This document shows, piece after piece, positions 1 through 61,692 of a DNA stretch of 61,692 nucleotides. The translations under genes and the position numbers were made by a program. Source of the stretch: Streptococcus sp. HSISM1 (GTDB lineage: Bacteria; Bacillota; Bacilli; Lactobacillales; Streptococcaceae); contig NZ_CM002128.1 of assembly GCF_000448565.1 (NCBI RefSeq), positions 1,934,329 to 1,996,020 of the forward strand, read 5' to 3'. Position 1 is the stretch's first letter, and every line of letters starts with the position of its first letter. Below the pieces are notes generated by a model. It was not told where the DNA came from. It made no database searches and saw only the letters and a list, made by a program, of their open reading frames with translations.

Positions 1-53
1 GAAGTTGTGTGAGCAATGGAGCGGACTAATACTAATAGCTCGAGGACTTATCC
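1..53 (+). rRNA. 23S rRNA, 3' end only
   Basis: The first ~53 bases match the conserved 3' terminus of streptococcal 23S rRNA, including the GGACTAATACTAATAGCTCG block. The rest of the gene lies before the window. The exact 3' end is estimated. The 5S gene follows about 80 bases downstream, the usual rrn order. Confidence 0.9.
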
Positions 54-134
54 AAAGAGTCAGAAGATATTGACAACGTAAGGTTAACTTGTTAGAATAT
101 AGATGTTCAATTTTGAATGTTTAATCATTCAGAG

Positions 135-250
135 TTAAGTGACGATAGCCTAGGAGATACACCTGTACCCATGCCGAACACAGCAGTTAAGCCCTAGAAC
201 GCCGGAAGTAGTTGGGGGTTGCCCCCTGTGAGATAAGGTAGTCGCTTAGC
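135..250 (+). rRNA. rrf: 5S rRNA
   Basis: A 116-base stretch from TTAAGTGACGATAGCC to GGTAGTCGCTTAGC is typical streptococcal 5S rRNA. The two ends pair, and the conserved loop CATGCCGAACACAGC is present. It lies between the 23S end and the tRNA cluster. A perfect 10-bp stem follows at 259-280 and may be a processing hairpin. Confidence 0.95.
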
Positions 251-258
251 AAGAGATT

Positions 259-280
259 GAGCCTAGTAGATACTAGGCTC
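259..280 (+). other. Perfect hairpin just after 5S rRNA
   Basis: GAGCCTAGTA at 259-268 and TACTAGGCTC at 271-280 form a perfect 10-bp stem with a two-base loop. No T-run follows, so it is more likely a processing signal or weak terminator than a full terminator. It ends exactly where the duplicated tRNA-Val 5' end begins. Confidence 0.6.
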
Positions 281-398
281 ATTTGGGAGTTTAGCTCAGC
301 TAAGGAGAACGCAAGTTCGACTTTGTCGAAACTGACGTAAGTCAGTGCACGACAGGGATCCAGTGAGTTAAACGACCATTTGGGAGTTTAGCTCAGCT
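280..398 (+). repeat. Partial duplication of the tRNA-Val 5' end around a 75-bp structured insert
   Basis: The 22 bases CATTTGGGAGTTTAGCTCAGCT occur at 280-301 and again at 377-398, where they form the start of the intact tRNA-Val. The first copy has no matching 3' half. The 75 bases between the copies hold two small hairpins: TTCGAC/GTCGAA around 315-330, and ACTGAC-GTAA-GTCAGT just after. This looks like an insertion or slippage that duplicated the tRNA 5' end. I do not recognise the insert. Confidence 0.75.
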
Positions 399-454
399 GG
401 GAGAGCATCTGCCTTACAAGCAGAGGGTCAGCGGTTCGATCCCGTTAACTCCCA
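382..454 (+). tRNA. tRNA-Val (anticodon TAC)
   Basis: Cloverleaf with acceptor GGGAGTT/AACTCCC, anticodon TAC and GGTTCGATCC T-loop. 3' CCA is not encoded. First intact tRNA of the cluster; its 5' end is also duplicated upstream at 280-301. Confidence 0.95.
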
Positions 455-459
455 TTTAA

Positions 460-530
460 GCGGGTGTAGTTTAGTGGTAAAACTACAGCCTTCCAAGCTG
501 TTGTCGCGAGTTCGATTCTCGTCACCCGCT
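460..530 (+). tRNA. tRNA-Gly (anticodon TCC)
   Basis: 71-base cloverleaf with acceptor GCGGGTG/CACCCGC and anticodon TCC in the loop CTTCCAA. CCA is not encoded. Confidence 0.95.
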
Positions 531-569
531 TTGAACTTTTGTTCATTTTTACCAAGTTTTTTAAAACTT

Positions 570-643
<74 letters not shown>

Positions 644-653
644 TTAATAGTAT

Positions 654-725
654 GGTCCGTTGGTCAAGGGGTTAAGACACCGCCTTTTCACGGCGGTAAC
701 ACGGGTTCGAATCCCGTACGGACTA
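654..725 (+). tRNA. tRNA-Glu (anticodon TTC)
   Basis: 72-base cloverleaf, acceptor GGTCCGT/ACGGACT with a terminal G-U pair, anticodon TTC in loop TTTTCAC. CCA is not encoded. Confidence 0.95.
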
Positions 726-732
726 TATATTT

Positions 733-822
733 GGAGGATTACCCAAGTCCGGCTGAAGGGAACGGTCTTGAAAACCGTCAGGCGTGTAAAAGCGTGCGTG
801 GGTTCGAATCCCACATCCTCCT
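733..822 (+). tRNA. tRNA-Ser (anticodon TGA)
   Basis: 90-base class II tRNA with a long variable arm, acceptor GGAGGAT/ATCCTCC, and anticodon TGA. CCA is not encoded. Confidence 0.95.
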
Positions 823-831
823 TAATATTAA

Positions 832-905
<74 letters not shown>

Positions 906-908
906 TTT

Positions 909-981
909 GGCTCGGTAGCTCAGTTGGTAGAGCAATGGATTGAAGCTCCATGTGTCGGCGGTTCGATTCCGTCTCGCGCCA
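909..981 (+). tRNA. tRNA-Phe (anticodon GAA)
   Basis: 73-base cloverleaf with anticodon GAA in loop TTGAAGC. The acceptor stem GGCTCGG/TCGCGCC holds one internal T-C mismatch, which I recall as normal in streptococcal tRNA-Phe. Confidence 0.93.
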
Positions 982-996
982 TCAATTCAATAATCA

Positions 997-1077
997 GGAA
1001 GGGTAGCGAAGAGGCTAAACGCGGCGGACTGTAAATCCGCTCCTTCGGGTTCGGGGGTTCGAATCCCTCCCCTTCCA
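997..1077 (+). tRNA. tRNA-Tyr (anticodon GTA)
   Basis: 81-base class II tRNA with acceptor GGAAGGG/CCCTTCC, a variable arm, and anticodon GTA in loop CTGTAAA. Confidence 0.95.
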
Positions 1078-1083
1078 TCCTTT

Positions 1084-1154
1084 ACGGGCATAGTTTAAAG
1101 GTAGAACTAAGGTCTCCAAAACCTTCAGTGTGGGTTCAATTCCTACTGCCCGTG
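1084..1154 (+). tRNA. tRNA-Trp (anticodon CCA)
   Basis: 71-base cloverleaf with acceptor ACGGGCA/TGCCCGT, discriminator G and anticodon CCA in loop CTCCAAA. Confidence 0.95.
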
Positions 1155-1165
1155 TTAATAATTAT

Positions 1166-1239
1166 GGCGGGTGTGGTGAAGTGGTTAACACACCAGATTG
1201 TGGCTCTGGCATGCGTGGGTTCGATCCCCATCACTCGCC
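1166..1239 (+). tRNA. tRNA-His (anticodon GTG)
   Basis: Cloverleaf with anticodon GTG in loop TTGTGGC. The extra 5' G typical of tRNA-His pairs with C73. Acceptor GCGGGTG/CACTCGC includes one G-U pair. Confidence 0.94.
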
Positions 1240-1258
1240 TATTTATTAATATTATTAT

Positions 1259-1330
1259 TGGGGTATAGCCAAGCGGTAAGGCAAGGGACTTTGACTCCCT
1301 CATGCGTTGGTTCGAATCCAGCTACCCCAG
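1259..1330 (+). tRNA. tRNA-Gln (anticodon TTG)
   Basis: 72-base cloverleaf with acceptor TGGGGTA/TACCCCA, discriminator G, and anticodon TTG in loop CTTTGAC. Confidence 0.95.
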
Positions 1331-1340
1331 TTAAATTTAT

Positions 1341-1424
1341 GCCGGCGTGGCGGAATTGGCAGACGCGCTGGACTCAAAATCCAGTGTCCGCAAGGACGTG
1401 CCGGTTCGACCCCGGCCGCCGGTA
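1341..1424 (+). tRNA. tRNA-Leu (anticodon CAA)
   Basis: 84-base class II tRNA with acceptor GCCGGCG/CGCCGGT, a variable arm, and anticodon CAA (stem CTGGA/TCCAG). Last tRNA before the terminator. Confidence 0.94.
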
Positions 1425-1432
1425 TAGATTAT

Positions 1433-1456
1433 AAAGGAGTTTTACTCCTTTTTTTG
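1433..1456 (+). terminator. Terminator of the rRNA-tRNA cluster
   Basis: AAAGGAGT-TTT-ACTCCTTT forms an 8-bp stem followed directly by a T-run. It separates the tRNA cluster from the adcR promoter. Confidence 0.85.
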
Positions 1457-1478
1457 TTTTATTTTTTCTTTTTTATGA

Positions 1479-1495
1479 TATAATTAACCGGTAAA
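1479..1495 (+). promoter_or_regulatory. adcR promoter -10 and AdcR zinc operator
   Basis: TATAAT at 1479-1484 overlaps TTAACCGGTAAA at 1484-1495. The latter differs from the known AdcR box TTAACYRGTTAA at one position. An operator on the -10/start region fits zinc-dependent autorepression of adcRCBA. The -35 is weak. Confidence 0.8.
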
Positions 1496-1526
1496 GTTTC
1501 TTTTAGTGAATTAGAAGGAGTTAATT

Positions 1527-1964
1527 TTGTCTGAAGTTGCAAATAAAATCGATCGATTTTTAAATTCTATTTTATTGTTATCAGAAAATCAGCATGAGAT
1601 TTTAGTTGGTTCTTGTACAAGTGGTGTTTCATTAACTAACACTCAGGAACATATTTTGATGCTGGTTGCTGATGAAGCTCTAACCAATTCTGTCTTAGCT
1701 AAGAAATTGAATGTCAGTCAGGCGGCTATCACAAAGGCCGTGAAGCCCTTATTAAGTCAGGGGATGTTAGAGACTTATCGTGATGAGAATGATGCTCGAG
1801 TTCTCTATTATCGCTTAACTGAGATTGGTAAGCCAATTGCATTAGAGCATCAGCACCACCATCAGCATACTCTTCACACTTATGAGGATGTTTTGTCGAA
1901 GTTTACTAAGAATGAGCAAGGGGTTATTTCGAGGTTTTTAGATTTATTGGAAGAGGAGTTATAG
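1527..1964 (+). CDS. adcR: Zinc-responsive MarR-family repressor AdcR
   Basis: AdcR represses zinc-uptake genes when Zn(II) is bound. The 145-residue protein is a MarR-type winged helix, with the DNA-reading helix around residues 62-75. The known pneumococcal zinc ligands are all present at the expected positions: Glu24, Cys30, Glu41, His42, Glu107, His108 and His112. Translation starts at TTG 1527, eight bases after AGAAGGAG; no better ATG exists. It leads the adcRCBA operon and adcC follows after one base. An AdcR box overlaps its promoter, so it probably controls itself. Confidence 0.96.
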
Positions 1965-1965
1965 T

Positions 1966-2670
1966 TTGAGGTATATTACGGTTTCAAATTTATCGTTTTA
2001 TTATGATCGGGAACCGGTTTTAGAAGGGATCAATTACTACTTAGATAGTGAGGAGTTTGTGACCTTGACCGGGGAAAATGGTGCTGCTAAGTCAACCTTG
2101 ATTAAGGCTAGTCTTGGGATTTTACAGCCCAAGGTCGGGACAGTTGAGATTTCAAAGACGAATGTTAAGGGAAAGAAGTTAAGGATTGCATATTTGCCAC
2201 AACAGATTGCTAGTTTTAATGCTGGATTTCCAAGTACGGTCTATGAATTTGTGAAGTCAGGTCGGTATCCTCGTAAAGGCTGGTTTCGAAAGTTGAATGA
2301 GCACGATGAAAAGCATATTCTAAAGAGTTTAGAATCTGTTGGGATGCTGGAGTTCAAGGATCGGGCGATTGGTTCTTTGTCTGGTGGTCAGAAACAGCGG
2401 GCCGTCATTGCTCGGATGTTTGCTTCAGATCCGGATATCTTTGTTTTAGATGAACCGACAACAGGGATGGATGCGACGACAAAGAGTGATTTTTATGAGT
2501 TGATGCATCACAGTGCGCATCACCATCAAAAATCTGTTTTGATGATTACGCATGACCCTGAAGAGGTTAACCAGTTTGCGGATCGGAATATTCATTTGGT
2601 TCGTGACCAAAGCTCTCCTTGGAGATGTTTTAACGTCCATGATACAGAAGGGGAGGGTGACCATGCTTGA
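1966..2670 (+). CDS. adcC: Zinc ABC importer, ATP-binding subunit AdcC
   Basis: The 234-residue ATPase powers the AdcABC zinc importer. Visible motifs are Walker [10 protein letters not shown] (an Ala replaces the usual Gly, which I recall as normal for AdcC), the signature SLSGGQKQR, Walker [10 protein letters not shown] and the H-loop MITHD. It starts at TTG, preceded by the GAGGAG at the end of adcR. Its 3' end overlaps the adcB start, so the two are translationally coupled. The C-terminal tail is histidine-poor and short, as in the family. Confidence 0.96.
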
Positions 2671-3466
2671 TTTATTCCAGTATGATTTTATGCAACGGGC
2701 CTTGTTGGCTATGGTTGCCATGAGTATTTTTTCTCCTGTATTAGGGATTTTCTTGATTTTGAGACGGCAGAGTCTGATGAGTGATACGCTGAGTCACGTC
2801 TCTCTTGCGGGTGTCGCTTTTGGGCTTTTCCTTGGGATCTCTCCTACGCTCTCGACTATGATCATTGTCATTATAGCTGCGGTTTTTCTTGAGTATTTGC
2901 GGACCTTATTTAAGGACTTTATGGAGATCGGGACGGCAATTCTAATGTCCACTGGTCTTGCCCTAGCTTTGGTACTGATGCGTGGTGGTGGAAAAAGCTC
3001 GATGAGCTTGGATCAATATTTGTTTGGTTCTACCCTAACCATTACGGATGAACAGGTGATCGCTTTGTTTGTGATTGCTTTCGTTGTATTAGTGTTGACG
3101 GCTTTATTCTTGCGTCCTATGTATATTTTGACCTTTGATGAAGATACGGCCTTTGTAGATGGCCTTCCGGTTCGGACTATGTCCATTTTATTTAATGTGG
3201 TAACGGGGGTTGCTATCGCCTTAATGATTCCTGCAGCAGGATCGTTATTGGTTTCAACCATCATGGTCTTACCAGCGAGTATTGCGCTGAAATTAGGGAA
3301 GAACTTCCGTGGGGTCATGCTGATTGCAGTCATCAATGGCTTTATCGGTATGTTTAGTGGGTTGATTTTGTCTTATATTGCAGATACACCAGCAAGTGCC
3401 AGCATCACGCTTTTATTTGTGGCCTTGTTCTTGCTTGTGAATCTTGGATCACGTTTGAGGAAGTAA
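2663..3466 (+). CDS. adcB: Zinc ABC importer, permease AdcB
   Basis: The 267-residue ABC-3 family membrane permease forms the zinc channel with AdcC. It is rich in long hydrophobic segments, beginning with a helix near residues 13-35 ([20 protein letters not shown]). I chose ATG 2663 because it has GGGAGGG upstream and overlaps the adcC stop, like the family. An open frame extends upstream to 2552, but that part lies inside adcC and is not family-like. adcA follows after two bases. Confidence 0.95.
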
Positions 3467-3468
3467 AT

Positions 3469-4973
3469 ATGAAATTTAAAAAATAGGTTTAATGTTGTTG
3501 GTGGCTTTTGCCCTTATCTTGACTGCTTGTGGCAAAAGTCAGAGTCAAAATGGAAAATTAAAAGTGATGACCACTTTTTATCCTGTTTATGATTTTACAA
3601 AAAATATTGTCGGAGATGAAGGAACGGTAGACCTGCTCATTGGAGCGGGATCAGAGCCTCATGAATATGAATTGTCTGCTAAGGGGCGGGCTATGATTCA
3701 AGATTCGGATGTTTTCGTCTATGAGAATGAAAACATGGAAACGTGGGTTCCAAATCTTTTGAAATCAATGAAGGATAAGAAAACCAAAGTGATCGATGCC
3801 ACCAAGGGCATGGTCTTGCTTCCTGGATTGGAAGAGGAACATGAACACGAAGGGGGCGAAGAACACCATCATGAATATGATCCTCACCTTTGGCTCTCTC
3901 CACATCGTGCCATGAAGATGGTAGAGTCGATTCGCGATCAGTTGGTCGCAGCTTATCCAGATAAGAAAAAGACGTTTGAGAAAAATGCGCAAGCTTATTT
4001 GAAGAAGTTACAGGCTTTGGATCAAGCTTATCAGGATGGCTTGAAAGATGCTAAACAAAAGAATTTTGTGACCCAACACGCGGCTTTCCGTTACTTGGCC
4101 TTGGATTATGGCTTAAACCAAGTGGCCATTTCAGGGATTTCACCTGATAGCGAACCTTCTGCTGCACGATTGCGTGAATTGACAGAGTATATCAAGAAAA
4201 ATGAGATCAAGGTGATTTACTTTGAAGAAAATGCTTCCAAGTCCTTGGCGAAAACCTTGTCTTCTGAAGCTGGTGTTGAGTTGGCTGTCTTAAATCCTTT
4301 GGAAAGCCTGACGGATCAAGAAATGAAAGATGGCGAAGACTACGTTTCTGTCATGAAGGAGAATCTGAAGGCGCTAGAGAAAACCACATCCCAAGCTGGT
4401 AAGGATATTCAACCGGAACATGAGGAGGAAACTAAGACGGTTCAAAAGGGCTATTTCGAGGATAGTCAAGTGAAGGATCGTAGCTTAGAAAATTACGCGG
4501 GTGATTGGAAATCGGTTTATCCATACTTGCAAGATGGAACTTTGGATCAGGTCTTTGATTATAAGGCAAAATTAAATCCAACCATGACTGCTGCTGAGTA
4601 TAAGGAATATTATACCAAGGGTTACCAAACAGATATTGATCGGATTAAGATTGATAAGGATTCAATGGAATTTTATCAAAAAGGATCTTCTAAGAAATAT
4701 ACCTATAAATATGTAGGTAAGCACATTTTGACTTATAAAAAGGGGAATCGTGGTGTTCGGTATCTCTTTGAAGCCAAGGAGAGCGATGCGGGAGACTTCA
4801 AATATGTTCAATTTAGTGACCATGAAATCACTCCGGTAAAGGCAGCTCACTTCCACATTTTCCATGGAGGAAAGAGTCAAGAGGCGCTTTATGATGAGTT
4901 GGAAAATTGGCCAACTTATTATCCTTCCAACTTATCTGGTTTAGAAGTGGCACAGGAAATGCTGGCTCACTGA
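3469..4973 (+). CDS. adcA: Zinc-binding lipoprotein AdcA (ZnuA + ZinT), apparent -1 frameshift in the signal peptide
   Basis: AdcA captures zinc outside the cell for AdcBC. It has an N-terminal ZnuA-like domain (about residues 25-310) with the His-rich loop HEHEGGEEHHHEYDPH and a C-terminal ZinT domain (about 325-500) with HFHIFHGG. ATG 3469 has a good GAGGAAG five bases upstream, but it reads MKFKK then TAG at 3484. Adding one A to the A6 run at 3478-3483 restores MKFKKIGLMLLVAF and the LTAC lipobox, giving 501 residues. As written, only ATG 3492 gives an intact frame, which lacks the charged signal-peptide end. I suspect a sequencing undercall; a natural slippage mutation is possible. Confidence 0.93.
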
Positions 4974-4989
4974 AAGTAGTATTCAAAGA

Positions 4990-5021
4990 GAGATTGGGAT
5001 GTATTATCCCGGTCTTTTTTT
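4990..5021 (+). terminator. Terminator of adcRCBA
   Basis: GATTGGGA and TCCCGGTC form an 8-bp stem (two G-T pairs) with a seven-base loop and a run of seven Ts. Confidence 0.85.
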
Positions 5022-5043
5022 GATCAGAAATAGGAAGTAGAGC

Positions 5044-5072
5044 TTGTCAAATGTTTGAAAATACGTTACAAT
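5044..5072 (+). promoter_or_regulatory. Sigma-A promoter of the DUF6287-like lipoprotein
   Basis: TTGTCA at 5044-5049, 17-bp spacer, TACAAT at 5067-5072. Confidence 0.8.
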
Positions 5073-5111
5073 GAGAGGGCTTTAAACTAAAAAATGTATG
5101 GGGAATTTTTA

Positions 5112-5666
5112 ATGAAAAAAGTTGGTGCAATTCTGGTGAGTTTTCTTAGTGTACTCCTGTTGGTGGCTTGTTCGCAACAGAGCGCGAGTAAGAAATCTGA
5201 TTATTCTAGTCAAACAAGTGCTTCTTCTGAGGTGAAAAAGACGACAGCTTCTAGTTCGGAAGTGAAGGAGAAAGAAAAAAAAGAAGAGAAAAAAGAAGTG
5301 AAGAAAATGGATCTTGAGGCTATTGCTAATGGGGATTACAGCAGTATTGCTGGTGTCTGGCAAGATGATAAAGGGAACAAGCTGGTCTTTAACGACAAAG
5401 GGTTGGTTTCACAAGAGTTGGAGGGCTATGGTGCTTCTTTGACGGATTATGGGACAGCCTCAGAAGGGATCTATGGTGGTCGTGATGGTGGCTTCTTGTT
5501 GGAGTATATTCCTGCGGGAGTAACCATTGGTGATCAGGTCGATGATCAAGGACAAGTTGTTTTTAAGGATACATCCGATGCCTCTAAGAACCGCTTGTGG
5601 TCTGGTGTTGGAATCGCTAGCTTTGGGGAACAAGGATCGATCTACTATCATGTAGGAGATGAATAA
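5112..5666 (+). CDS. Small lipoprotein with a DUF6287-like domain
   Basis: A 184-residue lipoprotein of unknown function. The signal peptide MKKVGAILVSFLSVLLLVAC ends in a lipobox VAC. A Ser/Lys/Glu-rich linker (about residues 22-62) follows. The C-terminal part, from MDLEAIANGDYSSIAGVW, resembles a domain found in many streptococcal lipoproteins, which I believe is DUF6287. I chose ATG 5112, eight bases after GGGGA, rather than ATG 5094, because it gives a proper signal peptide. It has its own promoter and terminator and is not part of adcRCBA. Confidence 0.85.
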   Translation: MKKVGAILVSFLSVLLLVACSQQSASKKSDYSSQTSASSEVKKTTASSSEVKEKEKKEEKKEVKKMDLEAIANGDYSSIAGVWQDDKGNKLVFNDKGLVSQELEGYGASLTDYGTASEGIYGGRDGGFLLEYIPAGVTIGDQVDDQGQVVFKDTSDASKNRLWSGVGIASFGEQGSIYYHVGDE

Positions 5667-5670
5667 CAGA

Positions 5671-5703
5671 AAAAAGTCGTCTGAAAGCAGACGACTTTTT
5701 TTT
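5671..5703 (+). terminator. Bidirectional terminator between the lipoprotein and GH92
   Basis: AAAAAGTCGTCTG-AAAG-CAGACGACTTTTT forms a perfect long stem with T-runs on both strands. It ends the lipoprotein transcript on + and the convergent GH92 transcript on -. Confidence 0.93.
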
Positions 5704-7777
5704 ATGGATGTGGGGGGAGCCAAGAAAGATCGAACTGAAGTAGCTGGGCTTCAAGGAGATCTTGATGGAAAATCTCTTGCTGCGCTTTGCCATCTAATCG
5801 GGCTTTTTGGATGAAATAGGCACCTGTAGTATGGGAGTTGGCACAAATTTTGAGCTCATGGTTTGGAAGATGGAGAAGAACTTCTTTAAAGAGAGGGAGG
5901 CCCAGATCATAGATTGGTTTTCCTGGGCAGGTTGGGTAGAGTCCAAGGACCGACCAGATGTACCAAGCAGATAGGCTACCGTTGTCCTCATCACCTGGAT
6001 AGGCTTGGAAATCTTGATGGAAAGCTTGGGAACGGATCTGGTGGATAAGGAGATTGGTATATTCGGGGTGAAGGCTGTGGCGGAAGAGGTAGGGAATGTG
6101 AAAACTGGGTTGATTGGAGATGGCGATCTGCCCAAATGGGGCTTGGGCCATCTCACTCATTTCGTGGATTTCATAGCCATACCCTCTTACGTCAAATTGA
6201 GGTCTTTGATTGGCTAAATCCAGTAGTCGTTGGGTGAAGGCTTTTTTACCGCCCATTAGCTCTATCAGGCCGGAGAGGTCGTGTAAGGCTCCAAAAGTAG
6301 CCTGCGTTGCAGAGCATTCTGCATAATCTCCTCCCCAGCTGGTAGGAGAGAAGGGTTCTTTAAAGTTTCCATTAGTGGATCGCGCCCTCATGAAGCCTGT
6401 TTGGGCATCGTACAATGTTCGGTAGGAGAGGCTGGAAGCAGCATACCGAGTGGCTGTTTCTGTCTGACCCAATTGCTTGGCAACGGTAGCAATGCAAAAA
6501 TCACTATAGGCATAATCTAGGCTATGGCTAACACTTTCGTGAAAATCATCGGGGAGGTAGCCAAGGGCCTTGTAGCTTTCATTGCCATGGCGACCAAAAT
6601 GTTGAGTAGGGTCTGTTTTTTGGGCCGTCTGGAGCATAGCTGTCAGCATGTTTTCATGTAGGTCTGGTGCGATCCCTTTTGTGACAGCATCCGCAAAGAC
6701 GCCATCGATGAGGGTACCTGGCATCATTCCTCGTTCATCTGGGGCCAACCATTTTGGTAGAAAACCAGTATCCTTGTATGTATTTAAAAATCCTTCGAGA
6801 AAGTGACGGTAATAATCGGGGTAGACAAGGCTAAAGAGCGGAAAAGATGTTCGGAAGAGATCCCAGAATCCGATATTGGTATAAGCTTTTCCTGGTTTGA
6901 TTTCATTATGAGTAACATCCAGGTGCCAGTCATTCCCCTTGCTATCTGTTTCATAAAAGGTTTGAGGGAAAAGGAGGAGTCGGTAAAGGCAATGATCGAA
7001 AAAGGCTTGGTCACGCCCTCCGGTATCTTTCACTTCAATTCGTTTTAGTAGCTGATTCCATTGATCGGCTGCTTCTTTTTTAGCTTTTTCTAAGGGAAGG
7101 TGGGGAAGATGGCTGTGAGCCATGTCTTGGGACAGATAAGAGCTTCCTAATTGGACGGTCACTTCCTTGCTAGAAAAGGTGAGAAAAAGATCCTGATCGA
7201 TGTGAGTGACAGTCTCGATTGGCTGGCTAAATTGCCACTGGAGATAGAAAGAGTAGGGAGTATCTGCGGTGTGGGCCTGATCCAGAATGTGAAAGTGACA
7301 GGTGTGGTCTGTAAGGGTCAAGTCCTCTAGTTCATTTACTGCATGAAAGCAGAGAGTCAATTTTTCTGGCGCTTGAAAGCGCAGGACAGCCCCGTAGCGG
7401 CTTGGAACCAGCTCGCTTTGAATCTGATAACGTTTCGAAAAAATACGGAGGTAGTGGGGCTGGAAAAGAGCTTCTTTCATTGAATAACTGCTTTGGCGAC
7501 GGAAGAGGTCGGAACTTGCAACTTCTCCTGTGATGGGCGTGATGAGGCACCAAGCGTAGTCTCCTATCCAAGGACTAGGCTGGTGGGTGAGGCGAAATCC
7601 CTGAAAAATAGGGAGATTGGGGTTGAAAAACCAAGCCCCTTGTTCATGTGTCGTCTGAGGAAGAAAGTAGTTCATTCCAAAAGGAACTCCGGTATAAGGG
7701 AGGGTGTTTCCGTGCGAATAGTGGGGATGATTATCGCTTCCCCAGCGGGTATCGATGGTCTGGCAAGTGGTGCGCAT
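5702..7777 (-). CDS. GH92 alpha-1,2-mannosidase
   Basis: The 691-residue enzyme belongs to family GH92, calcium-dependent exo-mannosidases that remove alpha-1,2-mannose from high-mannose N-glycans. Family features seen are the N-terminal HYSHGNTLPYTGVPFGMN, the central FWDLFRTSFPL, and the C-terminal YPGDEDNGSLSAWYIWS acidic cluster. No signal peptide is visible, so it acts in the cytoplasm. I chose ATG 7777 because AAGGAGA lies four bases upstream; an open frame runs further upstream without support. It diverges from GH125. The pneumococcal homologue is SP_2145. A cre-like site lies in the shared 215-bp promoter region. Confidence 0.94.
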   Translation of the reverse strand: MRTTCQTIDTRWGSDNHPHYSHGNTLPYTGVPFGMNYFLPQTTHEQGAWFFNPNLPIFQGFRLTHQPSPWIGDYAWCLITPITGEVASSDLFRRQSSYSMKEALFQPHYLRIFSKRYQIQSELVPSRYGAVLRFQAPEKLTLCFHAVNELEDLTLTDHTCHFHILDQAHTADTPYSFYLQWQFSQPIETVTHIDQDLFLTFSSKEVTVQLGSSYLSQDMAHSHLPHLPLEKAKKEAADQWNQLLKRIEVKDTGGRDQAFFDHCLYRLLLFPQTFYETDSKGNDWHLDVTHNEIKPGKAYTNIGFWDLFRTSFPLFSLVYPDYYRHFLEGFLNTYKDTGFLPKWLAPDERGMMPGTLIDGVFADAVTKGIAPDLHENMLTAMLQTAQKTDPTQHFGRHGNESYKALGYLPDDFHESVSHSLDYAYSDFCIATVAKQLGQTETATRYAASSLSYRTLYDAQTGFMRARSTNGNFKEPFSPTSWGGDYAECSATQATFGALHDLSGLIELMGGKKAFTQRLLDLANQRPQFDVRGYGYEIHEMSEMAQAPFGQIAISNQPSFHIPYLFRHSLHPEYTNLLIHQIRSQAFHQDFQAYPGDEDNGSLSAWYIWSVLGLYPTCPGKPIYDLGLPLFKEVLLHLPNHELKICANSHTTGAYFIQKARLDGKAQQEIFHQDLLEAQLLQFDLSWLPPHP

Positions 7778-7848
7778 CTTGTCTCCTTTTTCTTCATCAA
7801 CCTTAAATGATCTGTGTTTTTCTTGGAACACGCGGTGGTATTTTCTTC

Positions 7849-7886
7849 ATTGTATCAAAGTGTTGTTAAATATGATAGCGTTTTTA
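7849..7886. promoter_or_regulatory. GH92/GH125 divergent promoter region with a cre-like site
   Basis: TGATAGCGTTTTTA at 7873-7886 matches the CcpA cre consensus with two mismatches. On the minus strand it sits just upstream of TACAAT (plus coordinates 7849-7854), a likely -10 for GH92. This suggests catabolite repression. The GH125 promoter itself is unclear. Confidence 0.5.
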
Positions 7887-7992
7887 TCAAATGGAAAATT
7901 TTGTAGAAAAAGGGCTATAGTTTGCGTATGTATTTCCCCTTTGAAATCTTTTATACTGAATAGGAAAGAATCGATACGTGTGAGGAAAATAA

Positions 7993-9273
7993 ATGACCTA
8001 TTCAAAAGAAATTGTGCGAGAATGGTTGGATCAAGTGGCTGAGCGAGCTAAGGAGTACCCTGAGTGGGTGGATGTCTTTGAACGTTGCTACACAGATACC
8101 TTAGACAATACAGTTGAAATTTTAGAAGACGGTTCAACCTTTGTGCTAACAGGGGATATCCCAGCTATGTGGTTGCGTGACTCTACTGCTCAGCTGAGAC
8201 CGTATCTTCATGTAGCTAAAAGAGATCCTCTCTTGCGCCAGACCATTGCTGGCTTGGTTAAACGTCAGATGACTTTGATTCTCAAGGATCCCTATGCTAA
8301 CTCCTTCAACATTGAAGAGAACTGGAAGGGTCACCACGAGACCGACCATACAGATCTCAATGGCTGGATTTGGGAGCGCAAGTATGAAGTAGATTCGCTG
8401 TGCTACCCCTTGCAGTTGGCTTATCTCCTTTGGAAAGAAACTGGTGAGACTAGCCAGTTTGATGAAACTTTTGTTACGGCGACCAAGGAGATCCTTCATC
8501 TCTGGACGGTGGAACAAGACCACAAGAACTCTCCTTATCGTTTTGTTCGGGATACGGATCGTAAGGAAGACACGTTAGTGAATGACGGCTTTGGTCCTGA
8601 CTTTGCCGTGACAGGAATGACCTGGTCAGCCTTCCGTCCAAGCGATGACTGCTGTCAGTATAGCTACTTGATTCCATCCAATATGTTTGCGGTCGTTGTC
8701 TTAGGTTATGTCCAAGAAATCTTTGCTACATTGAGTCTAGCTGATAGTGAAAACATGATTGCTGATGCTAAACGTCTGCAAGCTGAAATCCAAGAAGGGA
8801 TCGAAAATTACGCCTACACGACTAACAGCAAGGGCGAGAAAATCTATGCCTTTGAGGTGGATGGTCTAGGAAATGCTAGCATCATGGATGACCCTAACGT
8901 ACCAAGTTTGTTAGCTGCTCCCTATCTGGGTTACTGTGCTATTGACGATGAGGTCTACCAAGCTACTCGTCGGACGATTTTGAGCCCTGAAAACCCTTAC
9001 TTCTATGAAGGGAAGTACGCTAGCGGTCTCGGAAGCTCTCATACCTTTTATCGCTATATTTGGCCGATTGCTTTATCCATCCAAGGATTGACAACGACAG
9101 ACAAGGCAGAGAAGAAATTCTTGCTCGATCAGTTGGTTGCTTGCGATGGTGGCACGGGTGTCATGCACGAAAGCTTCCACGTAGATGATCCGACTAAATA
9201 CTCGCGCGAATGGTTCTCTTGGGCCAACATGATGTTCTGCGAATTGGTCTTGGATTACTTGGGTATTCGTTAA
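7993..9273 (+). CDS. GH125 exo-alpha-1,6-mannosidase
   Basis: A 426-residue GH125 enzyme that removes alpha-1,6-linked mannose, late in N-glycan core breakdown. Recognisable blocks are FVLTGDIPAMWLRDSTAQ near residues 50-68, FRPSDDCCQYSYL, and GVMHESFHVDDPTKYSREW near the C-terminus. The acidic residues in the last two blocks are the likely catalytic acid and base. The length matches the characterised pneumococcal protein SP_2144. There is no signal peptide. GAGGAAA precedes ATG 7993. GH38 follows after 76 bases in the same operon. Confidence 0.95.
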   Translation: MTYSKEIVREWLDQVAERAKEYPEWVDVFERCYTDTLDNTVEILEDGSTFVLTGDIPAMWLRDSTAQLRPYLHVAKRDPLLRQTIAGLVKRQMTLILKDPYANSFNIEENWKGHHETDHTDLNGWIWERKYEVDSLCYPLQLAYLLWKETGETSQFDETFVTATKEILHLWTVEQDHKNSPYRFVRDTDRKEDTLVNDGFGPDFAVTGMTWSAFRPSDDCCQYSYLIPSNMFAVVVLGYVQEIFATLSLADSENMIADAKRLQAEIQEGIENYAYTTNSKGEKIYAFEVDGLGNASIMDDPNVPSLLAAPYLGYCAIDDEVYQATRRTILSPENPYFYEGKYASGLGSSHTFYRYIWPIALSIQGLTTTDKAEKKFLLDQLVACDGGTGVMHESFHVDDPTKYSREWFSWANMMFCELVLDYLGIR

Positions 9274-9349
9274 TGAGCTGTCGCTTAACAGATTCTTCTA
9301 AAGAATCACAAATCTATTTTTAAATTTAAGTTAGAATGAGGTTTTACTC

Positions 9350-11995
9350 ATGGAAAATGTTGTTGTACATATCATCTCTCACAGCCACTGGGATCGTGAG
9401 TGGTATCTACCTTTTGAAAGTCACCGGATGCAGTTGGTGGAACTGTTTGACAATCTCTTTGATCTTTTTGAAAATGATCCTGAATTCAAAAGTTTCCACT
9501 TGGATGGCCAAACCATTGTCCTTGACGACTATTTAGAAATTCGCCCTGAAAACCGCGACAAGGTGCAGCGCTATATCGATGAAGGCAAGCTCAAGATTGG
9601 TCCTTTCTATATCTTGCAGGATGATTACTTGATTTCCAGTGAAGCCAATGTTCGCAATACCTTGATTGGACAAGCTGAATGTGCCAAATGGGGCAAATCT
9701 ACTCAGATCGGTTACTTCCCAGATACCTTTGGAAATATGGGGCAGGCTCCTCAAATCCTTCAAAAATCAGGGATTCACGTAGCGGCCTTTGGGCGTGGTG
9801 TCAAGCCAATTGGATTTGACAACCAAGTTCTTGGAGATGAGCAATTTACTTCTCAATTTTCTGAGATGTATTGGCAAGGTGCAGATGGGAGCCGTGTACT
9901 GGGCATTCTCTTTGCCAACTGGTACAGTAATGGGAATGAAATTCCAGTAGATAAAGATGAAGCTTTGGCTTTCTGGAAACAAAAATTGGCAGATGTTCGT
10001 GACTATGCATCTACCAACCAATGGTTGATGATGAATGGTTGTGACCACCAACCGGTTCAACGAAATTTGAGTGAAGCCATTCGTGTGGCCAACGAACTCT
10101 TCCCTGACGTGACCTTTATTCACAGTTCCTTTGATGACTACGTGCAAGCAGTGGAAAGTGCCCTTCCTGAACAATTATCAACCGTCACAGGTGAGTTGAC
10201 CAGTCAGGAAACGGATGGTTGGTATACTCTTGCCAACACCTCTTCTTCACGCGTTTATCTCAAGCAAGCCTTCCAAGAAAACAGCAACTTGCTCGAGCAA
10301 GTGGTGGAACCTTTGACCATCATTACTGGTGGGCACAACCATAAGGATCAATTGACCTATGCTTGGAAGACACTCTTACAAAATGCGCCACACGATAGTA
10401 TTTGTGGATGTAGCGTAGATGATGTTCACCGTGAAATGGAAGTTCGTTTTGCCAAGGTCAACCAAGTCGGAAACTTTGTCAAGACCAACCTTCTGAACGA
10501 ATGGAAGGGTAAACTAGCGACTCAAAAAGCCCAGAGTGAGCACCTCTTTACGGTCATCAACACTGGCTTGCATAATAAGGTGGACACCGTCAGCACGATT
10601 GTCGATGTTGCGGTTTGTCCATTTAAGGAATTGCATCCGACAGAAGGCTTCAAGAAAATGGCTGCTTTGAGCTTGCCAGACTACCATGTAGAGGATTTAG
10701 ATGGACATCTTGTAGAAGCAGAGATTGAGGACTTGGGAGCAAGCTTTGGCTATACCCTGCCTAAGGATAAATTCCGTCAACCTTATATTGCACGTCAAGT
10801 GCGCGTGACAATTCCAATTCACCTTGCACCACTTTCTTGGTCAAGCTTCCAACTAGTCGAAGGGCCAGCAGCACAAAGCGATGGTATCTTCCAAAATGGA
10901 GTTATTGATACTCCATTTGTGACAGTAAGTGTAGATGAAGGTATCACAGTCTACGACAAGACTACAAACGAAGCTTACGAGGACTTTATCCAATTTGAGG
11001 ACCGTGGCGATATCGGGAATGAGTACATTTATTTCCAACCAAAAGGAACAGAGCCAATTTTCGCAAAACTGAAAGGTTATGAAATTCTGGAAAACAATGC
11101 TCGCTATGCTAAGGTTTTGCTCAAACATGACTTGACTATTCCAGTTAGCGCAGATGAAAAATTGGATGCTGAACAAAGAGGTATCATCGAGTTCATGAAA
11201 CGAGATGCAGGTCGTTCAGAAGAGTTGACAACCATTCCTCTTGAAACGGAGATGACCATTTTTGTAGATGATCCACAAATTCGCTTCAAGACTCGCTTTA
11301 CCAATACAGCCAAAGACCACCGCATTCGTCTCTTGGTCAAAACTCATAACACACGCCCAAGTAATGATTCTGAAAGCATCTATGAAGTTGTTACAAGACC
11401 AAATAAACCAGCAGCTTCTTGGGAAAATCCTGAAAATCCACAACACCAACAAGCCTTTGTTAGCTTGTATGACGATGTTAAAGGAGTGACAGTAGCCAAT
11501 AAAGGATTGCACGAATACGAAATCCTTGAGGACGACACCATGGCTGTAACCCTTCTCCGTGCTTCAGGTGAGCTAGGTGACTGGGGCTACTTCCCAACGC
11601 CAGAAGCTCAGTGCTTGTGCGATATCGAAGTTGAGTTTGCAGTAGAATGCCATCAAGCAGGGGAACGCTTCTCGGCCTTCCGTCGTGCTAAAGCCTTCCA
11701 GGTGCCATTTACAGCTCTTCAAGTTGCAAAACAAGAAGGTAGAGTTGCTGCAACAGGTAGTCTCTTCAACCATGCAGCCCTCAACTTGCCACAAGTCTGC
11801 CCAACAGCCTTTAAGGTGGCTGAAAATGAAGAAGGATACGTCCTTCGTTACTACAATATGAGTCAAGAAAATGTTCGCGTGTCAGAAGGACAACAAACGG
11901 TTGTCGATCTTCTGGAACAACCGTATCCGGTCCATACAGGTTTATTGGCACCGCAAGAAATCCGGACAGAATGGATCAAAAAAGAAGAAATCTAA
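9350..11995 (+). CDS. GH38 alpha-mannosidase
   Basis: An 881-residue, zinc-dependent GH38 alpha-mannosidase, the same length as pneumococcal SP_2143. The zinc site HSHWDREWY is at residues 11-19. The nucleophile Asp lies in YFPDTFGNMGQAP, and the APHDSICGCSVDDVH block supplies another metal ligand. A central and C-terminal beta-rich region follows. It is expected to trim alpha-1,3-mannose in the cytoplasm. GAATGAGG lies 8 bases before ATG 9350. Confidence 0.95.
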   Translation: MENVVVHIISHSHWDREWYLPFESHRMQLVELFDNLFDLFENDPEFKSFHLDGQTIVLDDYLEIRPENRDKVQRYIDEGKLKIGPFYILQDDYLISSEANVRNTLIGQAECAKWGKSTQIGYFPDTFGNMGQAPQILQKSGIHVAAFGRGVKPIGFDNQVLGDEQFTSQFSEMYWQGADGSRVLGILFANWYSNGNEIPVDKDEALAFWKQKLADVRDYASTNQWLMMNGCDHQPVQRNLSEAIRVANELFPDVTFIHSSFDDYVQAVESALPEQLSTVTGELTSQETDGWYTLANTSSSRVYLKQAFQENSNLLEQVVEPLTIITGGHNHKDQLTYAWKTLLQNAPHDSICGCSVDDVHREMEVRFAKVNQVGNFVKTNLLNEWKGKLATQKAQSEHLFTVINTGLHNKVDTVSTIVDVAVCPFKELHPTEGFKKMAALSLPDYHVEDLDGHLVEAEIEDLGASFGYTLPKDKFRQPYIARQVRVTIPIHLAPLSWSSFQLVEGPAAQSDGIFQNGVIDTPFVTVSVDEGITVYDKTTNEAYEDFIQFEDRGDIGNEYIYFQPKGTEPIFAKLKGYEILENNARYAKVLLKHDLTIPVSADEKLDAEQRGIIEFMKRDAGRSEELTTIPLETEMTIFVDDPQIRFKTRFTNTAKDHRIRLLVKTHNTRPSNDSESIYEVVTRPNKPAASWENPENPQHQQAFVSLYDDVKGVTVANKGLHEYEILEDDTMAVTLLRASGELGDWGYFPTPEAQCLCDIEVEFAVECHQAGERFSAFRRAKAFQVPFTALQVAKQEGRVAATGSLFNHAALNLPQVCPTAFKVAENEEGYVLRYYNMSQENVRVSEGQQTVVDLLEQPYPVHTGLLAPQEIRTEWIKKEEI

Positions 11996-12024
11996 TTTCA
12001 AAAAGATAACATAAAAAGAAAGGA

Positions 12025-12067
12025 GGAGCGAAAAGAGTAAGAACCGACTGCTGATTCGCTCCTTTTT
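12025..12067 (+). terminator. Partial terminator between GH38 and ROK
   Basis: GGAGCGAA at 12025-12032 pairs with TTCGCTCC at 12055-12062, followed by five Ts. The 22-base loop is long, so this may reduce rather than stop transcription into ROK and GH20. Confidence 0.6.
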
Positions 12068-12080
12068 ACAGGTAAAAGCA

Positions 12081-12950
12081 ATGACCATTGCAACGATTGA
12101 TATCGGAGGGACTGGCATTAAGTTTGCTAGTCTAACTCCTGATGGAAAGATTTTAGATAAGGCCAGCACCGCAACGCCAGAGACTCTGGAAGAGTTGCTA
12201 GCTTGGTTGGATCAGCGATTGTCAGAACGTGACTACCGTGGGATTGCCATGAGTGTGCCAGGAGCCGTTCATCAAGAAACAGGGGTAATTGAAGGGATCA
12301 GTGCCATTCCTTACATCCATGGTTTTTCATGGTATGAGGCGCTTGCTCATCATAAGCTTCCTATCCACCTAGAAAATGATGCCAACTGTGTTGGACTCAG
12401 TGAACTGCTAGCTCATCCTGAGATTGAAAATGCAGCCTGTGTCGTGATTGGTACAGGAATCGGTGGAGCCATGATTATCAATGGGAAGCTACACCGTGGT
12501 CGTCATGGTTTGGGCGGTGAGTTTGGCTACATGACCACAATCGAGCCCGCAGAAAGACTCAATAACTGGTCACAACTCGCTTCTACAGGAAACATGGTTC
12601 GCTATGTGATTGAAAAATCTGGTCAAACCGATTGGGATGGCCGCAAGGTGTACCAAGAGGCGGCAGCAGGTAATGCCCTTTGCCAAGAAGCTATTGAGCG
12701 CATGAATCGTAATCTTGCTCAAGGACTGCTCAATATCCAGTACCTGATTGATCCAGATGTGATTAGTCTAGGCGGCTCTATCAGTCAGAACCTTGATTTT
12801 ATCAAAGGCGTGCAAAAAGCCGTAGATGCCTTTGTGGAAAGATATGAAGAATATACCATCGCTCCAGTCATTCAAGCTTGCACCTATCAGGCAGATGCCA
12901 ATCTCTACGGTGCCCTTGTCAACTGGTTACAGGAGGAAAACCAATGGTAA
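12081..12950 (+). CDS. ROK-family sugar kinase-like protein
   Basis: A 289-residue ROK protein with the N-terminal phosphate-binding DIGGTGIKF (residues 7-15), ENDANCVGLSEL, and VIGTGIGGAMIINGKLHRG. The usual zinc motif CGxxGCxE after GEFGY is absent; GLGGEFGYM is followed by TTIEPAERLNN. It has no DNA-binding helix-turn-helix, so a sugar kinase role (perhaps for a hexose or GlcNAc) is more likely than a repressor, but the substrate is unknown. The homologue SP_2142 sits in the pneumococcal mannosidase cluster. The ribosome site is weak (AGG). The 3' end overlaps GH20 by seven bases. Confidence 0.9.
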   Translation: MTIATIDIGGTGIKFASLTPDGKILDKASTATPETLEELLAWLDQRLSERDYRGIAMSVPGAVHQETGVIEGISAIPYIHGFSWYEALAHHKLPIHLENDANCVGLSELLAHPEIENAACVVIGTGIGGAMIINGKLHRGRHGLGGEFGYMTTIEPAERLNNWSQLASTGNMVRYVIEKSGQTDWDGRKVYQEAAAGNALCQEAIERMNRNLAQGLLNIQYLIDPDVISLGGSISQNLDFIKGVQKAVDAFVERYEEYTIAPVIQACTYQADANLYGALVNWLQEENQW

Positions 12951-14823
12951 GTTTTACCGGAATCAACAGTAAACAAGCGCAAGCTTTAGAGTTGCTCCAA
13001 AATCACATTTCTCTACCAGATGTAGAAGTGGCAGTCGCTCAGTCTGACCATGCTTCCATCTCTATCAAGGGGAGAATGGGCAGTATCAATTGACCTACCG
13101 TAAACCTCATCAACTCTACCGTGCCTTATCTGTGCTCGCAACAGCTTTAGCAGAAGGGGACAAGGTAGAGATTGAAGAGCAGGCGGCCTATGAAGATTTA
13201 GCCTATATGGCGGACTGTTCGCGCAATGCCGTGCTCAATGTCGCATCTGCCAAGCAGATGATTGAAGTCTTGGCTCTGATGGGTTATTCAACCTTTGAGC
13301 TCTACATGGAAGACACTTATCAAATTGAAGGACAACCTTACTTTGGTTATTTCCGTGGAGCATACTCAGCTGAAGAGTTACAGGAAATCGAAAGCTACGC
13401 CCAGCAGTTTGACATGACCTTTGTGCCATGTATCCAAACTTTGGCTCACTTATCAGCCTTTGTCAAATGGGGCGTCAAAGAAGTGCAAGAGCTCCGCGAT
13501 GTAGAAGATATTCTTCTTATCGGTGAAGAAAAAGTTTACGACCTGATTGACGGTATGTTTGCGACGTTGTCTAAACTACAAACTCGCAAGGTCAATATCG
13601 GGATGGACGAAGCCCACCTGGTTGGTTTGGGACGCTACCTTATCCTAAATGGTGTGGTGGATCGTAGCCTCCTCATGTGTCAACACTTGGAGCGCGTGCT
13701 GGATATTGCCGATAAGTATGGTTTCCACTGCCAGATGTGGAGCGATATGTTCTTCAAGCTCATGTCAGCAGATGGCCAGTACGACCGTGAGGTGGAAATT
13801 CCAGAAGAAACGCGTGTTTACCTTGACCGTCTCAAAGACCGTGTGACCTTGGTTTACTGGGATTATTATCAGGATAGCGAAGAAAAATACAATCGTAACT
13901 TCAGTAACCACCACAAGATTAGCCAGGATATTGCCTTTGCAGGTGGAGCTTGGAAGTGGATTGGTTTTACGCCCCACAACCATTTCAGCCGTCTCATTGC
14001 AGTAGAAGCCAATAAAGCTTGCCGTGCCAACCAAATCAAGGAAGTTATCGTGACGGGTTGGGGGGACAATGGTGGGGAAACAGCCCAGTTCTCTATCTTG
14101 CCAAGCTTGCAAATCTGGGCAGAACTTAGCTATCGCAATGATTTAGAGCGTCTATCTGCCCACTTCAAGACTAATACAGGTCTATCTGTTGAGGACTTTA
14201 TGCAGCTGGATCTTGCCAACCTCTTGCCAGACCTACCAGACAATCTTAGTGGTATCAATCCTAACCGCTATGTCTTTTATCAGGATGTTCTTTGCCCAAT
14301 CCTTGACAAGCACATGACTCCTGAACAGGACAAGCCATACTTTGCCAAGGCGGCTGAAATTCTTTCTGACATTAAAGAAAAAGCTGGTGTCTACGCCTAT
14401 CTCTTTGAGACTCAGGCTCAGTTGAATGCCATTTTAAGTAATAAAGTGGATGTGGGCCGACGCATTCGTGAGGCCTATCAAGCAGGTGATAAAGAGAGCT
14501 TGCAACAAATCGCTAGAGGAGAATTGCCAAAACTCAGAAGCCAGATTGAAACCTTCCATGACCTCTTTAGCCACCAATGGTTGAAAGAAAACAAGGTCTT
14601 TGGCTTGGATACCGTAGACATCCGGATGGGTGGACTCTTGCAACGGATCAAGCGAGCTGAAAGTCGGATTGAAAACTACCTAGCAGGCGAAATCTCTCGT
14701 ATCGATGAACTAGAAGTAGAGATCTTGCCATTCAACGATTTCTACGGAGATCAGGACTTCGCAGCCACAACGGCTAATCAGTGGCATACTATTGCGACTG
14801 CCTCAACCATTTATACAACGTAA
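12944..14823 (+). CDS. GH20 beta-N-acetylhexosaminidase (GH20C type), apparent -1 frameshift
   Basis: This cytoplasmic hexosaminidase removes GlcNAc from N-glycan fragments. The frame from ATG 12944 reads [18 protein letters not shown] and stops at TGA 13091. The downstream frame continues with [13 protein letters not shown] and the GH20 barrel, including the acidic pair in [12 protein letters not shown]. Adding one G to the G4 run at 13069-13072 joins them to 626 residues, the length of pneumococcal SP_2141. The broken frame is likely a base undercall. If real, the gene could start only internally, at TTG 13090, which would remove about 49 residues. AGGAGG lies upstream of 12944. Confidence 0.93.
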
Positions 14824-14865
14824 AAAATGCCAAGTCGGATGACAGAAATCTCATCCGCGGTCGAT

Positions 14866-14916
14866 AGGAGTAGAAGAAGAGTTGTCTTTACGATCACCCT
14901 TTTCTACTCCTTTTTT
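14866..14916 (+). terminator. Terminator after GH20
   Basis: AGGAGTAGAA at 14866-14875 and TTCTACTCCT at 14902-14911 form a 10-bp stem followed by six Ts. It ends the mannosidase operon before the transporter promoter. Confidence 0.8.
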
Positions 14917-14961
14917 AAAGCTATGTCATAAATTTGTAGAATTTTTTCTATAATTAGGAGT

Positions 14962-15010
14962 TTGAAAATGTAAATGGGCTATCTTATAATAGGTGATGTA
15001 AACGCTACCA
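14962..15010 (+). promoter_or_regulatory. Promoter and cre site of the N-glycan importer
   Basis: TTGAAA at 14962-14967, 17-bp spacer, TATAAT at 14985-14990. TGTAAACGCTACCA at 14997-15010 matches the cre consensus with one mismatch and overlaps the start point. CcpA would therefore repress the importer when preferred sugar is present. Confidence 0.85.
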
Positions 15011-15050
15011 AAGCAAATAAACACGCTCAAGGCTCAAAGGGGGGAGTTAA

Positions 15051-15980
15051 ATGAAAAAGTTTGTAAGGACTCTGAGAGAAAATTTCATTTTTCTTTTAAT
15101 GGTCTTACCTGGTGCAGCGTGGTTAATCTTATTCTTCTATATTCCGGTTTTTGGGAATATCGTAGCATTTAAGGACTATCATATTACGGGAGAGGGTTTT
15201 ATTGACAGTGTCATGAAGAGTAAGTGGGTTGGCTTTGACAACTTCAAGTTCCTCTTTAGTTCCAAAGATGCCTACATTATTACAAGAAACACGGTATTGT
15301 ACAACTTAGGATTCATCTTCTTAGGATTGATTGTTTCCGTTGGAATCGCCATCATCTTTAGTGAGTTGAGATCAAAAAGAGTGGTCAAGGTGCTTCAAAC
15401 CTCCATGCTCTTCCCATACTTCTTATCATGGGTTATCATCAGCTTCTTCACCGATGCCTTCCTTAACGTGGACAAAGGATTGGTCAACCACATCTTAACT
15501 TCATTTGGCATGAAGGCCATCAATTTCTATTCGGAATTGTGGATCTGGCCAGCGCTTCTCCTCTTCCTAGGGATCTGGAAAGGCTTTGGTTATAGTAGTG
15601 TCATGTACTATGCAACTATCATGGGAATTGACCCAACTTACTATGAAGCAGCGACCGTGGATGGTGCGTCTAAGTGGCAACGCATTCGCAACATCACCAT
15701 TCCTCAGTTGTCTTCCTTGATTACGGTCTTGACCATTCTTGCAGTCGGAAATATCTTCCGCGCAGACTTCGGTCTATTCTACCAAATCCCGCATAATGCT
15801 GGAGCGCTCTATAGTGTGACCAACGTTATTGATGTTTATGTCTACAACGGTTTGACCAAGTCAGGGGATATCGGGATGACAGCAGCAGCCGGTCTTTACC
15901 AATCGGTAGTCGGTTTGGTTCTTGTGTTAATCTCAAATATCATTGCCCGTCGCATTGATAAGAATGCCGCTCTCTTCTAG
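15051..15980 (+). CDS. ngtP1: ABC sugar importer permease 1 (LplB/NgtP1-like)
   Basis: A 309-residue inner-membrane permease of the MalF/LplB group, with six predicted helices. The EAA loop is EAATVDGASKWQRIRNITIPQL (partly, near residues 200-220). Known pneumococcal NgtP1 (SP_0090 region) imports complex N-glycans; the link here rests on gene context with the mannosidases and NgtS. GGGGGGAG precedes ATG 15051. The second permease follows after 13 bases. No ATPase is encoded nearby, so a shared MsmK-type ATPase is inferred. Confidence 0.88.
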   Translation: MKKFVRTLRENFIFLLMVLPGAAWLILFFYIPVFGNIVAFKDYHITGEGFIDSVMKSKWVGFDNFKFLFSSKDAYIITRNTVLYNLGFIFLGLIVSVGIAIIFSELRSKRVVKVLQTSMLFPYFLSWVIISFFTDAFLNVDKGLVNHILTSFGMKAINFYSELWIWPALLLFLGIWKGFGYSSVMYYATIMGIDPTYYEAATVDGASKWQRIRNITIPQLSSLITVLTILAVGNIFRADFGLFYQIPHNAGALYSVTNVIDVYVYNGLTKSGDIGMTAAAGLYQSVVGLVLVLISNIIARRIDKNAALF

Positions 15981-15993
15981 AAAGGAGGATCGT

Positions 15994-16926
15994 ATGAAAA
16001 AATCAACCATTCAAAAAGAAAAAATTGATAATGTCGGGATCCATTCTTTCAGTAAGAAGAGCAACTTCTTCTTTACCTTGTTGTTGACCTTGGTCGGCTT
16101 GACCTGTGTGCTTCCCTTCATCTTCGTTGTCATGATCTCTTTGACAGACGAACAAAGTTTGGCAGTCCATGGCTTCCAATTCTGGCCAGCAAAATTTGGA
16201 TTTGATGGTTACCTCTTCTTGGTACAATTCAAAGACAAAATCTTACAAGCCCTCTTCATTACCTTGTTTGTGACCATTGTGGGAACAGCATGTAATGTCT
16301 TTATCACCACAACTTATGCTTACGCAATCTCACGGAGTACCTTTAAATACCGCAAGTTCTTTACCGTATTTTCACTCCTTAGTATGCTCTTTAGTGCAGG
16401 GTTGGTTCCAAGCTACATTGTGACCACTCAACTCTTGCAGTTAGGTGATACCATCGGGGCTTTGATTATCCCAATGTTGCTCAGTCCATTTAACATCATC
16501 TTGATGCGGACCTTCTTTAAACGGACCATTCCAGAAGCTATCCTTGAATCCGCTCGGATCGATGGGGCAAGTGAAACACGGATCTTCTTCCAAATCTGCT
16601 TGCCATTGTCTCTACCAGGGATTGCGACTATCAGTTTGTTCACTGCTTTAGGATTCTGGAACGACTGGTTCAACGCCCTCCTCTATATTAAGAGTGACAA
16701 CCTTTACCCATTGCAATACCTCTTGATGCAAATCCAAAACAATATGGATTACATCGCTAAAAACGTCGGGGTATCCGGCCAATTGGCAGGAGCTGTACAA
16801 TCCATCCCACGGGAAACAGGACGTATGGCCATGGTGGTTGTGGCAACAGTGCCAATCGCCATTCTCTATCCATTCTTCCAACGCTACTTTGTAAAAGGCT
16901 TGACCATCGGTGGTGTGAAAGAATAA
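15994..16926 (+). CDS. ngtP2: ABC sugar importer permease 2 (YtcP/NgtP2-like)
   Basis: A 310-residue MalG/YtcP-type permease with six predicted helices. The EAA loop is visible as ESARIDGASETRIFFQICLP. Its partner is the permease just upstream. I chose ATG 15994, six bases after AAAGGAGG, rather than an in-frame extension from 15943 that overlaps the first permease. A hairpin and 79 bases separate it from the binding protein. Confidence 0.88.
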   Translation: MKKSTIQKEKIDNVGIHSFSKKSNFFFTLLLTLVGLTCVLPFIFVVMISLTDEQSLAVHGFQFWPAKFGFDGYLFLVQFKDKILQALFITLFVTIVGTACNVFITTTYAYAISRSTFKYRKFFTVFSLLSMLFSAGLVPSYIVTTQLLQLGDTIGALIIPMLLSPFNIILMRTFFKRTIPEAILESARIDGASETRIFFQICLPLSLPGIATISLFTALGFWNDWFNALLYIKSDNLYPLQYLLMQIQNNMDYIAKNVGVSGQLAGAVQSIPRETGRMAMVVVATVPIAILYPFFQRYFVKGLTIGGVKE

Positions 16927-16935
16927 CATCGTTCA

Positions 16936-16958
16936 TTGAAAATCAGTAAGATTTTCAA
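16936..16958 (+). other. Hairpin between permease 2 and the binding protein
   Basis: TTGAAAATC-AGTAA-GATTTTCAA forms a 9-bp perfect stem without a T-run. Such hairpins upstream of binding-protein genes can protect the downstream mRNA or lessen read-through, giving more binding protein than permease. Confidence 0.55.
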
Positions 16959-17005
16959 CTCATAACTTAGTCTAAAAAGAAAATAACATAAAGGAGATTT
17001 TTCTT

Positions 17006-18487
17006 ATGAAAAATTGGAAAAAATACGCGTTAGCATCTGCTAGTGTCATTGCTCTTGGAGCTACTCTTGCTGCTTGTGGAAACCTTACAGGGAACAACAA
17101 GAAGTCAGCAACAACTGAAGACGGTAAACCAATCATCAAGATGTACCAAATCGGTGATAAACCAGATAACTTGGATGTTCTTCTTAAAAATGCCAACAAG
17201 ATCATTGAAAAGAAAGTTGGCGCAAAATTGGATATCCAATATCTTGGTTGGGGTGACTACGCACAAAAAATGAACGTTATCATCTCATCTGGTGAAAACT
17301 ATGATATTGCCTTTGCTAATAACTACGTTATCAACGCTCAAAAAGGAGCTTATGCTGACTTGACAGAATTGTACAAGAAAGAAGGAAAAGACCTTTACAA
17401 AGCACTTGACCCAGCTTACATCAAAGGGAACACTGTAAATGGCAAGATCTATGCTGTTCCAGTAGCAGCTAACGTGGCATCTTCTCAAAACTTTGCCTTC
17501 AACGGACCACTTCTTGAAAAATATGGTATCGACGTTTCAAACGTGAAAGACTATGCTTCTCTTGAACCAGTCTTGAAAGCTATCAAAGAAAAAGATCCAA
17601 ACGTTGTTCCATTTGCAATGAACAAGAGCTACGGTGGACCTTCAGATGACTTCGACTACGTGGCTGTTGATGGACTTCCATTCGTTGTTGACTTGAAAGG
17701 TGACACTACTAAGATCGTTGACCGTTACACCATTCCTCGTTATGTAGAAAACTTGAAGACTCTTCACAAATACTACGAAGCAGGATACATTCCAAAAGAC
17801 GTAGCAACTAGCGACACTGGTTATGATCTTTCTCAAGATACATGGTTGGTTCGTGAAGAAACAGTAGGACCAGCTGACTACGGTAACAGCTTGCTTTCTC
17901 GTGTAGCAAACCGTAAGATCGAAATCAAACCATTTACTGAACTGTACAAGAAGAACAATACTACTCAAGTAGCTAACTTTGTTATCTCAAACAACTCTAA
18001 GAACAAAGAAAAAGCAATGGAAGTGTTGAACCTCTTGAACACTGATCCAGAACTCTTGAACGGCCTTGTTTATGGACCAGAAGGCAAGAACTGGGAAAAA
18101 GTTGACGGCAAAGAAAACCGTGTTAAAGTCTTGGATGGCTACAACGGAAACACTCATATGTCTGGATGGAACACTGGTAACAACTGGATTCTTTACATCA
18201 ACGAAAACGTAACAGATGAACAAATTGCACAATCTAAGAAAGACTTGGAAACTGCAAAAGAATCTCCAGCACTTGGCTTCATCTTTAACACAGATAAAGT
18301 GAAATCAGAAATCACTGCTCTTACAAATACTTTGAACCAATTCGCAGGTGCTATCAATACTGGTACTGTGGATCCTGAAGTAGAAGTTCCTAAGATGCTT
18401 GAAAAATTGAAATCAGAAGGTGCTTACCAAAAAGTGCTTGACGAAATGCAAAAACAATACGACGAATTCCTTGCTTCTAAAAAATAA
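17006..18487 (+). CDS. ngtS: N-glycan ABC importer, substrate-binding lipoprotein (NgtS-like)
   Basis: A 493-residue solute-binding lipoprotein. The signal peptide MKNWKKYALASASVIALGA is followed by lipobox LAAC. The body, from IIKMYQIGDKPDNLDVLLKN, is of the large LplA/YtcQ type, with a C-terminal domain I believe to be DUF3502. Pneumococcal SP_0092 (NgtS), which I recall binding complex N-glycans, is the closest known relative by context. AAAGGAGA lies nine bases before ATG. Codon use is biased to preferred codons, so it is probably highly expressed. A strong terminator follows. Confidence 0.88.
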   Translation: MKNWKKYALASASVIALGATLAACGNLTGNNKKSATTEDGKPIIKMYQIGDKPDNLDVLLKNANKIIEKKVGAKLDIQYLGWGDYAQKMNVIISSGENYDIAFANNYVINAQKGAYADLTELYKKEGKDLYKALDPAYIKGNTVNGKIYAVPVAANVASSQNFAFNGPLLEKYGIDVSNVKDYASLEPVLKAIKEKDPNVVPFAMNKSYGGPSDDFDYVAVDGLPFVVDLKGDTTKIVDRYTIPRYVENLKTLHKYYEAGYIPKDVATSDTGYDLSQDTWLVREETVGPADYGNSLLSRVANRKIEIKPFTELYKKNNTTQVANFVISNNSKNKEKAMEVLNLLNTDPELLNGLVYGPEGKNWEKVDGKENRVKVLDGYNGNTHMSGWNTGNNWILYINENVTDEQIAQSKKDLETAKESPALGFIFNTDKVKSEITALTNTLNQFAGAINTGTVDPEVEVPKMLEKLKSEGAYQKVLDEMQKQYDEFLASKK

Positions 18488-18501
18488 GAACAGGTAGTGC
18501 G

Positions 18502-18534
18502 AAAAGACTTTGGAGGGATCTCCAAAGTCTTTTT
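18502..18534 (+). terminator. Terminator of the importer operon
   Basis: AAAAGACTTTGGAG-GGAT-CTCCAAAGTCTTTT gives a long perfect stem followed by Ts. Confidence 0.93.
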
Positions 18535-18598
18535 GTGTCTTTATGAAAATGAATCCTGTAAATGAAAATCAATATTTCAATTTACCAATGCAAATAGG

Positions 18599-18627
18599 GG
18601 GAAAGCGTTTTATTTTTATGGTATAAT
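18599..18627 (+). promoter_or_regulatory. yesL promoter and cre-like site
   Basis: TATAAT at 18622-18627 is preceded by GGGAAAGCGTTTTA (18599-18612), which carries the core AAAGCGTTTT of a cre site. The -35 is weak. CcpA control of the regulators is therefore possible. Confidence 0.6.
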
Positions 18628-18654
18628 AGAATCACTAATTGGAAAAGAGGCTGA

Positions 18655-19269
18655 ATGATGGGAAAAATCATCGAGTTCATTTTTACGAGAGTCTATGTTG
18701 CTATGCTGGTAACGGGGATTTTTTGGGTCTTGACGATCTGTGGGGGTGTTCTGCTAGGAGTAGGACCCGCTAGTGCCACTATCATGAGCCTCTATGCGGA
18801 AAATGGCATGACCTACAAGGACTATCATTGGTCACGCGCTTGGGAACTCTTCAAAGAAAATCTACGCCCGGCTAATCAAGTCTTTTATACCTTCTTTGCC
18901 ATTGAAGGGGTTCTTCTCTATGGCATGTACCTCATGATCCAGATTCCTCACTTGAATTTCTTCCAAATTTTGGTTCTTTTGTTTAATCTGGTTTTTCTCT
19001 TGGTTGCGCCTCTAGCTTACGCCGTTTATTTGAAATTGCAAGTTCATTTCGATCTCTCTTATGCCAATAGTATCAAGCTCAGTTTGATCGGAATGTTGCT
19101 GGACATTCGTCCGGTTCTGAAGTTCATCCTTGGAACTGCGCTACTTGGCGTCATTAGCTACTATATGCCAGCCCTTCTCTTTTTCGTCTTGATCGGTGTA
19201 TGGCATTTCTTTGTCAATGATATCTTTGACCCTGTTTATCAAAACATCCACGAAAAATTGGTATCCTAA
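18655..19269 (+). CDS. yesL: YesL-family membrane protein (DUF624)
   Basis: A small membrane protein (203-204 residues) of the YesL/DUF624 family, with four or five predicted helices. The N-terminal GKIIEFIFTRVYVAML and GVGPASATIMSLY segments are typical. It sits directly upstream of the YesM-like kinase, as in Bacillus, and may modulate sensing; its function is not established. ATG at 18655 or 18658 cannot be separated. GAGG lies just upstream. Confidence 0.85.
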   Translation: MMGKIIEFIFTRVYVAMLVTGIFWVLTICGGVLLGVGPASATIMSLYAENGMTYKDYHWSRAWELFKENLRPANQVFYTFFAIEGVLLYGMYLMIQIPHLNFFQILVLLFNLVFLLVAPLAYAVYLKLQVHFDLSYANSIKLSLIGMLLDIRPVLKFILGTALLGVISYYMPALLFFVLIGVWHFFVNDIFDPVYQNIHEKLVS

Positions 19270-19271
19270 CG

Positions 19272-20918
19272 ATGAAAAAAATCTGGTTAAGTACGCTTTT
19301 AAAATTCTACGCCTATGTCATGGTGGTCATTTTGACCATCATGGGCCTGGTTGTCGCGGGGATCTCTTGGAAAAACCAGCAAGCTGAAGCCGACCGGATC
19401 GCCCAACGGGTCTTGACCGAAGTGGTGACGGATCTTGAGACCTCTTATCAGCGGGTCACACAAGAAGGACGTAGCCTCGTTGAAAACCCTGCAAAATTAG
19501 AAGGAGTTTATCGCTATTTTACCTTGTCACCATCGGAGTATGAGACTTGGAGATTGAATGCCCAATTCCCTTCTTATATCCAATTGTCCCTACATAAGAA
19601 TATTGACAGCCTCTATTTGAGCAATAAAAACATCGAGGGCATCGATGTCACCTTGTCTGATTACAAGACGGTATTTGTCTCTACTCGGCAATCAAAGGGA
19701 GGCAAGCAAGTATCGGCGGACCATTACAAGGCTCCTGCGACAGCCATTCCGGTTCCTTTGACAGATCCTACTACGGGTGCTGGAGTTGGGATTGCTTATA
19801 TGACGCTGGACCAAGAAATTTTGACGGCAGCGATTGATAATGCCAGAGGCGATCTTCCGATCGCTGTGCGAATCTTCACTCCCTTTGGGAAAGAGATGTA
19901 CCATGAAGGGGATAAGGGACAATCAAAAGATGTTAAATGGCAAACCCGTAGCACGATCTATGGCTACAAGGTGGATGTAGCTGTTTCTAAAAGTTATCTG
20001 GTCAAAAAGGGTCTAGCTAACCTGACCACTTTTCTCTCCATTGCTTTCCTGATTTTCTTGATCCTTTACTTGTTATTAGGTCAGATTTTCAAAAATTACC
20101 GGCGTCAAGTCCTCGATTTGGTCGATACCATGAATCTGATCAGTCAAGGCGAGAGTGAACGACGGATTGATACCTCGACCAAGGACCAAGAACTGCTGGT
20201 TATTGGTAATATGATCAATACCATGTTAGACAATATGGATAAGAATATTCGGGATATCTACCAGCTGCAGCTCAGCCAAAAAGATGCTAATATGCGGGCG
20301 CTACAAGCCCAGATCAATCCCCACTTCATGTACAATACACTGGAATTTATCCGGATGTATGCCGTCATGCAAGAGCAGGATGAATTGGGTGATATTATTT
20401 ATGAGTTTAGTAGTCTCTTGCGCAATAATATCTCAGATGAGCGAGTGACGACAGTTGAAAATGAGCTCGAATTTTGTCGCAAATACAGCTACCTCTGTAT
20501 GGTGCGTTATCCAAAATCGATTGCCTATGGCTTTAAGATCGATCCAGGTTTGGAAAAGATGAAGATTCCCAAATTCACCATCCAGCCTTTGGTCGAGAAC
20601 TATTTTGCGCATGGAGTGGATCACAAACGCAAGGACAATGTGATTAGTGTCAAAGTCTTGCAAGGAGAAGGGCAAGTCATGATCCTAGTTACTGATAATG
20701 GGCGTGGGATGGAAGAAGAACAGCTAGAAAAAATTCAAGAGATACTGGCCAATCGCAATCCCCGCTCAGAAATCGAAGAAAAGAGTGGCCGGCAGTCCAT
20801 CGGAATTGTCAATGTCCATGAACGCATGCTACTCTTTTTTGGAGATCGCTACCATATCCAAGTCTTCTCCCAACCTCACCATGGAGTGACCTATACGATA
20901 ACCATTCAAGATGAATAA
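19272..20918 (+). CDS. yesM: YesM-like sensor histidine kinase
   Basis: A 548-residue membrane kinase. A helix near residues 8-32 and another near 250-272 bracket an extracellular sensor domain. HAMP (about residues 275-330) follows, then the phosphoacceptor block QINPHFMYNTLEFIR and the ATP-binding N-box (QPLVENYFAHGV) and G-box (VTDNGRGM). The start overlaps yesL closely, with two bases between. By analogy with pneumococcal TCS07 it likely senses N-glycan fragments and activates the neighbouring genes. Confidence 0.92.
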   Translation: MKKIWLSTLLKFYAYVMVVILTIMGLVVAGISWKNQQAEADRIAQRVLTEVVTDLETSYQRVTQEGRSLVENPAKLEGVYRYFTLSPSEYETWRLNAQFPSYIQLSLHKNIDSLYLSNKNIEGIDVTLSDYKTVFVSTRQSKGGKQVSADHYKAPATAIPVPLTDPTTGAGVGIAYMTLDQEILTAAIDNARGDLPIAVRIFTPFGKEMYHEGDKGQSKDVKWQTRSTIYGYKVDVAVSKSYLVKKGLANLTTFLSIAFLIFLILYLLLGQIFKNYRRQVLDLVDTMNLISQGESERRIDTSTKDQELLVIGNMINTMLDNMDKNIRDIYQLQLSQKDANMRALQAQINPHFMYNTLEFIRMYAVMQEQDELGDIIYEFSSLLRNNISDERVTTVENELEFCRKYSYLCMVRYPKSIAYGFKIDPGLEKMKIPKFTIQPLVENYFAHGVDHKRKDNVISVKVLQGEGQVMILVTDNGRGMEEEQLEKIQEILANRNPRSEIEEKSGRQSIGIVNVHERMLLFFGDRYHIQVFSQPHHGVTYTITIQDE

Positions 20919-20928
20919 AGGAGACAGA

Positions 20929-22232
20929 ATGTACAAAGTCTTATTAGTAGACGATGAGTATATGATTACAGAAGGGTTAAAAAATTAATCCCCTTTGACC
21001 ACTGGAATATGGAAGTGGTCGCAACTGCAGAAGACGCCGACCAGGCCCTTGATTATGTGCGAGAGCATCCGGTGGATGTGGTGATCACGGATGTCAATAT
21101 GCCTGGAAAGACCGGACTTCAGATGATTGCAGAGATGAAGGATTTGATCCCAGATGCTGCTTTTATCATTATGTCAGGCTATCAGGATTTTGAATATGTC
21201 AAGACAGCTCTCAATTTGCGCGTGGCAGACTACCTGCTCAAACCTGTCAATAAGGTGGAGATGGGCAATATTCTAGAAAAAATTCAGCACCAAATCCAGC
21301 AACCAAGCCAAGAGTTGGCCAACCGCTTGATTCACGATGATATCTCTGAGGAAGAGTTTTGTCGGTATATCGCAGGACGAAATTCATTGTGGATTGGGGT
21401 TGCTAAGGAGAAAAAAGGCTTTATCAGCTCATCTTACCAAGTTCTCGGGCAAAATCTTCAACTCTTTATCTCAGATCAAGAAGAAGAAGCCATGATTGAG
21501 AAGGCCTTTGAGCCTCCTTATAAAGAGCACTTTCGTCAATTTAAGGACCTAGTAGAGCGGAGCCTCTTTTATGGAGCGACCCCTCTCAATCAAGATGAAG
21601 AGGTCTTCCATTACTACGAGCCGGCCTACCGGGTGATCATGCAAGGAAATATCCAACAGATCTTAGAAGAACTGGACTGGTTGGAAAAAATGATCCTTGA
21701 GAAGACACCCAAGGTTTCGTTGACCAAGCAGCTCTTTATCCAATTTTTGATGGATGTCTTTCATTTGTTTGAATACCTGCAAGGAGATGATTTGGCCGAT
21801 GTGGTCAAGAAAGTCCAAGAAGCTGCTACCTTTAGCGAGATGATTAGCTTCATCCAGGAAGAGTTATCCCGTTTCTTATCCCACTATCGGATGAATGAAA
21901 ATGTAGCGAGTGTCCTCCAAGTGATTAGCCGTGATTACCAAAAAGAGCTGTCGCTCAAGGATATCAGTCAGGCTCTCTTTATCAATCCAGTCTATTTAGG
22001 CCAATTGATTAAACGAGAAACCAATGCAACGTTCGCAGAACTCCTCAACAAACAGCGGATTAAGGCTGCCCAGCAGCTCCTCTTATCGACCAATGACAGT
22101 ATTGAAGATATCTGCTATAAAGTCGGTTACAGCAATGTGGGCTATTTCTATAAGGTTTTCCGTAAACTCTGTGGAAAATCGCCTAAAACCTATCGCTTAC
22201 AAGTCATGACAGAGCAAGCAGAAGATGATTAA
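20929..22232 (+). CDS. yesN: YesN-like AraC-type response regulator, apparent -1 frameshift
   Basis: A receiver domain plus AraC-type DNA-binding domain. ATG 20929, with AAGGAGA upstream, reads MYKVLLVDDEYMITEGLKN then stops at TAA 20987. The continuing frame starts at IPFDHWNMEVV. Adding one A to the A6 run at 20979-20984 restores MYKVLLVDDEYMITEGLKK and 434 residues. The receiver then has Asp8, Asp9 and phosphoacceptor Asp55 (VVITDVNMPG); the AraC helices lie at about residues 330-430. I suspect an undercall. If real, the regulator would be lost. Confidence 0.92.
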
Positions 22233-22262
22233 AAGGCTGAGACGATTTGTCTCAGCCTTTTT
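22231..22262. terminator. Bidirectional terminator between yesN and rlmA
   Basis: AAAAGGCTGAGAC-GATTT-GTCTCAGCCTTTTT forms a perfect stem with T-runs on both strands, serving both convergent genes. Confidence 0.93.
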
Positions 22263-22272
22263 ACTTTTCATT

Positions 22273-23127
22273 TTACGTTCTTTGTATCTTGATTTTTCCA
22301 ACCAGCAGCTCCGCTTCAATGGTGATTTCTGTGAGTTGGTTCCAGTCGATTTTCTCTTGATCTACGTGAAATAGAAGAGGGGTCATAGCGAGGAGCGCTT
22401 GGCGTTCTTCAGGAGTTAAACTCTTGGTGAGGCTGACTGTTTCGGATGAGAGAATTTGGCAGTGGTCTTCAAAGTGCTCCAAAATTTCCTGGTTGGAGTA
22501 GGATTGCTTGGTCAATTGATTTTGGGCCAACTGACGAATTTCTTTCAGATGAGAAGAGGTTGGGACGACTTTAATGATCACCCCTTCAGCCTTTAAGACA
22601 CGCTCAAATTCAGCGTAATTAGCCGGGGAGAAGATGTCCAAAATGACCTCTATACTCTTGGATTGAATGGGTAAATGAGCTAAGTCTCCTACAAACCAAT
22701 TGACCTTCCAGCTATCGTCACTCTTGGCAGCTAGTTGCACAGATTCCTTGGAAAGATCAAAGGCATAGAAAGTAGCCTTGGGATAGGCTTCTTGTAGTTT
22801 TCGGGAGTAATAGCCTTCTCCGCAACCGATATCTAGAATTCTGGCATCACTGGTCGGAATTTTTTGTCCGATCGCTGTTAGAATCGGCTCATAAAAACCT
22901 GCTTCCAAGATTAGCTGGCGATTCTGGAAATTTTCTTTGTCATAGTCCTTCGATTGTTTGATCTGGGGAGCCAGATTGACATAGCCAAATTTCGCCAAAT
23001 CAAAAGAATGGCCCTTGGGACATTTAAAACTGGTCTCCACAAGTTCTAGGCCCAGTTGACAGATGGGACAGGCAAAAGCAGTCGCTGTTTGAAATCGTTG
23101 TAATTTTGGTTTGATCGGTGTATTCAT
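22273..23127 (-). CDS. rlmA: 23S rRNA (guanine-N1) methyltransferase RlmA(II)-like
   Basis: A 284-residue SAM-dependent methyltransferase. The N-terminal zinc-finger-like CPICQLGLELVETSFKCPKGHSFD (cysteine pairs) and the SAM motif ILDIGCGEGYYSRKL are typical of RlmA. In streptococci RlmA(II) methylates G748 of 23S rRNA and can affect macrolide/tylosin binding; this is family knowledge. The ATG at 23127 is on the minus strand. It is divergent from the ABC-LytTR operon. Confidence 0.9.
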   Translation of the reverse strand: MNTPIKPKLQRFQTATAFACPICQLGLELVETSFKCPKGHSFDLAKFGYVNLAPQIKQSKDYDKENFQNRQLILEAGFYEPILTAIGQKIPTSDARILDIGCGEGYYSRKLQEAYPKATFYAFDLSKESVQLAAKSDDSWKVNWFVGDLAHLPIQSKSIEVILDIFSPANYAEFERVLKAEGVIIKVVPTSSHLKEIRQLAQNQLTKQSYSNQEILEHFEDHCQILSSETVSLTKSLTPEERQALLAMTPLLFHVDQEKIDWNQLTEITIEAELLVGKIKIQRT

Positions 23128-23288
23128 ATTAGTAGTGTAACAAAAGAGCCTCTAGATAGCAACCGATGCTCTAATAGAGCACCAAACAAAATATGAGCTG
23201 ACAAAAAAAGGCAAGTCACTGATGCCGATTTTAAAGGAATTGAATCAATGGGGAAAAGAATGGCTGCAATAAATTTTTTCCTCATTTT

Positions 23289-23333
23289 AATCTCTTCTAT
23301 CTCGCCACTCATCTCTTCATTTTGACCACTTAT
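23289..23333 (+). promoter_or_regulatory. 21-bp tandem repeat, candidate LytTR operator
   Basis: Two 21-base units at 23289-23309 and 23310-23330 match at 15 of 21 positions. Shared blocks are ATCTCTTC and CCACT. CCACTCAT (23305) and CCACTTAT (23326) are spaced two helical turns apart, as expected for a LytTR dimer site upstream of its own operon. The precise promoter is not clear. Confidence 0.65.
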
Positions 23334-23337
23334 CCCC

Positions 23338-23364
23338 AAAAGTCGTTTTTTAAACGGCTTTTTT
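23338..23364 (+). terminator. Hairpin with T-run upstream of the ABC operon
   Basis: AAGTCGTTT-TTT-AAACGGCTT followed by six Ts looks like a terminator, 33 bases before the ABC gene. As no gene ends here on +, it may be an attenuator or a shield against transcription entering the operon. Confidence 0.5.
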
Positions 23365-23396
23365 GCTAGACTGGTTCTATCAAAAGGAGAGAGAAC

Positions 23397-24263
23397 ATGA
23401 TATTACAAGCTAAAAACATCAGTAAACGATATGGAAATCATTTAGCCGTAAACAATATTCACTTACAGTTTGAAAAGGGAACCTTTAATGCGATTCTAGG
23501 ACCAAATGGGGCGGGAAAATCAACAACGATTTCCATGTTGATTGGTTTGAAACAACCAACGCAAGGTGAAATCATCTATGAACCAGGTACTAAAATTGGT
23601 GTGGTCTTCCAGACTAGTGTCTTAGATGAGATGCTAACGGTTAGGGAAAATCTGACCATTCGTGCGAAACAGTATAAAGGCTTAAAACCCGATCGTGTGT
23701 CTGATCTCATTGGTCGGCTAGGCCTATCAGCTTTCCAAAAGCAGAAATACGGAACGCTTTCAGGTGGCCAAAAGCGTCGGGTTGACATTGCGCGTGCTCT
23801 ACTACACAGTCCAGACCTTTTGTTCTTAGATGAACCAACGACAGGTTTGGATATCCAAACTCGGAAGTCTATTTGGGATTTGCTCTATCAATTGCAGAGG
23901 GAAGAGGGAATGACTGTTGTTTTGACCACGCATTATCTTGACGAGGCAGATGAAGCTGATCAGATTTATATTGTGGACCATGGGAAAGTGATTGCTCAGG
24001 GATCAGCACTAGATATTAAGAGTCAGTATGCAAAAAACATCTTGAAGATTCGTTTCAAGGAGATGCAGCAGATAGAAAGTCTTAAAAATTCAGGAATGTC
24101 AGTAGAACAACAGGGATCATTAGAATATGTTTTTCAACCCAAGAGTGAAAGGGAAGCCATTGATTACCTGGCGCAAGTTAGAGATAATCTAGCCCATTTT
24201 GAGTTTCGTCCAGGGACCATGGATGATGCCTTTATTGCACTTACAGGAAGGGAGGTTCGCTAA
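23397..24263 (+). CDS. ABC transporter ATP-binding protein (LytTR-linked)
   Basis: A 288-residue ABC-2-type ATPase, with Walker A GPNGAGKST, signature LSGGQKRR, Walker B LLFLDEPTTGL, and H-loop TTHYLDEAD. It pairs with the permease gene that overlaps its stop by one base. AAGGAGAGAGAA precedes ATG 23397. In LytTR regulatory systems such as S. mutans BrsRM, the regulated transporter is thought to export or confer immunity to a bacteriocin-like compound; the substrate here is unknown. Confidence 0.9.
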   Translation: MILQAKNISKRYGNHLAVNNIHLQFEKGTFNAILGPNGAGKSTTISMLIGLKQPTQGEIIYEPGTKIGVVFQTSVLDEMLTVRENLTIRAKQYKGLKPDRVSDLIGRLGLSAFQKQKYGTLSGGQKRRVDIARALLHSPDLLFLDEPTTGLDIQTRKSIWDLLYQLQREEGMTVVLTTHYLDEADEADQIYIVDHGKVIAQGSALDIKSQYAKNILKIRFKEMQQIESLKNSGMSVEQQGSLEYVFQPKSEREAIDYLAQVRDNLAHFEFRPGTMDDAFIALTGREVR

Positions 24264-25105
24264 TGCTAGCCTTACTAAAGCGAAATTTTTTATTGTACTT
24301 CAGAAATCGTTCAGGAGTTTTCTTCTCCCTGTTGGGAGCCTTGATTTCCTTTGTTCTCTATATTATTTTTCTTCAAAAAAATCTAACAGATGCTTGGGCT
24401 CAGCTCCCCAATAGTGGTCCTGTGTTAAATAATTGGTTAATGAGTGGGACGCTGGCTGTGACAGGAATTACGACAAGTCTGGCTGCCCTGACTCAGTTAG
24501 TAAAGGACCGTGAACATCAAGTAGATCAGGATCTTTATTTATCGGATCAAGGAAAGTGGCGGTTACCATTTTCGTATCTAACGAGCGCAATCATCATCTC
24601 TTTTTTCATGCAAGTCCTGATGTATGTACTGATGTGTGGCTATTTTAGAGAAGTTCCAGCACTGTCTTTATTACCTGAAGTGCTCCTTATTATGCTGTTT
24701 AGTAGCCTGCTTTCTAGCTTAGTGAATGCCATTTTTGTTCATTTTTTCCAATCCGTAGACAGTCTTGGGAAGTTTGCGACCATAGTGGGTACAGCTTCTG
24801 GTTTTTTGGTAGGGACTTATGTACCTTTAGGTGTTCTACCTGATTTTGCACAACTACTAATGAAGTGCACTCCAGCAACTTATATTGCATCACTTTATCG
24901 ACAAGTACTCATGAAAGAAGCAGTGAGCGAAACCTTTAAGGGGCGAGATGATCTTCTTCGAGAATTTCAAGAAAAAATGGGCGTTCAGCTCAAATGGCAA
25001 GCGTTATTGACAAAGGAACAAACATACCTTATAGTGTTAGGTGGTATTCTTCTAGCTTTGGGGATTTGGGTTTCCTTAGCAAAAAGATCGAATAAAAGAA
25101 AGTAA
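24263..25105 (+). CDS. ABC-2 type permease (LytTR-linked)
   Basis: A 280-residue membrane protein with six predicted helices (for example residues 17-38, 50-72, 95-130, 140-165, 170-190, 250-270). It starts at ATG 24263 within TAATG, overlapping the ATPase stop, so the two are translationally coupled. It is the membrane partner of the ATPase. No substrate can be inferred. Confidence 0.88.
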   Translation: MLALLKRNFLLYFRNRSGVFFSLLGALISFVLYIIFLQKNLTDAWAQLPNSGPVLNNWLMSGTLAVTGITTSLAALTQLVKDREHQVDQDLYLSDQGKWRLPFSYLTSAIIISFFMQVLMYVLMCGYFREVPALSLLPEVLLIMLFSSLLSSLVNAIFVHFFQSVDSLGKFATIVGTASGFLVGTYVPLGVLPDFAQLLMKCTPATYIASLYRQVLMKEAVSETFKGRDDLLREFQEKMGVQLKWQALLTKEQTYLIVLGGILLALGIWVSLAKRSNKRK

Positions 25106-25123
25106 GTGAGAATTGGAGTAGGA

Positions 25124-25579
25124 ATGAAGATTCGTTTTGAGGAAAAACAGGATATCCCAGAAAACGACCCCTGTGTGGTCATTCAAGCCAAGCAATTATC
25201 CGATCAAGCACGAGAGGTGATGGACTATCTCGAACAGTTTTCGACAGTGAATCAAGTAGTGATCCCTATCAAAACAGATGATCATTTGATCATGGTGAAA
25301 ATTGATGACATTATTCTAGCCGAGATTGATAAGAATCAGCTAACCATTTATACGACAGACAAAACGTTCATCGTCAGAGATACTTTGACAAATTTTCAAC
25401 ATCGGATTAATCGTCGTAATTTTTTACAGATATCCCGCCACGCGGTGATGAATATCGACCATTTGGAATCGCTATCGGATAGTTTTTCAGGCAATATGAT
25501 GGCTAAACTGACACGCGGAGTGAAATCAAGTGTCAGTCGGAAATATGTCAAATCCTTGATGGATTATTTAGGGGTATAG
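25124..25579 (+). CDS. LytTR-family transcriptional regulator
   Basis: A 151-residue protein with a C-terminal LytTR DNA-binding domain (about residues 55-150; LAEIDKNQLTIYTTDKTFIVRD, ISRHAVMNIDHLESL). There is no receiver domain. Its class works with a small membrane inhibitor, here the DUF3021 gene just downstream. A TTG/GTG start upstream (25106) lacks support; ATG 25124 follows TTGGAGTAGGA. The tandem repeat at 23289-23333 is a likely target. Confidence 0.9.
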   Translation: MKIRFEEKQDIPENDPCVVIQAKQLSDQAREVMDYLEQFSTVNQVVIPIKTDDHLIMVKIDDIILAEIDKNQLTIYTTDKTFIVRDTLTNFQHRINRRNFLQISRHAVMNIDHLESLSDSFSGNMMAKLTRGVKSSVSRKYVKSLMDYLGV

Positions 25580-25588
25580 GAGAAAGTG

Positions 25589-26002
25589 ATGAAACGATTT
25601 ATAGCTTATTTTGTATCTGGTATGAGGACAGGTTCCTTCTTTTATTTGTGTTTGGTGTTATTATCCCATGTCTATCCCAACATCGTCTATCCTGCTGTGA
25701 ATGTACGCAACATTCTAGCGATCTTTTTAATGAGTGGAACAATGGGAGTCTTGACGTTCATTCTTGAGGAAGAAGAGTTTTTGACCTATAGTTTGCGTGT
25801 GGTCCTGCATTTAGTTGTGACAGCTACCATCTTAGCATTAACCTACTTGTTTTTTGGCTGGGGGGCAGCCTTACGGAGCCCGATTCCTTGGTTGATCTTT
25901 CTAGCAATTTACGGCCTGATCTGGCTTTATCAGATTTGGCAGCTCCATAAAAAAACTCAACGAATTAACCAAGCTTTGTTGCATCGCAGAAAAGGGAAAT
26001 AG
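25589..26002 (+). CDS. DUF3021 membrane protein, probable inhibitor of the LytTR regulator
   Basis: A 137-residue membrane protein with four predicted helices and a basic C-terminal tail (HKKTQRINQALLHRRKGK). In S. mutans HdrM and BrsM, membrane proteins of this type restrain a LytTR regulator encoded in the same operon. The gene is nine bases after the LytTR gene. ATG 25589 follows TAGGAGA. The regulatory role here is inferred from order, not shown. Confidence 0.83.
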   Translation: MKRFIAYFVSGMRTGSFFYLCLVLLSHVYPNIVYPAVNVRNILAIFLMSGTMGVLTFILEEEEFLTYSLRVVLHLVVTATILALTYLFFGWGAALRSPIPWLIFLAIYGLIWLYQIWQLHKKTQRINQALLHRRKGK

Positions 26003-26023
26003 TCCCAGAAAAAAGTGTATAAG

Positions 26024-26058
26024 AAAACCACGAAGTTCATACCAAACTTCGTGGTTTT
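26024..26058. terminator. Bidirectional terminator between the DUF3021 gene and tyrS
   Basis: AAAACCACGAAGTT-N7-AACTTCGTGGTTTT gives a 14-bp perfect stem, with T-runs on both strands. Confidence 0.9.
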
Positions 26059-26064
26059 GCTTTC

Positions 26065-27321
26065 TTAATAAGTCAAAACAAAGTATTTTTTCTTACCGCG
26101 ACGGATAACGGTCAATTCATTTTCTAATTTATCGCTATCGCTCAAGACATAGTCAAGGTCTTGGATGCGTTCGCCGTTGACGTAGATAGCTCCATTTTGA
26201 ACATCTTCGCGGGCTTGGCGTTTAGAATTTACCACACCAGCTGTGACCAAGAGTTCAACAATGTTGAGGTTGTCTTCTGCTTGGACCTGGTAGTTTGGCA
26301 CACCACGAAGGCCTTGTTTGAGTTCTTTGACAGAAAGGTTTTTGATGTTTCCTGCAAAGAGTTGTTCGGTGATGTTGAGGGCTTCCTTGTAGGCTTCTTC
26401 ACCGTGGACAAGGGTGACCACTTCACGCGCCAAGATCTTTTGAGCCAAGCGTTCATGAGGAGCAGCCTCAAACTGTTTGCGGACCTCTTCAATCTCATCA
26501 AGTGACAAGAAAGTGAAGATCTTCAAGAAGCGCACAGCATCTGCATCCATCACATTCATCCAGAATTGGTACATTTCGTATGGAGATGTTTTGTCTGCAT
26601 TGAGCCAGACCGCATTGCCTTCTGATTTACCGAATTTCTTACCAGTTGCATCTGTGATCAAAGGCACAGTCATAACATGGCCAGTTTTATCTGCTTTACG
26701 ACGCATCAACTCAGTACCGGCTGTCATGTTTCCCCATTGGTCAGATCCACCGATTTGAAGGGTTACATTGTGTTCTTGGTTGAGGACGTAGAAGTCATAG
26801 CCTTGCATGATTTGGTAGGCAAACTCTGTGTAAGAAATCCCTGTTTCAATCCGTTTTTTAACAGATTCTTTACTCATCATAGCATTGACTGTAAAGTATT
26901 TTCCGACATCACGAAGGAAGTCGATAAAGCTAATGCTTCCGAACCAATCGTAGTTGTTGACCATTTCGGCTTTATTGTCCCCATTTTCAAAATCGAGGAA
27001 ACGAGACAATTGTCCTTGAATGGAGCGAACCCATTCTTGTACAGTTTCTTTTGTTTGGAGACTACGTTCAGCATCTTTGAAGGACGGATCACCAATGAGA
27101 CCAGTCGCACCGCCAACGAGCGCATAAGGTTTGTGGCCTGCTAGTTGAAGGCGACGGCTAGTCAAGATGGCAACCAAGTGACCAAGGTGAAGGCTGTCAG
27201 CAGTTGGATCATAACCAGTATAATAAGAAACCTGACCTTCTTCCAGTGCTTTGCGCAAGGCTTCTTCATCCGTCGTTTGAAATACCAAACCACGCTCTTT
27301 TAGCTCATCAAAAATGTGCAT
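26065..27321 (-). CDS. tyrS: Tyrosine-tRNA ligase
   Basis: A 418-residue class I tyrosyl-tRNA synthetase (TyrS). It charges tRNA-Tyr. The HIGH-like signature is HLGHL near residue 48, KFGKSEGN is the KMSKS motif near residue 230, and a C-terminal S4-type RNA-binding region is seen at [20 protein letters not shown] chose ATG 27321 because AGGAGAAAAG lies upstream and the short N-terminal extension from 27351 is not family-like. No T-box leader is visible. Confidence 0.96.
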
Positions 27322-27449
27322 GTGTCTTTTCTCCTTTATCAATTTATTCATCTCTCTATTCTACCATAAACCACGGAAATGGCAATGGTTTCCATTATTT
27401 TCTTGTCCTTACCTGAGAAGAATGAGTGACGATTTCTACACTCTTGTGA

Positions 27450-27479
27450 TTGAAAACAAAGGGCCTAATCTGCTATAAT
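27450..27479 (+). promoter_or_regulatory. pbp1b promoter
   Basis: TTGAAA at 27450-27455, 18-bp spacer, TATAAT at 27474-27479. Confidence 0.8.
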
Positions 27480-27503
27480 ATAGGGAACAAGGAGAAAGAA
27501 TCA

Positions 27504-29960
27504 GTGAATCAATTAAAAGAGAAGCTGCAAGAGTTTTGGAAGAAAGTCCAAAAATTCTTTGCAAAGATGTATACAGAAACTCCGAATAAGGAAAAAAATG
27601 AGGAAAGTAGCTGGTCTGTCGGTGATATTTTTGCGACCTTTTTGAGGACCCTCAAACTCTTGTGGGATGTCATGATCGCCCTGTTCGTGTGCCTCTTTTT
27701 ATTTGGTGCAGGGATCGGGATTGGTTATGCGGCGAGCCTCTTTAGCAATGTCAAGGTTCCAAAGACAGAAGAATTGGTCCAGCAGGTCCGCAACGTCAGC
27801 AGTGTTTCAAAACTGACTTATTCCGATAAGAGCTTGATTGCAGAAGTGGACAGTGATTTGATCCGCACGCCAGTCGCAGGAGACGCCATTTCAGATAATG
27901 TCAAGAAGGCTGTGATCGCTACTGAGGATGAGAATTTTGAAAGCCACAAGGGGGTTGTACCTAAAGCCGTTCTTCGGGCAACACTTGGATCCGTAGCCGG
28001 TGTGGGTTCCTCTAGTGGGGGATCAACTCTGACCCAGCAGTTGATCAAACAGCAAGTCGTGGGAGACGCTCCAACCTTTACTCGTAAGGCGACAGAGATT
28101 GTCGATGCCTTGGCTTTAGAGCGGGGAATGGATAAAAATGAAATCCTAACCACCTACTTAAATGTTTCGCCTTTTGGACGAAACAATCGGGGACAAAATA
28201 TTGCAGGTGTGGAAGCTGTGGCTCAAGGGATCTTTGGAGTCTCTGCAAAAGACTTGTCTGTTCCACAAGCAGCCTTTATCGCTGGCTTGCCACAAAGTCC
28301 GATTGTCTACTCTCCTTATGCTGCAGACGGTAGCCTAAAGAGCAAGGAGAATCTCGAGTTAGGTCTGGCGCGTGCCAAAGACGTTTTGTTCAATATGTAC
28401 CGGACGGGAGTCTTGTCGAAAAAAGACTATGAGACCTATGCTCAATACGACTTGACCAAAGACTTCATGGCTCCAGATGGCATCGAGAAAACACCGCATG
28501 ACTACCTCTACTTCCAAGCCATGGAAGAAGCAAAAGAGGCCATGTATGATTACTTGATCAAGCGAGACAATGTCACCAAGCAAGACTTGAAAAATAATGA
28601 AACCGTCAAGGCTTACCAGGAATTAGCTGAGAGCGAGTTGCGCGAAGGTGGCTACACCATTCAAACCACGATTAACAAACCGGTTCACAATGCGATGCAG
28701 GCCGCAGTAGCGAATTTTGGCAGCGTCTTGGATGATGGGACGGGTCTTGTAGAAGTTGGGAATGTCCTTATGGACAACCGAACGGGTGCCGTTTTAGGAT
28801 TTATCGGCGGACGGAATTTTGACGGCAACCAAAACAACCATGCCTTTGATACAGAACGTTCCCCAGGGTCTACTATCAAGCCACTGTTGGCCTATGGGAT
28901 TGCCATCGACCAAGGCTTGATGGGAAGTAATAGCATCCTTTCTAACTACCCGACTAATTTCTCAAGTGGTGAGCCGATCATGCACGTGGATAGCCGAGGG
29001 ACAGCCATGATGGATCTCCGTGAGGCCCTCAATACCTCATGGAATATTCCAGCTTACTGGACTTACCGAACCCTTCGTGAAAAGGGTGTGGATGTCCCAT
29101 CCTACATGAAGAAGATGGGCTATGATATCCCTGAATATGGCATTGAGAGTTTGCCAATGGGGGGAGGAATTGAGGTCACTGTTGCCCAACATACCAATGG
29201 TTTCCAAACCATTGCTAACAATGGGAACTACCTCAAACGCTACATGGTGGAGCAAATCATTGATCGAGATGGGGATGTAGTCTACAAGCACGAGGCAGAT
29301 CCAGTTCGTGTCTACTCTCCAGCAACGGCAACGATTATGCAGGATCTCTTGCGCGGGGTTATTACGTCTGGTGCTACAACGACCTTTAAGTCACGGATTA
29401 GCCAAGTCAACCCAACGCTGGCAGGTGCAGACTGGATTGGAAAAACCGGTACCACTAACTCAAATGGAGATATGTGGTTGATGCTGTCCACCCCTAATGT
29501 TTCTTTAGGAGGTTGGATCGGTCATGACAACAATGCTTCCATGCAGACCTTGACTGGATACAACAACAATGCCCAATACATGGCGCAGTTGGCGAATGCA
29601 ATCTACCAAGCAGATCCAAGTCTCTTTGGGATTCAGGATAAATTCACTCTCGATAAGAGTGTGATCCGCTCTGAAGTGCTCAAATCGACTGGTGAAAGAC
29701 CGGGCCGCGTCAATGTCAATGGCCGGGATATCGATGTGAGCGGTCAAATGGTGACGAGCCTTTGGGCCAAAAACGGAGCGCCAACCACTCAATACCGCTT
29801 TGCCATCGGGGGATCGGATAGCGATTATCAAAGTGCTTGGGCAGCGATTCTCGGCAATTCCAGTGGAAATCAGTCGAATAATAAGAACAATTCGACAACC
29901 AATAGTTCATCCAGCAATAGTTCAAATCGAAACAGCTCAAATCGTGGCAATCGACGCTAG
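27504..29960 (+). CDS. pbp1b: Bifunctional penicillin-binding protein 1B
   Basis: An 818-residue class A PBP. A cytoplasmic tail and TM helix (about residues 45-70) are followed by a GT51 glycosyltransferase domain ([23 protein letters not shown]) and a transpeptidase domain with SPGSTIKP (catalytic Ser), SWN and KTGTTNS. It polymerises and crosslinks peptidoglycan. The C-terminal 35 residues are a low-complexity Asn/Ser tail ending in basic residues. I chose GTG 27504, nine bases after AAGGAG, as the frame from 27450 has no ribosome site. Confidence 0.94.
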
Positions 29961-29990
29961 TCTGATCCAGTAGAAAACATAGAGAAAGCC

Positions 29991-30019
29991 TTGATTTTTG
30001 GAGCAAAAAACGGTATAAT
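29991..30019 (+). promoter_or_regulatory. rpoB promoter
   Basis: TTGATT at 29991-29996, 17-bp spacer, TATAAT at 30014-30019. Predicted start near 30026, about 285 bases before rpoB. Confidence 0.85.
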
Positions 30020-30025
30020 AGTGAT

Positions 30026-30311
30026 AACTAATTTGTCGTGTGCTTTATTTGAAATATTGTCCAAATAAGAGCTTACAGCAGTTAAATCTTACTTGAATAA
30101 GTCGATTTAGCTGCTCTTTTTGTGCCTATTTTTCAGAAAAATCCTAGTTTGTTACACAAATTTAATTTTTCTAAAAATTATAAAAAGCGACGAATGAGGT
30201 GAAGAGACAGCTCTTCACGTGATGCAAATCACACAATTGTAGTTAAAACCGGATAGGTGGTGAAAGTCATTTCACCAAGCTATCCTAGTATGGAAAAAGG
30301 AGCTAAAAACT
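30026..30311 (+). promoter_or_regulatory. Structured rpoB leader with a terminator-like hairpin
   Basis: The ~285-base leader of rpoB has no open gene but contains three stems. AGCAGTTAAATC at 30077-30088 pairs with GATTTAGCTGCT at 30104-30115 and is followed by CTTTTT, so it resembles an attenuator. GTGAAGAG-ACAG-CTCTTCAC (30199-30218) is a perfect hairpin. GGATAG/CTATCC with GGTGAAA/TTTCACC (30251-30285) is a longer one just before the ribosome site. It may control RNA polymerase levels. Confidence 0.65.
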
Positions 30312-33300
30312 TTGGCAGGACATGACGTTCAATACGGGAAACATCGGACCCGTCGTAGTTTTTCAAGAATCAAAGAGGTTCTTGATTTACCAAACTTGAT
30401 TGAAATCCAGACAGACTCATTCAAAGATTTCTTGGATCATGGCTTGAAGGAAGTATTTGAAGATGTGCTTCCCATCTCAAACTTCACGGATACAATGGAA
30501 TTGGAATTTGTGGGTTATGAAATCCGCGAACCTAAGTATTCGCTTGAAGAAGCGCGCATCCACGATGCCAGCTACTCAGCACCAATCTTTGTGACCTTCC
30601 GTTTGGTCAACAAAGAAACAGGTGAAATCAAGACCCAAGAAGTTTTCTTTGGTGATTTCCCAATCATGACTGAAATGGGAACTTTCATCATCAATGGTGG
30701 AGAACGGATTATCGTATCTCAGTTGGTCCGCTCACCAGGTGTCTACTTCAATGATAAGGTGGACAAGAATGGTAAAGTTGGTTATGGATCAACTGTTATC
30801 CCTAACCGTGGGGCTTGGTTAGAGCTTGAAACCGACTCAAAAGACATTGCTTACACACGTATCGACCGCACACGTAAGATTCCATTTACAACTCTTGTGC
30901 GTGCTCTTGGATTCTCTGGAGATGATGAAATCATCGATATCTTTGGGGATAGCGAATTGGTTCGTAATACCATTGAAAAAGATATCCACAAAAATCCAAT
31001 GGATTCACGGACAGATGAAGCCCTCAAAGAAATCTACGAGCGTCTCCGTCCGGGTGAACCAAAAACAGCGGAAAGCTCACGCAGCTTGTTGGTAGCTCGT
31101 TTCTTTGATCCACGTCGTTATGACTTGGCTCCTGTCGGTCGCTACAAGATCAACAAGAAACTCAATATCAAGAACCGCTTGTTGAACCAAACAATCGCAG
31201 AACCATTGGTAGATGCTGAAACAGGGGAAATCCTTGTAGAAGCTGGTACTGTCATGACGCGCGATGTGATCGACAGCATCTCAGAACAATTGGATAACGG
31301 TTTGAACAAAATCACCTACATTCCAAATGATGCTGCTGTTTTGACAGAGCCAGTAGAATTGCAAAAATTCAAAGTTGTCGCTCCGACAGATCCAGACCGC
31401 GTTGTCACCATCATCGGAAATGCTAACCCATCTGACAAAGTGCGTATCATCACACCTGCTGATATCTTGGCAGAAATGAGCTATTTCTTGAACCTTGCAG
31501 AAGGCCTTGGCCGTGTGGATGATATCGACCATCTTGGAAACCGTCGGATTCGTGCCGTTGGTGAATTGCTTGCCAACCAAGTGCGTCTTGGACTTTCACG
31601 GATGGAACGAAACGTTCGCGAACGGATGTCTGTACAAGATAACGATGTCTTGACACCACAACAAATCATCAACATCCGTCCAGTAACTGCAGCAATTAAA
31701 GAATTCTTTGGTTCTTCACAATTGTCACAGTTCATGGACCAACACAATCCACTTTCTGAGTTGTCTCACAAACGTCGTTTGTCTGCCTTAGGGCCTGGTG
31801 GTTTGACACGTGACCGTGCCGGATATGAAGTGCGTGACGTGCACTATACCCACTATGGTCGTATGTGTCCAATCGAAACACCTGAAGGACCAAACATCGG
31901 TTTGATCAACAACTTGTCATCTTATGGACACTTGAACAAATATGGTTTCATCCAAACGCCATACCGTAAAGTGGACCGTGAAAAAGGTGTAGTGACCAAC
32001 GAAATCGTTTGGTTGACAGCCGATGAAGAAGATGAGTACATCGTCGCTCAGGCCAACTCTAAGTTGAACGAAAAAGGTGGCTTTGCTGAGCCGATCGTTA
32101 TGGGACGTCATCGTGGTAACAACCAAGAGTTCCCATCTGATCAAGTCGACTACATGGACGTATCTCCAAAACAAGTAGTTGCCGTTGCGACAGCATGTAT
32201 TCCTTTCTTGGAAAACGATGACTCCAACCGTGCCCTCATGGGTGCCAACATGCAGCGTCAGGCTGTGCCATTGATTGATCCAAAAGCCCCTTACGTGGGT
32301 ACTGGTATGGAATACCAAGCAGCCCATGACTCAGGAGCTGCAGTCATTGCTCAACACGATGGTAAAGTTACTTATGCAGATGCAGACAAGGTAGAAGTTC
32401 GTCGGGAAGATGGAGCTCTTGATGTTTACCATATCCAAAAATTCCGTCGTTCAAACTCAGGTACGGCTTACAACCAACGTACCCTTGTAAAAGTTGGCGA
32501 TGTCGTTGAAAAAGGCGACTTTATCGCTGACGGTCCATCGATGGAAAAAGGGGAAATGGCCCTTGGTCAAAACCCAATCGTCGCTTACATGACTTGGGAA
32601 GGGTATAACTTCGAGGATGCCGTTATCATGAGCGAACGCTTGGTGAAAGAAGATGTCTACACATCTGTTCACTTGGAAGAATTCGAATCAGAAACACGCG
32701 ATACCAAGTTAGGCCCTGAAGAAATTACCCGTGAAATTCCAAACGTCGGGGAAGATGCTCTTCGTGACTTGGATGAAACAGGTATTATCCGTATTGGTGC
32801 TGAGGTTAAAGAAGGCGATATCCTTGTCGGTAAGGTAACACCGAAAGGTGAAAAAGACCTTTCTGCTGAAGAACGTCTCCTTCACGCTATCTTTGGGGAT
32901 AAATCTCGTGAAGTGCGTGATACATCACTCCGTGTACCTCACGGTGGAGATGGAGTCGTTCGCGATGTTAAGATCTTTACCCGTGCAAACGGTGATGAAT
33001 TACAATCGGGTGTCAACATGTTGGTTCGTGTTTACATCGCACAAAAACGTAAGATCCGCGTCGGAGATAAGATGGCCGGTCGTCACGGAAACAAAGGGGT
33101 TGTGTCTCGTATTGTTCCAGTTGAAGATATGCCTTACCTTCCAGACGGTACACCAGTTGATATCATGTTGAACCCTCTTGGGGTGCCATCACGTATGAAT
33201 ATCGGTCAGGTTATGGAACTTCACCTTGGTATGGCAGCTCGTAACTTGGGTATTCACATCGCAACACCAGTCTTTGATGGAGCAAGCTCAGAAGACCTCT

Positions 33301-33881
33301 GGGATACTGTGAAAGAAGCTGGTATGGATAGCGATGCTAAGACGATTCTTTACGATGGACGTACTGGTGAACCGTTTGACAACCGTGTCTCTGTCGGTGT
33401 CATGTACATGATCAAGCTTCACCACATGGTTGATGATAAACTCCATGCCCGTTCAGTCGGACCATACTCAATGGTTACCCAACAACCACTCGGAGGGAAA
33501 GCTCAGTTTGGTGGACAACGTTTCGGGGAAATGGAAGTGTGGGCCCTTGAGGCTTATGGTGCATCAAATGTCCTTCAAGAAATCTTGACTTACAAGTCAG
33601 ATGATGTCAACGGACGTCTGAAAGCCTATGAAGCGATTACCAAAGGTAAACCAATTCCAAAACCAGGTGTACCAGAATCCTTCCGCGTTCTTGTCAAAGA
33701 ATTGCAATCACTTGGTCTTGACATGCGTGTCTTGGACGAAGATGATCAAGAAGTGGAACTTCGTGACCTTGATGAAGGCGAAGATGATGATGTGATTCAT
33801 GTGGATGACCTTGAAAAAGCACGTGAAAAAGCAGCAAAGGAAGCAAAAGCAGCCTTTGATGCCGAAGAATCAGAAAAATAA
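30312..33881 (+). CDS. rpoB: RNA polymerase beta subunit
   Basis: The 1189-residue catalytic beta subunit of RNA polymerase. Family blocks include the rifampicin region ([21 protein letters not shown]), [10 protein letters not shown] and [23 protein letters not shown]. The extreme C-terminus is acidic and lysine-rich. It starts at TTG 30312, nine bases after AAGGAG; no better start exists. rpoC follows after 158 bases. The sequence has a Ser-Gln-rich rif cluster with a wild-type-looking arrangement and no obvious resistance residue, but I have not compared all positions. Confidence 0.97.
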
Positions 33882-33957
33882 TCAGTAAAAATGATTGTCC
33901 TGTGAGCAACCAATGCTTCTAGCAGGATGATTCGATAACAAGATACAGACACAAGGA

Positions 33958-33988
33958 GGTGGCAGAAAGTTTCCTTTCTTCCTCCACC
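33958..33988 (+). other. Hairpin between rpoB and rpoC
   Basis: GGTGG at 33958-33962 with AGAAAG pairs with CTTTCT and CCACC at 33984-33988, with a short bulge. No T-run follows. It may be a processing or pause site between the two coding regions, which share an operon. Confidence 0.45.
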
Positions 33989-34039
33989 TAAGCTGTATCC
34001 AAATAAAACAAGTATGAAAACAAGGAAAGGTAAGAAATA

Positions 34040-37000
34040 GTGGTTGATGTAAATCGTTTTAAAAGTATGCAAATCACCCTAGCTTCTCCAAGCAAGGTCC
34101 GTTCATGGTCTTATGGAGAGGTCAAGAAACCTGAAACAATCAACTACCGTACATTGAAACCAGAACGTGAAGGTCTCTTTGATGAAGTCATCTTTGGACC
34201 TACAAAAGACTGGGAATGTGCGTGTGGGAAATACAAACGAATCCGTTACAAAGGGATTGTTTGTGACCGCTGTGGGGTTGAAGTAACACGTGCGAAAGTT
34301 CGTCGTGAACGCATGGGGCACATTGAGTTGAAAGCACCTGTATCACACATCTGGTACTTCAAAGGAATCCCTTCTCGTATGGGATTGACCTTGGATATGA
34401 GCCCTCGTGCCCTTGAAGAAGTCATCTACTTCGCAGCTTATGTGGTGATCGATCCAAAAGATACTCCACTTGAGCACAAATCCATCATGACGGAACGTGA
34501 ATACCGTGAACGCTTGCGTGAATACGGACCAGGTTCTTTTGTAGCTAAGATGGGTGCAGAAGCCATCCAAGACCTCTTAAAACAAGTGGATTTGGAAGCT
34601 GAAATTGCTCTCTTGAAAGAAGAATTGAAGACTGCAACTGGTCAAAAACGTGTGAAGGCTGTGCGTCGTTTGGATGTCTTGGACGCCTTCTACAAATCTG
34701 GCAACAAGCCAGAATGGATGGTCCTCAACATCCTTCCCGTTATTCCACCAGATCTTCGTCCGATGGTCCAATTGGATGGTGGCCGTTTTGCTGCCTCTGA
34801 CTTGAATGACCTTTATCGCCGGGTAATTAACCGGAACAACCGTTTGGCTCGTTTGTTGGAATTGAATGCCCCTGGTATCATCGTGCAAAACGAAAAACGG
34901 ATGCTCCAAGAAGCCGTGGATGCTTTGATTGACAATGGTCGTCGTGGTCGTCCGATCACAGGACCAGGTAGCCGTCCACTCAAATCATTGAGTCACATGC
35001 TCAAAGGGAAACAAGGACGCTTCCGTCAAAACTTGCTCGGTAAACGGGTGGACTTCTCAGGACGTTCCGTTATCGCCGTTGGTCCAACTCTGAAGATGTA
35101 CCAATGTGGTGTGCCACGTGAAATGGCCATCGAGCTCTTCAAACCATTTGTCATGCGTGAAATCGTCGCGCGTGATATCGTGCAAAACGTCAAAGCTGCA
35201 AAACGCTTGGTCGAACGTGGAGATGAACGTATCTGGGATATCTTGGAAGAAGTGATCAAAGAACACCCAGTTCTCTTGAACCGCGCACCGACCCTTCACC
35301 GTTTGGGGATCCAAGCCTTTGAACCTGTCTTGATTGACGGGAAAGCCCTTCGCTTGCACCCCCTTGTCTGTGAAGCCTACAATGCCGACTTCGATGGAGA
35401 CCAAATGGCCATCCACGTACCACTTTCAGAAGAAGCCCAAGCAGAAGCTCGTATCTTGATGTTGGCTGCTGAGCATATCTTGAACCCTAAAGATGGTAAA
35501 CCAGTCGTTACGCCATCTCAGGATATGGTATTGGGGAACTACTACCTCACGATGGAAGAAGCTGGTCGTGAAGGTGAAGGAATGGTCTTTAAAGACCGTG
35601 ATGAAGCCGTGATGGCTCTTCGCAATGGCTATGTTCACTTGCATACACGTGTCGGAATTGCGACGGATAGCTTGAACAAACCATGGACAGAAGCACAACA
35701 ACACAAGATTCTCTTGACAACTGTTGGTAAGATTCTCTTTAACGATATCATGCCTGCAGAGCTTCCATACCTTCAAGAGCCTAATAATGCCAACTTGACA
35801 GAAGGCGTCCCAGCTAAGTACTTCTTGGAGCCTGGTCAAGATGCTAAATCAGCGATTGAGAAATTGGAATTAAACGTTCCATTCAAGAAGAAAAATCTTG
35901 GAAATATCATCGCCGAAATCTTCAAACGTTTCCGTACAACTGAAACGTCTGCTTTCTTGGACCGCTTGAAAGACTTAGGTTACCATCATTCAACCCTTGC
36001 TGGTTTGACAGTGGGGATTGCCGATATTCCGGTCGTTGAAGATAAGGCAGAAATCATTGAGGAATCTCACAAACGTGTGGAACAAATCACCAAACAATTC
36101 CGTCGTGGTTTGATCACGGATGACGAACGCTACAATGCCGTTACAGCTGAATGGCGTGCAGCCCGTGAAAAATTGGAAAAACGCTTAGTGGATAACCAAG
36201 ATCCGAAGAACCCAATCGTTATGATGATGGACTCTGGAGCCCGTGGTAACATTTCAAACTTCTCGCAACTTGCCGGTATGCGTGGTTTGATGGCCGCTCC
36301 AAACGGACGGATCATGGAATTGCCAATCCTGTCAAACTTCCGCGAAGGTTTGTCAGTACTCGAAATGTTCTTCTCAACTCACGGTGCCCGTAAAGGGATG
36401 ACCGATACGGCCCTCAAGACAGCCGACTCAGGTTACTTGACTCGTCGTTTGGTTGACGTGGCCCAAGACGTCATTATCCGTGAAGACGACTGTGGAACAG
36501 ACCGTGGACTTGTGATCCGTGCCATTACTGATGGTAAGGAAATGATCGAGCCACTCGAAGAACGCTTGACTGGTCGTTATACCAAGAAATCTGTTAAACA
36601 TCCTGAAACAGGTGAAGTCATCGTTGGTCCAGATACCTTGATTTCAGAAGACCTAGCACGTGAAATTGTCAAAGCTGGTGTGGAAGAAGTCACTATCCGC
36701 TCTGTCTTTACATGTAACACCCGCCATGGTGTCTGCCGTCACTGTTATGGTATCAACTTGGCGACTGGTGATGCGGTTGAAGTGGGTGAAGCAGTCGGAA
36801 CTATCGCTGCCCAATCTATCGGGGAACCTGGTACACAGTTGACCATGCGTACCTTCCACACGGGTGGGGTTGCCTCAAATACCGATATCACGCAAGGTCT
36901 TCCTCGTGTCCAAGAAATCTTTGAAGCCCGCAATCCAAAAGGGGAAGCGGTCATCACTGAGGTCAAAGGGGAAGTCACAGCGATCGAAGAAGATGCTTCT

Positions 37001-37693
37001 ACACGCACCAAGAAAGTCTTTGTTAGCGGAGCAACTGGTGAGGGCGAATACGTTGTCCCTTACACTGCCCGCATGAAAGTCGAAGTGGGAGATCAAGTCT
37101 CTCGTGGTGCGGCTCTGACAGAAGGGTCTATCCAACCAAAACGTCTCCTTGCCGTTCGTGATGTCTTGTCGGTTGAAACTTACCTTCTTGCGGAAGTACA
37201 AAAAGTATACCGTAGCCAAGGGGTAGAAATCGGCGACAAACACATCGAGGTAATGGTTCGTCAAATGATCCGTAAAGTACGTGTCATGGATCCAGGAGAT
37301 ACAGACCTTCTCATGGGTACGCTTATGGACATTACAGACTTTACAGATGCTAATAAGGATGTCCTTATCTCTGGTGGAGTTCCTGCGACTGCTCGTCCAG
37401 TCCTTATGGGAATCACCAAAGCCTCTCTTGAAACCAACAGTTTCTTGTCAGCTGCTTCCTTCCAAGAAACCACTCGTGTTCTTACGGACGCAGCGATCCG
37501 CGGTAAGAAAGACCATCTCCTTGGACTTAAGGAAAATGTTATCATTGGTAAGATTATTCCTGCGGGTACAGGTATGGCTCGTTACCGTAATTTGGAACCA
37601 CAAGCGATTAATGAAGTTGAAATTATCGAAGAAGTACCATTAACAGATGGAACAGTCGATGAAGTTCAAACAGCTGAAGTCGTAGAAGAATAA
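34040..37693 (+). CDS. rpoC: RNA polymerase beta' subunit
   Basis: The 1217-residue beta' subunit. The active-site Mg loop [10 protein letters not shown] and zinc cysteines [16 protein letters not shown] near the N-terminus are present. The start is GTG 34040, after AAGGAAAGG. Downstream of rpoB in one transcript, with only a hairpin between. A strong terminator follows. Confidence 0.97.
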
Positions 37694-37700
37694 GAAAATT

Positions 37701-37729
37701 AGTCGGAACTACATGTTCCGGCTTTTTTT
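37701..37729 (+). terminator. rpoBC terminator
   Basis: AGTCGGAAC-TACAT-GTTCCGGCT followed by seven Ts (one G-T pair). Confidence 0.9.
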
Positions 37730-37883
37730 GAAAAAAGGAACCAATAGCAATTAGGCAGTCTATTTTTGGAAAATAATTGTGAAAATCACCTGAAAACTAC
37801 CTGAAAAATCATGCTCTGAGCAGAAAACTTTTATTCTCAAAGGATTTTCTATATAATAGAGGATACAAAGGATGGAAGAGTTT

Positions 37884-38273
37884 ATGTATCGAGTGATTGA
37901 AATGTACGGGGACTGTGAACCCTGGTGGTTTTTAGAAGGTTGGGAAGAAGATATCGTCAGTAGCCGGAAGTTTGAAGACTATTACCAGGCTTTGAAATAC
38001 TACAAGCAGAAGTGGTTGGAGTTGAATGCACACTTTCCAAGTTATAAGAGTCGGAGTGATCTCATGACGATCTTTTGGGATACCAACGAGCAAGAGTGGT
38101 GTGAGGACTGCAGTGAAGATGTGCAGTTTTTCCATTCGATTGTCCTTCTAGAAGACGAGCACAAGATCCCTAAAAGCAAGCTCCGCCCAGGCTACGAAAA
38201 GGAAAGAGGCAGTCGCAAACACCGTTCTTGTCAATATACACTCGATTCAAAAAAGGGGACAACCCTGTCATAA
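37884..38273 (+). CDS. DUF1033 family protein
   Basis: A 129-residue protein of unknown function, DUF1033. The family signature MYGDCEPWWFLEGWEED is at the N-terminus. It normally lies just upstream of comG in streptococci, as here, but no CIN-box lies before it. TATAAT is at 37852-37857. I chose ATG 37884 (MYRVIEMYGD), preceded by GGAAGAG, over ATG 37872. It is rich in Trp and acidic residues and has no membrane segment. Confidence 0.85.
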   Translation: MYRVIEMYGDCEPWWFLEGWEEDIVSSRKFEDYYQALKYYKQKWLELNAHFPSYKSRSDLMTIFWDTNEQEWCEDCSEDVQFFHSIVLLEDEHKIPKSKLRPGYEKERGSRKHRSCQYTLDSKKGTTLS

Positions 38274-38331
38274 GAGACATTCGGAAGATTTTTTAGAGCG
38301 ATCTAGAAAGTCTTCTTTTTTTGTCTTCTTT

Positions 38332-38339
38332 TTCGAATA
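38332..38339 (+). promoter_or_regulatory. CIN-box of the comG operon
   Basis: TTCGAATA matches the ComX/SigX consensus TACGAATA with one change and lies about 22 bases before comGA. It indicates transcription only during competence. The same variant precedes ssbB at 53531. Confidence 0.85.
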
Positions 38340-38360
38340 GTATAAGTGAGAGGAGGAACT

Positions 38361-39302
38361 ATGGTTCAAGAAATTGCAAAAAAACTGATCCGCATGGGGA
38401 AAAAGGAAGAAGCTCAGGATCTTTACTTCATTCCTCGGAAGGAGGAGTACCAGGTTTTTATGAGGGTGGGAGACGAGAGGCGCTTTGTAAAGTCCTTCCC
38501 TTTTGAGGACATGACGGCTATTATCAGCCACTTTAAGTTCGTGGCAGGGATGAATGTGGGAGAAAAAAGGCGCAGCCAGCTAGGGTCGTGTGATTACCCA
38601 TTAGAGGATGGAGTGGTCTCGATTCGCTTGTCAACGGTGGGGGATTATCGTGGTTATGAAAGCTTGGTCATTCGGCTCTTGCATGATGAGGAACGTGAAT
38701 TGCGGTTTTGGTTTGACCAGCTGCCAGACTTGCAGAAGAAATTGGCTGGTCGTGGGCTTTATCTTTTTGCGGGCCCCGTTGGCTCGGGAAAGACCACTCT
38801 CATGCATGCTTTGGCGCAAGAGCGCTTTGCGGACCAGCAAGTCATGTCTATTGAAGATCCTGTCGAGATCAAGCAGGATAATATGCTTCAGCTTCAGCTG
38901 AATGACCAGATCGGCATGACCTATGACAACCTGATCAAACTCTCCTTGCGCCATCGGCCGGACCTTCTCATCATTGGGGAAATCCGAGATAAGGAAACAG
39001 CTCGTGCAGTCGTACGAGCTAGTTTGACAGGAGTCACCGTCTTCTCTACGATTCATGCGAAAAGCGTTCGAGGTGTTTATGAGAGGCTTTTAGAGCTTGG
39101 AGTGAGTGAGGAAGAACTCAAGATTGTTTTACAAGGTATTTGCTACCAACGATTAATTGCAGGAGGAGGTGTGGTCGATTTTGCGACGGAAAACTACCAA
39201 GAGCACTCAGCCAGCCGCTGGAACCAACAAATGGATCTCTTGGCTCAATCGGGATATATCCAGCTGGCTCAGGCGCAAGCCGAAAAAATTATCTACCGCT
39301 AA
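38361..39302 (+). CDS. comGA: Competence type IV pilus assembly ATPase ComGA
   Basis: A 313-residue GspE/PilB-type ATPase that drives the DNA-uptake pilus. Motifs are Walker A GPVGSGKTT, Asp box SIEDPVE, and RHRPDLLIIGEIRDKETA (Walker B). ATG 38361 follows AGAGGAGG. It leads comGA-GG and overlaps comGB. Streptococcal ComGA keeps the family length, so it looks intact. Confidence 0.95.
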   Translation: MVQEIAKKLIRMGKKEEAQDLYFIPRKEEYQVFMRVGDERRFVKSFPFEDMTAIISHFKFVAGMNVGEKRRSQLGSCDYPLEDGVVSIRLSTVGDYRGYESLVIRLLHDEERELRFWFDQLPDLQKKLAGRGLYLFAGPVGSGKTTLMHALAQERFADQQVMSIEDPVEIKQDNMLQLQLNDQIGMTYDNLIKLSLRHRPDLLIIGEIRDKETARAVVRASLTGVTVFSTIHAKSVRGVYERLLELGVSEEELKIVLQGICYQRLIAGGGVVDFATENYQEHSASRWNQQMDLLAQSGYIQLAQAQAEKIIYR

Positions 39303-40266
39303 ACAAAAGCAAATCATCGAATTGTTTTTGAATCTTTATTCGAGTGGTTTTCATCTGTCTGAGATTGTCGATTTTCTGGATCGCTCTCACCTAGTGGAGA
39401 GTCGTTTGGTTTCCCAGATGCGAGAGGACCTCTCGAGGGGGCGGAGTTTTTCAGAAATGATGGCGGGGATCGGTTTTTCAGATGCGGTCACGACACAGCT
39501 GTCTCTCGCTGAGCTTCATGGCAATCTTGCATTGAGCTTGGAGAAAATCAGTGCTTACCTAGAAAACATGCGCAAGGTCAAGAAAAAGCTGATTGAGGTG
39601 AGCACCTATCCTCTTATCTTGCTTGGGTTTTTAGTTCTGATTATGCTAGGCTTGCGCAATTATTTGCTTCCTCAAATGGATGCTCAAAATATTGGGACGC
39701 AATTGATCAGTTCCTTCCCCCAACTCTTTTTGGCCTTAGGAGTGGGACTGGTGACCTTATTATTACTCGGCTTTCTCTATTACCGCCAGTCAGGAAAGAT
39801 CAAGGTTTTTAGAAGCTTGTCTCATCTGCCTTTCGGGAAAGGCATGATTCAAGCTTATTTGACAGCCTATTATGCCAGAGAATGGGGCAATCTGATTGGG
39901 CAAGGATTGGAATTGTCTCAGATTTTTTCCATGATGCAGGAGCAAAAATCCCAGCTTTTTCAGGAAATTGGAAGGGACTTAGCTCTTTCTTTAGACCGTG
40001 GCCAGTCCTTTTCAGAGACGGTCAGGGGGTATCCTTTTTTCAAAAAAGAATTGCCCCTTATGATTGAATATGGTGAGGTCAAATCAAAGCTTGGAAATGA
40101 GCTAGAGATCTACGCTGAAAAAACATGGGAAGACTTCTTTCGTCGGGTCCACAAGGCCATGAATGTGATACAACCCTTGGTCTTTGTCTTTGTGGCTCTT
40201 GTGATTGTCTTACTTTACGCAGCCATGTTGCTGCCGATTTATCAAAATATGGAGGTTCATTTATGA
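39181..40266 (+). CDS. comGB: Competence pilus membrane platform protein ComGB
   Basis: A GspF-type inner-membrane protein (about 340-360 residues) with three or four predicted helices, near residues 155-190, 200-225 and 330-355. The GspF repeat region includes LSLAELHGNLALSLEKIS. The start is unclear: no ATG lies in frame upstream of ISSWLRRKPKKLSTAKQ. TTG 39181, 11 bases after AGGAGGAGG, is my choice; TTG 39157 is also possible, but has no ribosome site. It overlaps comGA. Confidence 0.88.
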   Translation: MRRKTTKSTQPAAGTNKWISWLNRDISSWLRRKPKKLSTAKQKQIIELFLNLYSSGFHLSEIVDFLDRSHLVESRLVSQMREDLSRGRSFSEMMAGIGFSDAVTTQLSLAELHGNLALSLEKISAYLENMRKVKKKLIEVSTYPLILLGFLVLIMLGLRNYLLPQMDAQNIGTQLISSFPQLFLALGVGLVTLLLLGFLYYRQSGKIKVFRSLSHLPFGKGMIQAYLTAYYAREWGNLIGQGLELSQIFSMMQEQKSQLFQEIGRDLALSLDRGQSFSETVRGYPFFKKELPLMIEYGEVKSKLGNELEIYAEKTWEDFFRRVHKAMNVIQPLVFVFVALVIVLLYAAMLLPIYQNMEVHL

Positions 40267-40580
40267 AAAAATTAAACACATATAAGGTAAAAGCTTTTAC
40301 GCTTATTGAAATGTTGGTGGTCTTATTGATCATCAGTGTACTCTTATTGCTCTTTGTGCCGAATTTGACCAAGCAAAAAGACTCTGTGAAAGAGACAGGC
40401 AATGCAGCCGTTGTCAAGGTGGTCGAAAGCCAGGCTGAATTGTATGAACTCAATCATACCAATGACCAAGCCACTCTAGCCAAACTGATTGCTGATGGAA
40501 ATATTACCAACAAACAAGCAGAATCTTATCGTGCCTATTATGCGAAAAATAGTGGAGAAACTCGTGCGGTTGCAGATTAA
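40263..40580 (+). CDS. comGC: Competence major pilin ComGC
   Basis: A 105-residue type IV pilin-like protein. The prepilin leader KVKAFTLIEMLVVLLIISV carries the processing site before Phe. It polymerises into the competence pilus after cleavage by PilD/ComC. It overlaps comGB by four bases (ATGA), so the two are coupled. Confidence 0.94.
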   Translation: MKKLNTYKVKAFTLIEMLVVLLIISVLLLLFVPNLTKQKDSVKETGNAAVVKVVESQAELYELNHTNDQATLAKLIADGNITNKQAESYRAYYAKNSGETRAVAD

Positions 40581-40974
40581 GGCCTTCACCTTGGTGGAGA
40601 CCCTTCTAACCTTGATGATCGTCAGCTTTATCTATCTGGGCTTATCAGGATCGATCAAGACGAGCTTTCAACAGGTGGAAGAAAAAGTATTTTTTGCAGA
40701 GTTTGAACACCTCTATCAAGAAAGCCAGAAGATAGCACTGGCAAGGCAAACGGAATTGGATGTTGAAGTGAGTGCAAGGAAGATTCAAACGCCCTACCAG
40801 ACGGTGGAGATTCCTGATTCTGTCACGCTGCAAGATCCCAAAACTATTCGCTTGGACCGAGCAGGTGGCAATTCATCCCTGGCTAATGTTCACTTTCAGA
40901 CACAGAGAGGAGTGGTGACCTATCAGCTTTCGCTTGGAAATGGAAAAATTAAAAAGAGCATCCGTTCCCGCTAG
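40564..40974 (+). CDS. comGD: Competence minor pilin ComGD
   Basis: A 136-residue minor pilin. The leader QIKAFTLVETLLTLMIVSFI has the prepilin cleavage site. The GTG start at 40564 is six bases after GGAG and overlaps the end of comGC. A conserved DRAGGNSSL block lies in the C-terminal part. Confidence 0.9.
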   Translation: MRLQIKAFTLVETLLTLMIVSFIYLGLSGSIKTSFQQVEEKVFFAEFEHLYQESQKIALARQTELDVEVSARKIQTPYQTVEIPDSVTLQDPKTIRLDRAGGNSSLANVHFQTQRGVVTYQLSLGNGKIKKSIRSR

Positions 40975-41227
40975 TATACTCATAGAATCCCTAGTAGCTT
41001 TGAGTTTATTTGCCATGATTACGACCCTATTATTAGGGGAGATCCGGCGTTCGCGCAAGGAGCGACTAGCGGATTTCAATGAAGTAGAGGTCTTATCTGT
41101 CGCTCAAATGGCGCTTCAGACAGGGCAAAATCATCTGGAGGCTAATGGCATTCAGGTTCATGTTGACAAAGATGCCGATCAAATCACGGTCTATCATCAA
41201 GGAAAGGTGGTACTGCATGTGGAATAA
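40940..41227 (+). CDS. comGE: Competence minor pilin ComGE
   Basis: A 95-residue minor pilin with the leader SILIESLVALSLFAMITTLL. ATG 40940 begins MEKLKRASVPAS; TTG 40934 is an alternative. It overlaps comGD and comGF. Confidence 0.87.
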   Translation: MEKLKRASVPASILIESLVALSLFAMITTLLLGEIRRSRKERLADFNEVEVLSVAQMALQTGQNHLEANGIQVHVDKDADQITVYHQGKVVLHVE

Positions 41228-41668
41228 AGGAAGGGTTAAGGCCTTTACTTTGCTCGAAGCCTTGGTCGCTCTCTTGGTCCTTAGTGGGGGTGTGTTGGTC
41301 TTTCAAGGCTTGACTAAGCTCCTGCATGCTGAATTGGACTACCAAGCACACCAAAAGCAGGAGGAATGGATACTTTTTCAGCAACAATTGCAGGTGGAAT
41401 TGGACCGGAGTCATTTTGAAAAAGTAGCGGACAATCATATCTACTTGGTTCAGGATCAAAAACCAATTGCTATTGGCCAATCTAAAGGAGATGATATCCG
41501 AAAAACAGATGATAAGGGCAGAGGCTATCAGCCTATGATTTCAGGGGTTCGCTCTAGCCAAATTTGGCAGGAGGGAGAGCTCCTTCATCTGCGGTTGAAT
41601 TTTGAAGAAGGTCTAGAAAGGGAGTATGTCTACCATGTGGTACCAGCGATACAAAATGAAAAAGTTAA
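41217..41668 (+). CDS. comGF: Competence minor pilin ComGF, apparent -1 frameshift at its end
   Basis: A minor pilin with leader GRVKAFTLLEALVALLVL. As written, its frame reads straight on into comGG, giving an unusual fusion. With one extra A in the A5 run at 41659-41663 it ends ...YHVVPAIQNEKS after about 150 residues. I recall pneumococcal ComGF ending with EKS as well. The fusion is therefore probably false. AAGGAAAGG precedes ATG 41217. Confidence 0.87.
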
Positions 41669-42091
41669 GGCTGGTGTCTTGCTTTACGCTCTCTTGATGG
41701 CAGCGATTTTTAGTCTCTTGCTTCAGTTTTACCTGCATCGTCAGGTTGCGGAAAGACGGATCTTAAAGACGAGTCAAGATCGTCTACGGGCCTATGCTTT
41801 GGTGCAATTGGCTCTTGAAAAGAGAAAGAGTGATGAGAAGACATCAGAGATTCATTTAAAGTCTGGAGTTGTTCAGCTACAGCAGGATCCTGGTTTTCTT
41901 CATGCCCAGGCTAAGATGGATGGAGAAAGTTATGAGTTTGTTCTTCCTGTAAGGGAAGAAAAGAAAGTAGAAAGAGCAAAAAAGAAAAGAAGAAGACACA
42001 GAAAGATAAAGAGCAGATAGGGAGCGAAAAGCCTTCTGAAGAGACGCCAAAAGAGACGAAGGAGTCATCAGAAAATAGCGAAAAAGACTAA
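41635..42091 (+). CDS. comGG: Competence minor pilin-like ComGG, two apparent -1 frameshifts
   Basis: ComGG has an N-terminal membrane segment (KAGVLLYALLMAAIFSLLLQFY) and a long lysine/glutamate-rich tail, as in pneumococcus. Its frame starts at ATG 41635 (MWYQRYKMKK) or 41656. Reading requires one extra A in 41659-41663. A second missing A in the A6 run at about 41980 would extend the tail to KPSEETPKETKESSENSEKD and stop at 42091, rather than at 42020. Restored length is 145-152 residues. Confidence 0.82.
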
Positions 42092-42121
42092 TTTTTGGTA
42101 TGATAGGGTGCGGAGGAAATC

Positions 42122-43075
42122 ATGAATTTCGAAAAAATTGAACAAGCCTATACCTATCTATTGGAAAACACTCAAAGTATTCAAAATGAATTGTCGACTA
42201 ACTTTTATGACGCCTTGATTGAGCAAAATGCCATGTATTTAGAGGGCAAGACAGATCTAGACATTGTCAAAAATAATAGCCAAAAATTAAAAGAGCTAGG
42301 TTTAAGTAAGGAAGAATGGCGCAGAGCCTACCAGTTCCTTTTTATGAAAGCTGCTCAAACAGAGCCTTTGCAAGCAAATCACCAGTTCACACCAGATGCG
42401 ATTGGTTTTATCATTACATTTTTGATCGACCAGTTGGCCAAAAGCGACCAACTGGATGTCTTAGAAGTGGGAAGTGGGACCGGGAATCTCGCTGAGACCA
42501 TTGTCAACAATAGCCGTCTCAAGATCGATTATTTAGGATTGGAAGTAGATGATCTCTTGATTGACCTATCTGCTAGTATCGCTGACGTAATGGAATCAAG
42601 TGTTGTCTTTGCACAAGGAGACGCAGTGCGTCCACAAGTTTTAAAAGAAAGTGACTTGATCGTTAGCGACTTACCGATTGGATATTATCCAGATGATGCG
42701 ATTGCACAGCGCTATCAGGTAGCGAGCTCCGAAGGGCATACTTATGCCCATCACCTTATGATGGAACAGGCGCTGAAATACTTGAAACCTCAAGGAGTGG
42801 CTATCTTTTTAGCTCCCAACAACCTCTTGACGAGTCCTCAGAGTGATCTTTTAAAAGCTTGGTTGAAAGACAAGGCTCAAATCCTGGCCATGCTGACCTT
42901 GCCAGAGTCTCTTTTTTCAAATCCAGCCTATGCTAAGACGATTTTCGTCCTACGAAAACAAGAAGAAGAGTCTGTTCAGCCCTTTGTCTATCCGTTTACC
43001 GATCTCCAGGATCAAGACCAGGTAGTTCACTTCATGGAAAGTTTCCAAAACTGGTTAAAGGATAGTGAAATTTGA
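42122..43075 (+). CDS. Class I SAM-dependent adenine-methylase-like protein (ComYH-like)
   Basis: A 317-residue N6-DNA methylase-like protein. SAM motif I is VLEVGSGTGNLAETI and the catalytic-like motif is SDLPIGYYP, related to (N/D)PPY. Streptococci keep such a gene (comYH) at the end of the comG operon. It is required for transformation in some species; its activity is not established. ATG 42122 follows GCGGAGGAAATC. There is no restriction partner nearby. Confidence 0.88.
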   Translation: MNFEKIEQAYTYLLENTQSIQNELSTNFYDALIEQNAMYLEGKTDLDIVKNNSQKLKELGLSKEEWRRAYQFLFMKAAQTEPLQANHQFTPDAIGFIITFLIDQLAKSDQLDVLEVGSGTGNLAETIVNNSRLKIDYLGLEVDDLLIDLSASIADVMESSVVFAQGDAVRPQVLKESDLIVSDLPIGYYPDDAIAQRYQVASSEGHTYAHHLMMEQALKYLKPQGVAIFLAPNNLLTSPQSDLLKAWLKDKAQILAMLTLPESLFSNPAYAKTIFVLRKQEEESVQPFVYPFTDLQDQDQVVHFMESFQNWLKDSEI

Positions 43076-43087
43076 TCAAAGATCTGA

Positions 43088-43115
43088 TATAATAGAGGAA
43101 GTGAAAACGCTTAAT
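43088..43115 (+). promoter_or_regulatory. ackA promoter with cre-like site
   Basis: TATAAT at 43088-43093, with TGAAAACGCTTAAT at 43102-43115, which matches the cre core. CcpA control of ackA is known in many Firmicutes; here it is inferred. Confidence 0.7.
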
Positions 43116-43126
43116 GAGGTGAATAT

Positions 43127-44320
43127 ATGTCGAAAACAATTTCTATTAATGCAGGAAGCTCTAGTTTGAAATGGCAATTGTACCAAATGCCAGAAGAAAC
43201 TGTTCTTGCAAAAGGGTTGATTGAACGGATCGGTTTGAAAGATTCTATTTCAACTGTTAAATTTGAAGGACGCTCTGAAAAACAAGTATTAGATATCCAG
43301 GACCATACACAAGCTGTAAAAATTTTGTTGGATGATTTGATTCGCTTTGATATTATCAAATCCTACGATGAGATTACAGGTGTGGGGCACCGCGTCGTTG
43401 CTGGTGGAGAATACTTCAAGGATTCTGCCTTGGTAGATGACGAAGTCCTTCGAAAAGTAGAGGAATTGTCTTTGTTAGCACCTCTTCATAATCCTGCAAA
43501 TGCAGCTGGGATTCGGGCTTTTAGAGAGATTTGTCCAGATATTACCAGTGTTGTAGTATTTGATACTTCTTTCCATACAACCATGCCAGAAAAAGCTTAT
43601 CGTTACCCTCTTCCAACCAAATATTACACAGAAAATAAGGTCCGCAAGTATGGCGCTCATGGAACCAGTCACCAGTATGTAGCTGGTGAAGCTGCTAAAC
43701 TTCTTGGAAAACCGTTAGAAGAATTGAAATTGATCACCTGCCATGTCGGAAATGGGGTATCTGTTACAGCGGTTGACAAGGGAATTTCTGTCGACACATC
43801 GATGGGCTTCACGCCTCTAGGTGGCGTCATGATGGGAACGCGGACAGGGGATCTCGATCCAGCGATTATTCCTTACTTGATGGAACATACAGAGGATTTC
43901 AATAAGCCTGAAGACATCAGCCGCATCTTCAATCGTGAATCAGGTCTTCTGGGTGTTTCTGAATCTTCTAGCGACATGCGGGACATTCATACAGCGATGC
44001 ACAATGGAGACGAAAAAGCCAAATTGGCTTACGATATCTTTATCGATCGTTTGCAAAAATACATTGGTCAATACTTAGCTGTCTTGAATGGTGCAGATGC
44101 CATCATTTTTACAGCAGGGATCGGTGAAAATGCAGTAAACGTTCGTTCTTCTATTATCAATGGGATCAGCTGGTTTGGATGCAAGGTCGACCCTGAAAAG
44201 AACGTCTTTGGAGTTGTCGGAGATATTTCTACAGACGATTCCCGTGTGAAGGTATTGGTTATTCCAACTGATGAAGAGTTGGTGATTGCGCGTGACGTTG
44301 AACGTTTCAAAAATCAGTAA
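43127..44320 (+). CDS. ackA: Acetate kinase
   Basis: A 397-residue acetate kinase that makes ATP from acetyl phosphate. The signatures [13 protein letters not shown] (N-terminus), [20 protein letters not shown] and [14 protein letters not shown] are present, as are IGENAVNVR near the C-terminus. GAGGTG precedes ATG 43127. The usual streptococcal place is after the comG operon. Confidence 0.97.
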
Positions 44321-44334
44321 ACTGAAATAAAGTG

Positions 44335-44370
44335 AGAAGGCTAGAGGCGAAAGCCCCAGTCTTCTTATTT
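44335..44370 (+). terminator. Probable terminator after ackA
   Basis: AGAAGGCT at 44335-44342 pairs with AGTCTTCT at 44358-44365, with an inner GGCGAAAGCC and a short T-rich tail. Confidence 0.55.
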
Positions 44371-44392
44371 TATACAAGAAAGAGGTTGTCCA

Positions 44393-45124
44393 TTGAAAAT
44401 AATACAGTCTTTTGTTCGAGAGCACCCATTATGTAAGAATGTTCTCTGGCTCCTGCTTTTTGTGCCCTTATTCTTTCTCTCCCAATTTCCCCTCATCACC
44501 ATGGTTTATTCCCTTCAAGAAGGAGTGAATTCAGAGTCGGTTACTATTTTTACAGCCTTAGCTACAGCGGTGGTGCTCTTTGCTTTTTATAGAATCATCA
44601 AGATGAGCCCGCTGGAGAACTTAGATGTTCGGGTGATTACCTGGCCGGCTCTGGGGAGAAATTTTCTTTTTCTTCTCTTATTGATGGCTAATAACCTGCT
44701 CGCCTATCCCTTGTTGAAACAAGAGGCGGGTGGTACGACGGCAAATCAAGCAGCTCTAAATCAACTGCAATCTCATGCTCCTTTTCTTGCTATGGGAATG
44801 GTCGTGATCCTTGTCGCTCCGATTCTAGAAGAGCTGCTCTGTCGGGCCATCATCCCTCGTTTGATCTTTCGAGGAGCAGAACCGATCGGTTACCTAGCTG
44901 GTGCTCTCTTTTTTACTTACTTACATGGACCGAGTACCTTGGGGGAATGGGTAGCTTACGGAGGCATGTCCTTGATCTTAACTTGGGTGGCTTATCGCTA
45001 CAAGCGGATCGAGTATAGCATCTGTCTCCATATGACCTTGAATGCGCTAGCTTATTATTATCCGGCTGTACTCCTCCTTTGTTTATTGCCGGTATCGAGA
45101 GTTTTCTTCCATGATAAATTATGA
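44393..45124 (+). CDS. CPBP-family intramembrane metalloprotease
   Basis: A 243-residue membrane protein of the CPBP/Abi family, with seven or eight predicted helices. The conserved EELLCRAI and FTYLHGP motifs carry the Glu-Glu and His residues of the metal site. Substrate is unknown; some members handle prenyl or bacteriocin-related proteins. It starts at TTG 44393, after GAAAGAGG. It stands alone before a terminator. Confidence 0.85.
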   Translation: MKIIQSFVREHPLCKNVLWLLLFVPLFFLSQFPLITMVYSLQEGVNSESVTIFTALATAVVLFAFYRIIKMSPLENLDVRVITWPALGRNFLFLLLLMANNLLAYPLLKQEAGGTTANQAALNQLQSHAPFLAMGMVVILVAPILEELLCRAIIPRLIFRGAEPIGYLAGALFFTYLHGPSTLGEWVAYGGMSLILTWVAYRYKRIEYSICLHMTLNALAYYYPAVLLLCLLPVSRVFFHDKL

Positions 45125-45212
45125 TAAAATGGTAGGTACCAATGAGTTTTGATGCAGAATCTTCGTACAGAAGGTCAGAAAAAATAAGCAATCCGTATGG
45201 AGAATGAACTCA

Positions 45213-45245
45213 GAGGTTTAGAACATTTGTTCTAGCCTCTTTTGT
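45213..45245 (+). terminator. Terminator before folP
   Basis: GAGG-TTTAGAACA pairs with TGTTCTAGCCTC over a small loop, followed by TTTTG. It ends the CPBP protease transcript. Confidence 0.65.
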
Positions 45246-45262
45246 TCGCAATCATGCTGTAG

Positions 45263-46237
<975 letters not shown>

Positions 46238-47548
46238 ATGAAGAAGAAAGAACATCAGTTGGATCTTCGTTGGCTAGAAGCCTATCGTTCGCAGGATCCA
46301 CATTTTGGCTTGGAGCGCATGGAAGCTCTCTTGGCGTTGAGAGGAAATCCTCACATAGACTGTCGGGTCATTCATGTTGCGGGGACCAATGGCAAGGGCT
46401 CTACCATTGCTACCTTGTCCCAACTTTTGAGGCAGGCAGGTTTACGCGTTGGAGTCTTTACCTCTCCTTATCTGATCCATTACAATGACCAGATCACCAT
46501 TAATGGCGAAGCCATCTCCGATCAAGACCTGCAAACCTATCTGGATATCTACCAACAGCTCTTGGAAGCTGAAGAATCAAGAGACATCTTTCAAGGTTTG
46601 ACGGAATTTGAAGTGATGACGGCGATCGCCTATGATTATTTTGCTCATGAGGAGCTGGATTATGCGATTATGGAAGTCGGTATGGGGGGACGACTAGACA
46701 GTACCAACGTCTGCCAGCCCGTTCTGACTGCGATCACATCGATCGGCTTGGACCATGTTGCTCTTCTTGGGCCAGATCTGGCTTCCATTGCCCGTGAAAA
46801 GGCAGGTATCATTAAGCCAGGAATTCCTCTGGTTCTAGGGAAATTAGAAGCAGAAGCTAGCCAAGTCATTGAAGGCATTGCGATTCAAGAGCAGGCACCG
46901 ATAACAGCCTATGACAGAGATTACCAAGTTGAGCTAGAAGCCTCTTGCCTATCGGGCCAATCCTTTTCTTATCATAGTTCCAAAAGAGAAACAGCTTCTT
47001 ATCAAGTAGCACTCTTAGGTCATCACCAGGCCAGAAATGCAGCTCTTGCTATCAGTATTTGTGATGTACTTTTTGAAAGAGAAAGGCGTGAACTCTTGTC
47101 AAAAGAGTTGATAGATAAGGCTTTGCGTCAGGTTGTCTGGCCTGGTCGGATGGAAGTGATCTCTCAAAAACCCATGATCTTGCTGGACGGGGCCCATAAC
47201 CCCCATGCCGTTGCGCCTTTGATCGCAAGTCTTCGAGAACTGTTCCCAAGTCAAAAAAAGACCATTCTTTTTACCTGCATCCGGACCAAAGCCTTAGAAG
47301 AGATGCTCATTCAGTGGCAGGAACTGGAAAATAGTCGCTTGATACTCACGACCTTTGAAGATCCAAGAGCCTATTCTCAAGAAGAGATGACAGCTGCTGC
47401 AAACCACCACCAGCTGGAGGAAGTCAACTGGCGAGAATTTCTACAAAACTGGCAAGCTGGAGATGATGAGCTCCTCATTGTAACAGGATCGCTCTATTTC
47501 CTTAGCCAGGTACGACCTTATTTATTAAAAACAGAAAAATCCAACTAG
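46238..47548 (+). CDS. folC: Dihydrofolate/folylpolyglutamate synthase
   Basis: A 436-residue Mur-ligase-fold enzyme that adds glutamate to folates. Motifs are AGTNGKGST (P-loop) and [10 protein letters not shown], then LDGAHNPHA. It starts directly after folP (stop-ATG junction), so the two are coupled. Confidence 0.96.
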
Positions 47549-47556
47549 GAGATGAT

Positions 47557-48111
47557 ATGGATACAAAGAAAATTGAAGAAGCAGTAAAATTGATCATCGA
47601 GGCAGTCGGTGAAGATGAGAACCGTGAAGGGCTTCAAGAAACCCCGTCCCGCATTGCAAAGATGTACCAAGAAATCTTTTCAGGACTAGGACAGACAGCA
47701 GAAGAGCACCTGTCTAAATCATTTGAAATCATTGATAACAATATGGTGGTTGAGAAGGATATTTTCTTCCATTCCATGTGTGAGCATCACTTTTTGCCCT
47801 TTTATGGAAAAGTGCACATTGCCTACATTCCAAATGGCCGTGTTGCGGGGCTTTCAAAACTGGCTCGTACGGTCGAAGTTTATGCTAAAAAACCACAGAT
47901 TCAGGAACGATTGACGGTAGAAATCGCAGATGCCTTGATGGAATATCTTGGAGCGCAAGGTGCCCTTGTCTGGGTAGAAGCAGAGCATATGTGTATGAAC
48001 ATGCGTGGTGTCCGTAAACCTGGGACTGCTACAGTGACAACTGCTGCACGTGGACTGCTTGAGACAGATAAAGACTTGAAAAATGAAGCCTATAAACTCA
48101 TGGGCCACTAA
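47557..48111 (+). CDS. folE: GTP cyclohydrolase I
   Basis: A 184-residue enzyme for the first step of folate synthesis. Zinc residues are in MCEHHFLPF and the family block [15 protein letters not shown] is intact. TAGGAGATG precedes ATG 47557. Confidence 0.96.
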
Positions 48112-48136
48112 TGGCCGGCTATAAGAGGTGAAGAGA

Positions 48137-48946
48137 GTGGATCAATTACGGATCAAGGACTTAGAGATATACGCCTATCATGGTGTTTTTCCGGCAGAAA
48201 AAGAATTGGGACAACGCTTTGTCCTAGACCTATGGGTGGATTATGAGATGACCCGTGCAGCCCGCACAGGAGATTTGGATGCTTCGATCCATTACGGAAT
48301 CTTGGCGGAACGGTTGACCGAGTGGATGCAGGCAGAAAAGATCGATCTGATTGAAACGGTTGCCTTTCAATTGGTGCAAAAAATTTTCGAAAGCTATGCC
48401 TTTGTAGAAAAAGTTCGTCTGGAGTTGAAAAAACCTTGGGCTCCTGTTCCCTTGCCACTCGAGACTTGTTCGGTGACAATCGAACGAGAGAAAAAACGAG
48501 CCTTTATTGGCCTTGGTACCAATATGGGAGATAAACAACTGCAGCTAGAGACGGCGCTAGAAAAAATCAAGGATCGAGGCATTCACCTTCTTCAAACGTC
48601 CACAAGGATTGAAACGGAACCTTGGGGAGGAGTGGAGCAAGACGCCTTTTTGAATCAGGTGGCAGAGGTTGAAACCTGGATGACCCCAGAGGATTTACTA
48701 GAGACCTTACTTGCCATCGAGCAGGAAATGGGGCGTGTCCGTGAGGTCAAGTGGGGACCGCGTGTGATCGATTTAGATCTGCTCTATATGGAGGACACCG
48801 TTTGTTACAGTCCGAGCTTGATCTTGCCGCATCCTTATGTGGCAGAACGTGCCTTTGTCTTAGAATCTTTGAATGAAATTGTTCCTCATTTTGTGGACCC
48901 TGTTCAAAGAAAGCCCATTCGCCAATTATGGGAAGCCGTCAAATAA
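48137..48946 (+). CDS. folBK: Bifunctional dihydroneopterin aldolase / HPPK (FolB-FolK, SulD-like)
   Basis: A fusion of dihydroneopterin aldolase (about residues 1-117) and hydroxymethyldihydropterin pyrophosphokinase (about 120-269). The FolK block [17 protein letters not shown] and the Mg-binding [10 protein letters not shown] are visible. It is the same arrangement as pneumococcal SulD. GTG 48137 ([10 protein letters not shown]), eight bases after AGAGG, is preferred to GTG 48128. Confidence 0.93.
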
Positions 48947-48969
48947 TCTCTCATCTTTGCTTCATAAAA

Positions 48970-48994
48970 AACAATCCCTGCTCGAGGGATTGTT
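48970..48994. terminator. folK-side copy of a terminator stem
   Basis: AACAATCCC-TGCTCGA-GGGATTGTT is a 9-bp stem. The T-run follows it only on the minus strand, so it can end the DUF1846 transcript. The same stem recurs at 49241-49264. Confidence 0.75.
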
Positions 48995-49020
48995 CAAATT
49001 GAAGACAAAGACTTCTTAAA

Positions 49021-49156
49021 AAACTTTCCTTAGGTGAGTACGGACGTCTGCGAACTTCTACGAAGTTCCAAGACTAATGATTGAGCCTGTGGTCTCAATC
49101 ATTCCGAGTGCCTGAAACTGAGTCGTTTCAGGCACTTTTCTCACGGCGGAAAGTTT
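49021..49156. repeat. 136-bp structured repeat element (copy 1) in the folK/DUF1846 intergenic gap
   Basis: The ends AAACTTTCC (49021-49029) and GGAAAGTTT (49148-49156) are perfect inverted repeats, with GTGAG/CTCAC inside them. Three inner hairpins are GAACTTC/GAAGTTC, AATGATTGAG/CTCAATCATT, and AGTGCCTGAAAC/GTTTCAGGCACT with a T-run. This predicts a four-way junction. No open gene is inside. It looks like a MITE or a structured RNA. I cannot match it to BOX or RUP. The 333-bp gap 48947-49279 holds nothing else besides the two terminator stems. Confidence 0.8.
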
Positions 49157-49240
49157 CAGAATATGATTGAATAACTATAACGAGTATAATTTTTAAAGAA
49201 TTGATTAGATTTTATTAAAGATTCGTCTATATACACTCTC

Positions 49241-49264
49241 AACAATCCCTCGAACGGGATTGTT
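49241..49264 (+). terminator. Second terminator stem, end of folBK transcript
   Basis: AACAATCCC-TCGAAC-GGGATTGTT with a T-run on +. It ends the folBK transcript. It is a near-copy of 48970-48994, 271 bases away. Confidence 0.8.
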
Positions 49265-49279
49265 TTTCTTTGTCTCAGT

Positions 49280-50764
49280 TTATTTACGATACAAGCGATC
49301 GTACTGGTAGACAGGGTCCATGGTGACGTTGATACCGAGCTTGCGAAGGACGTTCTTGTCTTCGTCTGTCAGCATCACGGTTGAATGGGCTTCGCTGCCT
49401 TTCAACTTGCCTAATTCTTGCATCGCAAGCTTAGCGTCTTCATTAGTCATAGCCGTAATGGCAAGGGCAATGAGGATCTCGTTCGAGTGAAGACGAGGGT
49501 TGCGGCTACCCAAATGATTGATCTTCAGGCCTTGGATGGGTTGAACGTATTCTGGCTCAATCAATTTGGTTTCTTTGTCAATATGCGCTAATTTCTTAAT
49601 CGCATTGATTAAGAGGGCTGCGGTTGGGCCAAAGAGATCAGAGGTTTTTCCAGTTACCATCTCGCCGTTTGGCAATTCAAGCGCCAAGGCGGGCTCCCCT
49701 GTTTCTTCTTCTTTCTGACGGGCAAGCACGGTCACTTTCCGATCATTTGGAGTAATCCCTAAATCATTCATCAAGAGCTCAATCTTCTTGACAGCTCCTT
49801 CACCGACGCGTTCAGCTTTGACATCTAAGATGGTTTGGTAGTAGCGACGGATAATTTCTTGTTGGGAAGCTTCAATCGCAGCGTCATTGTCAACGATGGC
49901 AAAACCGACCATATTGACGCCCATGTCTGTTGGAGAAGCATAAGGTGAGGTTCCTAGGATACGTTCCAACATGCGCTTCAAGACAGGGAAGATTTCAATA
50001 TCGCGGTTGTAGTTGACCGTTGTTTCCCCGTAGGTTTGGAGGTGGAAGGGATCGATCATATTGACGTCGTCTAGATCGGCAGTCGCTGCTTCATAAGCCA
50101 AGTTGACTGGGTGGTGTAAAGGAAGATTCCAAACTGGGAAGGTTTCAAACTTAGCATAACCAGATTTGATTCCATTTAATTGGTCATGGTACATATTGGA
50201 CATACAAGTTGCGAGCTTACCAGAACCAGGTCCAGGAGCTGTCACAACGACCAAATTGCGGCTAGTCTTGATGTAGTCATTTTTCCCCATCCCTTCAGGA
50301 GAGATGATGTGGTCCATATCAGTTGGATAGCCCTTGATCGGATAGTGTAGATAAGAAGCGATCCCGCTCTTATCCAGTTGTTTGCGAAAGGCGTCTGCTG
50401 CAGCTTGTCCAGCATATTGGGTGATCACGACAGATCCTACAAAGATCCCTAATTCATTGAATTTATCGATCAATCGTAGCACTTCTTGGTCATAAGAAAT
50501 TCCTAGATCCCCACGGGCTTTTGAATGCTCAATGTTGTTGGCGTTGATGGCAATGACAATTTCCACCTGGTCGCGCAATTCTTGGAGCAGCTTGATCTTA
50601 TTGTCTGGTTCGTATCCAGGGAGGACACGAGCAGCGTGGAAGTCCTCTAACATCTTACCACCAAATTCAAGGTAGAGCTTGCCATCAAATTGATTGATCC
50701 GCTCAATAATGTGGTCACGTTGCAAGTTCAAATACTTTTCAGAACTAAAAGCTTGTTTTTTCAT
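49280..50764 (-). CDS. DUF1846 (UPF0371) family protein
   Basis: A 494-residue protein of unknown function in family DUF1846/UPF0371. The block DVYxIxxR-like start [15 protein letters not shown], the region [23 protein letters not shown] and the C-terminal [24 protein letters not shown] are recognisable. The AGGAG seven bases before ATG 50764 decides the start; an upstream extension to 50809 has no site. The coding body is complete. Its own terminator on the minus strand lies beyond the repeat element, near 48970. Confidence 0.82.
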
Positions 50765-50888
50765 GTAAAACTCCTGTATATAAGGAAAGGGCCTGCTACA
50801 CAGAACCAAGGATAAGTGTTCAGTTCCCTACCATTTCATTCTTTCATATTATATCAGAAAACAGATGGAAGATAAAATATTCTAAGAT

Positions 50889-50946
50889 ACTTTCCATAGG
50901 GAAGTGTGGATGCCAAGGAGCTCAATGGTTACTCACAGTGGAAAGT
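50889..50946. repeat. Short repeat element (copy 2), related to 49021-49156
   Basis: ACTTTCC at 50889-50895 and GGAAAGT at 50940-50946 are the termini. The left arm and the right arm (ACTCACAGTGGAAAGTTTC) align to copy 1 at 16 of 19 bases at the right end, and roughly 18 of 26 at the left. The three inner hairpins are missing, so it is a deleted relative. Confidence 0.6.
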
Positions 50947-50972
50947 TTCCAAGAGAACTTTGTTTCCCTCCT

Positions 50973-50995
50973 AAAAAAGCCCCTTACGGGGCTTC
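50973..50995 (-). terminator. pepA terminator
   Basis: On the minus strand GAAGCCCC-GTAA-GGGGCTTTTTT is a strong stem with T-run just beyond the pepA stop. Confidence 0.88.
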
Positions 50996-51008
50996 AGATA
51001 GGATTTGC

Positions 51009-52073
51009 TTAATAGTGTTTGATCAGATCAACTGTAGAACGATCCAATTTCTTAACCAATGCTTGCAAGAAGGCTTGCGCTTGCAAGAAATCATCCATGG
51101 CATAGAGGGTTTGGTGTGAGTGGATGTAACGTGCGCAGACACCGATGGTTGTTGATGGGACTCCGCCGTTCTTCAAGTGTGCTGCACCTGCATCGGTACC
51201 ACCTTTGGCACAATAGTATTGGAATTTAATGCCCGCTTCCTCAGCAGTTGTGAGCAAGAAGTCTTTCATATTTGGTAGCATGATGTGACCTGGATCGTAG
51301 AAGCGAAGCAGTGTTCCTTCACCAATCGCGCCCTGGTCCCCAAAGACATCCGCTGCTGGTGAACAGTCTACAGCAAGGAAGATTTCAGGATCAAATTTAG
51401 TAGTTGAGGTGTGGGCACCACGAAGTCCTACTTCTTCTTGAACGTTAGCCCCTACATAGAGTTCGTTGTTTAAGGCTTGTCCAGAAAGACTCTTGGCTAA
51501 TTCGCTGACCATCAAGACACCGTAGCGGTTATCCCATGCTTTAGAAATGACGTTTTTACCATTAGCAGTGAGAATTGCAGAGCTATCTGGGACCAAGGTA
51601 TCTCCAGGACGGATGCCATAGCTCTCAGCTTCAGCTTTAGAACTAAAGCCTGCATCAAAGACGATGTCGCTAATGGCAGGTACGGTTGGCCCACCTGTAC
51701 CACGTGTCAAATGTGGAGGAACAGATCCGGAAATAGCAGGGTATTCACGTCCATCACGTGTAAAGAGTTTGAAGCGTTGGCTGCTGACGACCATCGGATT
51801 CCAACCTCCGATTGGGACAACACGGAAAGTTCCGTCAGCTTTGATTTCGCTGATCATAAAACCAACTTCGTCCATGTGGGCAGCTACTAAGATACGAGGA
51901 GCGTCGGCAGCTGTTGAGTGTTTGACTCCAAAGATCCCACCGAGACCATCTGTCACGATTTCGTCCACATGAGGGGTCAATTGTTGGCGCAAATAATCCC
52001 GTACAGGAGCTTCGTGACCTGAGATGGCAGGGATTTCAGTTACTTCTTTGATTTTAGAAAATAAATCAGTCAT
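51009..52073 (-). CDS. pepA: Glutamyl aminopeptidase, M42 family
   Basis: A 354-residue cytosolic metallo-aminopeptidase of the M42 family. Metal residues are in VAAHMDEVGF, KAWDNRYG, VQEEVGLRGA and AVDCSPAAD, with the final His in ARYIHSHQ. It removes N-terminal Glu or Asp from peptides. ATG 52073 is followed by a normal N-terminus (TDLFSKIKEVTEIPAISGHE). No signal peptide. Confidence 0.95.
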   Translation of the reverse strand: MTDLFSKIKEVTEIPAISGHEAPVRDYLRQQLTPHVDEIVTDGLGGIFGVKHSTAADAPRILVAAHMDEVGFMISEIKADGTFRVVPIGGWNPMVVSSQRFKLFTRDGREYPAISGSVPPHLTRGTGGPTVPAISDIVFDAGFSSKAEAESYGIRPGDTLVPDSSAILTANGKNVISKAWDNRYGVLMVSELAKSLSGQALNNELYVGANVQEEVGLRGAHTSTTKFDPEIFLAVDCSPAADVFGDQGAIGEGTLLRFYDPGHIMLPNMKDFLLTTAEEAGIKFQYYCAKGGTDAGAAHLKNGGVPSTTIGVCARYIHSHQTLYAMDDFLQAQAFLQALVKKLDRSTVDLIKHY

Positions 52074-52179
52074 AGGTTACCTTCTTTCTGATGCTATTTT
52101 ATCACTTTTTCTACAAGGATGGTAGCGTTATTATGGAAATCAGTCCCAAAAAGCGGAGGGAGAGATCTAGCCTAGACCG

Positions 52180-52208
52180 TTGTCCCTCTGCTTATTTTGT
52201 GTTACAAT
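52180..52208 (+). promoter_or_regulatory. Promoter of the DUF4651 gene
   Basis: TTGTCC at 52180-52185, 17-bp spacer, TACAAT at 52203-52208. The start point would be about 52215, next to ATG 52216. Confidence 0.75.
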
Positions 52209-52215
52209 AGGCACT

Positions 52216-52506
52216 ATGAAAGCTAAAAAAATTATTTTGTCTAGTCTGGCTGTAGCAAGTGCAGGAGCCCTTGCGGCCGGTGTTTATAAAATTGCAAAAG
52301 ATCAAAAGCGTCTTCGTACCCAAGAAGAATTGGTAGCAGAAGTACGGGAGCAAATGGAAGCCATGGGGACGATTGCGACTCTGTATGTGGAACTCTACGA
52401 GTCTAGTGAAGAGCGCTTAGTAGGAGGCGTCATTTTTGAAGATGAGCGCCATTACCGCTTTGTCTATGAGGACGGTCTCTTGCATTACGAAGAGGAAAAA
52501 TTATGA
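52216..52506 (+). CDS. DUF4651 family small membrane-anchored protein
   Basis: A 96-residue protein of unknown function with a hydrophobic N-terminus (MKAKKIILSSLAVASAGALA, likely a membrane anchor or uncleaved signal). The remainder is charged (KDQKRLRTQEELVAEVREQ). I chose ATG 52216 over an upstream frame from 52180 that would lie over the promoter. Its stop overlaps the next gene (ATGA), so the four genes from here to ytpR form one unit with thioredoxin. The mRNA may be leaderless. Confidence 0.82.
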   Translation: MKAKKIILSSLAVASAGALAAGVYKIAKDQKRLRTQEELVAEVREQMEAMGTIATLYVELYESSEERLVGGVIFEDERHYRFVYEDGLLHYEEEKL

Positions 52507-52820
52507 TTACACCAAATTCTCTAGAAGAAATTGCTTCATACGTAGAGCAAGATGGCAAGAAAGTCTTTGTCTTTTCAGCCGACTGGTGTGGGGATTGTCG
52601 TTACCTCAAGCCTTTTTTGCCGGAGATTGAAGCTGAAAATCCCGAATTTACCTTTATCTTGATTGACAGAGATGCCTATATGGATCTGGCGAAAGTCTGG
52701 GATGTTTATGGGATCCCAAGTTTGGTGGTTCTGGAAAAGGATAAGGAAATCGGTCGGTTTGTCAATCGGGATCGGAAAACCAAAGCGCAGATTACAGCAT
52801 TCTTAGCAGGATTAAAATAG
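52503..52820 (+). CDS. Thioredoxin-family protein
   Basis: A 105-residue thioredoxin-fold protein with active site WCGDCRYLKPF (CxxC with Gly-Asp instead of Gly-Pro) and the cis-proline loop YGIPSL. No signal peptide, so it is cytosolic. The unusual active-site dipeptide suggests a changed redox role. ATG 52503 overlaps the stop of the preceding gene. Confidence 0.9.
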   Translation: MITPNSLEEIASYVEQDGKKVFVFSADWCGDCRYLKPFLPEIEAENPEFTFILIDRDAYMDLAKVWDVYGIPSLVVLEKDKEIGRFVNRDRKTKAQITAFLAGLK

Positions 52821-52829
52821 GAGAAAAAC

Positions 52830-53456
52830 ATGATTGTAACATACAACAAAGAACAAGTCGGCGATGTATTGATGCTGACCTTGAAAAATAGTGGGGAAGC
52901 AAAGCTCGCGGTGGAGAGAAAAGGGAAAGTGGCTCGCGTTTACCGTGAGGACAACCAAGAAACCGTTGCCTGGAATATCTTTGATGCCTCATCTTTCTTC
53001 GCCATCGAAGGCAAGGGCAAAGTCTTTTTGACAGATGAGCAAGTAGCTCGTTTGAACCAAGAATTGGAAAGAGAAGGCTTCGCAGAACGTTTGGTCAACG
53101 ATCGGGAACCAAAATTTGTGGTGGGAGAAATCCTTGAAATGGTGGCCCATCCAGATAGTGACCACTTGAATATCTGCCAGGTAGCAGTTGGACCAGATAA
53201 GACGGTTCAGATCGTAGCTGGAGCTCCAAATGCGCGGGTGGGTCTAAAGACCATTGTCGCTCTTCCAGGTGCCATGATGCCAGATGGTAGCTTGATTTTC
53301 CCAGGTGCCCTTCGTGGAGAAAAAAGCTATGGCATGATGTGCAGTCCGCGTGAATTGCACTTGCCAAATGCTCCTCAAAAACGAGGCATTATTGAATTGG
53401 ATGACGCAGAAGTAGCAGGGACACCTTTTGATCCTGCTCGTCACTGGCATGAATAA
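52830..53456 (+). CDS. ytpR: YtpR-family tRNA-binding protein
   Basis: A 208-residue protein with a C-terminal EMAPII/tRNA-binding domain (about residues 90-200: VGEILEMVAHPDSDHLNICQV). It is related to YtpR and to the N-terminal domain of PheT. The N-terminal DUF4479-like part is present. Exact role is not known. It follows the thioredoxin gene in the same orientation, with AGGAG upstream of ATG. Confidence 0.88.
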   Translation: MIVTYNKEQVGDVLMLTLKNSGEAKLAVERKGKVARVYREDNQETVAWNIFDASSFFAIEGKGKVFLTDEQVARLNQELEREGFAERLVNDREPKFVVGEILEMVAHPDSDHLNICQVAVGPDKTVQIVAGAPNARVGLKTIVALPGAMMPDGSLIFPGALRGEKSYGMMCSPRELHLPNAPQKRGIIELDDAEVAGTPFDPARHWHE

Positions 53457-53463
53457 AGAGAAG

Positions 53464-53496
53464 AATCTAGGATGTTTTGAATCCTAGATTTTTTTG
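53464..53496 (+). terminator. Terminator after ytpR
   Basis: AATCTAGGAT-GTTTTGA-ATCCTAGATT with a T-run. Confidence 0.9.
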
Positions 53497-53530
53497 ATTT
53501 TGGTTTGTCACCCCCATTTTTTGAAATTTT

Positions 53531-53538
53531 TTCGAATA
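53531..53538 (+). promoter_or_regulatory. CIN-box of ssbB
   Basis: TTCGAATA matches the ComX box TACGAATA with one change. It lies 19 bases before ssbB, marking it as a late competence gene. Confidence 0.85.
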
Positions 53539-53557
53539 AATAGATAGGAGGTAAATG

Positions 53558-53953
53558 ATGTATAATAAAGTTATTTTAATCGGTCGCCTGGTGGCGGCCC
53601 CAGAATTGCATAAAACCAGCACAGACAAATCCGTTGCCCGAGTGACCGTTGCGGTCAATCGTCGCTACAAGGATCAAAACGGGGAGCGAGAGACTGATTT
53701 TGTCAATGTCGTTGTCTGGGGGAAATTGGCTGAAACCATGGCTAGTTATGCCAGCAAAGGGAGTTTGATCTCTTTGGATGGAGAGATTCGGACGCGCCGC
53801 TACGAGAAAAATGGCATCATGCAGTATGTGACAGAGGTCCTCTGCCAAAGTTTTCAGTTATTAGAGAGCCGCGCTCAGCGAGCGATGCGTGAAAATGGTG
53901 GAACGGGAGATTTAGCCGACATCATTTTAGAGGAGGAAGATCTTCCTTTTTAG
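53558..53953 (+). CDS. ssbB: Competence-induced single-stranded DNA-binding protein
   Basis: A 131-residue SSB with an OB fold (MYNKVILIGRLVAAPELH, ETDFVNVVVWGKLAE) and the acidic C-terminal tip EEEDLPF that binds partner proteins. It protects incoming DNA in transformation. Of two ATGs, 53558 has the better spacing (six bases) from GGAGG. The CIN-box just upstream fits competence control. Confidence 0.96.
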   Translation: MYNKVILIGRLVAAPELHKTSTDKSVARVTVAVNRRYKDQNGERETDFVNVVVWGKLAETMASYASKGSLISLDGEIRTRRYEKNGIMQYVTEVLCQSFQLLESRAQRAMRENGGTGDLADIILEEEDLPF

Positions 53954-53965
53954 AAACAAAAAAAG

Positions 53966-53997
53966 AAAGCTGGTTCGTTTATAGACCAGCTTTTTTT
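53966..53997 (+). terminator. Terminator after ssbB
   Basis: AAAGCTGGT pairs with ACCAGCTTT across a 10-base loop, with a T-run. Confidence 0.9.
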
Positions 53998-54143
53998 GAT
54001 ACTTGGTAGGGATTTCATTCGGGAACAAGTCTTTTAAAAATAAATCAAAAATATGCATCTGTACAATAAAAGCCAGCACTTTTCTTGAAAAAGTAGTAAA
54101 ATAAAGTAATATATATTCAAAATTTTCAGAAAAGGAACGGAGT

Positions 54144-55127
54144 TTGAAGGGGAAAGAAGAAAGAAAAGAACGGTTGAAATGGCTGATAAAACGGGTTTTA
54201 CTGGTGATTCCAGTGGCTTGCATCCTCTTGTGGATCTATGCCGTTTGTCAAACCAGTACCATCAAGGATCAGACCAAGATCGGTGTCACCTATATGACCA
54301 TGAACAATGAGTTCTATAAAAGTATTCATTCGGAAATTAGTCGAATTGCCGATGAGAGAGGTGCTCTTGTATCTGTTCGAGATCCGGAATTGGATGAAAA
54401 AAGGCAGAGCCAGCAGATCGATGATTTTTGCGCCCAAAAAGTAAATGTGATTGTGATTAATCCGGTCAAAGGGGATAGTCAGCCCATTTTAAGGGCTCTT
54501 AAAAAAGCTAGAAAACAAGGAATTAAGATCATTGCAGTTGATACCCAGCTCAAGCATTTTAAGCCGGATGCCAGCATTGTCTCCGACAACTACCAAGCAG
54601 GAGTCTTGATTGCGAAAGAGCTGATGAAACGCTCTTCAAATGCTCAGATCCTTCTCTTGGAGCACAAAGGGACTGTTTCAGCAGATACGCGGATTCAGGG
54701 ATTTAAGGATACCATCAAAGGACATGGGTCATATGAGATTATCTCGGAACTAGAAACCAAGGGTCAGACGGAGATCGCCATGCCAGCTGTCCGTAAGTTC
54801 TTGCAGTCAGGGGGGAATGTCGATACACTAGTTGCCCTAAATGACCGCTCGGCTATAGGAGCTTTAGCAGCGATCAAGGAGCAAGGAATCACCCATCCCA
54901 TTGCGATTTATGGGATCGATGGCTCACCAGATATGAAAGCCTTGCTGCACTCGACAGATGATGTTGTAGGAACCGTTGCCCAGTCTCCGTTGAAGATGGG
55001 AGACCGCGTGATGGAGGTCATCCAAGATATGACGGCTGGGAAAAGCTACCAAAAAGAGATAACCATTCCGGTTCAAATGATGACAAAGGAAAACATCGAT
55101 CACTTTGATGTGAATGGGTGGCAGTAA
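54144..55127 (+). CDS. levQ: Membrane-anchored RbsB-type sugar-binding protein (LevQ-like)
   Basis: A 327-residue periplasmic-binding-type protein. One N-terminal helix (about residues 16-34, LLVIPVACILLWIYAVC) anchors it, not a lipobox. The body (IGVTYMTMNNEFYKSIHSE, IDDFCAQKVNVIVINPV) is a type 1 sugar-binding fold. In S. mutans LevQ is one of two carbohydrate-binding proteins in the LevQRST sensory system, and the order here is similar. It starts at TTG 54144, after AAGGAACGGAG. It overlaps the kinase gene. Confidence 0.87.
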   Translation: MKGKEERKERLKWLIKRVLLVIPVACILLWIYAVCQTSTIKDQTKIGVTYMTMNNEFYKSIHSEISRIADERGALVSVRDPELDEKRQSQQIDDFCAQKVNVIVINPVKGDSQPILRALKKARKQGIKIIAVDTQLKHFKPDASIVSDNYQAGVLIAKELMKRSSNAQILLLEHKGTVSADTRIQGFKDTIKGHGSYEIISELETKGQTEIAMPAVRKFLQSGGNVDTLVALNDRSAIGALAAIKEQGITHPIAIYGIDGSPDMKALLHSTDDVVGTVAQSPLKMGDRVMEVIQDMTAGKSYQKEITIPVQMMTKENIDHFDVNGWQ

Positions 55128-56443
55128 TGAGAAAATTTAGAGGTGTGAGATACAGTTTGGCCATCCTGATGGTCGTAAATTTTATCGCTGTGATGCTCAA
55201 CAGTATCATCTATCTTCAAGCAACCAACTATATCATTGCCCAACGGCAAGCTTCTCTATTAGTAGAACGCTTAGAGCGTATTCCTTTTGCGCCCTCTACA
55301 ACTTTTTGGTTGTCTGCGCTCTTATTTGCTGGGATTGCCTTGATCTCCATGAGTCGTTACCGGTCTCAAACGAGTAGATGGTCTATTTTTGATCAGTGGA
55401 ATATTCTGGAGATCCTCCTGATGTTGCTCTTGATGTGGGTCCAAAATGTAGCTTATAACGGGCTCATTCTCTTGGTTTTTGCGGATATCTTCTATGGTTC
55501 CAAAGAGTTGAATACCAAGCGAGACCGCAAGTATTGGTTTGCTTTTATCCTAGTAAGTTTCTTGATGCTTCTTGTGACCAATTCAGACGTCTTTTCGCTT
55601 TTCTTTCCGATTCCTTCTCTGGATGTCTATATTCATTTTTATCCTGCCTCCATTCGGATTCTGGCCTTTTTCTTGAAGAATTCCCTCTATGCCTTGAATA
55701 TGGTGCTCTTCATTATTTCGCTTTTGTTTTATATTATGAATGTTCTTGCGGAAAACCACGAAGTGGAAGAAGAGTTGGCTATGGTTTCGAAGGTCAATAC
55801 GGAGTTGAACAACTATATGGCCTTGTCTGAGAAGATTGCAGAAGATCGGGAGCGCAAGCGGATTGCTCGGGAAATTCACGATACCTTGGGACACGCGCTA
55901 ACAGGGATCTCAGCAGGTTTAGATGCTGTCGGAGTCTTGATTGATATCGATCCCAATCGGGCAAAAGAGCAGGTGAAAAGTGTTTCAGAAGTGGTTCGTG
56001 AAGGAATCCAGGATGTGAGAGGCTCTCTCAACCGCCTCCGTCCAGGTGCCCTTGAGGGACGAACCCTCAAAGATGCTTTAGAAAAGATGATCCGCGAGTA
56101 CCAGACGCTCTCCAACTTGCAGGTTGATTTACGCTATGAATGGGTCGATGTCGATATGGACGTCATGATTGAAGATACGATCTTTCGTGTGATCCAAGAG
56201 TCTATGACCAATGCGGTTCGCCACGGTCATGCCAGTCAGATGAGCCTTCATTTTTTTGAGGATAAAGAAAATTACCTGATTGAGTTGCAGGACAATGGGG
56301 TTGGATTTGAAACCTTGACCTATGGCTATGGGCTCAAGCAGATGATGGAGCGTATTTCCATCCTAGGAGGACAGCTTCAATTTGAAAGTCGCGATGGATT
56401 TTTCACGCGCGTCAGTTTACCGAAATATAAAGAAGGGAGATAG
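55127..56443 (+). CDS. levS: Sensor histidine kinase (LevS-like)
   Basis: A 438-residue membrane kinase with about seven predicted helices in the N-terminal 210 residues, a coiled linker, a HisKA_3 block (RKRIAREIHDTLGHALTGI) with the phospho-His, and an ATPase domain (N-box ESMTNAVRHG, G-box LQDNGVGFE). ATG 55127 overlaps levQ (TAATGA). With the two binding proteins, the sugar signal probably reaches the kinase. Names here go by function; the order is kinase, then regulator. Confidence 0.9.
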   Translation: MRKFRGVRYSLAILMVVNFIAVMLNSIIYLQATNYIIAQRQASLLVERLERIPFAPSTTFWLSALLFAGIALISMSRYRSQTSRWSIFDQWNILEILLMLLLMWVQNVAYNGLILLVFADIFYGSKELNTKRDRKYWFAFILVSFLMLLVTNSDVFSLFFPIPSLDVYIHFYPASIRILAFFLKNSLYALNMVLFIISLLFYIMNVLAENHEVEEELAMVSKVNTELNNYMALSEKIAEDRERKRIAREIHDTLGHALTGISAGLDAVGVLIDIDPNRAKEQVKSVSEVVREGIQDVRGSLNRLRPGALEGRTLKDALEKMIREYQTLSNLQVDLRYEWVDVDMDVMIEDTIFRVIQESMTNAVRHGHASQMSLHFFEDKENYLIELQDNGVGFETLTYGYGLKQMMERISILGGQLQFESRDGFFTRVSLPKYKEGR

Positions 56444-56445
56444 AG

Positions 56446-57132
56446 ATGGTGATAAAAGTAATGGTAGCAGATGACCAGGCCTTGATTCGAGAATCTCTGA
56501 AAATTATTTTGTCAGCCCACCCCGATATTGAAGTGGTGGCCACAGTGGAAGATGGGAATCACGTCTTGTCGAGCATTCCACAGACACATCCTGACCTGAT
56601 CTTAATGGATATTCGGATGCCAGGCATGGATGGGGTCTTGGCGACAAAAGAAGTCAAAGAGCACTATCCGGATATCAAAATTATTATTTTAACGACCTTT
56701 GATGATGATGAATTTATCTATAGTGCACTCAAGTATGGTGCTTCAGGTTATCTTTTAAAGGGAGCCTCGACAGAGGAACTCTATGAAGCGATTAAGGTGG
56801 TGTATCAAGGCGGAGCCATGATCAACCCGAATATCGCTAGTAAAGTCTTTCAAATTTTCTCACAAATGGCCAAGACCAACTTCTCTATTGCTGTGGATGA
56901 GGACAATGTCAAGGATTTGAGCACGACGGAATGGCGCATTATCCAAGAAGTCGGCTATGGGGAGTCTAATAAAGAAATTGCGGCTAAACTTTTCTTATCA
57001 GAAGGAACCGTGCGCAATTACTTATCAACAATTTTGGCGAAATTAAACCTACGAGATCGAACGCAATTAGCGATCTGGTCAGTCCAAACAGGAGTGACGA
57101 GACGTGATTTTTCTAAAGGAAATACAGAATGA
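56446..57132 (+). CDS. levR: NarL/LuxR-family response regulator (LevR-like)
   Basis: A 228-residue regulator. The receiver has Asp9, Asp10 and phosphoacceptor Asp55 (LILMDIRMPG). The C-terminal LuxR helix-turn-helix is SNKEIAAKLFLSEGTVRNYLS. It follows the kinase by three bases. It likely activates the PTS operon downstream, perhaps through the TGTCA/TGACA boxes at 58449-58509. The 3' end overlaps the next gene. Confidence 0.92.
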   Translation: MVIKVMVADDQALIRESLKIILSAHPDIEVVATVEDGNHVLSSIPQTHPDLILMDIRMPGMDGVLATKEVKEHYPDIKIIILTTFDDDEFIYSALKYGASGYLLKGASTEELYEAIKVVYQGGAMINPNIASKVFQIFSQMAKTNFSIAVDEDNVKDLSTTEWRIIQEVGYGESNKEIAAKLFLSEGTVRNYLSTILAKLNLRDRTQLAIWSVQTGVTRRDFSKGNTE

Positions 57133-58427
57133 AATTGAAGCGAAAGCATCTTTGTTGGGGGATCGGCCTCCTTGTTGTGCTCTGTGCGAGCGCGGGTTTC
57201 TATTGGTGGAAACAGCAACCGACCGTCCTCCATATCGGCGTTTATGCAGGTTCTAGCTGGGATGTGCCGACCAGTCAACGTTCCCATGCCTTGGATCGTG
57301 CGATTCAAAAATTTGAAAAATCCCATCCCCACGTTCGTGTAGAGTATGAAAATGGGATTCCTCAGTCGGATTATTCTGACTGGCTTTCCGAAAAGATTGT
57401 CTCAGGAAAGACGCCAGATGTGTTTATGGTCTCTGAGCAAGATCTTTCCTTATTAGCAGCGCGAGGCGTATTAGAAAAGTTAAACGGCTATATGGATCGA
57501 AAAGATCAAGCTGCCTTTTATCCCGTTGCCTTTGAATCCGGTGTCTATCAGGGGCAAACCTATGCCTTACCTTATGAAAGCAATCCGATTTTGATGTGTG
57601 TCAATAAAGATCTCTTGGATAAAGAAGGTATCGCGGTTCCCAAAGAAGGCTGGACCCTTGAAGAGTTCTATACGATTTGCAAGAAACTAACCAAAGATAC
57701 CAATGGGGATGGGCAATTGGACCAATTTGGGAGTACAGAATACACCTGGAAAGAAGCCTTGGCGGCAAATGGAGGTCATCTCTTCCAAGGAGGCATGCTC
57801 AAGCTGACAGCTCCAGAAGTCAAAGAATCTTTGACTTTTCTGCAAAAATTGGAAGATCTAAATAAAAATTACAAGGTGAGCTCTAAAGATTTTGACCAGG
57901 GGAAAGTCGCCTTCTATCCCATGACCTTGGCCCAATATCGGACCTATAAACCTTATCCCTACCACGTTTCAAAATATTCAAACTTCACCTGGACCTGTAT
58001 CCCGATGCCTGCTAAGTCAAAAACGACCAAGGCAACCTTAGTCACGACGACTTCTTTTGCTATGTCAGCTCGGAGTTCTCATTCCAAGTTGGCTTGGGAA
58101 TTGATGCAACTCTTAACAGAGGATCCCGAAATTCAACAAACCCTCTTTGCCCAATCCCAGGGGATTTCTGTCATGCCACAGGTCGTCAAGAGTCGCTCTA
58201 GTAAAGACCTTTTGCAGGTAGATGATTTTGGGACGGATTCCTTGACCAATCAGACCTTGAACCGCATCATGGAACAAGCTGTTGAAAGTAGTCCTAAAAA
58301 TGTCTCAAAAGAGGTGTTAGAAAAGTTAGATTACTTGATTGGCAATGCCTTGCGCGATCAAGATGTTGAGAACCGCTTGCCTCAAATTCAGAGGGAGATT
58401 GAAAGTAGTCTACAGGTAGGAGTTTAG
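57129..58427 (+). CDS. levT: Extracellular solute-binding protein without a permease (LevT-like)
   Basis: A 432-residue family-1 solute-binding protein. The N-terminal helix (GIGLLVVLCASAGFYWW) has no clear lipobox, so it is likely anchored by that helix. The body (IQKFEKSHPHVRVEYENG, GQTYALPYESNPILMCVNKDLL) is a sugar-binder. No permease or ATPase is near, so it probably senses rather than imports. It fits LevT in the LevQRST pattern. It overlaps levR by four bases. Confidence 0.87.
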   Translation: MKLKRKHLCWGIGLLVVLCASAGFYWWKQQPTVLHIGVYAGSSWDVPTSQRSHALDRAIQKFEKSHPHVRVEYENGIPQSDYSDWLSEKIVSGKTPDVFMVSEQDLSLLAARGVLEKLNGYMDRKDQAAFYPVAFESGVYQGQTYALPYESNPILMCVNKDLLDKEGIAVPKEGWTLEEFYTICKKLTKDTNGDGQLDQFGSTEYTWKEALAANGGHLFQGGMLKLTAPEVKESLTFLQKLEDLNKNYKVSSKDFDQGKVAFYPMTLAQYRTYKPYPYHVSKYSNFTWTCIPMPAKSKTTKATLVTTTSFAMSARSSHSKLAWELMQLLTEDPEIQQTLFAQSQGISVMPQVVKSRSSKDLLQVDDFGTDSLTNQTLNRIMEQAVESSPKNVSKEVLEKLDYLIGNALRDQDVENRLPQIQREIESSLQVGV

Positions 58428-58448
58428 AGTAAAATAAGATGGCATTTT

Positions 58449-58539
58449 GTCAAGTGACAGATGTCATTTTTTATTGCTAAATGTCATATTGGGAATGTGA
58501 CATTTGACAATATAAAAACGCTTTCAAATAGTCTACAAT
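58449..58539 (+). promoter_or_regulatory. Promoter region of the PTS operon with TGTCA/TGACA boxes and a cre site
   Basis: Six TGTCA/TGACA boxes begin at 58449, 58455, 58462, 58482, 58498 and 58505. AAATGTCA and TGACATTT (about 58479-58505) form an inverted repeat. TAAAAACGCTTTCA at 58513-58526 matches cre with one change. TACAAT at 58534-58539 is a -10 without a good -35 at 17 bp, as expected for an activated promoter. LevR binding is inferred. Confidence 0.65.
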
Positions 58540-58566
58540 AGAGTCAAATAAAGGAGGCGTAGAAAA

Positions 58567-59004
58567 ATGAAATACCTCGTTTTGGTCAGTCATGGTGGAC
58601 TGGCAGAAGGTCTAAAAACATCACTAGCCATGTTTGCTGGTGATAAGATGGATCAGGTCATCGCAGTTGGACTCAAAGAAGGAAAATCGGTCGATGACTT
58701 CGCAGTTGATTTCAGAGAGAGCATTTCAGGATTGACAGCTGATGATTCTGTTTTGGTCTTGGCAGATATTGTAGGGGGGAGTCCATTAACCACTGCAGCT
58801 ACTGTTCTAGAAGAAGCTGGAAAGCTCGATGGAGCCTTGATTCTTGGGGGAATGAACCTCACCATGGCTTTGACGGCAGTTGTGATGAAGGATGTGTTGG
58901 ATGGAGACGATTTGTCAGCAACCATCTTAGCAGAAGCACGATCTGCACTACAGCCTTTTGAAGTTTCAGCTACTAGTGCTGAAGAAGATGATGACGATAT
59001 TTAA
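58567..59004 (+). CDS. levD: Mannose-family PTS component IIA (LevD-like)
   Basis: A 145-residue cytosolic EIIA of the mannose/fructose/sorbose PTS. The phosphorylated His9 lies in LVLVSHGGLAEG. GGSPLTTA is typical of the family. The C-terminus ends in an acidic tail (SAEEDDDDI). GGAGGC precedes ATG 58567. First gene of levDEFGX. Confidence 0.93.
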   Translation: MKYLVLVSHGGLAEGLKTSLAMFAGDKMDQVIAVGLKEGKSVDDFAVDFRESISGLTADDSVLVLADIVGGSPLTTAATVLEEAGKLDGALILGGMNLTMALTAVVMKDVLDGDDLSATILAEARSALQPFEVSATSAEEDDDDI

Positions 59005-59018
59005 TAGGGAGGTACCTT

Positions 59019-59513
59019 ATGGTAGTAACATTTGTACGGATTGATGATCGCATGATTCACGGTCAGACAGTCACACGCTGGGCAAAAGAAAAACCATGTG
59101 ATGGTTTGATTGCCGTAAACGATGCAGCAGCATCAAACAAGGTTTTGATCCAAGCTTACAAAGGCGCATCAGACAAGAAAACCTTTGTATGGACAAAGGA
59201 AGCCTTTAAGGAAAAATCAGCAAAAGTAACAGAATCAGATAGTCGTTACTTCTTAATCACCAAAAATCCAATCGATATGAAGGAAATTTTGGTCGACCAA
59301 GGGTTTGTCCCAGGTGATGTCAAAGAAATCATTGTTGGCCCTGCAAATGATCGTCCTGGAGCTGTGAAATTGGGAAATAACCAATCCATCACTCAGGAAG
59401 AAGCAGAAGCCTTCCAAGCCATTCAAGCAGCAGGCTACAAGGTGAAATTCCAATTGTTGCCAGATGTTTCCATCGGGTATTGGGATGATTTCAAATCAAA
59501 ATTTGGTTTTTAA
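59019..59513 (+). CDS. levE: Mannose-family PTS component IIB (LevE-like)
   Basis: A 164-residue EIIB with the phospho-His14 in FVRIDDRMIHGQ. It passes phosphate from EIIA to the sugar. AGGGAGG precedes ATG 59019, 14 bases after levD. Confidence 0.93.
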   Translation: MVVTFVRIDDRMIHGQTVTRWAKEKPCDGLIAVNDAAASNKVLIQAYKGASDKKTFVWTKEAFKEKSAKVTESDSRYFLITKNPIDMKEILVDQGFVPGDVKEIIVGPANDRPGAVKLGNNQSITQEEAEAFQAIQAAGYKVKFQLLPDVSIGYWDDFKSKFGF

Positions 59514-59569
59514 AACTAACAGTCCTATCTGTTAGGTAAATAAATTTACAAACAAAAGGAGCGTTTGTT

Positions 59570-60412
59570 ATGACAATTTCATGGATTCAAGCAATCTTGC
59601 TTGGTATTTTCGCCAGCTTGTCTTCAATGCCTGGTATGGGAGGTTCCAGTATCGGGAACTATACACTCGGTCGTCCTTTGATCGGTGGGTTGATTTCAGG
59701 TTTAATTCTTGGAGATGTGACAACCGGTATTATGGTCGGGGTTGCCCTTCAAGTCGTTTATATCGCCTTGGTAACACCTGGTGGTACCGTATCTGCCGAT
59801 GTGCGTGCCATCTCTTACATCGGTGTTCCTCTTGCTATCTTGTTTGTGCATGCTAATAACATCACAGATGAAGCAGGAATCGCCGCAGCTGCAGCTCCAA
59901 TCGGTGCAGCCGTTGGGACAATTGGTACAGTTCTTTTCTACGGTACCGCTACTATGAACTTGGTTTGGCAACACATTGGTTGGAAAGCCGTTGAAGAAGG
60001 AAACTTCAAAAAACTCTACGCAGTTGACTGGGTTTACCCTTGGATCTCTCACTTCCTCTTCTCTTTCCTTCCAACAATGATTATCACCAAATACGGTGAA
60101 AACATGGTTGATTTGATGAAACAATACCTTCCTATGGATGGTTACTGGATGAAAGCCCTCTTTACAGTCGGTGCTCTTCTCCCATGTGTCGGTATTGCCA
60201 TCTTGTTGAAACAAATTGTTACAGAAGCAACTGACTTCATTCCATTCTTTGTTGGATTTACCTTGGCAAAATCTCTCGGATTGAACTTGGTATCCAGTGC
60301 CGTTGTTTCATTAATCTTTGCAGTAATCTACTATGAACTTGAAGTGATCAAATCGATGAAAGCTGCTCCAGCCGGAGTGGTGGACCAAGACGATGATGAG
60401 GAGGATATTTAA
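59570..60412 (+). CDS. levF: Mannose-family PTS component IIC (LevF-like)
   Basis: A 280-residue membrane EIIC with about seven helices. It forms the sugar channel with EIID. The N-terminal block QAILLGIFASLSSMPGMGG is family-typical. The acidic C-terminal tail (VVDQDDDEEDI) is like that of levD. AAAGGAGCG precedes ATG. levG starts two bases later. Confidence 0.92.
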   Translation: MTISWIQAILLGIFASLSSMPGMGGSSIGNYTLGRPLIGGLISGLILGDVTTGIMVGVALQVVYIALVTPGGTVSADVRAISYIGVPLAILFVHANNITDEAGIAAAAAPIGAAVGTIGTVLFYGTATMNLVWQHIGWKAVEEGNFKKLYAVDWVYPWISHFLFSFLPTMIITKYGENMVDLMKQYLPMDGYWMKALFTVGALLPCVGIAILLKQIVTEATDFIPFFVGFTLAKSLGLNLVSSAVVSLIFAVIYYELEVIKSMKAAPAGVVDQDDDEEDI

Positions 60413-60413
60413 A

Positions 60414-61249
60414 ATGGCTGATAGAAAGAAAATTTCAAAGAAAACATTAGCAAAAGCATTCCATCATTGGTATTATGGTCATTTGACTTGTTTCTCTCAA
60501 GAACATATGCAAACCTTCGGGTACTTGACTTCTATGCTTCCAATCGTAGAAGAAATGTATGACACAAAAGAAGAACAAAAGGATGCTATGCAAACCTATA
60601 CGGCCTTCTTCAACACTGAACCACAACTTGGATCTCTTGTTGTAGGGATCACAGCTGGTTTGGAAGAAGCGCGTGCAAACGGAGATGCAGTAGATGGCGA
60701 AACCATCAACGGTATGCGTGCCGGTTTGATGGGACCAATCGCTGGTATTGGTGACTCATTGGTCGTTGGTACCTTGATTCCAGTTCTCTTGGGGATTGCC
60801 CTTGGACTTTCTAAAGGTGGTAACGTCGCTGGTGCCCTCTTCTACATCGTCGTATGGAACCTCTTAGTCTACTTTGGTATGCGCTTTGCCTTCTTCAAAG
60901 GTTACCAATTAGGGGATAAAGCCGTTGAATTCCTTGTAGGACCAAAAGGACAAGCTCTTCGTAAAGCGATCAGCGTTGTCGGTGGTATGGTTATCGGTGC
61001 CGTAGCAGCTACTTGGGTATCTGTTACAACAGCCCTTCAATTCAAGAATTCTGAAGGAAAAGTCTTCTTGAACATCCAAGAAAAGATCGATGGTGTTTAT
61101 CCAGGTCTCTTGACAGCAGCCTTCATCACTCTTTGCTGGTGGTTGATGTCTAAGAAAAAATTTCACCAAACAAAGTTATGTTACTTCTCGTTGTAGTTGC
61201 TTTGATCGGTGTTGCCCTTGGTATCTTTGACCCACATCTTAAATACTAA
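60414..61249 (+). CDS. levG: Mannose-family PTS component IID (LevG-like), apparent -1 frameshift near the C-terminus
   Basis: A 270-280-residue EIID, partner of LevF. The N-terminus (FHHWYYGHLTCFSQEHMQT) and PIAGIGDSLVVGTLIP are family signatures. As written the frame ends at 61196 with a foreign tail FHQTKLCYFSL. One more A in the A6 run at 61155-61160 restores SPNKVMLLLVVVALIGVALG and IFDPHLKY, ending at 61249 (278 residues). This is most likely an undercall. ATG 60414 follows GAGGATA. Confidence 0.9.
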
Positions 61250-61279
61250 GGTAAAAAACGAATTTGCTAGTAGGAGTTT

Positions 61280-61330
61280 TTGAGAATGAAGTGAATTGAC
61301 CTCCTTTACTTGCACTTCATTCTCAATTTT
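61280..61330 (+). terminator. Large hairpin between levG and levX
   Basis: TTGAGAATGAAGTG pairs exactly with CACTTCATTCTCAA over a 19-base loop, followed by Ts. It may lessen transcription of the last gene. Confidence 0.8.
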
Positions 61331-61346
61331 TATCAGGAGGAATCCC

Positions 61347-61640
61347 ATGGTTACAAAACAAGAACTTGTCAATGGATATGAAACAGAAATCAAGTACCAA
61401 CGCCACATGCTTGAAAACCTTGGTCGTTGGTTCAGCTTACTCTTTATCATTGCCAGTATTGGTGTGGTATTGATCTATCTCTTTCACAAAAGTTTCCTCC
61501 CACTCTTGATCTTCGGGATTTTACTAGCCTTGGTTGGAATTTTAGGCATGATTGTTTTTGGATATGGCATCTACCGCGGGCGGATCAATCTTCAAAAAGT
61601 GATCGACGATTTCAATCAAAAATTGACAATTTTAAATTGA
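61347..61640 (+). CDS. levX: Small two-helix membrane protein (LevX-like)
   Basis: A 97-residue membrane protein with two predicted helices, near residues 28-48 and 53-77. It is similar in place to LevX at the end of levDEFGX in S. mutans. It may belong to a DUF202-like family. The function is not known. AGGAGG lies six bases before ATG 61347. A terminator follows at the window end. Confidence 0.72.
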   Translation: MVTKQELVNGYETEIKYQRHMLENLGRWFSLLFIIASIGVVLIYLFHKSFLPLLIFGILLALVGILGMIVFGYGIYRGRINLQKVIDDFNQKLTILN

Positions 61641-61649
61641 TATTTTAGA

Positions 61650-61681
61650 AACATCTCATCTATTTTTGAGGTGTTTTTTTC
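61650..61681 (+). terminator. Terminator at the window end
   Basis: AACATCTCA and TGAGGTGTT form a 9-bp stem with one wobble, followed by a T-run. It ends the lev operon. Confidence 0.88.
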
Positions 61682-61692
61682 TTGACTATTTC

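Follow-up and report, generated by a model that had tools for sequence, protein, structure and literature searches.

For N-glycan utilization by streptococci, the enzyme activities, the ligand and the regulon have been established in pneumococcus, where induction by glycoproteins via RR07 is also known and where the TCS07 regulon includes genes of the locus studied here. The pneumococcal CPL (SP_2141-2146), the importer NgtP1-P2-S (SP_0090-0092) and TCS07 comprise the same genes as this locus, and the locus tags give the CPL glycosidases the order GH20-ROK-GH38-GH125-GH92 that is also seen in the window (the whole 61,692-nucleotide stretch of DNA that was analysed). The pneumococcal genes are dispersed (PMC7075642), whereas those of the window form a single block. 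The first-pass annotation had regarded the pneumococcal loci as separate; this holds for the CPL, importer and TCS07, but not for ROK and GH92, which are already clustered with the other glycosidases in SP_2141-2146. Additionally, no GH29 neighbours GH92 in the window, as it does in the pneumococcal CPL; that place is taken by a DUF6287 protein and AdcA.

In Andreassen 2020 (PMC7075642), the CPL, importer and TCS07 are co-localized in S. parasanguinis, S. gordonii, S. cristatus, S. intermedius, S. suis and S. iniae, and SPD_0156, at the YesL position, lies within the TCS07 operon of many species. No difference in content from the window is apparent in the text of that paper. Linkage of these genes, initially put forward as new evidence, was thus already on record with S. 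parasanguinis included, and the importer was found adjoining glycosidases in 8 of 10 loci by Robb 2017 (PMC5215778). A 20-kb EndoSS-related N-glycan cluster of S. suis (PMC7281376) holds the same glycosidases and transporter together with a regulator in one locus, but with the GH85 inside it, whereas in the window genome the GH85 lies about 0.4 Mb off. An arrangement like that of the S. suis cluster was also observed in one compared genome, G022.

The locus is ordinary for its species, and its gene set is known among mouth streptococci, which use it to import and degrade sugar chains from host proteins; the locus itself is not new and, being published, contributes little alone. Comparing its relatives makes two open points testable.

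Gene content, linkage and proposed pathway

The source chromosome is Streptococcus parasanguinis-like. Profile searches found GH92, GH125, GH38, ROK, GH20 (GH20C), YesL/DUF624 and His_kinase together at the locus, each above its Pfam cut-off, along with the importer parts (two BPD permeases and a DUF3502 solute-binding protein, also above cut-off) and a response regulator that carries an HTH of the AraC type (Table 1). All the genes named in the first-pass annotation were found where it had placed them.

Table 1. Features of the locus, in window coordinates
Feature	Position	Strand	Evidence
GH92 alpha-1,2-mannosidase, divergent from GH125 operon	5702..7831	-	PF07971 420 bits; 5swi; GMMPG loop in translation
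cre-like (CcpA) site, 1 mismatch, weak	7873..7886	-	22 sites in window vs 17.7 expected at up to 2 mismatches
Candidate YesN/RR07 operator, GH92-GH125 intergenic, 2 direct half-sites, 21-bp period, 16/22	7894..7925	+	
GH125 exo-alpha-1,6-mannosidase	7993..9273	+	PF06824 512.7 bits; 3qpf
GH38 alpha-mannosidase	9350..11995	+	PF01074, PF18438, PF07748
ROK sugar kinase, E-x-G-Y replacing E-x-G-H; proposed Man-beta-1,4-GlcNAc kinase	12081..12950	+	PF00480
GH20C (GcnA-type) beta-hexosaminidase, broken frame	12944..14823	+	PF18088
Candidate YesN/RR07 operator upstream of ngtP1, 17/22	14927..14958	+	
cre (CcpA) site TGTAAACGCTACCA, 0 mismatches, directly downstream of ngtP1 -10-like element	14997..15010	+	
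NgtP1 permease	15051..15980	+	PF00528
NgtP2 permease	15943..16926	+	PF00528
NgtS N-glycan-binding lipoprotein	17006..18487	+	PF12010, PF13416; 5swa
YesL (DUF624) membrane protein	18655..19269	+	PF04854; kept in relatives
YesM/HK07 histidine kinase, intact frame	19272..20918	+	PF06580, PF02518
YesN/RR07 AraC-type response regulator, broken frame	20929..22232	+	PF00072, PF12833

Four proteins were compared with PDB entries, and the top matches were 5swa for NgtS (E 1.2e-252), 5swi (SpGH92) for GH92 (E 7.2e-260), 3qpf for GH125 (E 1.2e-287) and 2gup for ROK (E 3.6e-176), the latter two of which we take to be pneumococcal structures. Entries 5swa and 5swi come from the pneumococcal paper of Robb 2017 (PMC5215778), which also names the GMMPG loop of GH92. 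That the closest solved relatives of NgtS and GH92 are characterized pneumococcal proteins supports a role of the locus in N-glycan use, and the S. parasanguinis-like copy presumably works as in pneumococcus. The GH38 would have alpha-1,3 specificity, judging from its S. pyogenes relative (PMC2815779).

Among the best 80 of 112 matches, linkage of importer and glycosidases was the rule: of the 77 named loci whose sequence reached 9.5 kb or more upstream of ngtS, 71 kept GH125, GH38 or GH20 there, and YesM was kept downstream in 27 of the 78 with at least 5 kb on that side. This linkage is far beyond chance. In 157 Streptococcus genomes (83 with GH125 and 74 others), NgtS relatives occurred in 83/83 and YesM relatives in 81/83 of the GH125-bearing genomes, and this co-occurrence, in concert with the pneumococcal regulon, bears out the earlier view of one N-glycan system. 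No plasmid copies of the GH125-ROK stretch were found.

The description of the locus as a whole pathway did not stand: EndoD and StrH are encoded elsewhere, and neither an importer ATPase nor a known enzyme acting on the last disaccharide, Man-beta-1,4-GlcNAc, was found in it. The expectation that glycans are freed by an enzyme encoded elsewhere was supported by a GH85 (EndoD; open frame of 1622 aa, C1:1528649-1529563) that bears a YSIRK-like signal as judged by eye. Also encoded elsewhere in the genome is a StrH-like protein, in which two GH20 domains were recognized. A GH85 match was missing in 28 of the 83 GH125-bearing genomes, and EndoD is therefore not obligatory.

Altogether, we consider it very probable that positions 5702-22232 are the N-glycan locus that oral streptococci place under TCS07 control. 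Gene content, gene order, co-occurrence and the presence of EndoD and StrH in the genome are directly seen. In the proposed pathway, NgtS-P1-P2 with a shared ATPase would import Man3-5GlcNAc, from which GH38 and GH125 would strip the alpha-mannoses intracellularly, leaving Man-beta-1,4-GlcNAc for putative processing by the ROK kinase and the GH1 enzyme BglA3. YesM would detect a glycan signal, and YesN, putatively bound to tandem repeats of 21-bp period, would activate the GH92/GH125 and importer promoters that CcpA would repress. In a rival reading, N-glycans are digested incidentally and the locus mainly serves a different mannoside or an O-glycan, with GH20C and ROK hinting at such other substrates. 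This is very unlikely: pneumococcal NgtS binds Man5GlcNAc, its key Trp is conserved in the window protein, and EndoD and the importer are induced together by RR07. The residue, Trp386 of NgtS, stacks on the Man-GlcNAc unit (PMC5215778); its equivalent in the window protein was located by counting along the 5swa alignment with an assumed offset of 23. For S. parasanguinis itself, Andreassen 2020 (PMC7075642) lists evidence both for and against glycan use.

Interrupted gh20C and yesN frames

Although gh20C and yesN are present, their starts had to be corrected, since both open frames begin upstream of the starts first assigned and their leading codons sit in another frame. In gh20C, the first 46 codons (from 12944) precede a break at about 13066-13081, and the main open frame runs from 13048 with its first start codon at 13090. 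In yesN, 20 codons (from 20929) precede a break at about 20976-20988, and the main open frame runs from 20958 with its first start codon at 21009. The HK07/RR07 pair in this assembly therefore consists of an intact kinase and a broken regulator, and the system could be off in strain HSISM1.

We consider it rather unlikely that both genes are real pseudogenes and that regulation of the locus has been lost. In favour of decay, both breaks lie at short homopolymers, the genes are intact (626 and 440 aa) in G038, a one-contig relative with 100% identical NgtS, and Andreassen 2020 (PMC7075642) reported TCS07 from 66.7% of the 3 S. parasanguinis strains studied. Against decay, two more window genes are also split relative to G038 (in total, 4 of the 55 G038 open frames that match the window at no less than 75% do so in two frames), which makes assembly error plausible, and the assembly completeness of 95.65, compared with 99-100 for most listed relatives, fits an assembly with indel errors. 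The breaks are thus perhaps assembly errors, plausible but unproven, and the locus was still classed as a TCS07 member because the genes are present and the break may be such an error.

Candidate operator and cre sites

The RR07 candidate motif CTWWWWWWAG (PMC11034029) is a short half-site that one ngtP1 half-site (CTATAATTAG) fits, whereas the ngtP1 promoter shows two direct half-sites in a tandem repeat of CTATAATTTGT with a 21-bp period. This tandem CTATAATTTGT is a candidate YesN operator that would extend the published half-site, and with it the binding place of RR07 becomes testable.

The repeat upstream of ngtP1 is the only place in the window scoring at least 17/22. Across 18 representatives of 82 upstream sequences, the mean was 18.8/22 at 21-bp spacing, compared to 14.2-16.2 at other offsets from 12 to 40 and 12.8 for shuffles (highest 13.4), and 21 bp was the best or tied spacing in 17/18. 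The repeat recurs across species with its spacing fixed; the core was found within 1 mismatch in 11 of 12 genomes, G102 having none. In these 12 genomes the core pattern had 22 matches versus 11 for the reversed control. Thirteen of the 22 precede ngtP1 or GH125 and the remaining 9 are at control level, including 4 (L183, L182, L187 and L168) whose surrounding 3 kb contain no relatives of window genes.

At other promoters the repeat appears weaker or missing. The GH125 promoter averaged 15.5 at 21 bp versus 15.7 at 13 bp (14 in S. cristatus, 13 in S. gordonii). Scores at the bglA3 promoter were 17 in G000 and G038, 16 in G024, 14 in G040 and G102, and 13 in G032, G060, G087 and G119, the start not being found in G022. 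The endoD promoter scored 16 in 5/8, on the reverse strand, and that of strH 14-16 in the 5/8 with a start found; upstream of yesL, the first pattern used gave nothing convincing. By EMSA, one study found that RR07 did not bind the strH and gh125 promoters.

A single-block motif, TTTGTAGA-N7-CTATARTTWG, was rejected, its genome-wide matches (16) being below the control (25). With up to 3 mismatches it occurred in the window at two promoter sites only (0.2 expected), and its best matches in the endoD and strH stretches were 11-14/18.

Sites resembling cre with up to 2 mismatches numbered 22 in the window versus 17.7 expected, about the chance level, and only the exact ngtP1 site was relied upon; from this site, control of the locus by CcpA appears probable.

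Proposed processing of the last disaccharide

According to Robb 2017 (PMC5215778), the fate of Man-beta-1,4-GlcNAc was unknown and there was no candidate beta-1,4-mannosidase. BglA3 may process this disaccharide together with the ROK kinase of the locus, which is similar to beta-glucoside kinase. In a tentative scheme, less likely than not, ROK would phosphorylate it at mannose O6 and RR07-controlled BglA3 would split the product into mannose-6-phosphate and GlcNAc. If true, the pair would close the gap for which Robb 2017 had no enzyme to offer, and the comparison makes Man-beta-1,4-GlcNAc cleavage in streptococci a testable question.

Chances are about even that ROK is instead a plain mannose/GlcNAc kinase for the monosaccharides released by GH38, GH125 and GH20C, with BglA3 unconnected to N-glycans. 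The best NCBIfam model for ROK was BglK (NF042998), but at 138.7 bits the curated cut-off of 550 bits was not reached, and among PDB entries the ManNAc kinase (112.7 bits) nearly equalled BglK (128.4 bits). The His of E-x-G-H marks monosaccharide ROK kinases. Aligned with a single representative each of beta-glucoside kinase (4htl), ManNAc kinase (5nck) and glucokinase (3vov), ROK had E-x-G-Y in common with 4htl, versus E-x-G-H in 5nck and 3vov, which argues against a plain monosaccharide kinase. So does the GH1 (BglA3), whose gene is induced by RR07 and which is present in 83/83 GH125-bearing genomes versus 24/74 others. A phosphate-binding signature of Ser, Lys and Tyr is typical of 6-phospho-beta-glycosidases of GH1; in BglA3 of G000, G032 and G022, Ser and Tyr are kept and Lys is shifted by one place.

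Other families were rejected as the last enzyme. GH130, the phosphorylase route, occurred in 0/157 Streptococcus genomes. The one GH2 (PF02836) match in the own genome lies inside a 2272-aa frame that is presumably the surface beta-galactosidase BgaA. GH5 (PF00150) had no match in the own genome; it was matched in 79/157 genomes, with many weak matches in frames that other searches assign to GH1.

Content and published standing of the N-glycan locus

Pfam searches confirmed the identity and position of every gene that the first-pass annotation had named in the locus, with GH92 on the minus strand and GH125, GH38, ROK, GH20C, NgtP1, NgtP2, NgtS, YesL, YesM and YesN following in that order on the plus strand. 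NgtS, the N-glycan-binding lipoprotein of the importer, was 98-100% identical to NgtS of loci named S. parasanguinis. Four proteins (NgtS, GH92, GH125 and ROK) were compared with the PDB, and the best matches were 5swa, 5swi, 3qpf and 2gup, respectively, the last two of which we take to be pneumococcal structures. The entries 5swa and 5swi belong to Robb 2017 (PMC5215778), which also supplies enzyme activities, NgtS structures and a pathway model. Co-localisation of the glycosidase cluster (CPL), the transporter and the two-component system TCS07 (YesM/YesN) is described for S. gordonii, S. cristatus, S. intermedius, S. parasanguinis, S. suis and S. iniae by Andreassen 2020 (PMC7075642), and the S. 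suis paper (PMC7281376) describes the same cluster, but with a GH85 gene inside it. The one-locus finding is therefore already published; the first-pass observation was correct and well reasoned, but of a known locus. The value of the case lies in two testable proposals, a candidate enzyme step and a candidate operator.

Positions of features in the window and elsewhere in the genomes
Feature	Window	Genome
Window (chromosome C1 of 2,334,492 bases)		C1:1934329-1996020
ABC-3 permease and AdcA-type zinc-binding protein with ZinT domain, left flank of locus	2552-4973	
GH125, GH38 and GH20, compared with L104 and L020	7993-14823	
ABC ATPase gene	23397	
Other two-frame gene relative to G038	41661-42088	
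Other two-frame gene relative to G038	46616-48108	
GH85 (EndoD)		C1:1528649-1529563
BglA3		C1:2054155-2055534
StrH-like protein		C1:2175774
Stretch L179, with a more distant ngtP1		G121:C6:3366-6390

Translation of the window placed the 5' parts of gh20C and yesN in a different frame from the remainder, whereas the copies in the one-contig relative G038 were intact (626 and 440 aa). Two-frame matches were found for four of the 55 G038 ORFs matching the window at ≥75%, namely gh20C, yesN and two others. Since the assembly completeness is 95.65 and 4/55 ORFs are split, assembly indel errors are a fair explanation for these breaks; it is also possible that the interrupted frames mark real pseudogenes.

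Linkage and mosaic history across streptococci

Among 157 Streptococcus genomes, whose kinship means that the counts are not independent events, GH125 was present in 83. NgtS relatives (E 1e-100; 84/157) occurred in 83/83 of these versus 1/74 others, YesM relatives (E 1e-60; 82/157) in 81/83 versus 1/74, GH85 (57/157) in 55/83 versus 2/74, and GH1 relatives of BglA3 (E 1e-130; 107/157) in 83/83 versus 24/74. Eight of the NgtS matches were just 49-52% identical and may be paralogues.

Within the best 80 of 112 NgtS matches, GH125, GH38 or GH20 lay upstream in 71 of the 77 named loci with at least 9.5 kb of upstream sequence, and YesM lay downstream in 27 of the 78 with at least 5 kb of downstream sequence. 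These 27 came from S. parasanguinis, S. australis, S. rubneri, S. xiaochunlingii, S. cristatus, S. gordonii, S. cuniculi, S. suis, unnamed Streptococcus and one Granulicatella. YesM was absent from the flank of S. mitis, S. oralis and S. infantis loci; in G032, a genome of this type (species types of comparison genomes being inferred from identity to named loci), it lay ~48 kb off. In the S. suis-like G022 (L108, L109), a GH85 gene adjoins GH92, and ORFs judged by eye to be transposase-like lie between ngtS and yesL. G013 and G044 (L114, L115) carry a rearranged form in which importer and YesMN are more distant, ROK and ngtP1 are divergently oriented, and a GntR-like regulator (judged by eye) lies close to GH125; in L115 a GH1 gene lies in between.

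DNA identity between the window and G038 was 98-100% for ROK, the importer and YesLMN, 96% for AdcA, 94% for GH92 and 90-92% for GH125, GH38 and GH20. An S. infantis locus was nearly as close to the window in GH125, GH38 and GH20 (88-90%), and its importer genes were 73-83% identical. GH92 was 61-69% identical to other species tested, in partial alignments covering 17-89% of the gene. Inter-species recombination inside the locus would explain this pattern. Put as divergence, this comparison with the loci L104 and L020 gave 8-10% in GH125, GH38 and GH20 between the two S. parasanguinis-like genomes.

Functions outside the locus and a candidate Man-beta-1,4-GlcNAc step

The description of a whole pathway in one locus proved wrong, as GH85 and StrH are encoded elsewhere and the locus contains neither an importer ATPase nor a known enzyme for Man-beta-1,4-GlcNAc. 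The expectation that the glycan-freeing enzyme would be encoded elsewhere was borne out by the GH85 protein, found in a 1622-aa frame with a YSIRK-like signal (judged by eye); the StrH-like protein, with two GH20 domains, occupies a 1184-aa frame. MsmK has been suggested as the importer ATPase (Robb 2017, PMC5215778). The ABC ATPase in the window looks like part of another transporter, because an ABC-2 membrane gene comes next.

Robb 2017 gives the fate of Man-beta-1,4-GlcNAc as unknown, with no candidate beta-1,4-mannosidase in S. pneumoniae, and the families named for this linkage in a 2023 review are GH2, GH5 (subfamily 18) and GH130. GH130 was found in 0/157 Streptococcus genomes; in this genome PF00150 (GH5) had no match and GH2 had one, within a 2272-aa frame. 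S. oralis is described as producing beta-1,4-mannosidase activity during growth on RNase B (Tarelli 1998, cited in PMC2815779), and a GH1 gene also occurs in the S. pyogenes GH38 operon (PMC2815779).

The GH1 enzyme BglA3, titled a 6-phospho-beta-glucosidase in one paper, is induced by RR07 (log2FC 7.6; PMC7075642). A BglA3 relative lay ≤5 kb from GH125 or YesM in 14/83 GH125-bearing genomes (tables read by eye): past the far end of yesM, at the place of yesN (G102, G147, G027, G008, G040, G056, G071), divergent from yesM (G107, G121), or close to GH125 (G131, G091, G125, G155, G044, all five 47-56% identical forms). The top NCBIfam model for the locus ROK was beta-glucoside kinase, with which it shares E-x-G-Y in alignment, versus E-x-G-H in one ManNAc kinase and one glucokinase; Tyr or Phe held that position in 10/10 aligned ROK proteins. 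This suggests that ROK is a disaccharide kinase and BglA3 its partner, a putative pair for the Man-beta-1,4-GlcNAc step. Against this pairing, the cut-off of the kinase model was not reached and ManNAc kinase had a nearly equal PDB score; additionally, the Lys that we take to be the phosphate-binding residue of the GH1 signature is displaced by one position in BglA3, and GH1 relatives also occur in 24 of the 74 genomes without GH125. Our literature search found no report of a phospho-beta-mannosidase or beta-mannoside kinase.

A candidate RR07 operator

Upstream of ngtP1 lie two direct copies of CTATAATTTGT with a 21-bp period, both perfect in G013. The 18 representatives of 82 regions upstream of ngtP1 averaged 18.8/22 at 21 bp versus 14.2-16.2 at other offsets and 12.8 (highest 13.4) for shuffles, although the half-site was picked from the scored sequences, which makes the scores partly circular and the spacing less so. 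The 21-bp offset was best or tied in 17/18 representatives, with ties in the window itself. Upstream of GH125 (13 representatives of 56) the signal was weaker, 15.5 at 21 bp versus 15.7 at offset 13, with no good operator-like site in the GH125 promoters of S. cristatus and S. gordonii. The core pattern (≤1 mismatch) occurred upstream of ngtP1 in 11/12 genomes, G102 being the exception, with 22 matches in total versus 11 for the reversed control.

Three places in the window scored at least 16, including both expected promoters. The unlinked bglA3 of this genome scored 17/22 at -92 and those of four mitis-type genomes 13; shuffled 300-bp regions reached 17 in 0.3% and 16 in 1.1%. The endoD score was 16/22, on the reverse strand, in 5/8 genomes, some of them close relatives, and strH scored weakly. 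In one study, EMSA detected no binding of RR07 to the strH and gh125 promoters. The published RR07 candidate CTWWWWWWAG (PMC11034029) corresponds to one half-site of the 21-bp-period repeat. An exact cre site lies downstream of the ngtP1 promoter. In G121, the more distant ngtP1 (60%) carries the same operator-like site and adjoins an AdcA gene, with GH125 on a different contig.
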